Source: an uncultured Bacteroidota bacterium (GTDB lineage: Bacteria; Bacteroidota; Bacteroidia; Bacteroidales; UBA12077). From it: 64,000 bases of DNA. Shown here in pieces: positions 1 through 64,000 of the stretch; the stretch's first letter is position 1; the number at the start of each line of letters is the position of its first letter. The DNA is taken from NCBI GenBank assembly GCA_913055635.1, contig CAJXLK010000014.1, positions 27,504 to 91,503 of the forward strand. The letters run 5' to 3'. The notes under the pieces are model-generated. The model was not told the origin of the DNA and did no database searches. It saw nothing but the letters and a program-made list of their open reading frames with translations. The position numbers and the translations under genes are program-made.

Positions 1-1
1 G

Positions 2-547
2 ACCAACGTGGAACTGCTCAATGCCTACGGGGTTAAAAAAATACTTACTTGTGATCCCCATGCCTATAATACGTTCAAAAATGAATACCCCGATTTTGGA
101 GGCCATTATGAAGTGTGGCATCACAGCCAGTTCTTTCAGAAGCTCATACGCGAAGGTACCCTGCGCCTCGACTCGGAGGTGTTCCGCGATCAGGTGGTGA
201 CTTTTCATGATCCGTGTTACCTGGGAAGGGCCAACGGAGAATATCAAGCCCCCCGGGATGTGCTCAAAGCTACCCCCATCCACCTGGAAGAGATGCCGCG
301 CAACAAAAGCTTTGCCCTGTGTTGCGGTGCAGGAGGGGGGCAAATGTTTAAAGAAGCCGAACCCGGAGATAAAGAGGTCTTTATTGAACGTACAGAGGAA
401 GCCCTTGATACCGGCGCTCAAATTATTGCCACGGCCTGCCCTTATTGTATGGTCATGCTTACCGATGGCATCAAATACAAAAACCGCGAATCGGATGTTA
501 AAAACCTGGATATAGCTGAAATTATAGAACAATCGCTCAATTTATAA
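2..547 (+). CDS. (Fe-S)-binding / heterodisulfide reductase-related CCG-domain protein, 5'-truncated by the window edge
   Basis: Frame is open to the window edge. Contains HDPCYLGRANGEY...CCGAGGGQMFKE and ACPYCMVMLTDGI, typical of CCG (cysteine-rich) domain proteins. Confidence 0.85.
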   Translation, partial: TNVELLNAYGVKKILTCDPHAYNTFKNEYPDFGGHYEVWHHSQFFQKLIREGTLRLDSEVFRDQVVTFHDPCYLGRANGEYQAPRDVLKATPIHLEEMPRNKSFALCCGAGGGQMFKEAEPGDKEVFIERTEEALDTGAQIIATACPYCMVMLTDGIKYKNRESDVKNLDIAEIIEQSLNL

Positions 548-561
548 CTTAAATCGCCTCA

Positions 562-2349
562 ATGATGGAACAACAACTGAACATAAAAGGATGTGAATTC
601 CTAACCAAAACCACTGATGCCAATGAAATATTCATTCCGGAAGAGTTTGATGAAGAACAAACGATGATCGCCCAGACCTGTCAGGATTTTCTTGAGACCG
701 AAGTATTCTGTAACCTGGACCGCATTGATCAAAAGGAAGAAGGGTTGATGCGCAGTATCCTGGAGAAATCCGGTGAGCTTGGTTTGTTGGGCATTTCATT
801 GCCGGAGGAATATGGTGGATTCGGCCAGTCTTTTTTGACTTCGATGTATGCCAATGAGGTGCTGGGCGCGGGTTATTCATTCTCGGTTGCCTATTCAGCC
901 CACACCGGCATCGGGACCCTCCCGATCGCTTATTATGGCAACCAGGACCAGAAAGATCGTTATTTACCCAAATTGGCTTCCGGTGAAGCGATGGCAGCTT
1001 TTTGCCTGACCGAGCCCGGTGCCGGTTCAGATGCCAATGCCGGCAAAACCAAGGCGGTCCTGTCAGAGGACGAAAAGTACTACATCCTCAATGGTCAGAA
1101 AATGTGGATTACCAATGGAGGATTTGCCGATGTGCAGGTGGTTTTCGCCAAAATCGGTTCTGACCGCATCCTCAGTGCCCTGATTGTTGACGGGAACAGC
1201 GAAGGCATTGAGATCAAGCCCGAAGAAGCTAAAATGGGCATTAAGGGATCATCCACGGTCCAGATCTTTTACAATGATGTGAAGGTGCCGGTCGAAAATC
1301 TGTTGGGTCGCCGGGGCGAGGGGTTCCGCATTGCCTTGTATACCCTTCATATGGGGCGCATCAAACTGGGCGGCAATGTCATTGGCGCCGCCAAAAGGGC
1401 GATAACCCAGTCGGTGAACTATGCCAATGAGCGCAAACAATTTGGCACCCTGATTTCCGGTTTCGGTTCCATCAAATATAAACTGGCCGAGCAGGTGATC
1501 CGCAATTTTGCCAATGAATCGGCTGTATACCGGGCCAGTAAAAATGTTGATGAAGCCATTGAAGCCTATCAGCAGGGAGGAATGGAATATGGCAAATCCC
1601 ATATGGAAGCCTTCGTGCAGTATGAAGCCGAAGCTGCTTTGCTGAAAGTCTATGGCTCTGAGATGCTTGATTACGTAGTAGATGAGATGGTTCAGATTAT
1701 GGGCGGCATGGGATTCTCCTCAGAGATGCCCGCCGACCGCGCCTACCGCGATTCCAGGATCAACCGCATTTTTGAAGGAACCAATGAGATCAACCGCATC
1801 TGGGTCGCCGATACTGTCGTTAAACGCGGACATAAACATAAAATAGATGTATTTGGCCAGGCCAAACAAGTCATGGAGGAGTTGGAAGCATCCGAGTTTA
1901 AAGCCCATCCCTCTTCCGGCTACTTTGAGGATAAAGCCTTCTTCATCGATCGCTTCAAGAAGATCGCCCTGATGATCATCGAAGCGGCCTCCAATAAATT
2001 TGGCCGAAAGATGGCCCATGAACAGGAGATCCTCAACAACCTGTCCGATATCGTTACCCTGACCTACGTTGCTGAATCCACTATGTTGCGCATTCAGAAA
2101 CGTGAATCCATCCAGGCTCAGGGCGATCAGAACCTCTACCGTGATATCCTTGATGTGTTGATGGTTGATGTGGCCGACACCATCCGCAAATATGCCATGG
2201 ATGCCATTTATTCCATGGATTCAGAAGAAGATGAGGAAAAATATCGCCGGGGTATCCAGCATTTCACCGATGTCCCCATGGTGAATGTCAAAGCTGCCCG
2301 GCGTCGCATTGCCGATAAACTGATCGAGGAAAACCGTTATTGTTTCTGA
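562..2349 (+). CDS. acyl-CoA dehydrogenase
   Basis: 595 aa; motifs CLTEPGAGSDANAGKTKA, WITNGGFADVQVVFAK, QIMGGMGFSSEMPADRAYRDSRINRIFEGTNEINR are characteristic of ACADs. Confidence 0.95.
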   Translation: MMEQQLNIKGCEFLTKTTDANEIFIPEEFDEEQTMIAQTCQDFLETEVFCNLDRIDQKEEGLMRSILEKSGELGLLGISLPEEYGGFGQSFLTSMYANEVLGAGYSFSVAYSAHTGIGTLPIAYYGNQDQKDRYLPKLASGEAMAAFCLTEPGAGSDANAGKTKAVLSEDEKYYILNGQKMWITNGGFADVQVVFAKIGSDRILSALIVDGNSEGIEIKPEEAKMGIKGSSTVQIFYNDVKVPVENLLGRRGEGFRIALYTLHMGRIKLGGNVIGAAKRAITQSVNYANERKQFGTLISGFGSIKYKLAEQVIRNFANESAVYRASKNVDEAIEAYQQGGMEYGKSHMEAFVQYEAEAALLKVYGSEMLDYVVDEMVQIMGGMGFSSEMPADRAYRDSRINRIFEGTNEINRIWVADTVVKRGHKHKIDVFGQAKQVMEELEASEFKAHPSSGYFEDKAFFIDRFKKIALMIIEAASNKFGRKMAHEQEILNNLSDIVTLTYVAESTMLRIQKRESIQAQGDQNLYRDILDVLMVDVADTIRKYAMDAIYSMDSEEDEEKYRRGIQHFTDVPMVNVKAARRRIADKLIEENRYCF

Positions 2350-2578
2350 TCTTCTGACAAAAAGGAAAATCGGACAAAAACTCAAATATTGCCCCGCGCG
2401 TTTTAGCAGGAGCCTTATGCTGGAGAGCTTATTATAAAGACGATCAGGGCGAGGCCAGGGAGGTAAAAAACCGCTCTGGCCCACGCATGGGCTTCAGAGA
2501 TACAATTTCACCGGCTGAAGGGAAGACTTGGCAAGCCGCGTAAATAGGACTGCTGCATAACATAAGCTATAGGTAAGT

Positions 2579-2612
2579 GGTTGCCCCGCCTCAGAAAAGT
2601 GAAGGCGGGGCA
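2579..2612. repeat. GC-rich hairpin of the CCCCGC...GCGGGG family
   Basis: GTTGCCCCGCCT-cagaaaagtga-AGGCGGGGCAAC: near-perfect 12-bp arms; loop resembles the hairpin at 10917-10943. Confidence 0.7.
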
Positions 2613-2621
2613 ACTGTTGTT

Positions 2622-2881
2622 TGGCCTTACACAACAAGGCAATGCGTAAAGCATGGGGGTTCCATGGCAGAGGTTAGCGAGGCAACCGGATGTGCTATTA
2701 TTATATTGAAATACAGGCTTTTAAGTGAATTTATGCCAATGAATCCCTATGCACCGACTAGCACAAAAGGTAATGAATAAAACATGGGGGTTCCATGGCA
2801 GAGGTTAGCGAGACCAACGAATTACATGCTATTATTATACTGAAATACAAACTGTTAATTAAACTTTATACCAATGAATCC
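2622..2881 (+). repeat. Two tandem units of the dispersed MAEVTETNELHAIIILKYKLL repeat family
   Basis: GGGGGTTCCATGGCAGAGGTTAGCGAG occurs at about 2653 and 2786. The second unit continues ACCAACGAATTACATGCTATTATTATACTGAAATACAAACTGTTAATTAAACTTTATACCAATGAATCC, which matches 38.87-39.02 kb (reverse complement) almost base for base. Confidence 0.9.
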
Positions 2882-3567
2882 AGGTCGATTTCTTCGGTAT
2901 TGCTGGTGTCGAAGATCTGGCTATTCTCGAATTTGAGGGTTCGGGCCTCGAATTTTTTGACCAGTTCATAGGCATGGGTGGCCATTACAATGGTTTTGCC
3001 ATACTGGTTGATTTCCATCAGTAGTTTTAACAGGTCTTCGGAGGTTTCAGGGTCCAGGTTGCCAGTGGGTTCGTCAGCCAAAAGAATGGGCGGGTCGTTC
3101 AGAAGGGCCCGGGCAATGACCACCCGCTGTTGTTCGCCGCCGGATAACTGGTGAGGCATTTTATATCCCTTATAGGTCAGTTCTACCCTTTCAAGCACTT
3201 CATCGATGCGTGCTTTGATCGCTTTTTTGTCCTTCCATCCCGTGGCTTTCAGCACAAATTGCAGGTTTTCAAATACAGAACGGTCTGTAAGCAGACGAAA
3301 ATCCTGAAACACAATGCCCAGATTTCGCCGCAGGGTGGGAATATGCTTTTTTTTGATTTTTTTCAGGTTATAATCCAAAACATACCCATCTCCTTCTTTC
3401 AACGGAAGTTCGGCATTGATCACCTTGATCAGGGTGGTCTTGCCACTTCCTACCCGCCCGACAAAGTAGACAAATTCCTGTTCCCTGATATGAAGGTCAA
3501 TATTTTTAAGGATCAGGTTTTCGTTTTGATAAATATTGGCGTTTTCAAACTGAATCACATATTCCAT
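2866..3567 (-). CDS. ftsE: cell-division-type ABC transporter ATP-binding protein (FtsE-like)
   Basis: Walker [10 protein letters not shown], signature [15 protein letters not shown], Walker [13 protein letters not shown]; Bacteroidota FtsE-like length and layout. Confidence 0.85.
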
Positions 3568-3749
3568 AGGGCTCCCTTTTATGATTCTGGCAGGTTATTT
3601 GCAGGATTTATTACAACCCAACAAATGTAGAGAAAAAATAAAATAATCCGGGAAATTAACAGTTAAATGTTAATTAAAAGCCAGGTTTCGGCAAATAGGT
3701 TTCCGGGATTTGTTTTAAATTTATCCGAAATTCAACTGATGGCACGTTT

Positions 3750-6700
3750 ATGAAGTTGTTTGCATCCCCTTTACTGTTGCTGTTGTTGCTGACATTTGTC
3801 CCGGGGCGGGCACAGCAGAGCATGGAATTCAGCGGCATCAATAAGGTCTATCAAAAAGGCATGGATCTGTATGAGAAAGAGAAGTATGCAGCTGCGCAGG
3901 AGCAGTTTGAAATTTTTCTTGGACGAAGTAAGGGGACGGAGACAGGGATACGTGCTAATGCGCGGTATTTTATTGCCATGTGCGCGATGAAGCTTTACCA
4001 TGGGGATGCCGAATACTTGTTAGACCGCTTTATATCGGAATATCCTGAAAATTCGCGGGTAAACATGGCCCGTTATCAGATGGGCAAATATCAATACCGG
4101 CGAAAGCGATACTCAAAGGCTGTACGTTGGCTTAAACAGGTTGCCGGGGATCAGCTTCCCCGCGATCAGCAGGTTGAATACCGGTTCAAGCTGGGCTACA
4201 GTTATTATCAGCAAAACAGTTTGGATAAAGCCAGCCAGGCTTTTTATGAGATCAAGGATGGCCAGGCCACCTTTTCCAGTCCGGCCTTGTATTATTATTC
4301 GCACATTGCTTATAAACAAGGGAATTACCAGACGGCCCTGGAAGGCTTTGAACAGCTCACCGAGAATACGACCTTTTCACCCATCATGCCGTATTACATC
4401 AGTCAGATCTATTATTTACAGGAAAAATACCGGAAGGTAACCGGCTATGCCCCGCAATATGTCAGGTCGGCTTCGGCCAAACGGCTTCCCGAAATTGCCA
4501 AGATCGTCGGGGATGCCCATTATCACCTACAGGAGTATGACAGTGCCCTGACTTACCTACAATTGCATCAGAGCAAAGCTGAAACCCTAACCCGCGGCGA
4601 TCACTATCAGCTTGGTTATGTGGCCTACCGCCTTGACAGCCTGAATATGGCCATTGATCATCTCGAACAGGTGACCGGCCCTGAGGATGAAATGGCACAG
4701 AATGCTTACTACCATTTGGCCGACTGTTATTTGAGCACCGGCCAGAAGAATAAGGCAAAGCTGGCCTTCGAGTTTGCCTCTAAACTGAATTTTGACCCCC
4801 AAGTACAGGAGAATGCCCTGTTTAATTATGCCAAGATCACCTTTCAATTGCGCAACACCCCGTTTAATACGGCCATAAAGGCTTTTGAGCGATACATCGA
4901 ACGTTATCCCGAATCGGGCAACACCACACAGGCCTACAATTACCTGGTGAAGGCTTATATGAATTCCAACAATTACCAGGATGCCCTTGCCTCGCTGGAG
5001 GAGCTCGACCAACTGGATATGCCCCTTCGCAAGGCCTATCAAAAAGTAGCCTATTACCGCGGCCTGGAATTATACAACAACCAGAATTATGAAAAGGCCG
5101 TGGGGGCTTTTGATAAGTCGCTCCAATACAGCAATATAGATCAGGATCTGGCAGCGCGTTGCAAATACTGGAAAGGCGAAGCATATTTTCAGCTCGGCCG
5201 CTTTGACAAAGCAACCGGCAGTTACCATCGGTTTATCATGTCATCGGGGGCCTTTAACAGCAACCTTTATGAGCGGGCCCATTATAACCTGGGCTATGCT
5301 TATTTTAAGCTTGAAGACTTTAACAAGGCCATCAAATGGTTCCGCAAATACATCGGGTTTGAGGACCAGGGCTCATCCAATTACCTGGCCGATGCCTACA
5401 ACCGCCTTGGAGATGCCTATTTTATTCAGCGCAGCTATTGGCAGGCCATCGATTATTATGACCAGGCCATTGACCTGGATGTGCAGGACCAGGATTATGC
5501 CCTTTTCCAGCGGGGGTTTGCCCTGGGCTTGCTGAACCGGCCCCGGAAAAAGGTGAACACCCTGAAGCGGCTGGCTGACCGTTATCCGGAATCGGATTAT
5601 ATAGATGATGCCTATTTTGAGATGGGTAAGAGTTATGTGAGCCTGGAGCAGCCTCAAAAAGCCATTGATTACTTTTCGAGGGTTGTCGAAGATTATCCTT
5701 CCGGAAGTTATGCCAGAAAAGCCCTGGTTCAGCTTGGTCTGGTTTATTATAACCTGGACAACAATGAGCGTTCCATGGAGTTTTATAAACGGGTGATCCG
5801 CAACTATCCGGGCACTGAACAGGCGAAGGATGCCCTTACCGGGCTGAAAAATATTTATGTAGATCAGAACCGGGTCAATGAATATTTTGATTATGTCAAT
5901 GGGTTAGGGGATTATGCCCGTGTCAGCGTCAATGAACAGGATTCACTGACCTACATATCCGCAGAGAAAGTCTATATGCAGCAAAACTGCAGCCGCGCTA
6001 CCAGGTTGCTGCGGGATTACCTGAAAGATTTCCCCAAAGGCAGCTTCCGGGTTAATGCCCATTTCTATCTGGCCGACTGTTTGGATCGCAATGGCCGTCC
6101 TGGGCAAGCTTTAGCCCATTATGAACAGGTCATCGCGAACCTGCCGAATTCTTTTGCCGAGGAAGCCTTAAGCGGGGCCGCACAGATTACCCTGGACAAC
6201 AAAAATTATCGGAAGGCCCTGGACCACCTCCGCAAGCTTAAAGAAGTGGCTGAACTGCAAGGCAACATCATTTTAGCCCGGGTAGGGCAGATGCGCGCCT
6301 GTTTTGCTCTGAAAATGCATGATTGCGCCCTTGATGCGGCTGATCAAGTCCTGAAGACTGAAAAGATCAATGACCGCGAAAAACGCCTGGCTCACTTCAT
6401 TCAAGCCAAAACCCTGTTCAAACAACAAAAATACAGCAAGGCCCAGGAGGCTTTCAGTTCCATCTCCCATCAGGTTAACAGCAGCCAGGGGGCTGAAGCC
6501 AAATACCGGATTGCCCAGATCTATTTTAGGCAGGAAGCCTATCAGGCTGCTGAAGATGAGATTTTTGACTTTGTAGAACAAAATTCTTCCCAGGAGTACT
6601 GGAAAGCAAGAAGTTTTATCCTTCTGGCAGATGTTTACCGCCAAACGGGCGATCTTTTCCAGGCTAAACATACCCTGAAAAGCATCCTCGATAATTACCA

Positions 6701-7037
6701 GCCCGGTGAACAGGGCAAGGGCGATATTCTGCCCACTGCCAGAAGTAAATATAACCGGATACTGGAACAGGAAAAACAACAAAACCAACCTGACGATACC
6801 ACCAACGACCAGATGAAGATCCGTCTCGACCAAAGCGTGCCGGATACCACAAGGGGGGGCGGTGATTCACCAGCTCAGCAAAATTCTGGAGCACAGAATG
6901 GAGGTTCCCCCTCCGCCCGTGATACCCTGAAATCTCAGGGTCCATCCAGCCAGAAGAAGGATACCCTGCGGCAAAACATTAGCCCAGCGGAATCGTCCAA
7001 TCCATCTGGTTCAAAAAACGATCGCCATGCGCAGTAA
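3750..7037 (+). CDS. large tetratricopeptide-repeat protein with signal peptide
   Basis: 1095 aa; hydrophobic N-terminus LLLLLLLTFVPGRAQQ; many TPR units (e.g. YYRGLELYNNQNYEKAVGAFDKSLQ); low-complexity Ser/Gln/Asp tail. Confidence 0.9.
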   Translation: MKLFASPLLLLLLLTFVPGRAQQSMEFSGINKVYQKGMDLYEKEKYAAAQEQFEIFLGRSKGTETGIRANARYFIAMCAMKLYHGDAEYLLDRFISEYPENSRVNMARYQMGKYQYRRKRYSKAVRWLKQVAGDQLPRDQQVEYRFKLGYSYYQQNSLDKASQAFYEIKDGQATFSSPALYYYSHIAYKQGNYQTALEGFEQLTENTTFSPIMPYYISQIYYLQEKYRKVTGYAPQYVRSASAKRLPEIAKIVGDAHYHLQEYDSALTYLQLHQSKAETLTRGDHYQLGYVAYRLDSLNMAIDHLEQVTGPEDEMAQNAYYHLADCYLSTGQKNKAKLAFEFASKLNFDPQVQENALFNYAKITFQLRNTPFNTAIKAFERYIERYPESGNTTQAYNYLVKAYMNSNNYQDALASLEELDQLDMPLRKAYQKVAYYRGLELYNNQNYEKAVGAFDKSLQYSNIDQDLAARCKYWKGEAYFQLGRFDKATGSYHRFIMSSGAFNSNLYERAHYNLGYAYFKLEDFNKAIKWFRKYIGFEDQGSSNYLADAYNRLGDAYFIQRSYWQAIDYYDQAIDLDVQDQDYALFQRGFALGLLNRPRKKVNTLKRLADRYPESDYIDDAYFEMGKSYVSLEQPQKAIDYFSRVVEDYPSGSYARKALVQLGLVYYNLDNNERSMEFYKRVIRNYPGTEQAKDALTGLKNIYVDQNRVNEYFDYVNGLGDYARVSVNEQDSLTYISAEKVYMQQNCSRATRLLRDYLKDFPKGSFRVNAHFYLADCLDRNGRPGQALAHYEQVIANLPNSFAEEALSGAAQITLDNKNYRKALDHLRKLKEVAELQGNIILARVGQMRACFALKMHDCALDAADQVLKTEKINDREKRLAHFIQAKTLFKQQKYSKAQEAFSSISHQVNSSQGAEAKYRIAQIYFRQEAYQAAEDEIFDFVEQNSSQEYWKARSFILLADVYRQTGDLFQAKHTLKSILDNYQPGEQGKGDILPTARSKYNRILEQEKQQNQPDDTTNDQMKIRLDQSVPDTTRGGGDSPAQQNSGAQNGGSPSARDTLKSQGPSSQKKDTLRQNISPAESSNPSGSKNDRHAQ

Positions 7038-8700
7038 AATATGTTTACCCATCATGATGCTGGCCCTATTTCTTTTGGGCCAGCCCGCAGAAGCCCAAAA
7101 GCAGATAGATAAACAGGTGCAGGTGGTTAAAGCCTATCAGCCCCGGGTGAAGGATGCCTACAAGATCACACGGTTGCCAGAAATCTCCGATACCTCCCAG
7201 ATAAGACCCGAGTTTGACTATTATATCCTGCCCCGCCGGATCGAGCCTCACGTAGAGGTCGATTCCATTCCGGCTGCAACCATGGTGGGAGAACCCCTCA
7301 CTGAATACTATAACAGTTACCTCAAACTGGGAATGGGCCATAAGATCGCTCCGCTGCTGGAATTTTCCATGACCAACAAGCGCTCTGAAGATCATGCCCT
7401 GGGGGTTTTCCTCCGGCATCATTCCTCCGCCGGTAAAGTGGATCTGTCCAACGGCCAGCGCGCCCCGGCCAATTATGCCCGCAATCAGGCCAGGGTCTTC
7501 GCCAAGAAGTTTTACGACCATGCCGTGTTAGATGGAAACCTGGGGGTCAAAAGCAATACCAGCTACTTCTATGGCTACGACCTTTCCCTGGATACTTCCC
7601 TTTATAGGAATAAAAAGGAAATTAAACAGAATTATTTTAGTTTCCGCGCCAATACCGGGTTGAAAAGTACCTACATCGACTCCGCCCACTTGAATTATGA
7701 CTTTGACCTGGATTACCATTACCTGAGCGATCGCTTTGAGAGCCGGGAGAATCAGGTAGCTCTTACTGCCAGGCTCGACAAATACTATGATCAGAATCAT
7801 GTGGGCATTCATACCGGGGTGAACTACCTCAACCGGGCTTTCCCGTCCGATACCACCACCAATACCCTGATCCGGTTTAAGCCCTGGATAGCCCGCTTTG
7901 GCGAGGGATGGCGCATACAGGGTGGGGTGAACTTCTTCATCGATGCCGTCAACGGCAATACCAATGCCCGTTTTTATCCGGTGGCCAATCTTGAATACGA
8001 CATCGTCTCTCAGTATATTATCCCTTATGCCGGGGTTGACGGCAAGATTGACCTCAACTCTTATGACCGCATTACCCGGGAAAACCCCTTCGTCCTGCCC
8101 GGGCTGAAGGTGAAAAATACCAATTATAAGCTGATTTTTTACGGAGGAATAAAAGGCAATCTGTCCAGTTCGGTTTACTATAATGCCCAGGCCAAATATT
8201 CTTTCTTTGACGACAAGTACTTTTTTATTAACGATATTGCCCATACCGACAGCGCTGCCAATCAATTCAATGTAGCCTATTATGAAGGGGAGCGGATGAA
8301 CCTCTTTGGTGAACTGGCCATTGACCTGAGCCAGCAACTCCACCTGCGCATGGAGGGCAACTACTATCAGTATGTTCTCTACGATGAACAGGCCAAAGCA
8401 TGGCATAAACCCACATACGATATGACCTTCTCAACGCGTTATAACCTTCGGGAAAAGATTATTTTCAATGCCGATGTTTACCTTAGCGGTCCGAGATGGG
8501 TTAAATCAGGCATCAGATATGGAGAGGAAACCAAACTGGATGGTTTTGTCGATATCAACCTGGGTGTGGAATATCGCTATTCAAAAGTACTGTCCGGTTA
8601 TCTTAAATTGAACAACATCCTTGCCAACAACTATCAAATCTGGAATCATTACCCGGTTTATGGCATGCATGCCTACCTTGGCATTACCTACGCTTTTTAG
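7027..8700 (+). CDS. outer-membrane beta-barrel-like protein (TonB-dependent-receptor-related)
   Basis: Signal peptide LALFLLGQPAEAQ, alternating aromatic/polar strands through the C-terminal half, ends ...HAYLGITYAF (C-terminal Phe). Overlaps the upstream TPR ORF by 11 bp. Confidence 0.7.
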   Translation: MRSKICLPIMMLALFLLGQPAEAQKQIDKQVQVVKAYQPRVKDAYKITRLPEISDTSQIRPEFDYYILPRRIEPHVEVDSIPAATMVGEPLTEYYNSYLKLGMGHKIAPLLEFSMTNKRSEDHALGVFLRHHSSAGKVDLSNGQRAPANYARNQARVFAKKFYDHAVLDGNLGVKSNTSYFYGYDLSLDTSLYRNKKEIKQNYFSFRANTGLKSTYIDSAHLNYDFDLDYHYLSDRFESRENQVALTARLDKYYDQNHVGIHTGVNYLNRAFPSDTTTNTLIRFKPWIARFGEGWRIQGGVNFFIDAVNGNTNARFYPVANLEYDIVSQYIIPYAGVDGKIDLNSYDRITRENPFVLPGLKVKNTNYKLIFYGGIKGNLSSSVYYNAQAKYSFFDDKYFFINDIAHTDSAANQFNVAYYEGERMNLFGELAIDLSQQLHLRMEGNYYQYVLYDEQAKAWHKPTYDMTFSTRYNLREKIIFNADVYLSGPRWVKSGIRYGEETKLDGFVDINLGVEYRYSKVLSGYLKLNNILANNYQIWNHYPVYGMHAYLGITYAF

Positions 8701-8751
8701 ACCTTTACTGAGAAGGGATGTAGAAGGGTGAAAATGCTCAAAAAAACCTGA

Positions 8752-10884
<2,133 letters not shown>

Positions 10885-10916
10885 GGGGCGCCCCATGAAG
10901 AAATAATTGAATGCCT

Positions 10917-10943
10917 GCCCCGCTAAGCGAAGTGAAAGCGGGG
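10917..10943. repeat. CCCCGCT...AGCGGGG hairpin
   Basis: CCCCGCT-aagcgaagtgaa-AGCGGGG; loop shares AAGTGA with the hairpin at 2579-2612. Confidence 0.6.
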
Positions 10944-11091
10944 ATTGAATGGCCTTGGCCGGTCGAAGCTGAAGTTTAGGCGCGGAGGCTAATGCTTGTT
11001 ATTGATGGAATGCCTGCTGCAACTGAATGAATTATAGGCGCGAGAAACACCTTCAGATGCCTTATTGCACTCGAGCCGTCGGCCGTGTTGT

Positions 11092-11171
11092 GAAACCAAT
11101 ACCGGCTATTCAGACGAAAACCAGCCATTAAGATGAAAACCGGCCATTAAAACCAAACCCGCTATAAAACA
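11092..11171. repeat. Degenerate ~19-nt tandem array
   Basis: Successive units GAAACCAATACCGGCTATTCAGAC / GAAAACCAGCCATTAAGAT / GAAAACCGGCCATTAAAAC / CAAACCCGCTATAAAACAA. Confidence 0.6.
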
Positions 11172-11225
11172 AGCGGCAATAAAATGAACCTTCCCAGGTA
11201 AGGACAAAGGGCAAAATTCTAATAC

Positions 11226-11251
11226 CCCCGGTTAATTGACCGGGGTTTTTT
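11226..11251 (+). terminator. Rho-independent-type terminator
   Basis: CCCCGGT-TAATTG-ACCGGGG followed by TTTTTT. Confidence 0.7.
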
Positions 11252-11320
11252 ATGTTTTTGTCTTGGTGATGCTTATCTTTATCGCTGATATTAAAATGAA
11301 GTTTTATAGAATCATGCCTT

Positions 11321-13876
11321 ATGAAGCAATTGATCTGTGCGGGGATCGTCTTATTTTCAATTTTAATTTTTTCATCCGACCTTCAGGGGCAGACTTACTC
11401 CGTGACATTCAGGGTGGACATGAGCCAGGAGACGGTCTCGTCCAATGGAGTGCATATAGCCGGCAATTTTCAGTCTCAGGCGGGCCTCGGCAGCGATTGG
11501 GACCCTGCCTCCACCGGGCTTGCGGATCCCGACGGCGACCAGATATATCAGGTAACGGTTGATGCCATTCCCCAGGGAGTTTATCAATATAAGTTTGTCA
11601 ATGGCAATGAATGGTCGGGGGGAGAGAATCCACCTGAGGGGTGTACGGTAGGCGATTATAATAACCGGCAGGTGGCGGTCTACCAGGATAAGCAGCTTCC
11701 CGCCGTGGTCTTTGACTCGTGCAATGCACAGATCCGTTTTGCGGTCAATATGAGTCAGCAGGAAGTTTCTGATCAGGGGGTGCATGTGATGGGTGATTTT
11801 CAGAAAGCAGCGGGATATAACCAGAACTGGGATCCGGCTTCTTTGCAGATGCAGGACATCAATGAGGATGGCACCTACGAACTCCAACTATCTGTCAGAC
11901 CGGGCGATTATCAATATATTTACGTTAACGGCACTACACAGGAGGATGCAGAGGTTCCGCCTCAGGAATGCTCCGTGGAGGGGCCCAACAACGCTCGTGT
12001 GCGCCCCATCACCGCGGATCAAAGCAACCAGGAACCGCCGGTTTACTGCTTCAATACCTGCCAGGTTTGTGATCCAGCCATTTCAGAGGATTATTCAACA
12101 TACTGGTGGAATGAGGCGGTCTTTTATGAGATCTTCGTCCGCAGCTTTAACGACAGCGATGGGGATGGCATAGGCGACTTCCAGGGCATCATTGAAAAGC
12201 TTGATTATCTCAATGATGGCGATTCAACCACCCACTCCGACCTGGGTATAGATGGCATATGGCTGATGCCGATGATGGCTTCTCCAAGCTACCACGGGTA
12301 TGATGTCACCAACTACTATGCCACCAACCCGGATTATGGAAGTATGACGGATTTTGAACGTTTCCTTCAGGAAGCCCATAAAAGGGGCATCAAGGTGATC
12401 ATCGATTTTGTGATGAATCATACTTCAGATCAGCATCCCTGGTTCACCCAATCGGCCCGAGGAGAAAACGGTTACCGGCCCTGGTATACCTGGCTCGATG
12501 ATGATCCGGGAAGCGGCAAATGGCATTACCGCAACGGTGCCTGGTATTTTGGATGGTTCTGGAGCGGGATGCCCGATTTGAACTATCGCCATACACCGGT
12601 AAAGGATAAGATGTTTGATGTCGCCAACTTTTGGCTCGATAAAGGGGTGGACGGTTTTCGCCTGGATGCCATCAGTTTGCTGGTAGAGGACAGTTTGGGA
12701 AATTCCCAGACCCAGCAGACCCTGAGCGTGTTGGAGGATTTTCATCAGGTTTACAAATCGGTCAATCCACAGGCTTTCACGGTGGGAGAGGTTTGGTCGG
12801 CCACCCCTGAGATCATTCCATATGTCCGGGGTCAGCGCCTGGATGCCTGTTTTGAGTTTGGCCTGGCCAGTGCCATTGTCAATGGGGTTCAGAACCGCCA
12901 GCCTTCCGCCATTGAAAACAAGATGGAGCGGATTGTTGGGGAATATCCCCGCCTGCAGTACAGCCCTTTCCTGAGCAACCACGATCAGGACCGGGTCTTT
13001 AGCCAATTGGAGCGCCAACCGGCTTTGATGAAGCAGGCCGCCTCCGTCTACCTTACCCTGCCCGGGGTGCCTTTTATCTATTACGGGGAGGAGGTGGGCA
13101 TGACCGGTACCGGCGACCACATCAATATACGCAGGCCCATGCAATGGACCGGCGATACTTATGCAGGCTTTAGCAGTGCCGATCCCTGGAATGGAGTGGG
13201 AGACAATTATACCACCCACAACGTTCAAAACATGCAGGAGGATTCGGCTTCCCTGCTGAACCATTATAAAAGGCTGATTGACATCCGCCAGAATCATACC
13301 CCTTTGCAAAAAGGTTATTATCTGGATGTAAGCTCCGCCAGCAATCAAATGCTGAGCTTTGCCCGAATATATAAGGGGAAGGCCGTGATGATGCTCTCCA
13401 ATTTTGCCCCCGATTCAGCCACCGCCAACCTCTCCCTGGAATATTCATCCCTGCCCCCGGGAACCTATTACCTGAAGGATCTCCTTAGGAACCATTCCAT
13501 GGGCACCCTTACCATCAATGAGAAAGGGGGTTTTGACACCTGGAACCTGACCCAACCCCTCGCCCCAAGCGAAAGCTGCATTCTGCTTATTTCAGCATCA
13601 ACGCCCGATGACATTCAACCGGCTCCAAGTGCCAGCGAGCTGCAGGTGGAAGCTTATCCCAACCCCGCCGGCCCGCAGGTGCAAATCCGCCTGAAAAAGG
13701 ACTTGCCCGGCAGCAAAAGCATTCAGGTCTTCAACCTGATGGGCAAAGCCATTTACCACAACAGGTTCAGGGGCAAACAAACCCATGTTGCCACTGGCAG
13801 CTGGCCCTCAGGTGTCTATCTGGTCCGTATCACCCAGGGCACCCGCACCGGCTACCTCCGCCTTGTGGTGAAGTAG
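11321..13876 (+). CDS. secreted alpha-amylase family glycoside hydrolase (GH13) with T9SS C-terminal sorting domain
   Basis: GIDGIWLMPMMASPSYHGYDVTNYY, GVDGFRLDAI, GEVW, SNHDQDR are GH13 regions. Signal peptide at N-terminus. C-terminus LQVEAYPNPAGPQVQI...GVYLVRITQGTRTGYLRLVVK matches the T9SS type A pattern. Confidence 0.93.
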   Translation: MKQLICAGIVLFSILIFSSDLQGQTYSVTFRVDMSQETVSSNGVHIAGNFQSQAGLGSDWDPASTGLADPDGDQIYQVTVDAIPQGVYQYKFVNGNEWSGGENPPEGCTVGDYNNRQVAVYQDKQLPAVVFDSCNAQIRFAVNMSQQEVSDQGVHVMGDFQKAAGYNQNWDPASLQMQDINEDGTYELQLSVRPGDYQYIYVNGTTQEDAEVPPQECSVEGPNNARVRPITADQSNQEPPVYCFNTCQVCDPAISEDYSTYWWNEAVFYEIFVRSFNDSDGDGIGDFQGIIEKLDYLNDGDSTTHSDLGIDGIWLMPMMASPSYHGYDVTNYYATNPDYGSMTDFERFLQEAHKRGIKVIIDFVMNHTSDQHPWFTQSARGENGYRPWYTWLDDDPGSGKWHYRNGAWYFGWFWSGMPDLNYRHTPVKDKMFDVANFWLDKGVDGFRLDAISLLVEDSLGNSQTQQTLSVLEDFHQVYKSVNPQAFTVGEVWSATPEIIPYVRGQRLDACFEFGLASAIVNGVQNRQPSAIENKMERIVGEYPRLQYSPFLSNHDQDRVFSQLERQPALMKQAASVYLTLPGVPFIYYGEEVGMTGTGDHINIRRPMQWTGDTYAGFSSADPWNGVGDNYTTHNVQNMQEDSASLLNHYKRLIDIRQNHTPLQKGYYLDVSSASNQMLSFARIYKGKAVMMLSNFAPDSATANLSLEYSSLPPGTYYLKDLLRNHSMGTLTINEKGGFDTWNLTQPLAPSESCILLISASTPDDIQPAPSASELQVEAYPNPAGPQVQIRLKKDLPGSKSIQVFNLMGKAIYHNRFRGKQTHVATGSWPSGVYLVRITQGTRTGYLRLVVK

Positions 13877-14044
13877 GGCAAAAAATGAGAATTCAATAAA
13901 TATCGGGTAGTAATCCATCCGATCGAAACACCATTTTGACTCATCAAGCGTTCGGTTCGCATGTAATTTCCCCCAAAAAGGTCGTATCTGGAGCCTCTCC
14001 ATGATTCGTTCATTTGATCTGTCCTGACCAGTAAGGTTTTCTAT

Positions 14045-14112
14045 TATTCACTCATTTACGCCTTTAGTCATTCTAAGATTTAGCCATTCCAACAATTACT
14101 CATTCAATCATT
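14045..14112 (-). repeat. Degenerate 8-bp tandem array (ATGNNTAA family)
   Basis: On + strand, positions 14053, 14069, 14085, 14101 and 14109 read CAT; intermediate 8-bp steps (14061, 14077, 14093) hold variants. Reverse complement: AATGATTG AATGAGTA ATTGTTGG AATGGCTA AATCTTAG AATGACTA AAGGCGTA AATGAGTG AATAATAG. Confidence 0.75.
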
Positions 14113-14125
14113 TCTTTTCCTGTTT

Positions 14126-16528
14126 TTATTCGTCCCTCAGCGAATCGGCCGGGTTGGTATGGGCTGTTTTGAGGATTTGCAGGCTAATGGTGATCAAAAC
14201 CACTGCCAGGGCACCCGCCAGGGTTGAGAGGATGATCATTGGGTCGGTCTCGGGCTTATGGGCGGCCGGATCGGTATAGGTCATCAACTGGTCGGTAACC
14301 ACCGCCAGAATAGCAGCGATTAAAAAGTATTTGAGATAGTTCCCCACCATGGTGGCATATATCCTGGGGGATGAAGCCCCCATCACCTTGCGGATGCCGA
14401 TTTCTTTAACCCGCTTGCGGGCAGAAAAGGCCACCAGCGCAAACAGCCCTACCACGGCAATGGCAATGGCGATCACTGAAAAAAAGGCGAACGTGTCTGA
14501 CAAACTTCTGTAAATATCCGTAGCCCGGTTATTGCGGATGGCATCATTCATTGTGTTGAGATTGATGATGGTACCCGGGAAATACCCTTTGAGCTTATCC
14601 TTGCTTTCCTGGAGGGTGGTGAGCAGATTTCCCGGTTGGCTGCGGATGGAGATCAGCTTATAAGCTTTCAGGTTTTCATTATGGAGCAGGAGGATTTGCG
14701 GCATGATCTCAACAAAAGGCGTCATTTTGTGGTAGTTACGAACCACCCCGATCACCCTGTATTTGCCATCCTGAAAGGTTTTGCCAATGGGATTCTCCCA
14801 TCCGATGGCTTGAGCAGCTTTTTCATTGATCAGGCATGCGCTGCTGTCAGAGGCCAGTTGCCGCGAAAAATTCCGCCCCTGAACGATTTTTATGCCGTAG
14901 GTATCGGTGAAATGGTAACCCACATGATTCTTGCTGAACATCAGTTGCTGATCGCCGGTACTGCCCTCCCAGTTCATAAAATCACCTTCATTGCCGTGAA
15001 AGGGAGCATGATAGGAGATGCTGGCATTTTCCACCCCCCGGATCTTTAACAATTCATTGCGCAGGGTGGACCAGTCATTGACCAGCACCTTTTCACTTTT
15101 GTCGATCGGGCCCAATACCAGGCGCTCTTTATCAAAGCCCATTTCTTTGTTGATGAAGAACTGAACCTCTTGATTCGTACCCAGGGCAAAAAGCACAAAA
15201 GCGATGGAGATGAACAACTGAAAGGTGGTGAGGATGGTGCTCAGGCGCTGGCGGGCAGGTTTTTTGTCCGTATGTCGCCTGCCGGAAAGGGCTTCGGTGG
15301 GGGAGTACCGGGAATATTTAATGGCCGGTTGTAATCCTGCAAGAATCCCCATTAAAAGAGAAACCCCGATAAGAAGGAGTATAAAAGGCCATTGCTCGAT
15401 GTAGTTCAGGCCAATCTCCCTGCCAACAATCCGGTTGAACACCGGCATCACCAACTCAACCACTGTGAAAGCCAGTACCAGCGATATGGTGGTAAGTATG
15501 AGCGATTCTCCCAACAATTCGCGGATGATCCGCCCGCGATCTCCTCCCACCACCTTTTTGACCCCCAGCTCCTTGTTTCTCGTTGACATATAGGCGGTGG
15601 TCAGGTTGGTGAAGTTGATCCCGCCCAGGAAAAGAATCAACAGGGCAGAAAAAGAAAAAAGATATAGAATCACCAGGGTCCCACCCTGCAGGGTAGGCTT
15701 TAAATGCAGCATAGCCAGGTTGTTCAGTTGTAGGGTTGATTTTGTTTTGTCCTGGTACTGGTTCAGAAAACCGCTGATTTTACGGGTGAAGCTCGCCACA
15801 TCTGCGTCTTCTCGTAAAAGGACATACACCCGCGATGAATAGATGCCCCAGTCATTGACCAAATCCCAATCATTATTGGCCTTATAACTGCTGATGGAAA
15901 TGAAATAGGTGGCCTCCAGGTGAAAATTGTCGGGGGGATCCTCAATAACCCCCGTTACGCGGTAATTATGTTTGTTGTTGGCGATCAGGGTATGACCCAC
16001 CGGGTTTTCATCGGGGAAGTATTTTTCGGCCAGGGACTGGGTCAATACAACAGTGTTGGGTTCTGACAGGGCCTGGTTGGGATGGCCGGCAATGAAATGG
16101 AAGGTGAACACATCAAACGCCCGGTTGCTGGTATAGTATCCGTTGGCTTCATGGATGGGGTCCTTGTCCGGAGAAGCCGCCAGGTATTCACCCCATGTTT
16201 CGCGAAAACATACATGGTTTTCCACCTCGGAGTAGTTTTCTTCCAGGGCTTTACCTACCGGCCAGGGGGTTTGGGTGAAATATTGCAGCCGGCTTTCATT
16301 GGATGCATGCACCTGTGGTTCAATGCGGAAAATGCGCTCATGTTTAAGGTTGAACTTGTCCCATGACCGCTCATAATTGACATACAAAGAGATCAAAATG
16401 AAGGTGGCCAGCGCTGTGGTTAGTCCGAAAATATTGAATACAAAATAACTCTTGTTTTTATTGAAGTTCCGGAAGATGAGCTTTACAAATGGAGTTTTCA
16501 TGCTTAGTAATTTTTGACTATATTCCAA
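14126..16528 (-). CDS. ABC transporter permease, FtsX/MacB type
   Basis: 800 aa with MacB-PCD-like periplasmic regions and two FtsX blocks (NKELGVKKVVGGDRGRIIRELLGES; KRVKEIGIRKVMGASSPRIYATMVGNYLKY). Confidence 0.9.
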   Translation of the reverse strand: MEYSQKLLSMKTPFVKLIFRNFNKNKSYFVFNIFGLTTALATFILISLYVNYERSWDKFNLKHERIFRIEPQVHASNESRLQYFTQTPWPVGKALEENYSEVENHVCFRETWGEYLAASPDKDPIHEANGYYTSNRAFDVFTFHFIAGHPNQALSEPNTVVLTQSLAEKYFPDENPVGHTLIANNKHNYRVTGVIEDPPDNFHLEATYFISISSYKANNDWDLVNDWGIYSSRVYVLLREDADVASFTRKISGFLNQYQDKTKSTLQLNNLAMLHLKPTLQGGTLVILYLFSFSALLILFLGGINFTNLTTAYMSTRNKELGVKKVVGGDRGRIIRELLGESLILTTISLVLAFTVVELVMPVFNRIVGREIGLNYIEQWPFILLLIGVSLLMGILAGLQPAIKYSRYSPTEALSGRRHTDKKPARQRLSTILTTFQLFISIAFVLFALGTNQEVQFFINKEMGFDKERLVLGPIDKSEKVLVNDWSTLRNELLKIRGVENASISYHAPFHGNEGDFMNWEGSTGDQQLMFSKNHVGYHFTDTYGIKIVQGRNFSRQLASDSSACLINEKAAQAIGWENPIGKTFQDGKYRVIGVVRNYHKMTPFVEIMPQILLLHNENLKAYKLISIRSQPGNLLTTLQESKDKLKGYFPGTIINLNTMNDAIRNNRATDIYRSLSDTFAFFSVIAIAIAVVGLFALVAFSARKRVKEIGIRKVMGASSPRIYATMVGNYLKYFLIAAILAVVTDQLMTYTDPAAHKPETDPMIILSTLAGALAVVLITISLQILKTAHTNPADSLRDE

Positions 16529-16679
16529 AAGAGGTTGACTATTATGCTTGTATGCAGGGTATCAATGAACAATGAATAATGAACCATTTTTTCTCACCGC
16601 CGTGGGAAAAAATTGCTCAATTTCATGATTTTACCATGGGTTCATTTTTAACGTAGGATGTAATTGTAAATCAGAAAAC

Positions 16680-16905
16680 TGCCCCTCCCCATTTGGTACT
16701 GGCAACATCTATTACTCCTGCGACCTCTCTGCCACAGGTAACTGAATTGAACCTGGAAATTCATAAGGAGATAACTTAGTTAATAGTTTGTAACTCAATA
16801 TGGTCTGAATCTTAAAACAGACATTATGTGGTCAATCATTATGGAACCCGCATGTATATCCATGTCCTTGTTGTGTAAGTTCTTGGATGCAGGTTTCATT
16901 TGGAT
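16680..16905 (-). repeat. Diverged copy (plus partial second unit) of the dispersed repeat family
   Basis: Reverse complement begins AAATGAAACCTGCATCCAAGAACTTACACAACAAGGACATGGATATACATGCGGGTTCC. Later TTGAGTTACAAACTATTAACTAAGTTA parallels CTGAAATACAAACTGTTAATTAAACTT; a further CTGTGGCAGAGAGGTCGCAGGAG resembles ATGGCAGAGGTTACCGAGACC. Confidence 0.75.
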
Positions 16906-17199
16906 CAAGACTTATTATCGGTTTTAAATCGGCCTGATATTAACCATCATCCTTTGTTAGCGACGTTCTCGCCATGGGCCTGGCATAGCCCCGCCTAATT
17001 GACCCCGTTGAGCGAAGTCTGCAGAGAAGCTTAGTCCGCTTTGCGGGGTAAGTTTGTTCTTTCGGACCCGATTGATGAAACCCGTTTATTGATTCACCTT
17101 CTTGGTAGGATCATAAATGCATTCGGGTTTGATTTGGCCGGCCCCGAATATCAACCAATAGGGGAGTGAACATTTAGAAGCGGCGATTTTACAGAAGAT

Positions 17200-17240
17200 A
17201 AAAAACAACCCCGCCATGTCTGTTAAAACATGCGGGGTTG
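17200..17240 (-). terminator. Terminator for the 2419-aa gene
   Basis: CAACCCCGCCATGT...ACATGCGGGGTTG hairpin; on the minus strand it is followed by TTTTTT. Confidence 0.7.
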
Positions 17241-17264
17241 CATAAACGGTGATCTCGTTGGTCA

Positions 17265-20200
17265 TTAATTTACAATGATCCTGAAAGTAGCCGAGCGTTT
17301 TCCCTCAATGTAGCGGAGCAGGTAAATCCCTTTGGCTTCATCGGAAAGATCGATTCTGAGGGGGACTTGCCGGATTTTCTGTTGTTTGATGGTTTTCCCG
17401 GAGATCCGGGTCAGGATGATGCGCGCCCCTTCCTGGGCACCTTCCAGAGTGATCTTTCCGGATGTGGGATTGGGATAAACCTCGATTTGTTCTTTTAAAC
17501 CAGGATTGCTGAGGGTGGTGGCCTCTTCAACAGTAATGGTGAATTCCTGCTTATTCGGCGCATCCATGATGCTGTCGGTGACGGTAAGGATCACCTTGTG
17601 ATCACCTGTCTGATCAGCATTTGGTGTGCCATGAAGACTTGCCGAACTATCGCCTTTGGCTTCAAGAGTTAACCAGGAGGGTTTTTGTTCTGCGCCGAAT
17701 GCCAGGGAATCTCCGTCCATATCGAAGGCGGTAACGTGGTATACATAGGCCGAGTCCTCTTTTGCCGAGGTAACCGGCTGGGAAGTGAAGCGTGGTTTGT
17801 CGTTGGTATTGATCACTTCCAGAGAGAAAGCCTGTTCGACGGGGTTTTCAATGTTGCCGTCATCCAGGCTGATGGCCACCTGCTGGGTTCCGACGTGATC
17901 GTTGGTGGGTGTACCCGAAAGGCTAGCCGTACCGTCGCCGTTGTCGTTCAATGTAAGCCAGGCCGGTTTTTCCACCACGCCGAAAGACAGGGGATCGCCG
18001 TCGGGATCGGTGGCTTTGATGGTATACTTGTAGGCCGAGTCCTCTTTTGTCGAGGTAACTGGCTGGGAAGTGAATTGAGGCTTATCATTTACGTTGGCCA
18101 CCTCAATGGTGTCGCGGATAGCGATGGGTTCGGTCATGTAGGCGTCACTCATGGTAATATGAATGGGATTTTTACCTGTATGGGCATTTTTGGGGGTTCC
18201 TGTAAGCTCAAGGGTGGAATCATGAGCCGTCAGATTGAGCCATTCAGGGATTTCAACCCCGTTGAATGAGATCGCATCCCCGTCCTTATCCCTTGCTTTG
18301 AAGCGAGAGGCATAAGATTCGTCCTCAGTGGCTTCATTGGTGCAGGTTTCAACCAGGGTGGGCCGGTCGTTGGTGTTACTAACTTCCAGGCTAAAGCTTT
18401 GACTGGTCGAAGCCTGGTTGGTATCCTGAACCGACAGGCTCACCTGATGCATGCCTACGTGGGTATTCTTGGGCGTACCGCTTAACAGGGCTTTGCCCTT
18501 ATCCTGGTCATTCAGGCTGAGCCATTTGGGCATTGATTGGGCGGTGAATGTTAACGGATCGCCATCTGCATCATAAGCCTCCACGTTGTATTCATACTTT
18601 TTATCTTCAGTGGCCTGGCGAACCGGTGCAGAGGTAAAGGCAGGGGTGCTGTTCTGTTCGCCTGACAAGACTTTCAGGGTGAACAGTTGTTTAACCGGCT
18701 GCGAAACAATGCTGTCGGTGATGGTGATGCCGACAAGCACCTCACCACTAGAGGGCGGGGTACCACTTAACAGGGCGGTGCTGTCCTGATTGTCGGTTAA
18801 GCTTAGCCAGTCGGGCAGGGAAGTATAATCGTAATAGATGGAATCGCCGTCGCGATCAATGGCTTCAAGCTCATAGGTGTAGGATTGGTTGACCTTGGCC
18901 TGTTTCTTGGGCAGGGAGATGAATTCGGGCTTATCATTGGTGTTCATTACATTTAGGGTAAAGGATTGCTGAACCGGTTGGTCTAGATGCCCGTCGCCTA
19001 CTTCAATTTTAACTTGATGATCCCCTATTTCCTTTGCTTCAGGCTTGCCTTTCAACACCGCACTTACTGAATCGCGGGCTTCCAGGCTAAGCCATGAAGG
19101 CAGGCTTTTGCCAGAGAAGGTAAGGCCATCCCGGTCCGCATCCTTCGCGGTGACCGTATAAGAATACAAGGAATCCTCGAATGCTTCCCGGTTGGGCTCA
19201 GAGGTAATAACCGGGGCATCATTGGTATTCTGGACTGTCAGATCAAAAGTCTGTTTAATCGGTTGTTCGATGTGATGATCCGTCAGCTTGAGGCTTACCC
19301 GGTGAGTGCCCACCTGTTCATTGTCAGGTTTGCCCGTCAGCAACGGCTGGTCGTTGGGGTATTCGAGGTTGAGCCATCCCGGCTTGGTGCCGGTAGTTAA
19401 GGAAAGTTGTTGATCATCAACATCTTTGGTCTCAATGGCATATTGATACAGGGAATCTTCCTCAGCCCGGATTACCGGCTCGCTGATAAAGGCCGGGGCA
19501 TCATTGGTGTTTTGAACCCTAAGGGTGAAATCCCGCCGGGCCACACTGTCATTGTACCGGTCTGTAGCAGTGATTTCAACCGGATGAGTCCCGACATCTT
19601 TATTTTTAGGCTTTCCTTTTAATATGGCCTTGCTGCTGTCTATCACTGTAAATTTCAGCCATTCCGGCAGGCTTTTCGCCTCAAATTGAATGCTGTCCTG
19701 TTCGATGTCATAACCTTCCATCAAGTAAATATAGGAGCTGTCTTCCCGGACCATGGTATTAGGCAAATGGGTAAATTCGGGCAATGCATTGACATCGGCC
19801 GGTAATACGGTAATGACAAAGGATTGATCAACAGGTTCTTTGACCACCCCGTCGCTCACTCCGATGGTCACCTGATGGTCGCCCAGGTCGCTGGACTGCG
19901 GATTACCCGTCAGATCGGCTGTACCGTCGCCATTATCCTGCAGCGATAGCCAATCAGGCATATCGACGGGCGAATAGTTCAAATGATCCTGATCCGAATC
20001 CACGGCTTTGATCCGGTATTGATACCCATAGCCGTCCTTGCTGCTGCTTTCCTTGGCCTGGTTGATCGGATCGGAGGTATATTGAGGCGGGTTGTTGACA
20101 TTCTCCACCTCAATGGTAAAGTCTTGTTCTACCGGTTGTTCAATGATGTTGTCGGTGATCTTCAGGTTGATCACATGCGAGCCGACATCTTCATCCTTAG

Positions 20201-23200
20201 GCGTTCCGGAAAGGGTAGCCGAACCGTTTGCTGTTACCTCCATGCTCAGCCAATCGGGCAAACCGCCTGTTTGGAAAAAGAGTGAGTCGGCATCCGGGTC
20301 GCGGGTCGATACCATATAGGTGTAACTGCTGTCTTCTTTGGCATGAGTGGGGGGTTGAGAAGTAAATGCCGGGGCATCGTTGCGGTCTTCTATGGCGATC
20401 TGAAAAGCTTTTGCCGATGAAGCACCCCCCTGATCCGTGGCTTCAATATAGATATGGCAGGTGTTGTGATTTTCATAATTGAAAGTATGATTGGCGAAAA
20501 GGGAATCCTCGCGAATGGTAAACTTGTCATTGTCGGCATCATTCGTCCCGTCCCCCTGGATCAGTTGATACTGATGGGGATCGTTGGCATTTTCATCCTC
20601 TGAATTCAGCAACCCTACCAGGGTATCAGCCGGACTGTTCTCGGCCAGGGTGGTATCGCTGAGGGCCAGGTTGAAAGGCGCACTGTTGATGTTTACCTCC
20701 AGGGGTTCACTGGTCAGGGTCAGATTGGGATAACTGGAATGGAAAGCAATGCCAGTATAGGCTCCTGTATCATCCGTGGAAAAGTTAGGTATGCTCATCT
20801 TGGCCGTCGAATCAATCACCTGACCCTCTTTTTTCCAAAGATAACCCGTTGCATTGAGGTTGTTTTGCGTGAGCGCATGGAGATCTGTTCTCAGGGTGTC
20901 TCCCTGATTAACCAGCAGGGTATCCTGATTCAGCCGGAAGCTGTCCTGTGGCGAATAGTAATAGTTAGAAAGGCTGTCGGGGTTAAAAGACAGGGTCTTA
21001 AGCTCATCAAAGGTGAGTTGATTGTAGTTGACCATTAAAGTGACCAGATTGGAGAGATCTCCCAGGTTGGATGCCTCTGAAAGCTGATTCCTGTCAAGAT
21101 ACAGCCGTTGCAGTACTTCAATTGAATCCAGGGTGGCCGGTATTTTTCCTTCTAATTGATTGTCGGCCAAACTCAGCAATTTTAGTCGGGGCAGCTCGTC
21201 AAAGCGATCGGGGATGGTGCCTTCCAGGTTGTTGTCCCAATAGGCCAGCCATTCAAGACTATCCAGCTCGAAGGTGGCTTCAGGCAGCGGCCCGGTGAGG
21301 TTGTTGTGGGAAAAATTTAGTTTTCGAACCCTTGCTCCATTGGCTTCTACACCTACCCAATTGTTGACATCCTTGCTGGATAGCCAGTTGTCATTATTGA
21401 CCCAGTTCTTGCCGTCGGTTTTCTTATAAATCGATTTGAGGGCCTGGTAATCTTTTTCAATGACTCCTTGCTTGATGTTCTTGCCAATTGGCCTGGTTTG
21501 TAATTCCAGGTTCGGGTATTCGCGATGGGTAATCTTACAGTAATAGGTGCTGGTGTCGGTGGCCGGATAGATGATGGTGCTGTCCTTTCCTTCCACAGGC
21601 GTAAAATTTTTATGCCACTGGTAGGATGAACCGGCGGCATCTTCGGTGGTGGAAAGCCTGAGCGAATCATCTGTTTCTTCTATATTTACCGGTATATTTT
21701 TCTGGTTACCATACTCAAAACTGGAAATGTCTGTAGGTTTGATTCCGCTGGATTTCAAATCTTTGAAGGTAAGTGCATTGCCCACTACCCAGAACCTTTC
21801 TAAGGGCAGATTGGTTAAATTGGGTAAGGTATCAATGTTATTTTTGTTGAGAATGAAATCCTTGCAATTTGTTAATTGATTAAATGAAGCTGGAATACCT
21901 CCCTTTATATTGTTGTCGGAAATGAAGAACTTTTTCAGATTTTGAAGTTTGCTATACTCATCGGGTAAATTACCGGAAAGTTTGTTGCGGGAGAGATTTA
22001 ATGTGGTCAGGTTTTGTAATTGGCCCAATTTACTGGGAAGGGTATCGGAGAGTTGGTTATCTTTCAAAGATAAAGTATTTAAATGATCTAAATCCCCTAA
22101 GGTTTTGGGGATTGATCCTTCTAATTGGTTAATAGCCAGGATAAAATGTTTTAGATGGTTAAGATTGCCCAACTCACTGGGAATTTCACCTGAAAGTTTA
22201 TTTGCTCCGATATTCAGGTGTTCAAGATATTCCAAATTACCAATCCCCGCAGGTATGGTATCGGTAAGGGCATTGCCCCAGAGGACAAAATCCTTAAGAT
22301 TTTGAAGGTGTTTCACTGTAGAGGGGATATTTCCTGAGAGCTCATTGTTGGCTAGGTAAAGGCTTTCAAGATTTTTCAGGTTTCCAATTTCTCGGGGAAT
22401 CTCTCCGGAAATCTTGTTTCCCCCAAGATTGATGTATCTGAGATTGTCCAACTTTCCGATTTTAGGTGAAATCTTGCCCTCAAACTGGTTTCTTTCAAGA
22501 GAAATCTGGTTTAATTCACTCAAATTATATATTTCTTCTGGTATTTTACCAATTAGTTGATTTCCTGGGAAACCTAAGAGGACTAGCTTTTCCAGATGAC
22601 CTATTTTTTTCGATAATTTTCCTTCTACCTTATTGTCAGCAATCCAGATGGTTTTTAGTTGGGTTAGGTCATAAAATCTTTCGGGCAATGGCCCCACAAG
22701 GTTATTGGCTTGAAGATCTATACGGGTAACCCGGTGTTTTTCTACACTCCGGATACCATACCATTCACTAACAGGGGCTTGAGTTTTCCAGTTGGTATTG
22801 TTGCTCCATTTGTCCCCATTGGTCGAATCATAAAGGGCCACCAGCGCCTGGTAGTCTTTTTTGGCAACTCCGTTGACCAACGTGCCCGTAAATATGGCAT
22901 TGGTTTGAAGGGTCAGATTAGGGTAATCCGATTGGGTTATATGGCAGTAATAATTGGCCGGCTCTGCGGAGCTCACTACAATGGAATCTTCCTGTCCGGA
23001 TTGAAGCAGCGAATCGTTGCGGAACCATTTGTATTGCAGGTTGCTACCTTCGGCCGTAACCTCCAGCACCATCTTACTATTGACGGTACTGCTGTCAGGT
23101 TGTGGCAGCCTTCTTTGGGGGGCATATTGATATTGAAGTTGCGACCAGTCCAGGTTTGAATTTTGTAAGTCTTTGAATGACAAATGGTTATAATCCATCC

Positions 23201-24524
23201 GTATTTTGCTTAAATTAGGAAGCCCCGAGAGATCGGGAAGGCTATCGATTTGATTCCCATTCAAATTTAGGGTGTAAAGATTCGATAAGTTCGCTAATTC
23301 TTCCGGAACAGCTCCTTCCAGTTGGTTGTTCCACGCGGTAAAACTTGTCATTTGCGATAGATTGCCCAGTTCCGGCGGTAAAGTTCCGGTGAGTTGGTTG
23401 CCCCCCAGCTGAATGCGTTCTAAGTTGGAAAGGTTGCCCAGTTCCGGCGGTATCGACCCGGCCAGTTGATTTTCATGCAACCATAAATAAATCAGATTTT
23501 TCATATTTCCAATTTCAGGGGGAATGCTTCCCTCGAATTGATTGAAGCTTAGACCGAGCCAGGTAAGCTTCTCCAGGTTGCCGAGGGTATCGGGGATTGA
23601 ACCACCAATTTGGTTTTCTTTGAGCTTGAGTTGCCTGAGTTTGGAGAGGTTCCCGATTTCAGAAGGCAGAGATCCGCGGAGGTTGTTGCCCTCCAAGTTG
23701 ATATCGGTGACCCGGGCGGTATCATAATTGGTGGAATCCACTTGCACTCCATACCATGCATAGACCGGCCCGTTCATCCAGTTGGAGCTGTTTTTCCAGT
23801 CATCCCCGCCGGTGGCATTGTAGAGTTCAACCAGGGCCATGGAATCCTGGCGATGGGTGATGATGTTTTTCTGAAAAGCTGACAAGGCAATATTTTTGTT
23901 TACCGGCGAGAGTTCCATGGAAAAGCTTCCCCCGGTGTCATTGAAATTGTTGGATTTTGTCACAAAGTCGTGGCTGGAGTGGTGCAATACATAGAAGGTG
24001 ACCTGTCCGTTTGCATTGGATTGAGCCGTTTGTTCATCGAGTTCTAGGGTAATATTTTCCAGAGCCGTATCTCTTTGGGCATGGGTTAATTTGAAGCGGG
24101 CTGGAAAATGACCAAAAGGTTTATATATGGTTGTATCCCGACTGCCCAGGTGAAGATATCGGTTGATTTCTTGTTTATACTCACCGAATGACCAGCTGTT
24201 CGATAAGGTATCCGGGACAAAGAAAAATTTGAACTGGTAGGTTGAGTCGGCTTTGAGTTTGGTGGTCCAGGTGTATAGCTTGTCCTGATTGGCATCGGTG
24301 CAGAGGGCCTCCGGATTGGTCCCGGGTTTATCCCATCCCCCGATCGGATCACCGGAAATATACACCGGATCCTCGCCGGGACTGAACGGGACCGTATCGT
24401 ATTGACTTCCTATATACTGGTTGAAGTCCACCTTAAAGGTTACAGTTACCGAATCCTGCGATTGTCCAATTGCAGAGAATGAACTAATAATGGCTAAAAA
24501 CAACAGGGTAGCAAAACGTTTCAT
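17265..24524 (-). CDS. giant secreted LRR / Ig-like / cadherin-like (CADG/He_PIG) repeat protein with T9SS C-terminal sorting domain
   Basis: 2419 aa with signal peptide. Three blocks each begin with an LRR cap-like segment (DYQALVALYDSTNGDKWSNNTNW and variants), followed by LRRs (IPPELGNLSNLERIQLGGNQLTG) and Ig-like segments (YYCHITQSDYPNL). Then about ten ~95-aa repeats (NTNDKPRFTSQPVTSAKEDSAYVY...PSWLTL...GTP). C-terminus IEVYPNPTSGKITLEG...KGIYLLRYIEGKRSATFRIIVN. Confidence 0.92.
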   Translation of the reverse strand: MKRFATLLFLAIISSFSAIGQSQDSVTVTFKVDFNQYIGSQYDTVPFSPGEDPVYISGDPIGGWDKPGTNPEALCTDANQDKLYTWTTKLKADSTYQFKFFFVPDTLSNSWSFGEYKQEINRYLHLGSRDTTIYKPFGHFPARFKLTHAQRDTALENITLELDEQTAQSNANGQVTFYVLHHSSHDFVTKSNNFNDTGGSFSMELSPVNKNIALSAFQKNIITHRQDSMALVELYNATGGDDWKNSSNWMNGPVYAWYGVQVDSTNYDTARVTDINLEGNNLRGSLPSEIGNLSKLRQLKLKENQIGGSIPDTLGNLEKLTWLGLSFNQFEGSIPPEIGNMKNLIYLWLHENQLAGSIPPELGNLSNLERIQLGGNQLTGTLPPELGNLSQMTSFTAWNNQLEGAVPEELANLSNLYTLNLNGNQIDSLPDLSGLPNLSKIRMDYNHLSFKDLQNSNLDWSQLQYQYAPQRRLPQPDSSTVNSKMVLEVTAEGSNLQYKWFRNDSLLQSGQEDSIVVSSAEPANYYCHITQSDYPNLTLQTNAIFTGTLVNGVAKKDYQALVALYDSTNGDKWSNNTNWKTQAPVSEWYGIRSVEKHRVTRIDLQANNLVGPLPERFYDLTQLKTIWIADNKVEGKLSKKIGHLEKLVLLGFPGNQLIGKIPEEIYNLSELNQISLERNQFEGKISPKIGKLDNLRYINLGGNKISGEIPREIGNLKNLESLYLANNELSGNIPSTVKHLQNLKDFVLWGNALTDTIPAGIGNLEYLEHLNIGANKLSGEIPSELGNLNHLKHFILAINQLEGSIPKTLGDLDHLNTLSLKDNQLSDTLPSKLGQLQNLTTLNLSRNKLSGNLPDEYSKLQNLKKFFISDNNIKGGIPASFNQLTNCKDFILNKNNIDTLPNLTNLPLERFWVVGNALTFKDLKSSGIKPTDISSFEYGNQKNIPVNIEETDDSLRLSTTEDAAGSSYQWHKNFTPVEGKDSTIIYPATDTSTYYCKITHREYPNLELQTRPIGKNIKQGVIEKDYQALKSIYKKTDGKNWVNNDNWLSSKDVNNWVGVEANGARVRKLNFSHNNLTGPLPEATFELDSLEWLAYWDNNLEGTIPDRFDELPRLKLLSLADNQLEGKIPATLDSIEVLQRLYLDRNQLSEASNLGDLSNLVTLMVNYNQLTFDELKTLSFNPDSLSNYYYSPQDSFRLNQDTLLVNQGDTLRTDLHALTQNNLNATGYLWKKEGQVIDSTAKMSIPNFSTDDTGAYTGIAFHSSYPNLTLTSEPLEVNINSAPFNLALSDTTLAENSPADTLVGLLNSEDENANDPHQYQLIQGDGTNDADNDKFTIREDSLFANHTFNYENHNTCHIYIEATDQGGASSAKAFQIAIEDRNDAPAFTSQPPTHAKEDSSYTYMVSTRDPDADSLFFQTGGLPDWLSMEVTANGSATLSGTPKDEDVGSHVINLKITDNIIEQPVEQDFTIEVENVNNPPQYTSDPINQAKESSSKDGYGYQYRIKAVDSDQDHLNYSPVDMPDWLSLQDNGDGTADLTGNPQSSDLGDHQVTIGVSDGVVKEPVDQSFVITVLPADVNALPEFTHLPNTMVREDSSYIYLMEGYDIEQDSIQFEAKSLPEWLKFTVIDSSKAILKGKPKNKDVGTHPVEITATDRYNDSVARRDFTLRVQNTNDAPAFISEPVIRAEEDSLYQYAIETKDVDDQQLSLTTGTKPGWLNLEYPNDQPLLTGKPDNEQVGTHRVSLKLTDHHIEQPIKQTFDLTVQNTNDAPVITSEPNREAFEDSLYSYTVTAKDADRDGLTFSGKSLPSWLSLEARDSVSAVLKGKPEAKEIGDHQVKIEVGDGHLDQPVQQSFTLNVMNTNDKPEFISLPKKQAKVNQSYTYELEAIDRDGDSIYYDYTSLPDWLSLTDNQDSTALLSGTPPSSGEVLVGITITDSIVSQPVKQLFTLKVLSGEQNSTPAFTSAPVRQATEDKKYEYNVEAYDADGDPLTFTAQSMPKWLSLNDQDKGKALLSGTPKNTHVGMHQVSLSVQDTNQASTSQSFSLEVSNTNDRPTLVETCTNEATEDESYASRFKARDKDGDAISFNGVEIPEWLNLTAHDSTLELTGTPKNAHTGKNPIHITMSDAYMTEPIAIRDTIEVANVNDKPQFTSQPVTSTKEDSAYKYTIKATDPDGDPLSFGVVEKPAWLTLNDNGDGTASLSGTPTNDHVGTQQVAISLDDGNIENPVEQAFSLEVINTNDKPRFTSQPVTSAKEDSAYVYHVTAFDMDGDSLAFGAEQKPSWLTLEAKGDSSASLHGTPNADQTGDHKVILTVTDSIMDAPNKQEFTITVEEATTLSNPGLKEQIEVYPNPTSGKITLEGAQEGARIILTRISGKTIKQQKIRQVPLRIDLSDEAKGIYLLRYIEGKRSATFRIIVN

Positions 24525-24763
24525 AACTTGAGGGTTTTAATATTTTTTTGCTGTGAATGGCATTTGATGCCACAGATATGCTATAATCCACAGGCATACC
24601 GAAGATTATAATTTGTCGGCAGGCTTGCAAACGATTGACCTTTTTTTGTAGGAAGCCGGGGGTTGTATCAATCAATCGAGGGACTTTTTGTAGGAAAGGA
24701 TAGGGAAGATCTGGCAGGAGATTCAGAGGATCAGTTATAGGGATAACCCATGTAAAGAGAAAT

Positions 24764-24796
24764 ATAAACCCCCGATGGGAAAACCATCAGGGGTAA
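24764..24796 (-). terminator. Terminator of the TPR gene
   Basis: CCCCGATGG-GAAAA-CCATCAGGGG hairpin 3' of the minus-strand CDS. Confidence 0.55.
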
Positions 24797-24826
24797 AAAT
24801 TCACTGATCTGTCGGGAGGATTTCAA

Positions 24827-26374
24827 TTATTTGTTCTTTTTCAGGCCGGCAAGGGCTTTATTTCTGACGGCCCCCATTTCCAGTGAGTTGACATAGTGGT
24901 TGGCCACTTTTTCATACCAATGGCTGGCTCTGTTCTTATTGCCTGATTTTTCCCAGCTCAGTCCCATGTAATACCAAACCATGGGCATGTTTTCCCAGGA
25001 ATCCTGCAGGTGTTTGCGGGCTTCCCGGTAATTGCCTTTTTTGATTTCCATGATCCCACAGGATGCCTGGTAGAGTTTCCACTGATCCACATTGGTTTTC
25101 TCAGAGATATCGGCCAGGCTCCTTTGTCTGGCTACTTCGGCTTCTTCCATGTTTCCGTTGGAAACCAGGCCGTAAAATTCCCATATGTTGGTTTGTTTGT
25201 CAAGGAACGTGCGGTAAGATTCATCCAGATCCTCTTGATTGACCATTTTTTTGGCCTGGCGATAATACCTCAGACCTTCCCTGGGATTTCCGGTCTCCGA
25301 CAAAATGTAGCCTTTATGAGCCAGCCCGTATATTTTGTAACGGGGCAGGTTCTTCTTCTCAGCCAGGTCGATGTACTGATCCATGACTTTCATAGCGGCG
25401 GTGGTGTTGTCTTCCTGCAGCTCAACAGAAGCCTCCAGCAGCAGGGCCTGGAACTGGTCCGGGGTATTGAACGACTTGTTAAAGTATTTTTTGTAGTTTT
25501 CCCTGGCCCGCAAAAAATCACCCCTGAAAAGATAATTGTCAGCAAGACCTTTATAGCTTGTGGTGAATTCCGGGTTGATTTTTAGGGCTTTTTCATAATA
25601 GCGGATGGCAGCGCTGAATTTGCCCCGCCTGCCCAGGTATTCGCCGTAAGCATCATAGGGAGCCGCATTGTCGGGGCGCATGTCAATATAGTCCTTGAAT
25701 GCTTTTTTGGCCTCACCCAATTGGTCCATCTCCTCATAGACAATTTCAGTATCTGTTTCGGGAGATCCGACCCTCCTTCCGGCATAGGCCATTCCCATAT
25801 TGGCATATCCGATCATGCGAACGGCAAAATGGTGGTTGGAGTTCATGAATCTGGCCCGGTTGAAATGGCGCAGTGCCCTGGTGTAATCTGCCTTATCGTA
25901 ATAATACATCCCGATCCAGGAATGGACCCGTTCGTCGGTATCGTAAGATTTGCTGAGCTTATCCAGGTACTTTTCCATTTTCTGGTTATCCCTTTCAATG
26001 TAAGCATTGGCGAAGTGGATCAGATCTCGTTCTCCGGGCGAAGCCATCGGTGCGTATTTAACTGCATGCTCCAGCTCCTCGGGATCAAAATATTTCATCC
26101 CTGTTTTCGAGACCGAAAGATAAAGATGAGCCTGTGCAAATTTGGGATCTATCCGGATGGCTTCATCCAGTCGATCAATCGCTTTGGTAAACTGCAACAG
26201 TTCCATTGCATCTCTTCCTTCTATGAATAACCTTTTGGCTTCAAGTGAGGAAGTGGTAATGGGCAATTTGCCCGTTTTCTCCTTTGTCTCCTGCGCCATT
26301 GAAGCGGTCGGGGCAAGTAACAGCAAACATACTGCTATGCCCATGAGTCTTTTGATTGTGGCTGATGTTTTCAT
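24827..26374 (-). CDS. secreted/periplasmic TPR protein (paralog of 31842..33305)
   Basis: Signal peptide MKTSATIKRLMGIAVCLLLLAPTASMAQ and TPRs; shares TTSSLEAKRLFIEGRD..., SVELQEDNTTAAMKVMDQYIDLAEKK..., LGLSWEKSGNKNRASHWYEKV...NSLEMGAVRNKALAGL with the second TPR gene. Confidence 0.85.
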   Translation of the reverse strand: MKTSATIKRLMGIAVCLLLLAPTASMAQETKEKTGKLPITTSSLEAKRLFIEGRDAMELLQFTKAIDRLDEAIRIDPKFAQAHLYLSVSKTGMKYFDPEELEHAVKYAPMASPGERDLIHFANAYIERDNQKMEKYLDKLSKSYDTDERVHSWIGMYYYDKADYTRALRHFNRARFMNSNHHFAVRMIGYANMGMAYAGRRVGSPETDTEIVYEEMDQLGEAKKAFKDYIDMRPDNAAPYDAYGEYLGRRGKFSAAIRYYEKALKINPEFTTSYKGLADNYLFRGDFLRARENYKKYFNKSFNTPDQFQALLLEASVELQEDNTTAAMKVMDQYIDLAEKKNLPRYKIYGLAHKGYILSETGNPREGLRYYRQAKKMVNQEDLDESYRTFLDKQTNIWEFYGLVSNGNMEEAEVARQRSLADISEKTNVDQWKLYQASCGIMEIKKGNYREARKHLQDSWENMPMVWYYMGLSWEKSGNKNRASHWYEKVANHYVNSLEMGAVRNKALAGLKKNK

Positions 26375-26624
26375 CGTTTTGGTTTTTAGGGTTGATCAAT
26401 GTTGAGGGCTTATCGGGCTCTTGCAGCAGGCATTTGAATTGCTTCTTGCCTTTACCGTTTGGCTCCATGCTACAGTTTGATTGCTCCTTCCCGTTGCGAA
26501 CTTTTCGTTTGATCATGGTGTGTTAAAGTACTGTAATAAAAACTGTTGAAGGACTCCGGTTCAATGTTTTTGAGGCGATTGCCCGGGAATCCAAATCATT
26601 GATTCATCAATTTTTTACCATGTT

Positions 26625-26790
26625 CCCTGCATGCGGATTTCATTCAGATAAAGACTTATTTGGGGTTGTCAATCGGTGTAGTATCACACCATCATTTATT
26701 CTTATCGGTTCTCTCGTTTTGGAACACGTGGGTTTAATACATTTACTTGTTGTGTGATTCCGTGCATGCGGGTTCATTGGTGCCGAATGG
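26625..26790 (-). repeat. Diverged copy of the dispersed repeat family
   Basis: Reverse complement ACCAATGAACCCGCATGCACGGAATCACACAACAAG...GTTCC...CAAATAAGTCTTTATCTGAATGAAATCCGCATGCA keeps both terminal motifs (AATGAAxCCxGCATGCA) and ACACAACAAG. Confidence 0.65.
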
Positions 26791-27320
26791 TGAATGACCG
26801 GTGACGTTTTCTTTGAGGGAAATGCTATTCAGTAAGGAAATAGGGCTGTCTGATGTCACAAATTCCCCCTTCGTTTGCTTTGTCTGGTTGCTTGTTTTGT
26901 CTAATTTGCTTGCTTTGTCTAACGATCGCTTAGGAAAAAAACAAGTGCCCGGTAAAAACTTTAATATGCTGACTTGTAAAGATATATAGCAAATGGCCTT
27001 GTGATCTAACCAAATATACAAGATACATTTTATCAAAGGAAGTTGTATTGTAAAAATCGGACAAAATCAGGTTTTTATCAAAACGATGTCTAACGGTTTG
27101 GTGTAAAGCACTACAGTGTTAACATGAAATATTTTTTTGGGTTCATCAGGCAGGGGCTTTTATGCAGGGGTTGATAAATGAGGGGGTAGGAGTTTACAAA
27201 GTCCACTTTACGGGGCGTAAGGATGATTAAACTTTTTGCCGGGTGAACTGTTTCTTATTCGCTGTCGGGATTTGTGCGTAAAGCATGGATTGGTGTAATA
27301 AACTTAAACATTAATTTTCA

Positions 27321-28508
27321 ATGAAAAGGATTGATCGAAGAATCATTATAGTGGGGGCCTTTTTTTTCATCATTGGAATGGCATATGGGATTATGAGGTT
27401 TCTCATTGCCCAGGAAGAGGACCCGCGTATGCGCCCGCCTGTGGAGGCCAAGCGATATATACAGGCCGAGGCGGTGGATTATCAAAGGGTGCAATCTTCG
27501 GTAACGGCAACCGGCCGGGTTGCTTCATTGGCCCAGGTTGATCTGGTGGCGGAAGCCTCCGGTAAGATTCAGGTCTCCGGGGTGCCTTTGAAGCGGGGAA
27601 GCCGTTTTTCCCGGGGAGAAGTTTTATTCACGGTTTATCCCGATGAAGCCGCTTTAGCTCTTAAATCCAAGAAGAGTCGCTTTTTGCAGAGCCTGGCCGG
27701 CCTGCTGCCGGATTTGGTAATGGATTATCCTCAGGCCGGGGAACGTTTCCGCAGTTTTTTCAACCGCATCGACCTGAACAGCGAATTGCCGCCCTTACCT
27801 GAGGTTCATCGTGAACAACTCCGCATTTTTCTTGCCAGCCGCAATCTGCTAAGTGACTATTACGAGATTAAACGGGAGGAACTGAAGTTTGCCCGGTATA
27901 CGGTTCGTGCTCCTTTTGACGGGGCTTATCAGCAGGTTTATCTGGAGGCCGGTGCTTATACCAATACGGGTGGCCGGGTGGGGCACATCATCCGCACCGA
28001 TATGCTTGAGCTGGAGATTCCTCTTAAGCGATTTGATGCCCAGTGGATTGATATTGGCGATGGGGTAACGGTCCATGCCGATAAAAGGCCCCGGCAATGG
28101 CAGGGGCGTGTGGTCCGCAAGGCCCCTTTTGTCGATGCCGACAATCAGTCGCAGGGGATCTTTGTAGAGGTGCCCAACGATCCGCAACAGCCTTTGCTTC
28201 CCGGAGAGTATCTCCAGGTTACTTTTCCCGGACAACCCGTGGAAGGTGTTATGAAGGTGCCCCGCAATGTGGTCTTTAACAGCAATGAGGTTTTTGTGGT
28301 CAATGATGACCGCCTCCATAAACGCGTTATCGATATCGTCAAGGTCAACGAAAAAAGCCTTTTGTTCAGGGGACTGGAAAAAGGCGAAATGCTGGTGATG
28401 CAACCCTTGATCAATGTGCAGGAGGGCACCCTGGTGGAAATTCTTGATCAATCCACCGCAGCCGGGGGAATGAAAGATCCGCAAAGCGAGGCCGCTCCCC
28501 GGCCATGA
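27321..28508 (+). CDS. RND efflux periplasmic adaptor (MFP/HlyD family), system A
   Basis: N-terminal TM, VTATGRVASLAQVDLVAEASGKI, YTVRAPFDGAYQQVYLEAGAY, PRNVVFNSNEVFVV. Confidence 0.9.
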   Translation: MKRIDRRIIIVGAFFFIIGMAYGIMRFLIAQEEDPRMRPPVEAKRYIQAEAVDYQRVQSSVTATGRVASLAQVDLVAEASGKIQVSGVPLKRGSRFSRGEVLFTVYPDEAALALKSKKSRFLQSLAGLLPDLVMDYPQAGERFRSFFNRIDLNSELPPLPEVHREQLRIFLASRNLLSDYYEIKREELKFARYTVRAPFDGAYQQVYLEAGAYTNTGGRVGHIIRTDMLELEIPLKRFDAQWIDIGDGVTVHADKRPRQWQGRVVRKAPFVDADNQSQGIFVEVPNDPQQPLLPGEYLQVTFPGQPVEGVMKVPRNVVFNSNEVFVVNDDRLHKRVIDIVKVNEKSLLFRGLEKGEMLVMQPLINVQEGTLVEILDQSTAAGGMKDPQSEAAPRP

Positions 28509-28531
28509 TGACCCTGTCAATGCTTTGAACC

Positions 28532-31500
28532 ATGAGAAGAATTGTTGAACGTTTTGTTGAATACCCCATCTATGCCAACCTGATCATTGCCTTTGTTCTG
28601 CTGGCCGGAGGTTACAGCCTGATCAGCATGAACAAGGCTTTCTTTCCTGAGCGGGAAAGCCGTTATATTAGCATTTCGGTTTATTATCCGGGGGCTTCTC
28701 CGGAGGAAATGGAGGAAGGCATAACGGCCCGCCTGGAAGAAGCGGTTCGGGGAATTGTCGGCATAAAAGAAATGACCTCCACTTCTATGGAGAATAGTTC
28801 CCGGGTGAGTCTTGAAACCACCGGGGCTTATCCGATCGATGAGGTGTTGATGGAAGTAAAAAACGCCGTTGACGGCATTTCTGCCTTGCCCTCTGCGGCG
28901 GAACGCCCTGTTGTATCCAAACAGCGATCGCGCTCACCGGCTGTGCGGATGTCATTGCGCTCGAGCGATCAATCGCAGGTGGAGCTGATGACCCTCAAAG
29001 ACCACGCTCAGCGTATCGAGGAAGATTTGTTCAACTCCGGGGTGATCAGCCAGATTAGCCTCTCGGGCTTTCCTTCCCCCGAAATATCAGTCGAGGTCAG
29101 GGAAGAAGCCCTGTTGCGCTATGACCTGACTTTTGCCGACCTGATGAGCGCCATAAGCAATAACAATCAGGATATATCCGGGGGCCAGATCAAATCAGCC
29201 GAACAGGAGCTGCTGATCCGCCTGCGTTCGCGCTCGACCGACCCCAATAAAATTGGCCGTATCATCCTCCGGGGAAAACCCGACGGGGGCTATATCCGAA
29301 TCGGTGATGTGGCCGAGGTGAAAAAGAAATTTGCCGAGACATCCTATGAAACCTGGGTCAATGGCAAACAGGCCATATCGATCCATATAGAGAAGCTTCC
29401 CGAAGAAGACCTCGAAGCCATCACCGAATATGTTGATCAATACATTGATGAGTTCAATGCCCGCAACCAGGGCGTGCAGCTTGATTTGTCCCGGGCTTTC
29501 CTCAATATCCTTCAAAGCCGGCTTGATCTTTTGACCAAAAATGGGATGATTGGCCTGGCCCTGGTCGTGCTTTCCCTGTCGCTTTTTCTGAATATCCGCC
29601 TCTCCCTGTGGGTATCCTTTGGCATTCCGTTTAGTTTTCTGGCCATGTTCATTATGGCCCATCAGTTGGGGATCACCATTAATATGATTTCCCTTTTTGG
29701 GATGATCCTTGTTATTGGTATCCTGGTGGATGATGGCATTGTCATTGCCGAAAACATCTATTTGTATTTTGAAAAAGGGATGACCCCCATGAAAGCGGCG
29801 GTGGAGGGAACCCTCGAAGTGCTTCCGGCAGTGCTGACTTCGATTGCCACCACCATTGTGGCTTTTGCCCCCCTTCTTTTTCTGGCCGGTACCCGCATGG
29901 AGATGATGTATCATATGGCCATTGTGGTGATCGGGGCCCTGTTCTTTTCCTTGTTCGAGGCTTTCTTTGTGTTGCCGGCTCATCTGAGCAGCCACCATGT
30001 TTTAACCCGAAGAAGCCTTGGGGCTAAGGGCAGGGGCGTCAAACGGTATTTTGAAGGGTTCATTGTATGGCTGCGCGAAAATGTTTACCACCATATGCTT
30101 CACTGGCTGATCAAACAGCGCCATGCGGTTGTGGCCATCCCGGTAGCCCTGATTTTAATCACCGCGGGTTTATATTTTGGCGGTCACATCAGAAACACTT
30201 TTTTTCCCATGGTGGATTTCGACAGTTTTGAGGTGAATGTGGCATTTACGCCCGGCGATGGTGAGCAACAGACCAAAGTGCATTTAAGGCGTTTTGAGAA
30301 GGCCATATGGGCCGTCAATGAAGATTTGAAGATCCGGCTGAACCGGGAGGCCGATGTCATAGAGCGGGTAAGTTCGACCATGGGTTATGCTTTCCGGGGG
30401 CAGGAGCGGGGGGCACATGCCGGTAATATACGCGTTTATCCGGTTGACCTGGAAGGATTGCCGCTAAGTGGCCATCAGATTGCCAATATGGTTCGGGCAA
30501 AGATCGGGCCGGTGCCCGAGGCCCTTAAATATACGGCCGGGGGAAGAAGCCGCTGGGGCTCGGCCGTTTCCATCGGGCTGATGTCGAGCAATCTTCAGGA
30601 GCTGGAGGCGGCCAAGAATTATCTGATGAAGCGGTTGAGTGAATTGCCTCAGCTTAAAGACATCACCGAGAACGTAGCCCTTGGCAAACAGGAAATACGT
30701 CTGGAACTCAAACCCAAGGCTTACTTTCTGGGCCTGGATGAGCGTGCCATTGCCACCCAGGTGCGGCGTGGTTTTTATGGAGGCCAGGCCCAGCGACTCC
30801 AGGATGGCCGCGATGAACTCAGGGTTTGGGTGCGCTATCCCCGGGAAGATCGCCTGACCCGCGGACAACTGGAAAGGATGAAGATTAAAACCTCTTCCGG
30901 CGAATATCCCCTGATCGAGTTGGCTCATTACCACCTCGAACGCGGTCCGGTGGCCATTAACCGCTACAACGGCTCGCGCGAAATTCGCGTGGAAGCCGAG
31001 ACAGTGGATCCCTATGCCTCGGTCCCTGCCATCATCGATCAGATCGAACAACAGATCATGCCAGATGTGAAATCTCGGTTTGCCGGCATCCGCTATATGG
31101 AACAGGGACAGGCAAAGTCCAGCAATGAAGCCCTCTCGCGGGTGGGAGGCTATTTTCTGGTGGCCTTCATTGTGATCATCTTTTTGATGATCCTCCATTT
31201 TAAGAGCATCAACCAGATGCTGATCATCCTGGCGATGATTCCCCTTTCCATGCTGGGGGTATTTTGGGGCCATGGCATCCATGACAAGCCCCTGTCGATC
31301 ATCAGCCTATGGGGAATGATTGCCCTAACCGGGGTAATCATCAATGATGCCATCGTTTTCCTGGCCAAATATGACAGCCTTTTGCTTAAAGGCCATAAAG
31401 TGGCAGATGCGGTGGTAGAGGCCGGTAAATTGCGCCTGCGCCCCATTATCCTTACCAGCATCACCACCACCGTGGGGTTGTTCCCGATCATTCTGGAAAA

Positions 31501-31753
31501 GAGTGTCCAGGCTCAGTTTTTGATCCCGATGGCCATCAGTCTGGCTTATGGGGTTTTTATCGGCACCATTTTTATTTTAATCTTTTTTCCGGTGCTGATC
31601 ATGTTGTTGAATGATGTAAGGGTGTATTTCAAATATCTGTGGACCGGCAGCAAACCGGAGCGCGAATCGGTGGAGGTTGCCATTATGCTCAACAACCGCC
31701 GCCGCTCATATGAGGCGGATCCCGAAAGAGCCCCCGAAAGAGACCCCGCTTAG
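28532..31753 (+). CDS. RND-family efflux transporter permease (AcrB/MexB-type), system A
   Basis: 1073 aa; ISVYYPGASPEEMEEGI, GILVDDGIVIAENIY, GVIINDAIVFLAKYD, RLRPIILTSITTTVGLFPI. Confidence 0.95.
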   Translation: MRRIVERFVEYPIYANLIIAFVLLAGGYSLISMNKAFFPERESRYISISVYYPGASPEEMEEGITARLEEAVRGIVGIKEMTSTSMENSSRVSLETTGAYPIDEVLMEVKNAVDGISALPSAAERPVVSKQRSRSPAVRMSLRSSDQSQVELMTLKDHAQRIEEDLFNSGVISQISLSGFPSPEISVEVREEALLRYDLTFADLMSAISNNNQDISGGQIKSAEQELLIRLRSRSTDPNKIGRIILRGKPDGGYIRIGDVAEVKKKFAETSYETWVNGKQAISIHIEKLPEEDLEAITEYVDQYIDEFNARNQGVQLDLSRAFLNILQSRLDLLTKNGMIGLALVVLSLSLFLNIRLSLWVSFGIPFSFLAMFIMAHQLGITINMISLFGMILVIGILVDDGIVIAENIYLYFEKGMTPMKAAVEGTLEVLPAVLTSIATTIVAFAPLLFLAGTRMEMMYHMAIVVIGALFFSLFEAFFVLPAHLSSHHVLTRRSLGAKGRGVKRYFEGFIVWLRENVYHHMLHWLIKQRHAVVAIPVALILITAGLYFGGHIRNTFFPMVDFDSFEVNVAFTPGDGEQQTKVHLRRFEKAIWAVNEDLKIRLNREADVIERVSSTMGYAFRGQERGAHAGNIRVYPVDLEGLPLSGHQIANMVRAKIGPVPEALKYTAGGRSRWGSAVSIGLMSSNLQELEAAKNYLMKRLSELPQLKDITENVALGKQEIRLELKPKAYFLGLDERAIATQVRRGFYGGQAQRLQDGRDELRVWVRYPREDRLTRGQLERMKIKTSSGEYPLIELAHYHLERGPVAINRYNGSREIRVEAETVDPYASVPAIIDQIEQQIMPDVKSRFAGIRYMEQGQAKSSNEALSRVGGYFLVAFIVIIFLMILHFKSINQMLIILAMIPLSMLGVFWGHGIHDKPLSIISLWGMIALTGVIINDAIVFLAKYDSLLLKGHKVADAVVEAGKLRLRPIILTSITTTVGLFPIILEKSVQAQFLIPMAISLAYGVFIGTIFILIFFPVLIMLLNDVRVYFKYLWTGSKPERESVEVAIMLNNRRRSYEADPERAPERDPA

Positions 31754-31760
31754 CGGGGTC
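31742..31760. repeat. GACCCCGC-TTA-GCGGGGTC palindrome overlapping the RND permease stop
   Basis: Perfect inverted repeat; contains the TAG stop (31751-31753) of the upstream CDS. Confidence 0.8.
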
Positions 31761-31804
31761 GATATCAAAAACGCTTAGCGGGGATCAAGAAAGAACCCCG
31801 CTTG

Positions 31805-31827
31805 AAAAAACCCCGCTTAGCGGGGTT
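31805..31827 (-). terminator. AACCCCGC-TTA-GCGGGGTT hairpin, terminator of the downstream minus-strand TPR gene
   Basis: Perfect 8-bp arms; TTTTTT follows on the minus strand. Confidence 0.65.
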
Positions 31828-31841
31828 CAGTAACCGGGGTT

Positions 31842-33305
31842 CTACTTTTCCTGAAGGCCGGCCAAGGCCTTGTTTCTTACTCCCCCTAATTCCAGGGAAT
31901 TTTGGTAGTGGCGGGTCACCTTCTGATACCATTGACGGGCCTTGATGGGGTTGCCCTGCCTCTGCCAGGTCAGTCCCGTATAATACCAGGTTTCTGGGGT
32001 ATCCCAGGCTTTAGCCAGTTGTTCGCGTGCCTGGTCATACCTGCCCTGCTTCAACTGCATGATGCCCTCGCTCTGGTAATAGGTTTTCCAATGATCCGCA
32101 CTGCCATGATCCAAAAGCACTTTCCTGCACTTAACCCGCGCTTGTTCGGCAGCCTCCATGTCATTATCCGAGCTCAAGGCATAAAACTCCCATATATGGG
32201 CCTGGGTGTTCAAATCCTTCTTCATGGAAGCGGGTAAATCTGCCGTGGCAATCATTTCTTTGGCCTTGCGGTAATATTTGATCCCTTCTTCCGGTTGTCC
32301 TGTTTCCGTTAATATGTAGCCTTTGTAAGCCATGCCCCGGATCTGATAATAAGGCAGGCCCTTTTGCTCAGCCATTCGGATATAGCGATCTATATTTCGC
32401 AGGGCTGCTTCAGGGTTGTTTTCATGCAGATCAACCGAAGCTTCATAGAGCATGCCATTTAGCTTGATGTTATAGTTGTCGTTGTTGCGTGAATAGTCCT
32501 GATAGCTTTTGCGCGCCATCATCATATCCCCCTGGAAAAGATAACTGTCTGCCAGTCCCTTTAAACTGGAGGTAAAATCCGGGCTGATTTTAAGGGCCTT
32601 CCTGTAATGGGCAATGGCTTCATTGAACCTGCCGTTTCGCAGGAGAAATTCTCCATAGGAATCATGGGGATTGGCTTCACCAGGCAAAACTTCCAGGTAC
32701 TTGATAAAGGATTCTTCGGCCGAGTCCATATCTCCCAACATCATATGGCTGTAGCCTAACATGTTATGGGCCGGATGATAATCCGGGTTGATTTCAATGG
32801 CCCGGGTCAAATGCCTTATTGCCAGGTCATAATCACCGGCCGAATAATGAGCTAAGCCTACCCACATCCGCAGGGATTCATCTTCCGGCCACAGGTCAAT
32901 CAGGATCTCGCTGTGTTTGTCCATGGCCTGGGTATCCTTTTGGGACATAGCCTGACCAAAACGGATCAGATGTTTTTCCCCGGAAGAAATTTCATCACTC
33001 AGTTCGATGGCTTTATTCAGGTGTTCGGCTTCAAAGCCACTGCCCTGCATCAGGGTGGCGGCAAGATAAAAATGGGCCATGGCAAAGTCCGGGTCCATTC
33101 TCAGGGCTTCATCAAAATGCTTCTTTGCCTGGTTGAAATGGAGCCGGGTGAATTGCTCCACTCCCTGGTGAAATTGTTCTTCTGCCCCGATCGAAGGGGT
33201 GGTAACAGGCATTTTTTCTTGCGCCTGAAGCGCAACTGTTGTCAGCAGCAACATACACCATGCTCCTGCCAACAACCTAATGGGCATGAAAAATGTTTTT
33301 TTCAT
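31842..33305 (-). CDS. secreted/periplasmic TPR protein (paralog of 24827..26374)
   Basis: TPR-rich. The ORF track begins at 33404, but MKKTFFMPIRLLAGAWCMLLLTTVALQAQ (start 33305) is a better signal-peptide start. Confidence 0.83.
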   Translation of the reverse strand: MKKTFFMPIRLLAGAWCMLLLTTVALQAQEKMPVTTPSIGAEEQFHQGVEQFTRLHFNQAKKHFDEALRMDPDFAMAHFYLAATLMQGSGFEAEHLNKAIELSDEISSGEKHLIRFGQAMSQKDTQAMDKHSEILIDLWPEDESLRMWVGLAHYSAGDYDLAIRHLTRAIEINPDYHPAHNMLGYSHMMLGDMDSAEESFIKYLEVLPGEANPHDSYGEFLLRNGRFNEAIAHYRKALKISPDFTSSLKGLADSYLFQGDMMMARKSYQDYSRNNDNYNIKLNGMLYEASVDLHENNPEAALRNIDRYIRMAEQKGLPYYQIRGMAYKGYILTETGQPEEGIKYYRKAKEMIATADLPASMKKDLNTQAHIWEFYALSSDNDMEAAEQARVKCRKVLLDHGSADHWKTYYQSEGIMQLKQGRYDQAREQLAKAWDTPETWYYTGLTWQRQGNPIKARQWYQKVTRHYQNSLELGGVRNKALAGLQEK

Positions 33306-33938
33306 TTTTTTAAGGATTGAAGGTTTAAAAAGTCTTACCTGAACCAAAAAGTCTTTTAGATACCCACCGCAAAGAAGGTCCAATAGAAAAGAGGGGCCAT
33401 CCATTATTGACGGGCTTTATGGAATGTGCGGTTTGCGGATGGACCATTTATAGAGGATGGCCCAAAGGGTATCATCCACCCAAGCAAGTTACTTCCTGCC
33501 GGGAAATTTGTATTGTATAAATCGGACAAAATAACATTTAAAAAGATTTAATTGAAAGCGCACTGTCAAAAGGAACCTACCCCCAGCTATCCAATTGTAG
33601 GATAACCTGATATGGGTTGTTTATGGGTATAATTATCTGTATATAAATGTTTTTGTTATTATCTTATGTACTGGCTCAATTTGCAAGTCGGTTAAGGTCT
33701 GCTCAGCCTTAAGGATGCCTCCCCGCTATTGATTTCTACCGCAGAATGGCATCAGAGAAAATAGTGATTTATCCCCTGCCAATTATTGGATGTATTATTC
33801 AATTCTTTTTAATTGTTATGCCTGTATTTTTTTGAAATACAAAGTATAATGGGATATATCCTGTATAAGTATGCACATTTTTACAATGGATAATTGAATA
33901 TTTTTGATCAGAAATGTGATTAAATTTATTATAATTAA

Positions 33939-33962
33939 CCAAATAATCAATAAATTATTTGG
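33939..33962. promoter_or_regulatory. Perfect 9-bp inverted repeat in an AT-rich intergenic region
   Basis: CCAAATAAT-CAATAA-ATTATTTGG. Confidence 0.4.
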
Positions 33963-34283
33963 ATGGGATTATATAATACTATATATTTATGTCGTTAAAA
34001 TTAATTATTTCTTGTTATATTCATAATGTTGTTTTATTGTATAAATAATTCATAAATAGAGTTTTATTATTTTTTGTTTATTTGAATAATCAATAAAATG
34101 TTCATAAAAACAACCCTATAAACAAACAAAATATTGATCTTTATTGTACCAATCAGTGAGTATGTTATACATTTACTTCCCAAAAGTACTTTATTGTGCG
34201 ATATAAAATATTGATGAATATTTACCTATAAGAAACAAGCAACGGATCAGCATAAATCAGAATTCAATCAAATTTTTATTGCT

Positions 34284-34856
34284 ATGAATGAAAACACATC
34301 CAAAATCAATTTAAAAGTCGGAGAAATTGAGATTTCAATTGAGGGTCCTTCCGAATTTGTGACCAAACAATACCGGGAAATGGAAAAGAAACTGGGGATT
34401 CAGCAAAGACTAACCCCGGCTGCTTCTAACAAGAGCAAGACCCAAACCGGATCGAAACAGACCACGCGAAAGCGTACTGCCGGACGGCCTAAAAAATCCA
34501 CTTCTTCAAAAGCCACCACCACGACCAAAAAGGAAGAATCTGCTCAGGCCAGTCAGGTGAATCAGTGGATGAAAGAAGTACCTAAAAAGCTAAAAAATAC
34601 CGATAAAGCTTTAATTGCAGGTTATCTGAATCAGTTGGCTTCCGGAAGCAACGCTTTTAAAGTCCGTGATGTAAGCAATACTTTAAAAGCCAACAACATT
34701 AAGGTAAGCAATCCTTCAAACCTGATGAAAAACGCTGAGCAATCCCGCAAATTGATTGAGCAGGTGGCCAAGGATGGCCGTCAGGCTCAATATCGCTTTA
34801 CCAAGGAAGGGGTTGAATATGTAAGGAAGAAGTTTCCCGGGATAGGGGAGTCATGA
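34284..34856 (+). CDS. hypothetical protein with AT-hook-like basic linker and C-terminal winged-helix-like region
   Basis: 190 aa: N-terminal KINLKVGEIEISIEGPSEFVTKQYREMEKKLG; linker TRKRTAGRPKKSTSSK; C-terminus with DVSNTLKANNIKVSNPSNLMKNAEQ...YRFTKEGVEYVRKKF. Confidence 0.75.
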   Translation: MNENTSKINLKVGEIEISIEGPSEFVTKQYREMEKKLGIQQRLTPAASNKSKTQTGSKQTTRKRTAGRPKKSTSSKATTTTKKEESAQASQVNQWMKEVPKKLKNTDKALIAGYLNQLASGSNAFKVRDVSNTLKANNIKVSNPSNLMKNAEQSRKLIEQVAKDGRQAQYRFTKEGVEYVRKKFPGIGES

Positions 34857-34938
34857 TACTCTGAATCCCTGTATTAAAGGACCTTAATTGCTTGAGATAA
34901 TACCGCAGCCATTGCGGAGGGGTTAATCATGATGTTTT

Positions 34939-34996
34939 ACGGCAAGGTGAGGAGGGGGATGAATGTCCTCCGGTATAACCTTGCCGTTATTTTTTT
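34939..34996 (+). terminator. Branched hairpin plus T-tract (terminator or small structured RNA end)
   Basis: ACGGCAAGGT...ACCTTGCCGT outer stem, GGAGG...CCTCC inner stem, followed by TTTTTTT. Confidence 0.7.
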
Positions 34997-35067
34997 GTCG
35001 GTATAAATAACATGCCTGCCGGTGTTCCATTGAACCGAATGCTTAATCGAATTGTTGGACCATTGCT

Positions 35068-35766
35068 ATGAAGAATATAAAAATTATTGGATTTGATGCC
35101 GATGACACCCTTTGGATAAACGAACCCTATTTCTACGATACCACCCGACGGTTTTGCGCACTTTTAGCCGGTTATGCCGATTGCCACCAGGTGGAACAAA
35201 CCCTTTATCAGACTGAAGTCTCCAACATTCAGATTTATGGGTATGGGGCCAAAAGTTTTATTTTGTCCATGGTGGAAACAGCCCTTCATTTGAGTAATCA
35301 CCGGGTAGATGGTCAGGTGGTGGGGGAAATCCTTCAGCTAGGAAAATCGCTGATTAACAAGCCAGTAGAGCTTATAGACGGGATAAAGCACGTTTTGGAG
35401 GAACTGAACCGGCAAAATTACATGTTGGTGGTTGCCACCAAGGGAGATTTACTGGATCAGCAACGAAAGTTAAAAAAGTCGGGCCTGGCGGATTATTTCC
35501 ATCACGTAGAGATCATGAGTGAAAAGAAGGAATCGGATTACTCCCGGATGCTGGAGCGTTTGGAGATTGACCCTGAGTCTTTTGTGATGGTGGGCAATTC
35601 TTTAAAATCCGACATCATACCGGTGCTCAATCTTGGAGCTCATGGTATACATGTACCTTTTCATACCACCTGGCAGCACGAAGAGGTTGATGATTCCGTG
35701 ATTCCTTCCAGCCGTTATAAAGAGGTGGATCAGGTTTCGCAGATCCTTAAATTCCTTTCCGGGTAA
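35068..35766 (+). CDS. HAD-family hydrolase
   Basis: IIGFDADDTLW, VVATKGD, MVGNSLKSDIIPVLNLGAHGIHVP. Confidence 0.9.
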   Translation: MKNIKIIGFDADDTLWINEPYFYDTTRRFCALLAGYADCHQVEQTLYQTEVSNIQIYGYGAKSFILSMVETALHLSNHRVDGQVVGEILQLGKSLINKPVELIDGIKHVLEELNRQNYMLVVATKGDLLDQQRKLKKSGLADYFHHVEIMSEKKESDYSRMLERLEIDPESFVMVGNSLKSDIIPVLNLGAHGIHVPFHTTWQHEEVDDSVIPSSRYKEVDQVSQILKFLSG

Positions 35767-35822
35767 AACATTTTTGGCCTTTTATTGTCATCTTTGCGGA
35801 TTGCAATGAAAAGAGAAAAGCC

Positions 35823-36398
35823 ATGGAAGGATATAAATTTGATCCCAGGAAACTTGAGCATCTGAACAATCCCGAAAGGTTAAAGGATATACCACCCTGG
35901 TATATATGGCAGAAGCTTGAAGCAGACTCCAGCGATACAGTGATCGACCTGGGGGCGGGAACTGGTTTTTACAGCAAACAGTTTGCCGGCATGGCGGATG
36001 TTGATAAAGTTTATGCCCTGGATATCTCTGAAGAGATGATCGCTTATATGAACCAGGAGGTAGCCCCCGGCAATCCTTCGGTTATCCCGTTAAAAATGGA
36101 TGAATCGGCAATTCCCCTACAGGGTAACCTGGCCGATATCGTGGTAATGATCAACCTGCATCATGAATTTCATGATCCCATGGCTCTGTTAGGTGAATGT
36201 CGACGGGTGCTCAAACCGGCAGGCAAAGTGGCCATTGTCGATTGGAAGAAAGCGCATACCGACCATGGCCCGCCGGTTAAAAAGCGCTACCAGGCCGAAC
36301 AAATTGCCGGCCAACTTAAAAAAGCATCGTTTGAAGCCATTGAGATTTATCAGGAGCTGCCCAGCCACTACCTGGTGGTGGCAAAGAATTCATCCTGA
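35823..36398 (+). CDS. class I SAM-dependent methyltransferase
   Basis: VIDLGAGTGFYSKQFA motif I, VYALDISEEMIAYM, GECRRVLKPAGKVAIVDW. Confidence 0.92.
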   Translation: MEGYKFDPRKLEHLNNPERLKDIPPWYIWQKLEADSSDTVIDLGAGTGFYSKQFAGMADVDKVYALDISEEMIAYMNQEVAPGNPSVIPLKMDESAIPLQGNLADIVVMINLHHEFHDPMALLGECRRVLKPAGKVAIVDWKKAHTDHGPPVKKRYQAEQIAGQLKKASFEAIEIYQELPSHYLVVAKNSS

Positions 36399-36613
36399 AG
36401 ATTTACAGGTAAGTGGAGGTAAAGATTAAAAAGGGGATAACAGAAGCTTTCTATTTTTTTTACCTCCATTAATTTCGGCCTTCAAAGCAAGGAGACGAAG
36501 ATGGCAGATGAAAATGGGACCCGGTGCTCAGAATCAGTGGATTTGGGAAAGTTAAAAAATAGTTGTTATTTTAGCAGCGATCGAATGTTATTTACCCTGC
36601 AAAATTTCACCCC

Positions 36614-37060
36614 ATGAGCAACGTCTGGGTTCAGTCGTCTACCATTTACCTGGCTGGCATAACGGGCATATGGAAAGGCATACCGGTGGGATTTGCCCTG
36701 GAAGCGCCTCCCATTTTAACGGGCCTTTTTACCGCCCTGGGTTCCATCACGGTGGTGCTGATTTTGCTTTTTGCCGGCAAGCCCTTCAAAGACTGGTTGT
36801 TGCGGCGTTATGGACAGAAGGGATTGGAGCGCAAGCAGGGCCGCATGAGGCGCCTGATGGATCGATATGGGGTAGCGGGCGTTGGATTGATAGCCAGTGG
36901 TTTAATCGGGCCTACCCTGAGCACCCTGCTGGGTTTGGCTTTGGTTCAACAAACCCGGCGGCTGATGATTTTTTTAATAACCGGTGTGATTTTGTGGAGC
37001 ACCCTGATTACCCTGATGGCCATGTACAGCCTGGAGTTGGTGCTGCAGTTAATCGGCTGA
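36614..37060 (+). CDS. small multi-drug export family-like membrane protein
   Basis: 148 aa; APPILTGLFTALGSITVVLILLF...GVAGVGLIASGLIGPTLSTLLGLAL. Confidence 0.65.
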   Translation: MSNVWVQSSTIYLAGITGIWKGIPVGFALEAPPILTGLFTALGSITVVLILLFAGKPFKDWLLRRYGQKGLERKQGRMRRLMDRYGVAGVGLIASGLIGPTLSTLLGLALVQQTRRLMIFLITGVILWSTLITLMAMYSLELVLQLIG

Positions 37061-37082
37061 GCGAGGCCTTTGCTTAGAGGCT

Positions 37083-37925
37083 TTATTTTTTGAGCAGCAC
37101 AGAAGCCATGAGAATCATGGCGCCTCCGACCAGTTCATTCCAGGAGAAGACTTCATTGAAAAGCAGCACACCAAAGGCTATTCCACTGATTACCTCTATA
37201 TAGGCCAGGAATGATGCGGTTGAAGCGCGTACCCTTCGCAAAGCCTGAAAAAACACCCCATAGCCAATCAACCCCACGAGCAAGGCATAGAGAGAGGCCA
37301 CAGAAGTTTTATGCAGGGTTAACTGATCCATCCCCCCTATAAAGAAAGGAAGAAAGAAAAGGACGCCGATAAAATTTTGAAAAAAAACGATTTGTGGAGC
37401 GTTAAACCGGGTGATTTGGTGTTTGAACATTACAACTGAGGTGGCATTGAGGCCCGCAGAGACCAGCATGGCCAGCATCCCGACAAACACTTCATTGCCC
37501 AGACCGAAAGGTTTGTCCATAAAAACCATTACAATCCCGGCCATGGCCAGTAAAAGCAACATCTTGTTTCTCAGGGGCAAGGGTTCCTTTAGGAAAAAAT
37601 GACTGAACACCACGGCAAAAACCGGCCAGGTATAAAGGATGATGATGGCATTGCCAATGGGGGCGTTTAAGTAACCGATGAAATAGAAAAGCAGGCGTAC
37701 GGCATTGACCAGGGAAGCCATTAGCACCAGGCGGATGCCATTGCCAAAGATACGCTCCCCCCGGATGCCAAACCATATGCCCAGCACCACAACCGGAATC
37801 CCTACACGAAACAATGCAATAACCCCGGCAGGCAGTTCCAGGTACTTGACAAAAGCCCCGGAAGAACCCCATACAACAGCCGCAAGGGCCACCTTCAGAT
37901 GGTCGGAATGCATTAGTCGGGTCAT
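37083..37925 (-). CDS. EamA/DMT family transporter
   Basis: Ten hydrophobic segments; WGSSGAFVKYLELP, FYFIGYLNAPIGNAIIILYTWPVF. Confidence 0.9.
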   Translation of the reverse strand: MTRLMHSDHLKVALAAVVWGSSGAFVKYLELPAGVIALFRVGIPVVVLGIWFGIRGERIFGNGIRLVLMASLVNAVRLLFYFIGYLNAPIGNAIIILYTWPVFAVVFSHFFLKEPLPLRNKMLLLLAMAGIVMVFMDKPFGLGNEVFVGMLAMLVSAGLNATSVVMFKHQITRFNAPQIVFFQNFIGVLFFLPFFIGGMDQLTLHKTSVASLYALLVGLIGYGVFFQALRRVRASTASFLAYIEVISGIAFGVLLFNEVFSWNELVGGAMILMASVLLKK

Positions 37926-38021
37926 AAAGGCCTTGATTTTAATGAAAAGCGGCGCGAATATAACCCACTATAAAGCTGGGCGAATCTCAATGAAGCAAAA
38001 TTTTACCCGGGGTGATCAAAC

Positions 38022-38753
38022 TCATTCCTCCAGGCCAAAAAGCCGCGCCACTTCAGGGCGGTAATTTTTCCCCACCGGCAGTTTTTCGCCTTTGACCTCC
38101 AGTTGGTTGCCCTCCAGGGCATCTATCTTTTTAATCGAGACAATATAGGATTTGTGGATGCGGATGAACTGACCCCGCGGCAGCTTCTCCTCCAATTCTT
38201 TAAGGGAGGCCAGGGCCGTGATGTTTTTTTTGTCCTCTGAGTGAAAAGTAACGTAGGCTTTTTGGCCTTCAATGTAGATCAGGTCTTCATAATTGAGCTT
38301 ATAGTATTTGCGGTCGGCCCGGATCACCAGGTAATCCTCGCGGAAGTCGGTCTTGTGCTCCCCTTCTGGCTGGTCGTTGCCGGCTTGGCTTGTCTGGGTG
38401 ATCGAATAATGCACCTTGTTGACGGCCTTAAGAAAACGATCGAAAGAGAAAGGTTTGAGCAGGTAATCGGTCACATCCAGTTCATAGCCCTCCAGGGCAA
38501 ACTCTTTATAGGCCGTGGTCAGAATGACGTAGGGCCTTTTCTCCAGACTGCGCAAAAAATCAAGGCCGCCGATATCGGGCATTTGAATGTCCAGAAAAAT
38601 CAGGTCGATCTTCCCCTGCTGAAGTCCATCCATGGCCTTAACCGGACTGTTGTAATCGCCTTCCAGCTCAAGGAAGGGGATTCGGGCCACATAATCTTTC
38701 ATGTACTGTCGGGCCAGATATTCATCGTCTATGATCGCACACCGGATGTTCAT
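38022..38753 (-). CDS. LytTR-family DNA-binding response regulator
   Basis: Receiver (CAIIDDEYLARQ, LIFLDIQMPDIGGL, LLKPFSFDRF) plus LytTR (DLIYIEGQKAYVTFHSEDKK...FIRIHKSYIVSIKKIDALEG). Confidence 0.95.
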   Translation of the reverse strand: MNIRCAIIDDEYLARQYMKDYVARIPFLELEGDYNSPVKAMDGLQQGKIDLIFLDIQMPDIGGLDFLRSLEKRPYVILTTAYKEFALEGYELDVTDYLLKPFSFDRFLKAVNKVHYSITQTSQAGNDQPEGEHKTDFREDYLVIRADRKYYKLNYEDLIYIEGQKAYVTFHSEDKKNITALASLKELEEKLPRGQFIRIHKSYIVSIKKIDALEGNQLEVKGEKLPVGKNYRPEVARLFGLEE

Positions 38754-38868
38754 GGCTGTGAAGGGCTGTTTTAATCGATTTGAAATATAACTGATTTGAT
38801 GCTCACTTCAATGCTTTGATCTATCGCCCTGCAACCCCCGTGCTTTATCTATCGCCGTGTTGTCTGAG

Positions 38869-39027
38869 TCAGTGCATGCGGGTTTCATTCGTATAGAGTT
38901 TAATTAACAGTTTGTATTTCAGTATAATAATAGCATGTAATTCGTTGGTCTCGGTAACCTCTGCCATGGAACCTGCATGAATAATCATGTCCTTGTTGTG
39001 TAGGTTACTGGATGCAGGTTTCATTGG
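38869..39027 (-). repeat. Best-preserved copy of the dispersed repeat; contains an intact 51-codon ORF (39024..38869)
   Basis: Reverse complement translates without interruption: [51 protein letters not shown]. Its ATG (39024-39022) overlaps the TGA stop (39023-39021) of the upstream histidine kinase. Confidence 0.85.
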
Positions 39028-40040
39028 GTTTGTATTTTCAGATAAACTTCAAATATCTGTTCTTTCTCCTCGATGTTTAGCTCATGGCGTTTGGGATAGA
39101 GCACCTTAAGGCGCTGACGTACGTTGGGAATGCCAAGTCCCTGGCCGGCTGCGGGTTTACCGTTTGGCGGCAGGGAGTTGACGATGCTGAAATATAAAGT
39201 TCCGTTGGCAGAACGGAAGATCATTTGCACATAAGCCCGGGGGTCCTCTTCCACCTTGCTGAATTTAAAGGCATTTTCAATGAACGGGATAAATAGCATC
39301 GGGGCGATCACCATTTTTCCGGAAGCTTCCTCATGCTCGAGGCTGATGTTTTGTTCCTTCTCCGACTTCATTTGCTGGAAAGCAATGAAGTTTTTGATGT
39401 ATTCCAACTCTTCGCTTAAGCGCACTGTATCATTGCTGCAGTCATAAAAGACATAGCGCAGCATCTCGGAAAGCTTCAGCACGCTTTCCGGGGCCCGTTG
39501 TGAACGGGAATAGGTCAGGGCATAGATGTTGTTTAACGCATTGAAAATAAAATGCGGGTTGATCTGTGCCTTTAGCAGTTTCAATTCGGTGCCCAGCTTT
39601 TCTTCCTTGAGATTTTTCTCCCGGATGGCCTGCCTTTTTACGGTATTGGACAGGTAAAGGGTGATGCTGATGAAGTTGGCCATCAGAAACAGGAAAAGTG
39701 AACGGACAATCAGGAAAAGGGCCGGTGGCGTACTGTGATTCTCATATATCTTGTGGGGCTGTATGAGCATCTGATCCATCAGATAATGTCCCAGGCTGAG
39801 GATAATGAGAAGCAGGATGTTCAGCATCAGGAATTTGGTTCGTCTTTTTTGGAAAAAATAGCGGGGGATCAGCACATATTCATTCAGGATGAATAAAAGG
39901 ATGATCAGCGTGGCTGTTATTCCTCCCAAAAGCAGGGTAATCTGAAGGGGAAAAAGGTGGCTCGCCGGCAGGGCCATGACCATGGAGATGGCCAGGATGA
40001 TCAATATTTTGTTGACCAGCGGGGGAATTCTCCTGTTCAT
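39021..40040 (-). CDS. LytS-type sensor histidine kinase (His_kinase domain)
   Basis: LKAQINPHFIFNALNNIYAL, LSEMLRYVFYD, APMLFIPFIENAFKFS, GLGIPNVRQRLKVLYP. Confidence 0.95.
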   Translation of the reverse strand: MNRRIPPLVNKILIILAISMVMALPASHLFPLQITLLLGGITATLIILLFILNEYVLIPRYFFQKRRTKFLMLNILLLIILSLGHYLMDQMLIQPHKIYENHSTPPALFLIVRSLFLFLMANFISITLYLSNTVKRQAIREKNLKEEKLGTELKLLKAQINPHFIFNALNNIYALTYSRSQRAPESVLKLSEMLRYVFYDCSNDTVRLSEELEYIKNFIAFQQMKSEKEQNISLEHEEASGKMVIAPMLFIPFIENAFKFSKVEEDPRAYVQMIFRSANGTLYFSIVNSLPPNGKPAAGQGLGIPNVRQRLKVLYPKRHELNIEEKEQIFEVYLKIQTQ

Positions 40041-40198
40041 ACGTCCAATTTTGGTTCAAAATTAGCCAAAAAAGCAAAGGGGATAAAAGAAATTGAACGA
40101 ATGGCAGGCGGGTATGAACCAAATGACTTCCCCGGTAAATAATTGTTTTCCTGCTGTGGATCTGATATCGATCTTTGCCCGGTGATGCTGATCCTGCC

Positions 40199-40287
40199 AC
40201 CCCTAATGATGTGACCCCTCCTATGAGGCTTCCCGTTCTGTGATGCTTCCCATTCTGTGATGTAACAAATCCTAGGAGGCTTCCCGT
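40199..40287. repeat. Degenerate ~17-nt tandem array
   Basis: CCC anchors at about 40200, 40215, 40232, 40249 and 40283 (40266 diverged); units CTTCCCGTTCTGTGATG / CTTCCCATTCTGTGATG / TAACAAATCCTAGGAGG / CTTCCCGTC. Confidence 0.6.
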
Positions 40288-40547
40288 CAAAAACGCTTTG
40301 AAACGGCATTAATGGCAGGTGTGCTTATGCAAGCAGACGGTCAAAAACAATACCTTGCCCTCTTTGTTTTAAACCATTTGTAGCAAAGATGAATCTATTG
40401 TTTATTGCAGAAATGTAACTCTTGGTTTAAGACAAACACGGTTTCGTTCAAGAAATTTTTTCCCTTGTAATAATCGCAGTAATCTTGCGTCGAATTCAAC
40501 GAACATAGAAAACTATTTTAGGAACATTGAAATAAAAATGCTGGATC

Positions 40548-41666
40548 ATGAAAAGGAAGAAAATCATTTATTTAATTGGAAGTCTTGCAGTAATTGGCGT
40601 GGCGGTGGCTTTATCGGGTTTTTTTATGCGCAATCAGCCCGAGCCCAGGCAAAACAGGAAACAGGAGAATTTGATCTCGGTTCAGGCGGATACGGCTTTC
40701 ATCAGGGAAGTCCATCCATCCATGCAGTATGAAGGCCGGATTCAGTCGTATGAGACCGTATCGCTGGCTTCTGAAGTCACCGGGCGGATCATGGAAGGAG
40801 AAGTGCCTTTTAAAGAAGGGGAAGATTTTGAAAAAGGAGATTTGTTGATCCGGATATACAAAGAGGATGCACAGGCAGCGATGACCTCCGGGAAAAGCAA
40901 TTTTTTGCGGACCCTGTCTTCTATTTTACCGGATCTGAAAGTTGATTTCCCGGATCAATATAAAAAATGGAAGGCGTTTTTCAATGCGATCGATGTCCGG
41001 GGGGATTTGCCTGCGCTTCCCGAGATCCATTCAGAGCAGGAACAGGTTTTTCTGGCTTCCCGTGGGGTGCTCTCCGAATATTATTCGTTGCGTCAGCAGG
41101 AGATCCGTCTGAAGAAATACAATCTTTATGCCCCTTTCGACGGGGCCTTTCAGAAGGTGCACCAGCAGGTAGGGGCCATTGCCAGTCCCGGCCAGGGGTT
41201 GGCCTCGGTCGTGAGAACCGACCGGCTGGAAGCGGTGATCCCGGTACCCGCCGAAGACGCCCGCTGGATTCGCCCGGGCGATGATGTGGAGCTGACCGGC
41301 AACAACGGGGTGAAACATTCAGGCACTGTTACCCGGATTGCCGATTTTCTGGATCCTTCCACCCAATCGGTCAATGTCTATGTGCGTTATTTTCCCCGTG
41401 GTGAGAAGACTTTTAAAGTCGGTGAGTTTGTTCAGGCTTCCTTTGATATCACCAAGCCCGTCAGCGGGTTCACCATTCCACGCGAAGCCCTGCTCGACCA
41501 GGGAGCCGTTTATATTGTGAACGACCACAAACTCCGTATAAAACCGGTTGAAGTAATCCGCAAGCTGGAGGATCATGCCGTGGTTTCCGGCATAAAGGAA
41601 GGTGCCCTGGTGGTGGTTGAATCACTGGTCGATGTGAACGAAGGGCAAAAGGTAGAGATCCGATAA
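40548..41666 (+). CDS. RND efflux periplasmic adaptor, system B
   Basis: SYETVSLASEVTGRIMEGEVPFKEGEDFEKGDLL, NLYAPFDGAFQKVHQQVGAI; paralogous to 27321..28508. Confidence 0.92.
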   Translation: MKRKKIIYLIGSLAVIGVAVALSGFFMRNQPEPRQNRKQENLISVQADTAFIREVHPSMQYEGRIQSYETVSLASEVTGRIMEGEVPFKEGEDFEKGDLLIRIYKEDAQAAMTSGKSNFLRTLSSILPDLKVDFPDQYKKWKAFFNAIDVRGDLPALPEIHSEQEQVFLASRGVLSEYYSLRQQEIRLKKYNLYAPFDGAFQKVHQQVGAIASPGQGLASVVRTDRLEAVIPVPAEDARWIRPGDDVELTGNNGVKHSGTVTRIADFLDPSTQSVNVYVRYFPRGEKTFKVGEFVQASFDITKPVSGFTIPREALLDQGAVYIVNDHKLRIKPVEVIRKLEDHAVVSGIKEGALVVVESLVDVNEGQKVEIR

Positions 41667-41712
41667 GAAGCAATCAGGTAGAATTAAGAAACAGGATAAC
41701 CCCGAATAATTT

Positions 41713-44700
41713 ATGAAACGACTTGTCAGAACGTTTGTTGAATATCCCTTTTATGGAAAGATGGTGGTATTGGTTTTACTGGTGCTGGGAGTATTGTCTT
41801 ATATGAACATGAGGAAATCCTCCTTTCCGATGGTCGAGACCAATACGATTACCGTCTCGGTGATGTATCCGGGAGCTACGCCCCAACAGATGGATGAAGG
41901 GGTAACCACCCTGATTGAAAATGCCATTCGCGGACTTCCCGGCATCAAAGAATTCAGTTCCCGTTCCATGGAAAATATGTCGCGCGTCACCATTACCGCA
42001 CGTTTTGGTTATGATATTGATGAATTGTTGATTGATGTAAAGAATGCGGTTGACGGGATCTCGAATTTCCCCCGGGCCGCCGAGAAGCCCCGGGTATCCA
42101 AGCGCCGCTCGACGGCCCCGGCGATGTTTCTTTCGCTGGTTACCACAAGTGATGACCGGCTCAAGATGAATGATATCGCCAACCGCATTGAGGATGACCT
42201 GATGAGTTCGGGCGAAATTTCCCAGGTGGGCATCTATGGTTTGCCTTCCAGCCGGATTGAGATGGCCATTACACTGGATGAAACCCAGTTGCGGCGTTAT
42301 AACCTGTCTTTTTCCCAGGTGAAGAATGCCATCAGCAGCAACAACCTGGACATTCATGGAGGTACCATCCGCAACCCCCGTGAGCAAATCAAAATCGTCA
42401 GCCGCCAGCGGTCAGTCAAAGCCAAAGACATTGAGGATATTGTGGTACAGACCAATCCCAATGGCCGTTTGATTCGAATTGGAGATATCGCTGAGGTAGA
42501 AAGGCAGTTTGAGGAAGATCCCAGTGTCAGCTATGTCAAGGGCGAGCTGAGTGCTACGGTGTTCATCCAGAAGCTGAAAACAGAGGACCTGAAAAAGATT
42601 TCTGATCATGTCAACCAGTATATCAGTGATTTCAATGACTCGCACGACCAGTTTCGCCTGGAAGTTTTACACGATTTTAACGAGAATATCGATTCTCAGC
42701 TTTCCATTTTGATCGGAAACGGGCTGCTGGGGATTTTCCTGGTGATTGTGATGCTTTCCCTGCTGCTCAATTTCCGGCTTTCCTTGTGGGTGGCCTGGGG
42801 CATTCCCGCTTCTTTCCTGGGCATGTTTATTGTTGCCTCTGCATACGGGGTAACCGTGAATGTGATCTCGCTGGTTGGGATGATCCTGATCATTGGTATT
42901 TTGGTCGATGACGGGATTGTCATCGGCGAGAACATCTTCACCCATTTTGAACGGGGAAAGTTACCCAGGGTGGCTGCCATAGACGGGACCGTTGAAGTGC
43001 TGCCGGCGGTGTTGGTCTCCATTACCACCACCATGATTGCCTTTTCTCCCTTGTTCTTTGTGGAAGGCCATATGGAGTTTCTCTATGTGCTGGCTTTTGT
43101 GGTGGTTTTTGCCCTGGCCTTTTCTTTGGTCGAGGCCTTTTTTGTTCTTCCGGCCCATGTGGGCAATCCGCGTATATTGCATTCCAATAAGAAGCAAAGC
43201 AAAGCCAGCCGGTTTACCACCCGGGCCATTCATTTGCTCAGGGATCGCCTTTACATGCCTTTTCTCAGGCGGATCATGGCGCATAAGGGCTTTATGCTTT
43301 CCATCGTCACGGCATTGGTCATCTTAACCGGTGGGTTGCTGATGAGTGGGAAGCTGGCCTTTACTTTCTTCCCGCCTCAGCCGGCCGATATGTTTACCAT
43401 TGATCTGGCCCTCAAACCGGGCGTCAACCGAGATATTACCAAAGAGAAGCTGTTTTACCTGGAGGACCAGCTTTATGAGGTCAACCAGGAGCTGATGGAG
43501 GAGCATGGGGATAGCACCTCTTATGTCAACACCACTGCGGTGAACCTGGGCAGTTCCTTTGACGGGTCTGAAACGGGTACCCATGCCGGGATGATCCGGG
43601 TGTTTTTAAATCCCCTGGAAGATACCGAGGTTTCAGACCAGACCATTAAACGGGCCCTGGACAAGAAAGTGGGCGACATTCCCGGGGCCTATAAATTTGC
43701 CATTGGCGCTTCCAGCCGCTTTGGAGCCCCGGTGTCGATCAGTTTGCTTGGCTATGATATGGATAAGTTGAAGAAGGCCCAAAAAGAGCTGGAAGCCGGC
43801 CTGGCCGATATGGATGCCTTGTTTAATATTACCAACAATGCGCAGTTGGGCAGCCAGGAAATTCGGCTCAAATTGAAACCCAAAGCCCATACCCTGGGGC
43901 TGACCCAGACTTCCCTGATGAATAAAGTACGCAACGGTTTTTATGGGGCCCTGGCCCAACGCATTCAGGACGGAAAGGATGAGATATGGTTTTATGTGCG
44001 GTATCCCCAGAAAAATCGTCAGACGATGGGGCAATTGGAGAGCATGATGATTCAAACCCCGGCCGGCAAGTATCCCCTGACCACGGTGGCTGAGATCTCC
44101 AAGGGCCGAAGCCTGAGCCGTATTAACGGATATAATGGCAGACGCGAGATACGGGTGGAGGCCTACCTCAAGGATCAGGACAAGGCTGTACCCCCCATCC
44201 TGGATTATGTGGAAGCCAATCTGCTGTTGGATATCATGGAAGAGTATCCCAGCCTGGATTATCAATACCAGGGCCAGCGCAAGGATACCCAGCAGCAGAT
44301 GAACAGTTTGACCAAATATTATAGCATTGCTTTTCTGGTGATTGTCATTTTGATCATGGTATACTTTAAATCCTTCCGCCAGGGAGCGATTATCCTGCTT
44401 ACCATCCCCCTTGGATTCATGGGGGCCATCTGGGGCCACGGCATACAGGGTCAGCCCATGTCGATGCTCAGCCTTTGGGGAATGGTGGCCCTGACCGGCA
44501 CGATCATCAACGATTCGGTGGTGTTTATGGCCAAGTACAATCAGCTTTTGGTCGAAGGCTACGAGGTTTATAAATCAGCAATGGAGGCAGCCCGTGCCCG
44601 CTTCCGCCCGCTGTTCCTGACTACAGTGACCACCTTCGCCGGTCTGATGCCCCTGATCCTGGAAGGCAGCCCGGATGCCCAGTTCCTCATCCCAATGGCC

Positions 44701-44919
44701 ATATCCGTGGCCTACGGCATCCTGTTTGGCAGCATCTTCATCCTGCTGACCCTGCCCATCTTGATCGTGTTGTTCAATCGCTTCCAGATGGAAATGAAGA
44801 AACTCGCCGGGAAAAAAGAGGTGACCCCCAGATCGGTGGAAGCTGCCGTGATCAATTATCAGATCGATCAACGGGTTGAACAGGCCCTGAAAGATGAAGA
44901 ATGTAAACAAAATGAATAA
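41713..44919 (+). CDS. RND-family efflux transporter permease, system B
   Basis: 1068 aa; ITVSVMYPGATPQQMDEGV, GILVDDGIVIGENIF, GTIINDSVVFMAKYN, RFRPLFLTTVTTFAGLMPL. Confidence 0.95.
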   Translation: MKRLVRTFVEYPFYGKMVVLVLLVLGVLSYMNMRKSSFPMVETNTITVSVMYPGATPQQMDEGVTTLIENAIRGLPGIKEFSSRSMENMSRVTITARFGYDIDELLIDVKNAVDGISNFPRAAEKPRVSKRRSTAPAMFLSLVTTSDDRLKMNDIANRIEDDLMSSGEISQVGIYGLPSSRIEMAITLDETQLRRYNLSFSQVKNAISSNNLDIHGGTIRNPREQIKIVSRQRSVKAKDIEDIVVQTNPNGRLIRIGDIAEVERQFEEDPSVSYVKGELSATVFIQKLKTEDLKKISDHVNQYISDFNDSHDQFRLEVLHDFNENIDSQLSILIGNGLLGIFLVIVMLSLLLNFRLSLWVAWGIPASFLGMFIVASAYGVTVNVISLVGMILIIGILVDDGIVIGENIFTHFERGKLPRVAAIDGTVEVLPAVLVSITTTMIAFSPLFFVEGHMEFLYVLAFVVVFALAFSLVEAFFVLPAHVGNPRILHSNKKQSKASRFTTRAIHLLRDRLYMPFLRRIMAHKGFMLSIVTALVILTGGLLMSGKLAFTFFPPQPADMFTIDLALKPGVNRDITKEKLFYLEDQLYEVNQELMEEHGDSTSYVNTTAVNLGSSFDGSETGTHAGMIRVFLNPLEDTEVSDQTIKRALDKKVGDIPGAYKFAIGASSRFGAPVSISLLGYDMDKLKKAQKELEAGLADMDALFNITNNAQLGSQEIRLKLKPKAHTLGLTQTSLMNKVRNGFYGALAQRIQDGKDEIWFYVRYPQKNRQTMGQLESMMIQTPAGKYPLTTVAEISKGRSLSRINGYNGRREIRVEAYLKDQDKAVPPILDYVEANLLLDIMEEYPSLDYQYQGQRKDTQQQMNSLTKYYSIAFLVIVILIMVYFKSFRQGAIILLTIPLGFMGAIWGHGIQGQPMSMLSLWGMVALTGTIINDSVVFMAKYNQLLVEGYEVYKSAMEAARARFRPLFLTTVTTFAGLMPLILEGSPDAQFLIPMAISVAYGILFGSIFILLTLPILIVLFNRFQMEMKKLAGKKEVTPRSVEAAVINYQIDQRVEQALKDEECKQNE

Positions 44920-46270
44920 CCGAATGTTGCAAAAAGGAAACATCATGAGACATCTACTGGTTCTGTTATTTCTTGTGGCATCCCTGCCGCTGTGGGGACA
45001 GCAGAAAGAAGATCTTTCCCTGGAGGATGCCATTAACAAAGCCCTGGAAAACAATTACGGGATCATCACCAGTGAAAAAAGCCAACGCATCTCCCGGATG
45101 AACAACACCTGGGGCAATGCGGGGGCTCTGCCCACTGTGCGTTTTTCCGGACAGGGCAATACTTCCAGAAACTTCAATGATACCGATAACTATACCTCCC
45201 AGCAGATGAGTGGTACGGTTCAGATGAACTGGACGATCTTTCGCGGATTCAGTGTTCGGATCCAAAAAGACCGTTTGGAAAAGCTCGAGAAGCTCTCCGA
45301 GGGCAATCTGGCGGTGGTCGTTGAAAATACCATTTTCAGTGTGATCATGAGCTATTACAACATCCTGCTGTCCAAAGAACAGCAGGATATTGCCCGCACC
45401 AACATGGAGCTCTCCCGCGACCGCTATGAGCGGGCTCAACACAGCAAGGAGATCGGCAGCATGGTCACCTATGATCTGTTGCAGGCCAAAAATGCCTACT
45501 TGCGCGATAGTTCCGATTACCTCTCGGCCCGCTCTTCATACCGCAATGCCGTCAGGGAGCTTAACTATCTGATGGCTACTCCGCTTCAGGAGCGTTATGC
45601 GTTTACCTCCAGCTTTCAGCCCGATACCAGCGATTTTGCCTACAGCAACCTGGTGCAGAAGATGCTCGAAAACAACAATACCCTGGAGAATCAGTATATG
45701 AATCTTGAACTGGCCCGCCTGGATGTGCGTTCGGCCAAAAGCGCCTACTATCCCAGCCTGTCACTGAACGCCTCTGGCGGCTATTCGGACAGCGAAACCG
45801 ATTATGAAACCATGAACAACCTTGACCAGAGCCGTTCCGGGGCCGATGCCTCCATCGGGGTGTCGCTGTCCTACACCATTTTTGACGGCAACAACCGGAA
45901 AAGAGCCCTGAAAGCGGCCCGGATCCAAAAGCAGATCTCCCAGGTGAAAACCGAAGAGATGAAGCAGGATCTGAAAAATCAACTGGCCCAGGAGTTTGAA
46001 CTTTATCGCGTGCGCAAACAGCTGCTACAGGTGGCCGACGAAAACCTGAAAGCCGCTGAGCTGAATCTGGAGCTCTCCCGGCAGAAATTTGAAAACGGAA
46101 CCATCAACTCGTTCAATTTCCGCGATATCCAGCAACTCTATATGGATGCTGCCTACAACTATCAGCGGGCCGTGTTCAACGTGATTCAAAGCTATCATAC
46201 CCTGATGCGCCTGACCGGAGGTATCATCGAAGAGTACGAAGGCGAACAGGCCATGGAGAACCAGGAGTAG
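44894..46270 (+). CDS. TolC-family outer membrane efflux protein, system B
   Basis: Overlaps the permease; signal peptide MRHLLVLLFLVASLPLWGQQ suggests a start near 44945. LSLEDAINKALENNYGI and YYPSLSLNASGGYSDS are TolC-like. Confidence 0.93.
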   Translation: MKNVNKMNNRMLQKGNIMRHLLVLLFLVASLPLWGQQKEDLSLEDAINKALENNYGIITSEKSQRISRMNNTWGNAGALPTVRFSGQGNTSRNFNDTDNYTSQQMSGTVQMNWTIFRGFSVRIQKDRLEKLEKLSEGNLAVVVENTIFSVIMSYYNILLSKEQQDIARTNMELSRDRYERAQHSKEIGSMVTYDLLQAKNAYLRDSSDYLSARSSYRNAVRELNYLMATPLQERYAFTSSFQPDTSDFAYSNLVQKMLENNNTLENQYMNLELARLDVRSAKSAYYPSLSLNASGGYSDSETDYETMNNLDQSRSGADASIGVSLSYTIFDGNNRKRALKAARIQKQISQVKTEEMKQDLKNQLAQEFELYRVRKQLLQVADENLKAAELNLELSRQKFENGTINSFNFRDIQQLYMDAAYNYQRAVFNVIQSYHTLMRLTGGIIEEYEGEQAMENQE

Positions 46271-46271
46271 G

Positions 46272-46379
46272 ATGAGGAAATGATTAAATGAGGAAATGGT
46301 TAAATGATAAAATGAATGCTAGAATGATTAAATGGTTAAATGCGTGAATGCTAAAATGAGTAAATAAAGGAATAAATGA
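46272..46379 (+). repeat. Degenerate 8-bp tandem array (ATGNNTAA)
   Basis: ATG at 46272, 46280, 46288, 46296, 46304, 46312, then (4-bp slip) 46316, 46324, 46332, 46340, 46348, 46356; ATA at 46364 and 46372. Confidence 0.88.
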
Positions 46380-46404
46380 AATAATCATTTCTTCATTCAT
46401 GCTC

Positions 46405-47913
46405 TCATCTAATCTGATGCAGCTTGTTAAAATCCTGGGTGAGTTCTTTCTGTTCCAGGAAATCGTATAGGGTCATTCGTCGGATTTGGTAGTAGTCATG
46501 CCAGTAGTTTCTGAGGGCCTGGATGTAATTGCGTTTGGCTTCATCCTGCTGGCGGGCTGCCTCGTTGAGTTCCAGTACGCTGACCTTTCCAACCATGAAA
46601 CGTTTTTGGGTGATGTGATATCGTTTTTGAGCCGTCCGGTTGGCTTGCTGTTTAACCTCTACCTGGTCGTCCTGCAGGTTGAATTTCATCACCCGCAGGG
46701 AAACATTCTGTTCAAATTCCCTTTTAGACCGTTTGATGTTGGTTTTGGTCACCTTTTGGCCTGACTGGGCCATCCGGTAGCGTCCCTTCCCCAGACCCCA
46801 GTCGACCAGGGGAATCTCCAGGCCAACGGTCAAGGTTTCCTGATTTTGGGGGGAATCGTAGACCCGGGCAAATTCCTCAGCTTTCTGGGTGAGCCCGAAG
46901 CTGGCGAATAAATCGGCATTGATTCCCTTATCGGCCTTGGCTTTGGCCACCCTTTGACGGGCCTGGAGCAGTTGCTTTTTGTAGTTGACCATTTCGGGAT
47001 TGTTTTCCATGGCCAGCTGGGTGGCTTTGGACACGTCGATGGTCATATCCGGCACATCAGAGGGAGCTTTCAGCGATAAGTCTACCGACTGGTTGAACCC
47101 CAGGTACGAGCGCAAACGGATCTTAGCGGCACGTAAGTTGATTCTGGCCTCATTCCGGTCGGTTTCGGCATTGAGGTAGCGCAGCTTCATGCTCATGAGT
47201 TCATTCTCTGCAATGGTCCCGATCTTATAGCGTTGTTTGGAAATTTTGTAGAGGGTGTCGGCATTGGCATAGTTGGATCGGGCGATCTCCAGATTTTTTT
47301 GGGCTAACAGCAGGTCAAAAAAATAGTTGACCGCCTGGATGGTCACTTCCTCCTGGGCTGCCAGATATTCCTTCTTAGCCTGCTTGTATTTAAGCGGTTC
47401 AATTTGCTTTTCCCATTTGTATTCATTGTAAAATAGCATTGGCTGCCGGTATCCGATGCTGATGGGGGTGGAGCGATAGGAGTGAACCCGGTTGTCGCCA
47501 AACTGGTCGATGCGTTGGAGGTCGGTGTTGACAAACAATTGGCCCCCGGTCAGGCCAATGTTTTGTTGCACGTTGACATTCAACGAGGAAGTGTTGATGT
47601 TGTCTTCCACATAAGAATAGGAACCATCGGGATTTTGATATTTTTTGATGGCCCGGCTGAATTGGGGAAATTCTGAGTTCAAGGTCACTTTGGGCAAAAA
47701 TTTTGCCTTGTGCGAACGATAGGCCCAGTAATCGCTCCGGAATTGATGCTTGGCGACCAGTGCATCCAATGATTGTTCCCGGGCCAGCTCAATGACTTCC
47801 CCCAAGTTCAACTCTTTATGTCTCGTTTGGTCTTGTGCCTGAGCCTTCCCAATGGCACTGCTTAACAAAACTATTACCAGCAGACGAACGGCTGTGGATA
47901 CGGGTTGCATCAT
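46405..47913 (-). CDS. TolC-family outer membrane protein
   Basis: 502 aa; LNLGEVIELAREQSLDALVAKHQF, LEIPLVDWGLGKGRYRMAQSGQ, KRFMVGKVSVLELNEAARQQDEAKRNYIQALRNYW. Confidence 0.9.
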   Translation of the reverse strand: MMQPVSTAVRLLVIVLLSSAIGKAQAQDQTRHKELNLGEVIELAREQSLDALVAKHQFRSDYWAYRSHKAKFLPKVTLNSEFPQFSRAIKKYQNPDGSYSYVEDNINTSSLNVNVQQNIGLTGGQLFVNTDLQRIDQFGDNRVHSYRSTPISIGYRQPMLFYNEYKWEKQIEPLKYKQAKKEYLAAQEEVTIQAVNYFFDLLLAQKNLEIARSNYANADTLYKISKQRYKIGTIAENELMSMKLRYLNAETDRNEARINLRAAKIRLRSYLGFNQSVDLSLKAPSDVPDMTIDVSKATQLAMENNPEMVNYKKQLLQARQRVAKAKADKGINADLFASFGLTQKAEEFARVYDSPQNQETLTVGLEIPLVDWGLGKGRYRMAQSGQKVTKTNIKRSKREFEQNVSLRVMKFNLQDDQVEVKQQANRTAQKRYHITQKRFMVGKVSVLELNEAARQQDEAKRNYIQALRNYWHDYYQIRRMTLYDFLEQKELTQDFNKLHQIR

Positions 47914-48149
47914 ATAACGATTGTTTGTTATTGTTATAGTAGGTAGATCATCTGCCCTTTTGACTCCCCACTCAAAAGTAAAAAGATTTTTTTAAGCACT
48001 GAAAATTTTCCTTAAACCTTTTATGGGGCAACAATTGCCTTTTTGGGCTTTTCTCTATAGCGAACCTTTCACATAGACTGTATACAGCCCCCCTGCTGCA
48101 CGGGCACTTCAACTGCTGCAGGCTTTTTTTAAGACCTTATTATAATCGT

Positions 48150-48923
48150 TTATTCCTGGCAATGCGGGCAGAAATAAAATCCGCGGCCCGAGCGTTTGTC
48201 TTTTTTTATTGCCCCCCCACATCGCGGACAGTATTCACCTTCTTTTCTTCGGGGAATGATGAAATGGGCCGGCATCTTCTCCGGAATGGCATGATGCTCA
48301 ATGGCCGTTTGTAAGACATCGTTCATGGCGTGGAATAATCTGACCAACTGGATTTCTGACAGGTCGTTGATTTTGGTTTTGGGATGAAACCTTGCCTGGA
48401 AGCATATTTCGTCGGAATAGATGTTGCCGATTCCGGATATGAAGGACTGGTCCATCAGGGCGGATTTAATCATGCCCTTTTTCTTTTGGGCCCTTTCCAT
48501 GAAGGCATCCTCTTTTAGGGCCAGGGCATCCGGACCGGCTTTCATGTATTGGCAGAAGGCTTCAATATCGTCGGTTATATACAACCGGCCAAGTTTACGG
48601 GGATTGATGAAATGCAGGCTGTACCCGTTGGTATAGTTAAATGTGGCTTTGGCATAGCCGGGTTTATCTCCCTGGTTGTATTCAAGCCAGCCAGTCATTC
48701 CAAAGTGCATGACCAAAACGGTTTCGCCCGAGGTAGGCATCAAAAGGTATTTGCCCCGGCGCTTTGCTTCGGTAAACCAATAGCCCCTGAGGGATTCTGA
48801 AAGGTTCTGGGGGCTGGAGGCAGCCACCTTTTGATCATCAATCTCTACCGCTTCAATGGCCTGGTTCAAGGCATGGGTTTCGGCAGTTCTTCTGAAAATC
48901 TCTACATCTGGTAGTTCTGGCAT
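48150..48923 (-). CDS. Fpg/Nei-family DNA glycosylase
   Basis: MPELPDVEIFRR, QSFISGIGNIYSDEICFQARFHPKTK, zinc finger YCPRCGGAIKKDKRSGRGFYFCPHCQ. Confidence 0.95.
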   Translation of the reverse strand: MPELPDVEIFRRTAETHALNQAIEAVEIDDQKVAASSPQNLSESLRGYWFTEAKRRGKYLLMPTSGETVLVMHFGMTGWLEYNQGDKPGYAKATFNYTNGYSLHFINPRKLGRLYITDDIEAFCQYMKAGPDALALKEDAFMERAQKKKGMIKSALMDQSFISGIGNIYSDEICFQARFHPKTKINDLSEIQLVRLFHAMNDVLQTAIEHHAIPEKMPAHFIIPRRKEGEYCPRCGGAIKKDKRSGRGFYFCPHCQE

Positions 48924-49623
48924 AGTTTGTCAATCTTATTGGGATTCAGCAATGGATCTTTAACACGAGAATTCTTTGAACAATGATATTAACTTTTAAT
49001 TCTGATTATCAACACAGGCTTTATCATATGACGGATTATCCCCAAAATTCTGCTGCTTGCCATGAATTTAACCCCAATGGCCCCGCCGCAGGCAACAGAG
49101 GTAGAGGTACCCCTGAGGTTGTCTACCCATTGGTTGGGATCCTCTATGTTGCTGCCTTGCCTGGCCAAAATTTTTTATTGCGTTGAATTTAAAAGTATGA
49201 AACCTCCCTGTTAATGCAGGGTAAGTTACAAATAAATAATCAAATGTATATCTAGCAAAATGATCATTCCAATCTCTAAAGGAAATGATTATTTGATCAT
49301 GATCATTGGTTCCATTTGCCCCTCAATATAAAAATAACCCTCTGTAGATTTTATCTTCCTGTTCAAAAGTTACTTCCAAAAGACACACAGCCTTTTTGTC
49401 ATAGCATCGCCCCCCTGGCGTATCGGACCATTGCTTTTTTTATTTTATGAGTTACCCTTCATTTGCATCTTAGAAGCTCTTTTTTTATATTTGATAAATA
49501 GGAAGTTATGGTTTTTTTCTGTTTTGTGGCATTTAATCGTGGTTTATCAGATGGTTGGCATATTCAACCAATAAAGCTCTGTATTGTTGTAGCCATGATG
49601 TTTAACTTTAATTTTTGCAGCTT

Positions 49624-49944
49624 ATGAAACTCAAACAATCTTTATTTTTGGTATTTATTACCGCCATATTGTTGGGGGCAGCCAGTTGTGGAGGCGGTGG
49701 TGTTGATGTGGTTGAAAGTGGCACCTATGAAGGGACCATCACTGAGGTCAATGCAGAGGAGCAGGAAATCTACGTAGAGACTCCTGATGAGAAGAAACTG
49801 GAGCTTTATTTTACCGATAGCACGGAACTCACCCAGGACGGGGCAGAAGTAGATTTCTCCGAATTGCAGAAGAATCAAAAGGTGGAAGTAACCGTAGAAA
49901 AGATGGGCAAGAAGCTCAATCCGCTAAAGGTAAAAATTCAATAG
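49624..49944 (+). CDS. small putative lipoprotein
   Basis: MKLKQSLFLVFITAILLGAASCGGGG: lipobox-like LGAASC; the remainder is a small beta-rich domain. ATG at 49624 preferred over the track start. Confidence 0.75.
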   Translation: MKLKQSLFLVFITAILLGAASCGGGGVDVVESGTYEGTITEVNAEEQEIYVETPDEKKLELYFTDSTELTQDGAEVDFSELQKNQKVEVTVEKMGKKLNPLKVKIQ

Positions 49945-49952
49945 TTTTATAC

Positions 49953-50465
49953 ATGGAAGCTTTGCCCTCGATGTGGCGAACAGAGTTGATGCATCCTCTG
50001 TTCGTCCACTTTCCTGTTGCCTTATTGATTTTAGCAGCGGCGGTATTAGTCATCGCACGGTTCAACATTTTTCCGAAGCAGCGTCAAACCCTTCATTGTG
50101 CCGGATGGATTATTCTTTTCCCTGGGGTGATTTTAGCCTGGATCAGTGTCTATACAGGCATCCAGGCTGACGGGGTGGTGGGTCGTGAAGTATGTGACCC
50201 GACGGTTTTGGAAGACCACGAGCGGTTTGCCTTTTTAACCTCCTATCTTTTTACCGCTGCGGCGATAGGAGAACTTGCCGATTGGTTTTTAAAAGCAAAG
50301 ACCTGGTGGAAGGGCATTCGTAAGGGTGTGGCTGCTTTGTTGGTGGTTTTGTATCTTGGTGGCGCTACCGGTATTGGGTATGTAGGGCACCTTGGAGCAA
50401 AACTGGTCTATCAACAGGCCGCTGCCGTTCATCAGCCTTCCGAAGATTGTTCGGAATTCGAATGA
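49953..50465 (+). CDS. DUF2231-like membrane protein
   Basis: MHPLFVHFPVALLILAAAVLVIARF and four hydrophobic segments; GYVGHLGAKLVYQ. Confidence 0.7.
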   Translation: MEALPSMWRTELMHPLFVHFPVALLILAAAVLVIARFNIFPKQRQTLHCAGWIILFPGVILAWISVYTGIQADGVVGREVCDPTVLEDHERFAFLTSYLFTAAAIGELADWFLKAKTWWKGIRKGVAALLVVLYLGGATGIGYVGHLGAKLVYQQAAAVHQPSEDCSEFE

Positions 50466-50540
50466 TTCAATGGCCCCTTATATATACCCACACTTTTCTT
50501 CTGCTTCCCTCCAGGCCGGGAAACAAATTGCGATTTAATC

Positions 50541-50715
50541 TACCCCGCTTAGCGGGGGGCAGAGATAGCTGCCATAGAGATTACTGCTTACAACGACTCT
50601 GTTGACGCCCCCGCTTAACGTGGCAGACAAGAACATATAGCCCCCCTCGCTTTAAGACAACCCCGCTTTGTGACGTGCCTGCTTAATGAGGAGGCCGCTA
50701 AGCGGGTTTTTTTGC
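50541..50715. repeat. Cluster of degenerate CCCCGCTTAGCGGGG elements ending in a terminator-like hairpin
   Basis: ACCCCGCTTAGCGGGG (50542), CCCCCGCTTAACGTGG (50608), CCCCCTCGCTTTAAG (50642), ACCCCGCTTTGTG (50660), CCTGCTTAATGAGG (50678), GCCGCTAAGCGGGTTTTTTT (50693). Confidence 0.65.
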
Positions 50716-50720
50716 TTTTG

Positions 50721-51830
50721 TTATTGCGGACCGCTGAAGGTCTTACCGCTGATGTCGGTCAGGATAAAACGATAATCTGTCCTTTTTTTGAGCCTGATAT
50801 CAGAGGGCAGCTCCAACTTCACCCTGGCTTTTGACCCCAGGGGGATTACCAGGCTGTGCTTGCCCGCTTTGATCTTGTTGATATGCGCATTGTTGATTTG
50901 CTGTTGGCTGATGTTTTTTAAATCAGCCTGATCAAACGTATGAAGCACATGGCCGGAGTTGTCCACCATTTTAACCTGGATAATGAAAGCGCCGTATGTC
51001 TCCGGCCCCTTATCGCGGTATAGCTGCAGGCTTAGGGTGGAGTCGCTGATGCGTTTATAATCCATAACCTGGATGTCGGGTTTTTTGGAATAGTTATGCA
51101 ACTGGCCCCAGAGGCCACCGTGATGGACCTGGTTCATGGCGATTACATAGAGGATCACAATACCCGCTGCTGTATAAGCGGTTTTCCTGAAAAACCGGCT
51201 GTTGGAAGCGGGCAGGGGCAGGGTTAAAAATTGCCACCATCTTTTGTTGGCCAAACCCGGATTGCGCCGGTTTAGCAGGCTGTCCAGCGAATAGCTGCCA
51301 CTTCCGTAGAGGGTGATCACCATGCCTATGGCCACCAGCATGGAGGCGATTTGCCATTCATCCAGGCAGGTGGGCCCCAGCCATCCTGATGTATGCATCA
51401 ATCCCACGGCAAGGCCCAGCAAAAGCAATCCACTCAGCCGGGAGAGAAATCCCACGATCAAAAGGATTCCTGCTACCCATTCCGAAACCGTGAAGACATA
51501 GGTGAACACATTCATCTGCTCCGGGTTTTCCACAAAACGCCCGAGCATGCTTTTGAAAAGGCCATTGGCATGGGGGTAAAAAGTGTTGATCTTATGCCCC
51601 AGCCACTGCGGGGCTTCCATAATGTGCTTTTCGGGTACCAGCACCACCCGCCTCCAAAAGGCCGAGAAAAAAAGCCATCCGGCCACCAACCTCAAAGGAA
51701 GCATGATGGCCCCAATGTACTTGTGGGAAGAAGTTTGTTCGCTCATCATTCGGAATTTGATTTTTATGTTTTTCCACTGATTCGGGGAACCAATGGCCAG
51801 GGGGCTTTGTTCATGAATGGCCCCAAACAT
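50721..51830 (-). CDS. DoxX/TQO small-subunit (DoxD)-like membrane protein with C-terminal DoxA-like domain
   Basis: LPLRLVAGWLFFSAFWRR, EWVAGILLIVGFLSRLSGLLLLG, GWLGPTCLDEWQIASML. Likely true start near 51746-51749 (MMSEQTSSHKY). Confidence 0.75.
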   Translation of the reverse strand: MFGAIHEQSPLAIGSPNQWKNIKIKFRMMSEQTSSHKYIGAIMLPLRLVAGWLFFSAFWRRVVLVPEKHIMEAPQWLGHKINTFYPHANGLFKSMLGRFVENPEQMNVFTYVFTVSEWVAGILLIVGFLSRLSGLLLLGLAVGLMHTSGWLGPTCLDEWQIASMLVAIGMVITLYGSGSYSLDSLLNRRNPGLANKRWWQFLTLPLPASNSRFFRKTAYTAAGIVILYVIAMNQVHHGGLWGQLHNYSKKPDIQVMDYKRISDSTLSLQLYRDKGPETYGAFIIQVKMVDNSGHVLHTFDQADLKNISQQQINNAHINKIKAGKHSLVIPLGSKARVKLELPSDIRLKKRTDYRFILTDISGKTFSGPQ

Positions 51831-51993
51831 ACTGGCAGAAAGACATGTTGCCTTTTCTCCGGATTGACCCGCACGCCCCTGAAATCCCCCGATACGGTTG
51901 CCGGTTTAAAAGATCAGCTCAGGTGTTTTGAGATTTTCACAAAAAGACCCTATTTTGCAAATCAATTTCAACCCTTGAAAAAAAAAGACCTAC

Positions 51994-52335
51994 ATGAAAA
52001 TTACCATGGTAAAGAAAATACTCGAAGATGGCAATGAATGCAAGAAATGCCGTGAAGTGAGTGAAAGACTTCAAGCCCATAACGAAATGACAAAAATAGA
52101 CCGTGTGGCTTATGCCGATGTTCGCCAACCCGACTCCGACGGGTTTAAACTGGCAGAAAAACATAACATGGACACCACACCGTTTTTTATCGTTGAAGAT
52201 GAACAGGGTGAAACCGTTTACCGCACCTACCTCGAATTGCGCAAGCATGCCTTTAAGCAGGATCCTGACGAGCAGGATGTTGAGATTGAGAAAAAAAGAC
52301 AGGCCCCGCCCGAAGACGATATGTTTTTTCTCTGA
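51994..52335 (+). CDS. thioredoxin/glutaredoxin-fold-like protein
   Basis: 113 aa with N-terminal NECKKCREVSERL (CxxC) and TPFFIVEDEQGETVYRTYLEL (cis-Pro-like TPF). Confidence 0.65.
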   Translation: MKITMVKKILEDGNECKKCREVSERLQAHNEMTKIDRVAYADVRQPDSDGFKLAEKHNMDTTPFFIVEDEQGETVYRTYLELRKHAFKQDPDEQDVEIEKKRQAPPEDDMFFL

Positions 52336-52591
52336 TTTTTTGTTCCCTTCATAAAACAATCTTTGGGTACATACGGGTGAAGATATTTTGCAAGGATTTG
52401 AATCACAAGGTTTGTGTAGGATGTCCGGGATGAGGGGAGGGTTGTTTGATTGACCCCCAGTGTTTTGTAAGCTTTTGTAATGGATGGCTTTTATCTCCCT
52501 GAGTGTCCTGAAAAAATCTTTCAGGGAATGGGTGATTTTGAATAAAAAATGCGTATCTTTCTATTGATTTTCACCCATTAAAAGCAAAAAA

Positions 52592-55579
52592 ATGAAATTA
52601 AAACCATTAAAAAGCCTTATTTCGGGGGTATTGCTTGCCTCCATCTTTCTTCTATCCTGTCAGTCAGAACAGTTTGAGGTGGGTTCAACCTACCATGGAT
52701 TCAAACTGCTCAAAAAAGAATTCATCCAGGAAGTGAATTCCGATGTCTATTACTTTGAGCATGAGAAAAGCGGAGCGCGGTTGATGAAAATCGCCAACGA
52801 CGACAAGAACAAGACATTCTGTGCCGCTTTTAAAACCCTGCCTCAGTCGGATTGTGGAACACCCCACATCATTGAACATTCGGTGTTGAACGGCTCAAAG
52901 AACTTTCCGGTGAAGAGTCCCTTTACGGTTTTAACCAAGGGATCACTGAATACTTTTCTCAATGCCATGACCGCCAGCGATGTCACGTTTTATCCGGTGG
53001 CCAGTATGAATGACAAGGATTTTCGCAATCTGATGCATGTTTACCTTGATGCGGTCTTCTTCCCGAAGATCTATGAAAATCCTAAAATATTCAAACAGGA
53101 AGCCTGGCATTATGAACTCACCGGCAAAGACAAGCCCGTAGAGTATAAAGGGGTGGTTTATAATGAGATGAAGGGTTCTTTTTCAAATCCTTCCCGGGAG
53201 CTGGGCTATCACATCGATAAACATTTGTTTCCCGATAATACCTACGGTTATTCATCCGGCGGACATCCCGAGGCCATTCCCGATTTGACCTATGAACAGT
53301 TTAAGCAGTTCCACCAGAAATATTATCATCCCACCAACAGCTATTTGTATTTATATGGTGATTCTGACATAAAGCGTGATCTGGCATTCATCCACAAGGA
53401 ATACCTTTCCCAGTTCGGGCGTCTGGACAGGCGGGCTGAGATCAACCACCAGGAACCTTTCGGGAAGATGAAGGAAGTGGTTGAGTATTACCCGGTGGCG
53501 CAGTCGGCTGATACCGAGAACAAGACTTTTTTGGCGATGGACTGGGTTGCCGGGGAAGGCGCCGATCAAAAAATGCAGTTTATGATGGGTTTGCTGGCCG
53601 AGGCACTGGTCAATCATGAATCGGGGCCGGTACGCCTGGCTTTGCAGGAGGCTGGCATTGGCCGCGACATCAACGCTTATTATTCCTCCAATAAGCAGGG
53701 GGTCTTTCAGTTGACCGTCAAAAATGCCAATCTCTCTGATAAGGAGCGGTTCCGGCAGGTGGTCACCCAAACCCTTGAAGATGTTGCCCGAGAAGGCATT
53801 GACCGCGATGTGCTGCAGGGCATCATCAACCGCTATGAATTCCGGTTGCGCGAAGGCGACAACGCCCAAAAAGGCCTTACTTACCTTTTTCAGTCGCGAA
53901 ACGGGTGGCTTTATGGGGATGATCCGTTTTTGAGCCTGAAATGGGAAAAGCCGCTGGCAGCTACCAAACAGGCGGTTGAGGACGGGGAGTTTGAAGAGGT
54001 GATCCGCACGAACCTTTTGAACAACCCCCATTCCTTGCTTATTGCACTGGTTCCAAAACCTGGTCTGCAGGCCGAGAGAAACCAGCGGATTGCCGAAGAA
54101 TGTGCCCAATATAAAGCTTCTCTTTCCGGGGAAGAAAAGGAAAGGCTGATCAAAGAAACCGAAGAACTGATCGCCTACCAGAAAAGAAAGGATGACCCGG
54201 AAGATCTGGCCAAAGTTCCCCTGCTGTCGCTCAGTGAAATTGACAAAAAAGCCGATTATTTCGAGCTTCGGCAGAAGAAGGCCCATGGCCTTGAGCAACT
54301 CCATTACCCAACCTTCACCAATGATATCCTCTACAGCCAGTTCCTCTTCGATGCAAAGGTCATTGACCGGGAACAAATCCCATACATGCGCCTGCTCTCT
54401 TATATCCTGAGCGACCTGAACACGGAAAATTATTCCTTCGGTGAGCTCAACAATGCGCTGAATACCCACCTGGGGGGATTTTCTACCAGCCTTCGCACCG
54501 ATCTTAAAGACCATAACGACGATCAGCTTCAGGCCCATTTTGTGGTCCGGACCAAGGCGCTGAATGAAAAAGCCGACAAACTCTTCGAACTCACCGAAGA
54601 AGTGCTTTACCACTCCAAACTGGATGATAAAGAGCGCCTGAAAACCCTCCTGACCAAGCATCAAGCACGACTCTACGCGATGACCCAGCGCAATGGCCTT
54701 CAGATGGCCATGACCCGCCTCGCTTCTTACTATTCCAACCAGGGGCAGTTTGATGAGCTGACCCGGGGATATAGCTATTATTCTTTCATTAACGAGCTGA
54801 TGGAAAATTATGATGCCCGGTATGAAGAAATCGTGGCTAACCTCGAGGAAGTGGCCGGTCTGCTGTTCAATAAAGACAACATGATCGCCTATGTGGCCTG
54901 TAGCAAAGATGACCTGTCCAAATACAACGACGGGCTCAAGACCCTGGTCCAAAACATGCCCAATGAGCGACATCCCACCCATCAGTGGAAATTCGAGTTC
55001 GAAAAGAAGAATGAAGGGATGCTCACCTCATCTAAGGTCCAGTATGTGACCAAAGGCTATAATTTTAAGAAGCTGGGCTTTGATTACAATGGCAAGATGC
55101 GGGTGATGAACCAGATCCTCTCGCGGGAATGGCTGAACAATCAGATCCGGGTCATCGGTGGTGCTTATGGCGGTTTCTGCGGATTTTCGGAATCCGGAAA
55201 CTTTTATTTTGCTTCCTACCGCGATCCCAATCTGGAGGGAACCATTGAAAACATCGATGCTTCAGCCCGTTTCCTCAAGGATTTCGACCCCAGCGAAGAA
55301 GAGATGCGGCGTTTCATCATCGGAACCATTTCCAATATGGACCGGCCCCGTTCCCCTTCCCAGGAAGGACGCACGGCTTTGTCCTATTACCTGACCCATA
55401 CCTCTAAAAAAGAGGTTCAGACCGTACGCAATGCCGTGCTCTCAACCACCGTGCAAGATATCCGCGGTATGGGCGGGTTTGTGGAGAAGATCCTCAATGA
55501 AAGTGCCCTTTGTGTCTATGGCAACGAAGATAAGATCCGCTCTCAGCAACAGCTTTTTAAAGAGACTTTTACCCTGTAA
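52592..55579 (+). CDS. M16-family metallopeptidase (presequence protease/insulinase-like), lipoprotein
   Basis: GTPHIIEHSVLNGS (HxxEH), YKGVVYNEMKGSFSNPSRELGYHID; lipobox-like LASIFLLSC. Confidence 0.93.
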   Translation: MKLKPLKSLISGVLLASIFLLSCQSEQFEVGSTYHGFKLLKKEFIQEVNSDVYYFEHEKSGARLMKIANDDKNKTFCAAFKTLPQSDCGTPHIIEHSVLNGSKNFPVKSPFTVLTKGSLNTFLNAMTASDVTFYPVASMNDKDFRNLMHVYLDAVFFPKIYENPKIFKQEAWHYELTGKDKPVEYKGVVYNEMKGSFSNPSRELGYHIDKHLFPDNTYGYSSGGHPEAIPDLTYEQFKQFHQKYYHPTNSYLYLYGDSDIKRDLAFIHKEYLSQFGRLDRRAEINHQEPFGKMKEVVEYYPVAQSADTENKTFLAMDWVAGEGADQKMQFMMGLLAEALVNHESGPVRLALQEAGIGRDINAYYSSNKQGVFQLTVKNANLSDKERFRQVVTQTLEDVAREGIDRDVLQGIINRYEFRLREGDNAQKGLTYLFQSRNGWLYGDDPFLSLKWEKPLAATKQAVEDGEFEEVIRTNLLNNPHSLLIALVPKPGLQAERNQRIAEECAQYKASLSGEEKERLIKETEELIAYQKRKDDPEDLAKVPLLSLSEIDKKADYFELRQKKAHGLEQLHYPTFTNDILYSQFLFDAKVIDREQIPYMRLLSYILSDLNTENYSFGELNNALNTHLGGFSTSLRTDLKDHNDDQLQAHFVVRTKALNEKADKLFELTEEVLYHSKLDDKERLKTLLTKHQARLYAMTQRNGLQMAMTRLASYYSNQGQFDELTRGYSYYSFINELMENYDARYEEIVANLEEVAGLLFNKDNMIAYVACSKDDLSKYNDGLKTLVQNMPNERHPTHQWKFEFEKKNEGMLTSSKVQYVTKGYNFKKLGFDYNGKMRVMNQILSREWLNNQIRVIGGAYGGFCGFSESGNFYFASYRDPNLEGTIENIDASARFLKDFDPSEEEMRRFIIGTISNMDRPRSPSQEGRTALSYYLTHTSKKEVQTVRNAVLSTTVQDIRGMGGFVEKILNESALCVYGNEDKIRSQQQLFKETFTL

Positions 55580-55602
55580 ACCTGCTTTTTTATTCTGAGT
55601 TT

Positions 55603-55640
55603 TAGAAAAGGGATGTTGCCTGGCAGCATCCCTTTTTTTG
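55603..55640 (+). terminator. Rho-independent terminator after the peptidase gene
   Basis: AAAAGGGATGTTGCC-TGGCAGCATCCCTTTTTTT. Confidence 0.7.
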
Positions 55641-55657
55641 ATGATCAACGGGTTGAT

Positions 55658-55881
55658 ATGGAGCATTTTACCATGGGATATTTTATTGGGGCATTTTATG
55701 ATCGGATATATTATGCTGAGGCATATCATGATGGTCTGTCTGATGGAGGTCCTACTCATGGTGAATTCCCATTTCATGGTGCCTGCTGTTGTGGTAAATG
55801 AATCATCAGGGTTATGATGGGGGGCATTTCATGATGAACCATGTTATGCCGGGTCGTGTTGTGGTGTGGGGGGTTCTCATG
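55658..55881 (+). repeat. Degenerate 15-nt tandem array (ATGRTG-N9)
   Basis: ATG/GTG anchors at 55658, 55673, 55698, 55713, 55728, 55743, 55758, 55776, 55791, 55814, 55831, 55846, 55861, 55879; most steps are 15, several 18. Confidence 0.65.
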
Positions 55882-55982
55882 TGACAGCTTTGCCGGGTCT
55901 TTAGGTATTAGGGCTCCATGAAGGCTCCATCTGAAGCCGACAATTGGCCCGGCAATAAAAGGTTATATAACGGGCCAAAAAA

Positions 55983-56000
55983 TAGTTGGAATTCCAACTA
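55983..56000. promoter_or_regulatory. Putative MarR operator palindrome
   Basis: TAGTTGGAATTCCAACTA, a perfect 18-bp palindrome about 50 bp upstream of the marR-type start. Confidence 0.65.
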
Positions 56001-56050
56001 AATAGCCGTAGGTTTGCCCCCTTGGATGAACAGGTGAAATTTGAAGCAAT

Positions 56051-56560
56051 ATGAAAAAGCCTCGGAAATTGCATTCCGGATCGCATCCGGAAAGATACAG
56101 GGAAACCCAACCGCACCAGGAGGATCAATCCATCGGCAGGTTGATCTCCATTCTCCACCGGCAGGCGCAGGTGTACTTCCACCACAAGCTTGGCCCGTAT
56201 GGATTGGGTCACGGCCAGATGCCTGTTTTGATGTATATCGTTCACCATGAGGGGGTCACCCAGCATAACATCAGCCAGCATTTCCATTTGGACCGGGGCA
56301 GCACCTCCAGTTTGATCAAGGGCCTGGAGGCCCATGGGTTTGTATACAGGCAACGGGAGGAAACCGATCGCAGGGTGTACCGGTTGTATCAGACCGGAAA
56401 AACCCAACAGCTCCTGCCCGATTTTTATGCCATTTTCCGGGGATGGACCGAGCAGTTGCTGGAAGGATTCACCGACAGGGAGCGGGAGTTAGCCTTTGAC
56501 TTGTTGAACCGGATGCTGGCCAATGCCTGCCGGTATGAAAAAGGGGAGGGGCACCGATGA
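56051..56560 (+). CDS. MarR-family transcriptional regulator
   Basis: GHGQMPVLMYIVHHEGVTQHNISQHFHLDRGSTSSLIKGLEAHGFVYRQREETDRRVYRLYQTGKTQQ. Confidence 0.93.
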   Translation: MKKPRKLHSGSHPERYRETQPHQEDQSIGRLISILHRQAQVYFHHKLGPYGLGHGQMPVLMYIVHHEGVTQHNISQHFHLDRGSTSSLIKGLEAHGFVYRQREETDRRVYRLYQTGKTQQLLPDFYAIFRGWTEQLLEGFTDRERELAFDLLNRMLANACRYEKGEGHR

Positions 56561-57909
56561 AAGTACGCCAGCATGATTTAACCCGGGGGGCCATTTTCCC
56601 CCTTTTTATGAGGTTGACCTGGCCTATGATTATGGGCATCATGGGGATGGTCATGTTCAATTTGGCCGACACCTATTTCATCGGCAAGGTGGGGGTGGAT
56701 GAGTTGGCTGCCATGGGTTTTACTTTCCCGGTGGTGATGGTGGTCAATGCTTTGGCCCTGGGCGTGGGCATAGGAACATCCTCGTTGATATCGCGTTCCA
56801 TTGTGAACCAGGACCGCAAGGTGCTGGCCGGCTATGCCACCGAAGCCATTTTGCTGGGATTGTTGATTGTTTCGGTGATGGTTGCCCTCGGGCAGTTGAC
56901 CATAGAACCGCTTTTTCGGGCAATGGGTGCTTCAGACGATATTTTACCCCTGATTGAGGATTATATGCGGATTTGGTACTGGGGGATGTTGGTGGTGGTT
57001 GTCCCCATGGTGGGCAACAACACGATCCGGGCCACCGGCGATACTTTTACCCCGGGCATGTTCATGACCCTCTCGGCCATTCTGAACATCATCGCCGACC
57101 CCTTTTTGATCCTGGGCTATGGGCCTTTTCCCATGCTCTCGATCAAGGGAGCAGCAATAGCCACGGTCATCGGACGGGGCACGGGAATGGTGCTGACCCT
57201 GTACATACTGATTCACCGTGAAAAATTGATTACGGTGCATTTGCCCCGCCTGCGTGAGGTGGTGCGCACCTGGCGACGAATACTCTATATTGCCGGGCCT
57301 GCCGCTGCCAGTATATTGATCACACCCCTTTCCATAGGCATTGTTACCCGCATTGTCTCTAAATTTGGGGAAGAAGCGGTGGCGGCTTTCGGGGTGGTCT
57401 CGCGCATGGAGATGTTTTCCCTGATCCTGGTCAATGCCCTGGGTTCGGTGATGATCATCTTTGCCGGCCAAAACTGGGGCAAAGGCAAGATCGGCCGGCT
57501 GATTCGCGGCTTTAACGTGGGGGTGTTGGTAGCCCTGGCCTGGGGTATGCTGCTGTTCGTTGTGGCCCAGTTGTGGGCCCGGCCCATTGCCGCCATCTTC
57601 AGCAGCGATGCCAAAGTGGTTCGCATCACAGCCGAATACCTGCTGATTGTATCCTTTAGCTATGGTTTCCAGGGGATTTTAATGGTAGGGGTGAATGTCT
57701 TCAACGGCATCAATCGACCCCTGCCTTCTGCGGGTTTGACCTCGCTGAGGATGTTCGGGCTTTATGTGCCCCTGGCCTGGCTGGCATCGGTGTACTGGAG
57801 CCTGACCGGGGTCTTTTGGTCGGCGTTTTTGGCCAATGTGGTCATTGGCATTTTGACCTATATCTGGTTGAATCGGCATTTACGGGGCAGGAAGCAAATT
57901 CAGCGTTGA
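56557..57909 (+). CDS. MATE-family efflux transporter
   Basis: 450 aa, 12 hydrophobic segments; FNLADTYFIGKVGVDELAAMGFTFPV; ATGA overlap with marR. Confidence 0.95.
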   Translation: MKVRQHDLTRGAIFPLFMRLTWPMIMGIMGMVMFNLADTYFIGKVGVDELAAMGFTFPVVMVVNALALGVGIGTSSLISRSIVNQDRKVLAGYATEAILLGLLIVSVMVALGQLTIEPLFRAMGASDDILPLIEDYMRIWYWGMLVVVVPMVGNNTIRATGDTFTPGMFMTLSAILNIIADPFLILGYGPFPMLSIKGAAIATVIGRGTGMVLTLYILIHREKLITVHLPRLREVVRTWRRILYIAGPAAASILITPLSIGIVTRIVSKFGEEAVAAFGVVSRMEMFSLILVNALGSVMIIFAGQNWGKGKIGRLIRGFNVGVLVALAWGMLLFVVAQLWARPIAAIFSSDAKVVRITAEYLLIVSFSYGFQGILMVGVNVFNGINRPLPSAGLTSLRMFGLYVPLAWLASVYWSLTGVFWSAFLANVVIGILTYIWLNRHLRGRKQIQR

Positions 57910-58040
57910 AGTTGTTTCGGCCGGGCTTGTGTTTGAGGGCTTTGCTTGTTTTGGCCAACAAAAGAAAAGAGACCCGCAGGTATTTTGGATTTGCCAATTA
58001 TTTGTTAACATTGCAGGTGAACCTCAAATATGGTGGTTGA

Positions 58041-58973
58041 ATGAAAGGCATCGAGGTTTTTGCACCGGCTACGGTTTCCAACCTGGGCAGTGGATTTGAC
58101 ATCATCGGGTTTCCGGTGGAAGACATCGGGGATGTGGTGGTGATCAAACCCGTTTCGCAGGCCGAGATACGTATTGTTCATCTTGGGGGGTATGGGGATA
58201 TTCCCCGGGAAGTGGAAAAAAACACGGCTTCTTTTGCTTTGGGGAAGATGTTCCAGAAGCTGGAGGTCAAAAGGGGCGTGGAGTTGGAGATCTACAAGGG
58301 CATCCGCCCGGGCAGCGGCATTGGCTCGAGTGCTGCAAGCGCCGCAGCTGCCCTGACCGGTGCCAATGAATGGCTGGGCAGGCCTTTGAGCCAGCTTCAG
58401 CTGGTGGAACTGGCCATGGAAAGTGAAGGGATGGTATCGGGCAGCCGACATGCCGACAATGTAGCGCCTGCTTTGATGGGAGGCATTACGGTGGTGCGCA
58501 GTTACAACCCCCTGGATATTTTCCGGATTGAACCCCCCGGCCAACTTTACACTGTGCTGCTCCACCCCCACATCGAGGTGAAAACCCAGACCAGCCGCAA
58601 AATACTTCCCCGCCAGGTGAAACTGGAAGATGCCGTCCGCCAGTGGGGCAATGTAGCAGGATTGATTGCTGGCCTTCAGCGCGGCGACTATGATCTGATC
58701 GGCCGGTCAATGGAAGATGTCATTGTTGAACCCGCCCGCGCCCGGTTAATACCCGGTTACGATCAGCTCAAGACTGCCGCCGTGGAGGCTGGTGCCCTGA
58801 ACTGCTCCATCTCCGGGTCAGGCCCTTCCGTGTTGGCTTTGTGCAAAGGCCGGGAAAATGCCGAAAAAGTCAAATCAGCCATGGATCAGGCTTACCAAAA
58901 CCGGCAAATAAGCTTTCAAAGCCTGATTACCAGGGTGAACCCTCGTGGAGCGGTTGTTCAAAGAAAATGGTAG
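58041..58973 (+). CDS. thrB: homoserine kinase
   Basis: EVFAPATVSNLGSGFDIIGF, GSGIGSSAASAAAALTGANEW, LNCSISGSGPSVLALC (GHMP kinase). Confidence 0.93.
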   Translation: MKGIEVFAPATVSNLGSGFDIIGFPVEDIGDVVVIKPVSQAEIRIVHLGGYGDIPREVEKNTASFALGKMFQKLEVKRGVELEIYKGIRPGSGIGSSAASAAAALTGANEWLGRPLSQLQLVELAMESEGMVSGSRHADNVAPALMGGITVVRSYNPLDIFRIEPPGQLYTVLLHPHIEVKTQTSRKILPRQVKLEDAVRQWGNVAGLIAGLQRGDYDLIGRSMEDVIVEPARARLIPGYDQLKTAAVEAGALNCSISGSGPSVLALCKGRENAEKVKSAMDQAYQNRQISFQSLITRVNPRGAVVQRKW

Positions 58974-59117
58974 ACCCCCGCGCTCTGAGACACCATATTC
59001 CCCGAAAAGGGTGTGTCATCAGGAGGTTTTAAATGCATGCTTCGCCCGGCTTTCAAAAAGCCGAGACAATGGTTTAATAAAACAAAATGTAGCACTTGCA
59101 AAATCAAACCGTTTGCC

Positions 59118-60425
59118 GTGAAATTTTATAACATCAATCAACCCCGCGAGCGGGTAAGCTTTCGCCAATCGGTGCTTCAGGGGGCTGCCTCCGGAAAGGG
59201 CCTCTACTTCCCCGAAAATATACCGGTCATTTCTCCATCCCGGCTGGCCGAAATGGAAAAAATGGACCTGCCCCAGCTTGCCGCCCATCTGTTGTACGAG
59301 TTTGTCCGGGAGGATTTTTCCTTTGAATCTTTTGAGGAGCTGTGTCAGCGGGCTTTCAACTTTCCCATCCCCCTTAAGGAAATTGATCCCCGGCTTTATA
59401 CCCTGGAACTGTTCCATGGGCCTTCCCTGGCCTTTAAAGACATCGGGGCCCGTTTTTTATCCCAGACCCTGCAAAAATTTTCCGGCAGTTTTAACCGGGA
59501 AATCACTGTTTTGGTGGCCACTTCCGGTGATACGGGCAGCGCGGTGGCGCAAAGCTTCTTTAATGTGGAAGGCATCCGGGTGGTTTTGCTTTATCCCTCG
59601 GGCAAGGTTAGTGATCTGCAGGAAAAGACCCTGACCACCGTGGGGGGCAATGTGGAGGCCCTGGAGGTGGACGGGGCCTTTGACGATTGCCAGCAACTGG
59701 TCAAACAAGCCTTTGCCGATCAGGAACTCACCTCCCGGCTGGTGTTGACATCGGCCAATTCCATCAATGTGGGGCGTTTCCTGCCCCAAATGGTTTACTA
59801 TTTCTGGGCCCTGTTTCAACTGCCCCGCGATAAACGCAACCGGGTGGTCTTTTCTGTGCCCAGCGGTAACTATGGCAACCTTTCGGCCGGGCTGATGGCC
59901 TGGAAAATGGGCCTGTCTGCGGCCCGGTTTGTGGCTTCCTCCAACATCAACCGGGTGTTTCCCGATTACCTGGATACAGGCCGCTATCAACCCCGCGATC
60001 CGGTATCCACCCTCTCTAATGCCATGGACGTGGGAAACCCCAGCAACTTCGTTCGGATCGCCGAGCTTTTTAACCACGACCATCAAGCCATCCGCCGGCT
60101 GGTGAGTTATTATGTGGGGGATGATCCACAGATCCGCCAAACAATAAGGCAAGTGGCCGAGGAAAAGGATTATATCCTGGATCCCCACGGCGCTGTGGGC
60201 TACCTGGGCTGCCAAAACCAGCTTCAGCCCGGAGAAACCGGTGTTTTCCTGGAAACGGCCCATCCCGCAAAATTTCAAAATACCGTGGAAACATCCATCC
60301 ACAACAAACTGCCCCTGCCCGAATACCTGGACCGAATGTTGAAAAAACAAAAACAGGCCACTCAAATGCCGGCCGATTATCCCTCGTTTAAAGCCTGGCT
60401 GCTTGACCGCCTGGATCAACCCTGA
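59118..60425 (+). CDS. thrC: threonine synthase
   Basis: HGPSLAFKDIGARFLSQTL, VATSGDTGSAVAQSFF, VPSGNYGNLSAGLMAWKMGL. The track start at 59013 adds an unrelated N-terminus; GTG at 59118 (MKFYNINQPRERVSFRQSVLQG) fits better. Confidence 0.92.
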   Translation: MKFYNINQPRERVSFRQSVLQGAASGKGLYFPENIPVISPSRLAEMEKMDLPQLAAHLLYEFVREDFSFESFEELCQRAFNFPIPLKEIDPRLYTLELFHGPSLAFKDIGARFLSQTLQKFSGSFNREITVLVATSGDTGSAVAQSFFNVEGIRVVLLYPSGKVSDLQEKTLTTVGGNVEALEVDGAFDDCQQLVKQAFADQELTSRLVLTSANSINVGRFLPQMVYYFWALFQLPRDKRNRVVFSVPSGNYGNLSAGLMAWKMGLSAARFVASSNINRVFPDYLDTGRYQPRDPVSTLSNAMDVGNPSNFVRIAELFNHDHQAIRRLVSYYVGDDPQIRQTIRQVAEEKDYILDPHGAVGYLGCQNQLQPGETGVFLETAHPAKFQNTVETSIHNKLPLPEYLDRMLKKQKQATQMPADYPSFKAWLLDRLDQP

Positions 60426-60674
60426 AAATATTCCGGAAGTGCCCCCTGGCCTAGTTTAGCGCAAAAAGCTGACTGGTTCGCCTCCAATACCATCGCCAAA
60501 AGTACCCCGTGGTGAATACTTAACCGCCCAGGTGGATAGATATTCTCGCCTCAACCAGCCTGCATCTATACTATAGAAAGGCCATTCGCGTTATAATAAC
60601 ATATTGGGATATCGAGTCAGCGATTGGCTGGCAGCCCTTTTGATTGGCTTCAATTTTCTGTAAATTTGGGGTAT

Positions 60675-61640
60675 ATGAACCTGGCCCGGCAAATATTCGA
60701 CAAAGATCTTGACAAGGTAACCCTTCAGGACCTGGAGGCGTATTTTTCGACCCCGCGCGAAGAGAGTTCCGTATTGGAGTTTAAGAGCGGCCAGGTGAAG
60801 ATCAACAGCATATTCAAGGAGATTTGTGCTTTTTTGAATACGGAAGGGGGGTTGATCATTGTAGGCAGCCCGAAAGAGCGTAAGGTGCAGAAAACGGGGC
60901 GGGTTCAGCGTCGGATATGCCAGGGGAAGCTTATCCCGTCGGGCTTCCGCGACAAGCAATGGATTGCCGGGCTGATTGCTGCCAATATTGTGCCTTATCC
61001 GGCGGGCATACATATCCATGAGATCAGCGACGAGCAGGGCAATTATTTCATCTTTGAGGTGCCCCAAAGTTCCAATCCCCCGCATCAATTTTTGAATGAC
61101 GGGCGGTATTATATCCGCCTGGAAAAGGAGGCCAAACCTGCCCCACATGGTTTGGTGGAAGCCCTTTTTTATAAACGGGTACGGGCCCAGCTAAGAGCCG
61201 ATGTGAGCATTCAGGCCAGCCAAAGCCAAAGAGCGACCTACAACCAGGTTCAAATTGATATCCGCAATACTTCCTCTTTCCCTACGGATCAGGTTTCTTA
61301 CCTGATTCGCGTGCTGAATGTGGAAGAGATCCTGCCCAACGGCGATCCCAGTGCCCAGTCTTTTTCCGGGGAAAACGGCAACTTTGAACTCCATGGTTGT
61401 GCCCAACAAGCCCTGGTCGATGAAAAAACCCTCCCCATCCGCTTTGAACTGGTCAATAAACAGGAACCCTTTATTGTCTCGGTCATCGCCTGGAATAAGG
61501 AAGCCGGCATGTTTAAACACCACGGGCTTTTTGACCCGGTCAACGGCCACTATATTGACCGTTTTCAAACCGGCGAGCCGCAGGAGAAAACTGTGAAGGA
61601 CCTCTGTGATACCCTCCAGGAGATTCGCAATCAACTGTAA
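60675..61640 (+). CDS. AlbA_2 (Schlafen-like) domain-containing protein
   Basis: REESSVLEFKSGQVKINSIFKEICAFLNTEGGLIIVGSP; start ATG 60675 (MNLARQIFDKDLDKVT). Confidence 0.8.
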   Translation: MNLARQIFDKDLDKVTLQDLEAYFSTPREESSVLEFKSGQVKINSIFKEICAFLNTEGGLIIVGSPKERKVQKTGRVQRRICQGKLIPSGFRDKQWIAGLIAANIVPYPAGIHIHEISDEQGNYFIFEVPQSSNPPHQFLNDGRYYIRLEKEAKPAPHGLVEALFYKRVRAQLRADVSIQASQSQRATYNQVQIDIRNTSSFPTDQVSYLIRVLNVEEILPNGDPSAQSFSGENGNFELHGCAQQALVDEKTLPIRFELVNKQEPFIVSVIAWNKEAGMFKHHGLFDPVNGHYIDRFQTGEPQEKTVKDLCDTLQEIRNQL

Positions 61641-62124
61641 AACCCCACTTCAAGATTTAATGCCCGATATAAGCCATCCCCCATAAAACAGCTTTACCCT
61701 GGAACCATCTTATCTTAAAACTTACCCCTGGCTGTGGTCGTGAAATGTCGATTTTGCCTGCAAACATTTTTTTCAGGGTTGGGCTTTCTTTCCGTTGGAT
61801 TTTATTAAGGTTGACCTGTCCGGAAAAGCGACTTTCCCCGAAAAAAAAGTGCATGCAATCATTTTATTTTGTACCTTGTTTACGATAGATATATTTGGTT
61901 AAACGCTAAATGTTGGTTGATTTTAATGAAGCTGTTCTATCAAATCAACAATTCTTAAGGAGGCTAGTTATTTAATTGTTTATTGATGGTCAACATATAA
62001 TTATAATGATCAACCACCTTATATTATAGATGAGGCCTACAGGAAAAATTTTTCAAAACGGATTGTGTCTTTATGGAAAGATATAGCTCAAGGGTTGTAT
62101 AGCTTATTTGATTAAACCGGTTTT

Positions 62125-62820
62125 TTGATGGATTATGATCACAGTATAGACACTGGGTTGCCCCTGGTTATCCTGCACAACACCATCAGTTTGGATGGGG
62201 CCATGAGTGGTTTTCAGATTGATGAAGACCTGCATTATAAGATGGCCACGGCATTGCAGGCCGATGCCTATCTGATCGGGGCCCATTCATTCCTCCATGC
62301 TTCCGATGAAATACCCCCGGAAGAGGAGGGGGATTTTTTGCATCCCGGATATGATCACGCCGACATCCGGCCGTTTTTACTTGTGGTCGACAGCCAGGGG
62401 CGTTTAAAGGGGAAGCTGCATTATTACCGGAAGATGTCGTATATCAAAGATCTTATTGTTTTAATCTCAGATTCAACTTCGCGCCAATACCAGGTGTACC
62501 TGAAGGAAAGGCATTATCCTTTTGTGAAGGCAGGTAAGGAGAAAGTTGAATTTAAGCAGGTTTTTCAGCAGCTTAAAGATCAGTATCATATTGACCGCAT
62601 TTTGACCGATACAGGACCGGTCCTTGGCAATGCCCTTTTGGCGCAAAATATGATCGATGAGCTTAGCCTGCTGGTAGCTCCTATGATCGTGGCTAAAAAA
62701 GATGTTCCCAAGATTATGACCGACCTTGATTTGGAGTCGCATCAAATATCATTGCAGACATTGGATTGTAAAAATTTAGGCAACAACCATCTTTGGCTTC
62801 GCTATAAAGTACAAAAATAA
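62125..62820 (+). CDS. dihydrofolate reductase-like / RibD C-terminal domain protein
   Basis: LVILHNTISLDGAMSGF, ADAYLIGAHSFLHA, DRILTDTGPVLGNALLAQNMIDELSLLVAPMIV. Confidence 0.8.
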   Translation: MMDYDHSIDTGLPLVILHNTISLDGAMSGFQIDEDLHYKMATALQADAYLIGAHSFLHASDEIPPEEEGDFLHPGYDHADIRPFLLVVDSQGRLKGKLHYYRKMSYIKDLIVLISDSTSRQYQVYLKERHYPFVKAGKEKVEFKQVFQQLKDQYHIDRILTDTGPVLGNALLAQNMIDELSLLVAPMIVAKKDVPKIMTDLDLESHQISLQTLDCKNLGNNHLWLRYKVQK

Positions 62821-62844
62821 AATACCCCAAAGCATCGGTTGATA

Positions 62845-63858
62845 TTACCCATTCCACAGCGGGAGGGTAAAATGAAAGTCGCTGCCCTTGTCCACTTCAC
62901 TCTCCACCCAAATGGACCCGCCATGTTTCTCAATGAATTCTTTGCTCAGGATTAATCCCAGCCCCGTACCTTTTTCCCTGGCCGTGCCTTCTTTGGATAA
63001 GGCGCAGTCAATATCAAAAAGGTGCTCCAAATGTTCAGGGGCGATGCCGGTTCCGGTATCGGAGACGGTGAATTGAAGTTGATGGCCGCTCTTTGTGGTG
63101 GTAACGTGTACAAAACCATCGGGAAAGGTATATTTTAAAGCATTGGTTATTAAGTTTCGCAAAACGGTTTTTACCATTTCCCGGTCGGCCAAAACCGGAG
63201 CCGAGCTTTCAGAGGCCGACTTTAAATGGATGTTTTTTGAATCGGCCGTCGGCCTGCACAATGCCTCAACTTCCCTGATCATTTCCACCGGATCCGTTTT
63301 ATCTTTTTTAGGTTGAAGCTCTCCTCGCTGGATTTTTGCCCATTTCAGCAGGTTTTCCAGTAAATGGTATGCATTTTTAGAGCTATGGTGCATTTGTTCT
63401 GCCATGTGCCTGATCTTCTCAGGAGAATACTTGTCCACATTCCGGCTCAGTAACTGGCTCATGCCGAGGATGGAGTTGAAAGGATTTTTCAGGTCATGGC
63501 CGATGATTGAGAAAAATTTGTCCTTGGTGGCATTCACTTCACGGAGCTTTTCATTTTTGACCTCCAGCTCCTTCTCCTTGTTTTTTATGCGTTTAAATAC
63601 CGGTTCAATCAGAATGATGCCCGTCGAGATCAGGATAGAGATGACCAGGGCTACATATTCAGCGCTTGAAGCCCCTACCGCAACCGAATCACTTTTTATC
63701 AGGGAGATCAGTGATATCAGCCTTCTCACAGCCATCAAGGTGATGGCTGTAGCGATCAGTATCCAGGAGAAGTAGCGGCCTGTCACGAAAATGAGCCGGA
63801 TGGCAAAGAAAACCGCCACAAGTTGAAAAGCAATGGATATGATTAGGATGGCTATCAT
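62845..63858 (-). CDS. membrane sensor histidine kinase
   Basis: FFSIIGHDLKNPFNSILGMSQLL (H box), NLITNALKYTFPDG (N box), TVSDTGTGIAPEHLEHLFD, KGTGLGLILSKEFIEKHGGSIWVES. Confidence 0.95.
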   Translation of the reverse strand: MIAILIISIAFQLVAVFFAIRLIFVTGRYFSWILIATAITLMAVRRLISLISLIKSDSVAVGASSAEYVALVISILISTGIILIEPVFKRIKNKEKELEVKNEKLREVNATKDKFFSIIGHDLKNPFNSILGMSQLLSRNVDKYSPEKIRHMAEQMHHSSKNAYHLLENLLKWAKIQRGELQPKKDKTDPVEMIREVEALCRPTADSKNIHLKSASESSAPVLADREMVKTVLRNLITNALKYTFPDGFVHVTTTKSGHQLQFTVSDTGTGIAPEHLEHLFDIDCALSKEGTAREKGTGLGLILSKEFIEKHGGSIWVESEVDKGSDFHFTLPLWNG

Positions 63859-63916
63859 GAAAAAGCCTCTTTATATCAAAGCTAATCAATTTTTAGTTTA
63901 AAACCATATTTTAACG

Positions 63917-64000
63917 AATGAATCCCTCATGCACCGACTAGCACAAAAGGTAATGAATAAAACATGAGGGTTCCATGGCAGAGGTTACCGAGACCAACGA
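63917..64000 (+). repeat. Dispersed repeat copy running off the window end
   Basis: AATGAATCCCTCATGCACCGACTAGCACAAAAGGTAATGAATAAAACATGAGGGTTCCATGGCAGAGGTTACCGAGACCAACGA, nearly identical to 2738-2820. Confidence 0.9.

Follow-up and report, generated by a model that had tools for sequence, protein, structure and literature searches.

The 64,000-nucleotide stretch of Bacteroidota DNA analysed here (the window) carries copies of a family that is new and widespread but whose kind is broadly known: I class it with the non-autonomous hairpin elements because it works like them. A first-pass annotation had reported repeat units at five places, and all five were found in the window sequence, although the unit placed at 16.68-16.90 kb ends at 16765 rather than at 16.68 kb. 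Its suggestion of a dispersed, tandem-capable, non-autonomous mobile element is supported by genome-wide copies, arrays and empty sites. The element boundaries, the ATGAA target, a second stem (P2), the placement at start codons and the wide distribution go beyond that annotation.

Each unit consists of a hairpin (P1) followed by a tail (S). A covariance model of P1, termed R1, matches nine sites in the window, on both strands, and the copies are arranged as follows:

2608..2738, + strand: old copy, degenerate at its 5' end, with a hairpin remnant (2608-2665) and an S1-type tail; adjoins the ATGAA at 2739
2739..2873, + strand: subfamily A element, hairpin 2739-2796 and S1 tail; target ATGAA at 2874-2878
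16765..16899, - strand: subfamily B element, hairpin 16841-16899 and S2 tail; target ATGAA at 16764-16760
17075..17133, - strand: degenerate hairpin (R1 model, 23.1 bits)
26586..26643, - strand: degenerate hairpin in tandem with the next element; R1 match at 26586-26641
26644..26777, - strand: old element with a D-type tail (..ccgataagaa..aataagtctttatctga) and a degenerate hairpin (26719-26777); adjoins the ATGAA at 26643
38829..38888, - strand: degenerate hairpin, in tandem, whose first bases are the ATGAA that follows the tail of the next element
38889..39024, - strand: subfamily A element, hairpin 38966-39024 and S1 tail
63918..64000, + strand: subfamily A element truncated by the end of the window, hairpin 63918-63976

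The hairpin at 38966-39024 (- strand) also supplies the TGA stop codon of the upstream open reading frame at 39021-40040.

The family is not confined to these copies. With the 39-kb unit as query, blast gave 67 matches in the host's draft genome (G000; 4.08 Mb), and R1 recovered at least 144 copies there, a lower bound since only 150 candidates were scored. The half-site ATGRAACCYNCAT occurs 223 times in the host genome against 2 for a reversed-pattern control, an abundance far beyond chance. Several contigs terminate within copies, as repeats that break assembly would. Identical and near-identical copies are found within one genome, and subfamilies are species-specific.

About 90 host-genome copies, aligned in register, define the unit, which is about 90-137 nt long in that genome. 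P1 measures 58-60 nt, starting with ATGAAACC and ending with GGTTCCAT; S measures roughly 24-78 nt, and its two ends pair to form P2. Besides an old degenerate type, D, three tail types occur in the host genome, and the type mostly matches that of the preceding hairpin:

Tail type A: GGCAGAGG..., about 77 nt
Tail type B: AATGATTGACC..., about 76 nt
Tail type C: AAGGCC or ACGGCC..., about 31 nt

The ATGAA after the tail opens the next unit, starts a gene or lies in intergenic sequence. This accounts for the terminal motif seen earlier at both ends of a unit: the left one is the start of the element itself, and the right one is either the start of the next element or the target ATGAA. Since the element itself opens with ATGAA, every copy offers a fresh target, which accounts for the tandem units; most tandem periods in the host genome fall at 133-142 or 84-91 nt.

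The pentamer ATGAA is itself the target. The 204 elements compared, drawn from 55 genomes or genome sets, include 168 with an ATGAA 18-110 nt downstream, against 38.6 for shuffled flanks, and the distances fall into sharp classes (31, 76-78, 27-29 and 43 nt). Of the 55 terminal copies in the host genome, 25 stand directly 5' of the first codon of an open frame 80 or more codons long; in the public-genome set, among the matches listed, a gene start lies no more than 130 nt away in 44 of 77 loci. Most of the other terminal copies in the host genome, with no gene following, still adjoin ATGAA, and the pentamer is therefore a target and not merely a product of start-codon selection. As background, the window has 71 ATGAA sites that lie outside genes or mark a gene start, and 20 of them are starts; compared with this, gene starts are moderately over-represented among element targets. 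Right ends of GTGAA, ATGAG or ATCAA occur with a left ATGAA, and left ends of TTGAA or GTGAA with a right ATGAA. Because the two pentamers deviate independently there is no target duplication. Insertion on the 3' side of a short, fixed target that is not duplicated is a feature of the IS200/IS605 type, and the element shows it.

Empty sites were sought among orthologues, in sister species, of ten element-preceded host genes. They were found at the MoxR, ABC-permease, metG and metF orthologues, in different species rather than in strains of one. The MoxR gene of G002 is free of the element and reads ...aatttgggaaaaattctgatttttt|ATGAATCAAAGC, while in the host the matching upstream sequence is followed by other sequence, by an old and then a young element, and finally by ATGAATCAAACC. 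In G003 the permease gene lacks an element, and its host counterpart has REP palindromes, an old unit and a young one; the metG and metF orthologues have a start codon without an element. At these loci the old unit is more distant from the gene than the young one, and hence it was at the gene's ATGAA that the younger units entered. Because orthologous genes in sister species lack them, the elements appear, by cross-species comparison, to be mobile.

The element is also structured, as had been proposed, with P1 and P2 both conserved by strong compensatory change. In a covariation test of P1 plus P2 over 23 diverse short-tail elements with 500 shuffles, 91.6% of pairs are standard and 8 pairs have changed on both sides. 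Double-changed cells number 59 against 19.6 +/- 4.1 in shuffles, none of the 500 shuffles reached the observed covariation score, and sliding the pairing register abolishes the covariation. An independent count of P2 over all tails gave 61 against 24 +/- 4 for the first pair and 47 against 23 +/- 4 for the second. The variable pairs of P1 are almost strictly Watson-Crick. An A.C mismatch, which on the bottom strand is a G.T wobble, stands at P1 position 4 in 162 of 169 distinct hairpins, and outside the host genome G.T and A.C departures in P1 are equally frequent (10 vs 10). Watson-Crick covariation with equal mismatches suits a structure formed at the DNA level, on either strand. A search of Rfam matched no family, leaving the element unexplained by any known one, and the open-access literature yielded no described equivalent.

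Within the host's family, R1 matches were found in 17 of 25 genomes, and across its order in 29 of 295 sampled genomes, representing 25 of 184 genera (E <= 1e-5). An exact-pattern scan of public genomes returned at least 77 stretches, all Bacteroidota by their record titles; the matches listed include metagenome bins of Bacteroidales and other Bacteroidota, Tangfeifania, Paludibacteraceae, Culturomica and a bin labelled Sphingobacteriaceae. Carriage by phages, plasmids or viruses was considered and rejected, since the exact pattern found nothing in viral contigs and a single-element query found nothing in either plasmid or phage records.

What moves the element? No transposase lies inside or beside the elements, as had been noted for the window. 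All-against-all clustering of the proteins at 77 loci gave no recurrent neighbour gene, and a neighbouring gene was thereby rejected as the common source of an enzyme. I consider it somewhat probable that this is a non-autonomous element moved in trans, likely by an enzyme acting on folded single-stranded DNA. By analogy, the single-strand step would be like that of the IS200/IS605 transposases. The enzyme would excise and insert the element via its folded bottom strand, and new units would enter directly 5' of ATGAA; in head-to-tail arrays, the element's own first five bases would recreate the target, where a later unit could enter. Read on the bottom strand, the element follows TTCAT on its 3' side and has ...GGTTTCAT (TTTCAT) as its own end. 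Elements of the IS200/IS605 type (Y1 HUH) have this layout: one end is bordered by a short, fixed sequence for cleavage, and the other bears a hairpin. The foot of the hairpin in IS200/IS605 elements holds a guide that pairs with both the cleavage and the target sites, and such guided pairing with the target is documented for IS608 (PMC5934647). Here, the 5' foot of P1 on the bottom strand, ATGGAA, could serve as guide by pairing with the element's own TTTCAT, or with the flanking target TTCAT, coaxially with P2. Variants with a GTG/CAC foot occur in G153, G325 and G402; of the two with a readable target, that in G153 sits at GTGAA, which matches its foot, and that in G325 at ATGAA, which does not.

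Genes probably tolerate insertion at their start codon because Shine-Dalgarno sequences are rarely used in Bacteroidota and S would provide an A/T-rich leader; one report describes a general absence of Shine-Dalgarno sequences in Bacteroidetes (PMC3155529). A bolder reading, which I regard as possible but rather doubtful, is a hitherto undescribed, order-wide class of transposable elements whose folded DNA has its own target-pairing sequence, aimed at ATGAA start codons and moved by an enzyme that is neither Y1 nor an integron integrase. On that reading, the element would replace gene leaders with a portable one.

Another candidate for the enzyme is the genome's own REP-associated tyrosine transposase (RAYT), in which case the elements would be large atypical REPs mobilised by a TnpA_REP like those of subclass 2.6. 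Each of the five genomes of the genus has one RAYT homologue. In the host it is the only Y1-type gene found, a REP-type transposase split over two contigs; in G002-G004, of the same genus, there is no PF01797 match and only the REP-type homologue. Its location is kept in G002 and G003, beside genes that I take to be TPM-domain-like. Its motifs NHFH (in three species of the genus) and YIHQNP resemble Bacteroidetes subclass 2.6, reported to adjoin atypical hairpins and to have REPs without GT[AG]G (PMC6006769), and NCBIfam NF047646 matches the G003 homologue with E 1.3e-16, although under the curated cut-off. However, no P1 hairpin stands beside any Y1, PF01797 or RAYT gene examined. The host RAYT is instead flanked by a palindrome of its own, CCCCGCTWAGCGGGG, with 540 copies in the host genome and 0-2 in relatives, and on this ground RAYT was rejected as a linked partner. 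The RAYT genes of G002 and G003 adjoin other palindromes, so that P1 is common to species whose RAYT-adjacent palindromes differ, and several RAYT-bearing members of the family have no detectable P1 hairpin. Mobilisation by RAYT is thus unlikely.

A cis-regulatory leader RNA is less likely still. In predicted folds, the CAT in the 3' arm of P1 has two possible partners, the ATG of the P1 5' arm and the target ATG; of these two mutually exclusive pairings the second is predicted to be the most stable in the sequences folded, and the exchange might switch translation of the gene. In addition, about half of the copies precede a sense-oriented start codon, above the 20 of 71 among tolerated ATGAA sites in the window. 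Yet many copies without a gene keep their ATGAA, tandem arrays occur, the downstream genes are unrelated to one another, and P1's variable pairs have the Watson-Crick strictness described above. Such regulation may coexist with insertion as a side effect.

It is improbable that P1 is an attC-like site for a tyrosine recombinase, as in integrons. The single folded hairpin, the head-to-tail arrays and the AAC/GTT at the feet recall one. The outer boxes of attC sites follow the consensus RYYYAAC/GTTRRRY, which those of the element do not fit; the P1 stem is continuous, with no unpaired central spacer, and the tails are variable and gene-free, with no gene recurring beside the elements. A MITE of a DDE transposase with P1 as its terminal inverted repeats is very improbable: the P1 arms do resemble inverted repeats of 12-13 bp, but what moves is P1 together with S, a unit whose two ends are not formed by these repeats, and the ATGAA pair at the ends varies independently, hence no duplication.

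That the element is a mobile small open reading frame, as the first-pass annotation had also proposed, can be dismissed almost entirely, as the frame is not maintained across copies. The 51-amino-acid frame is open in the 39-kb copy, but in only 1 of 20 ungapped S1 copies; over all 168 elements it is open in 16, where shuffles predict 14.4, so there is no excess of open frames across species. One of the two commonest hairpins, in stretches taken around matches, has an in-frame TAG at codon 8. An internal frame is open in 18 of 20 S1 copies, but its substitutions are not concentrated at third positions. The full peptide is refuted and the element is non-coding; the small frame owes its ATG to the target pentamer with which the element begins.

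The start codon is the point at which bacterial genes are most sensitive, and this widespread mobile element inserts there, it seems without destroying the genes. It rewrites the 5' leaders of housekeeping genes such as metG, metF and a MoxR ATPase and offers a natural test of Shine-Dalgarno-free translation start in Bacteroidota. The fixed target and folded ends point to a recombination activity that has not been described, or to a known activity with a substrate not described for it before.

Membership in the REP, attC, DDE-MITE and Rfam groups each fails on a tested feature. Like REP, BIME and REPIN sequences with their RAYTs, especially Bacteroidetes subclass 2.6, the element is short, intergenic, high-copy, hairpin-forming and non-autonomous, with species-specific subfamilies. 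Unlike them, it has a 60-nt compound hairpin, an obligatory tail, a second stem, a fixed ATGAA target and same-orientation tandems; it has an ATGAA/TTCCAT foot in most copies in place of GT[AG]G, and its hairpins do not flank RAYT, which a different palindrome does. With integron attC and CALIN arrays it shares folded, head-to-tail sites, but there is no R/L box architecture, no integrase seen adjoining and no gene cassettes. Like the structured 5'-UTR RNAs of Rfam it has covarying stems directly upstream of start codons; unlike them it is dispersed, tandem and gene-independent, with no Rfam match. It differs from a DDE MITE in lacking inverted ends and target duplication, and in lacking both it is like IS200/IS605 elements and their non-autonomous derivatives, as it is in its bottom-strand position 3' of TTCAT with a hairpin at the far end. 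It departs from IS200/IS605 in that a classical tnpA was not found in most genomes of the genus, nor any tnpA-bearing relative sharing its ends; in addition, it has one main hairpin where IS200/IS605 has one per end, and a target-like sequence also terminates the element.

Besides the P1-hairpin elements, the host genome (G000) holds a second repeat family, the palindrome CCCCGCTWAGCGGGG, of which 540 copies are spread across the genome and which is nearly missing from the sister species. Its copies in the window are:

31744 (+), palindrome
31811 (+), palindrome
50543 (+), palindrome
10918, degenerate copy
50609, degenerate copy

The same palindromes adjoin the single RAYT (REP-associated tyrosine transposase) gene of G000. 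This gene is single-copy and syntenic in three species, with the same genes as neighbours, and the palindrome adjoining it differs in each of them:

L031:3-227 with L218:1-435, RAYT gene
L219:204-788, RAYT gene
L220:2617-3201, RAYT gene

Two other repeats occur in the window, the first at 86% identity between copies:

27040-27074, 35-nt TTGTATTGTAWAAATCGGACAAAAT, intergenic, near the gene at 27321(+)
33505-33539, second copy, intergenic, near the gene at 33404(-)
46263-46382, AATG-type 8-nt tandem repeats, both at the gene end at 46270 and just past it

A longer variant of the hairpin, ATGAAACGTCCATGACAAAAT...ATTTTGTCATGGTAAGTTCCAT, is possibly an additional subfamily:

L148 start, followed by a C-type tail
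G000 C11:48342 and C4:36424, right flanks
L249 and L286

Elements with a GTG/CAC foot at the hairpin base are rare:

L360 / L453 (G153)
L432 (G325)

The G153 copy lies at the GTG start of a response-regulator-like gene.
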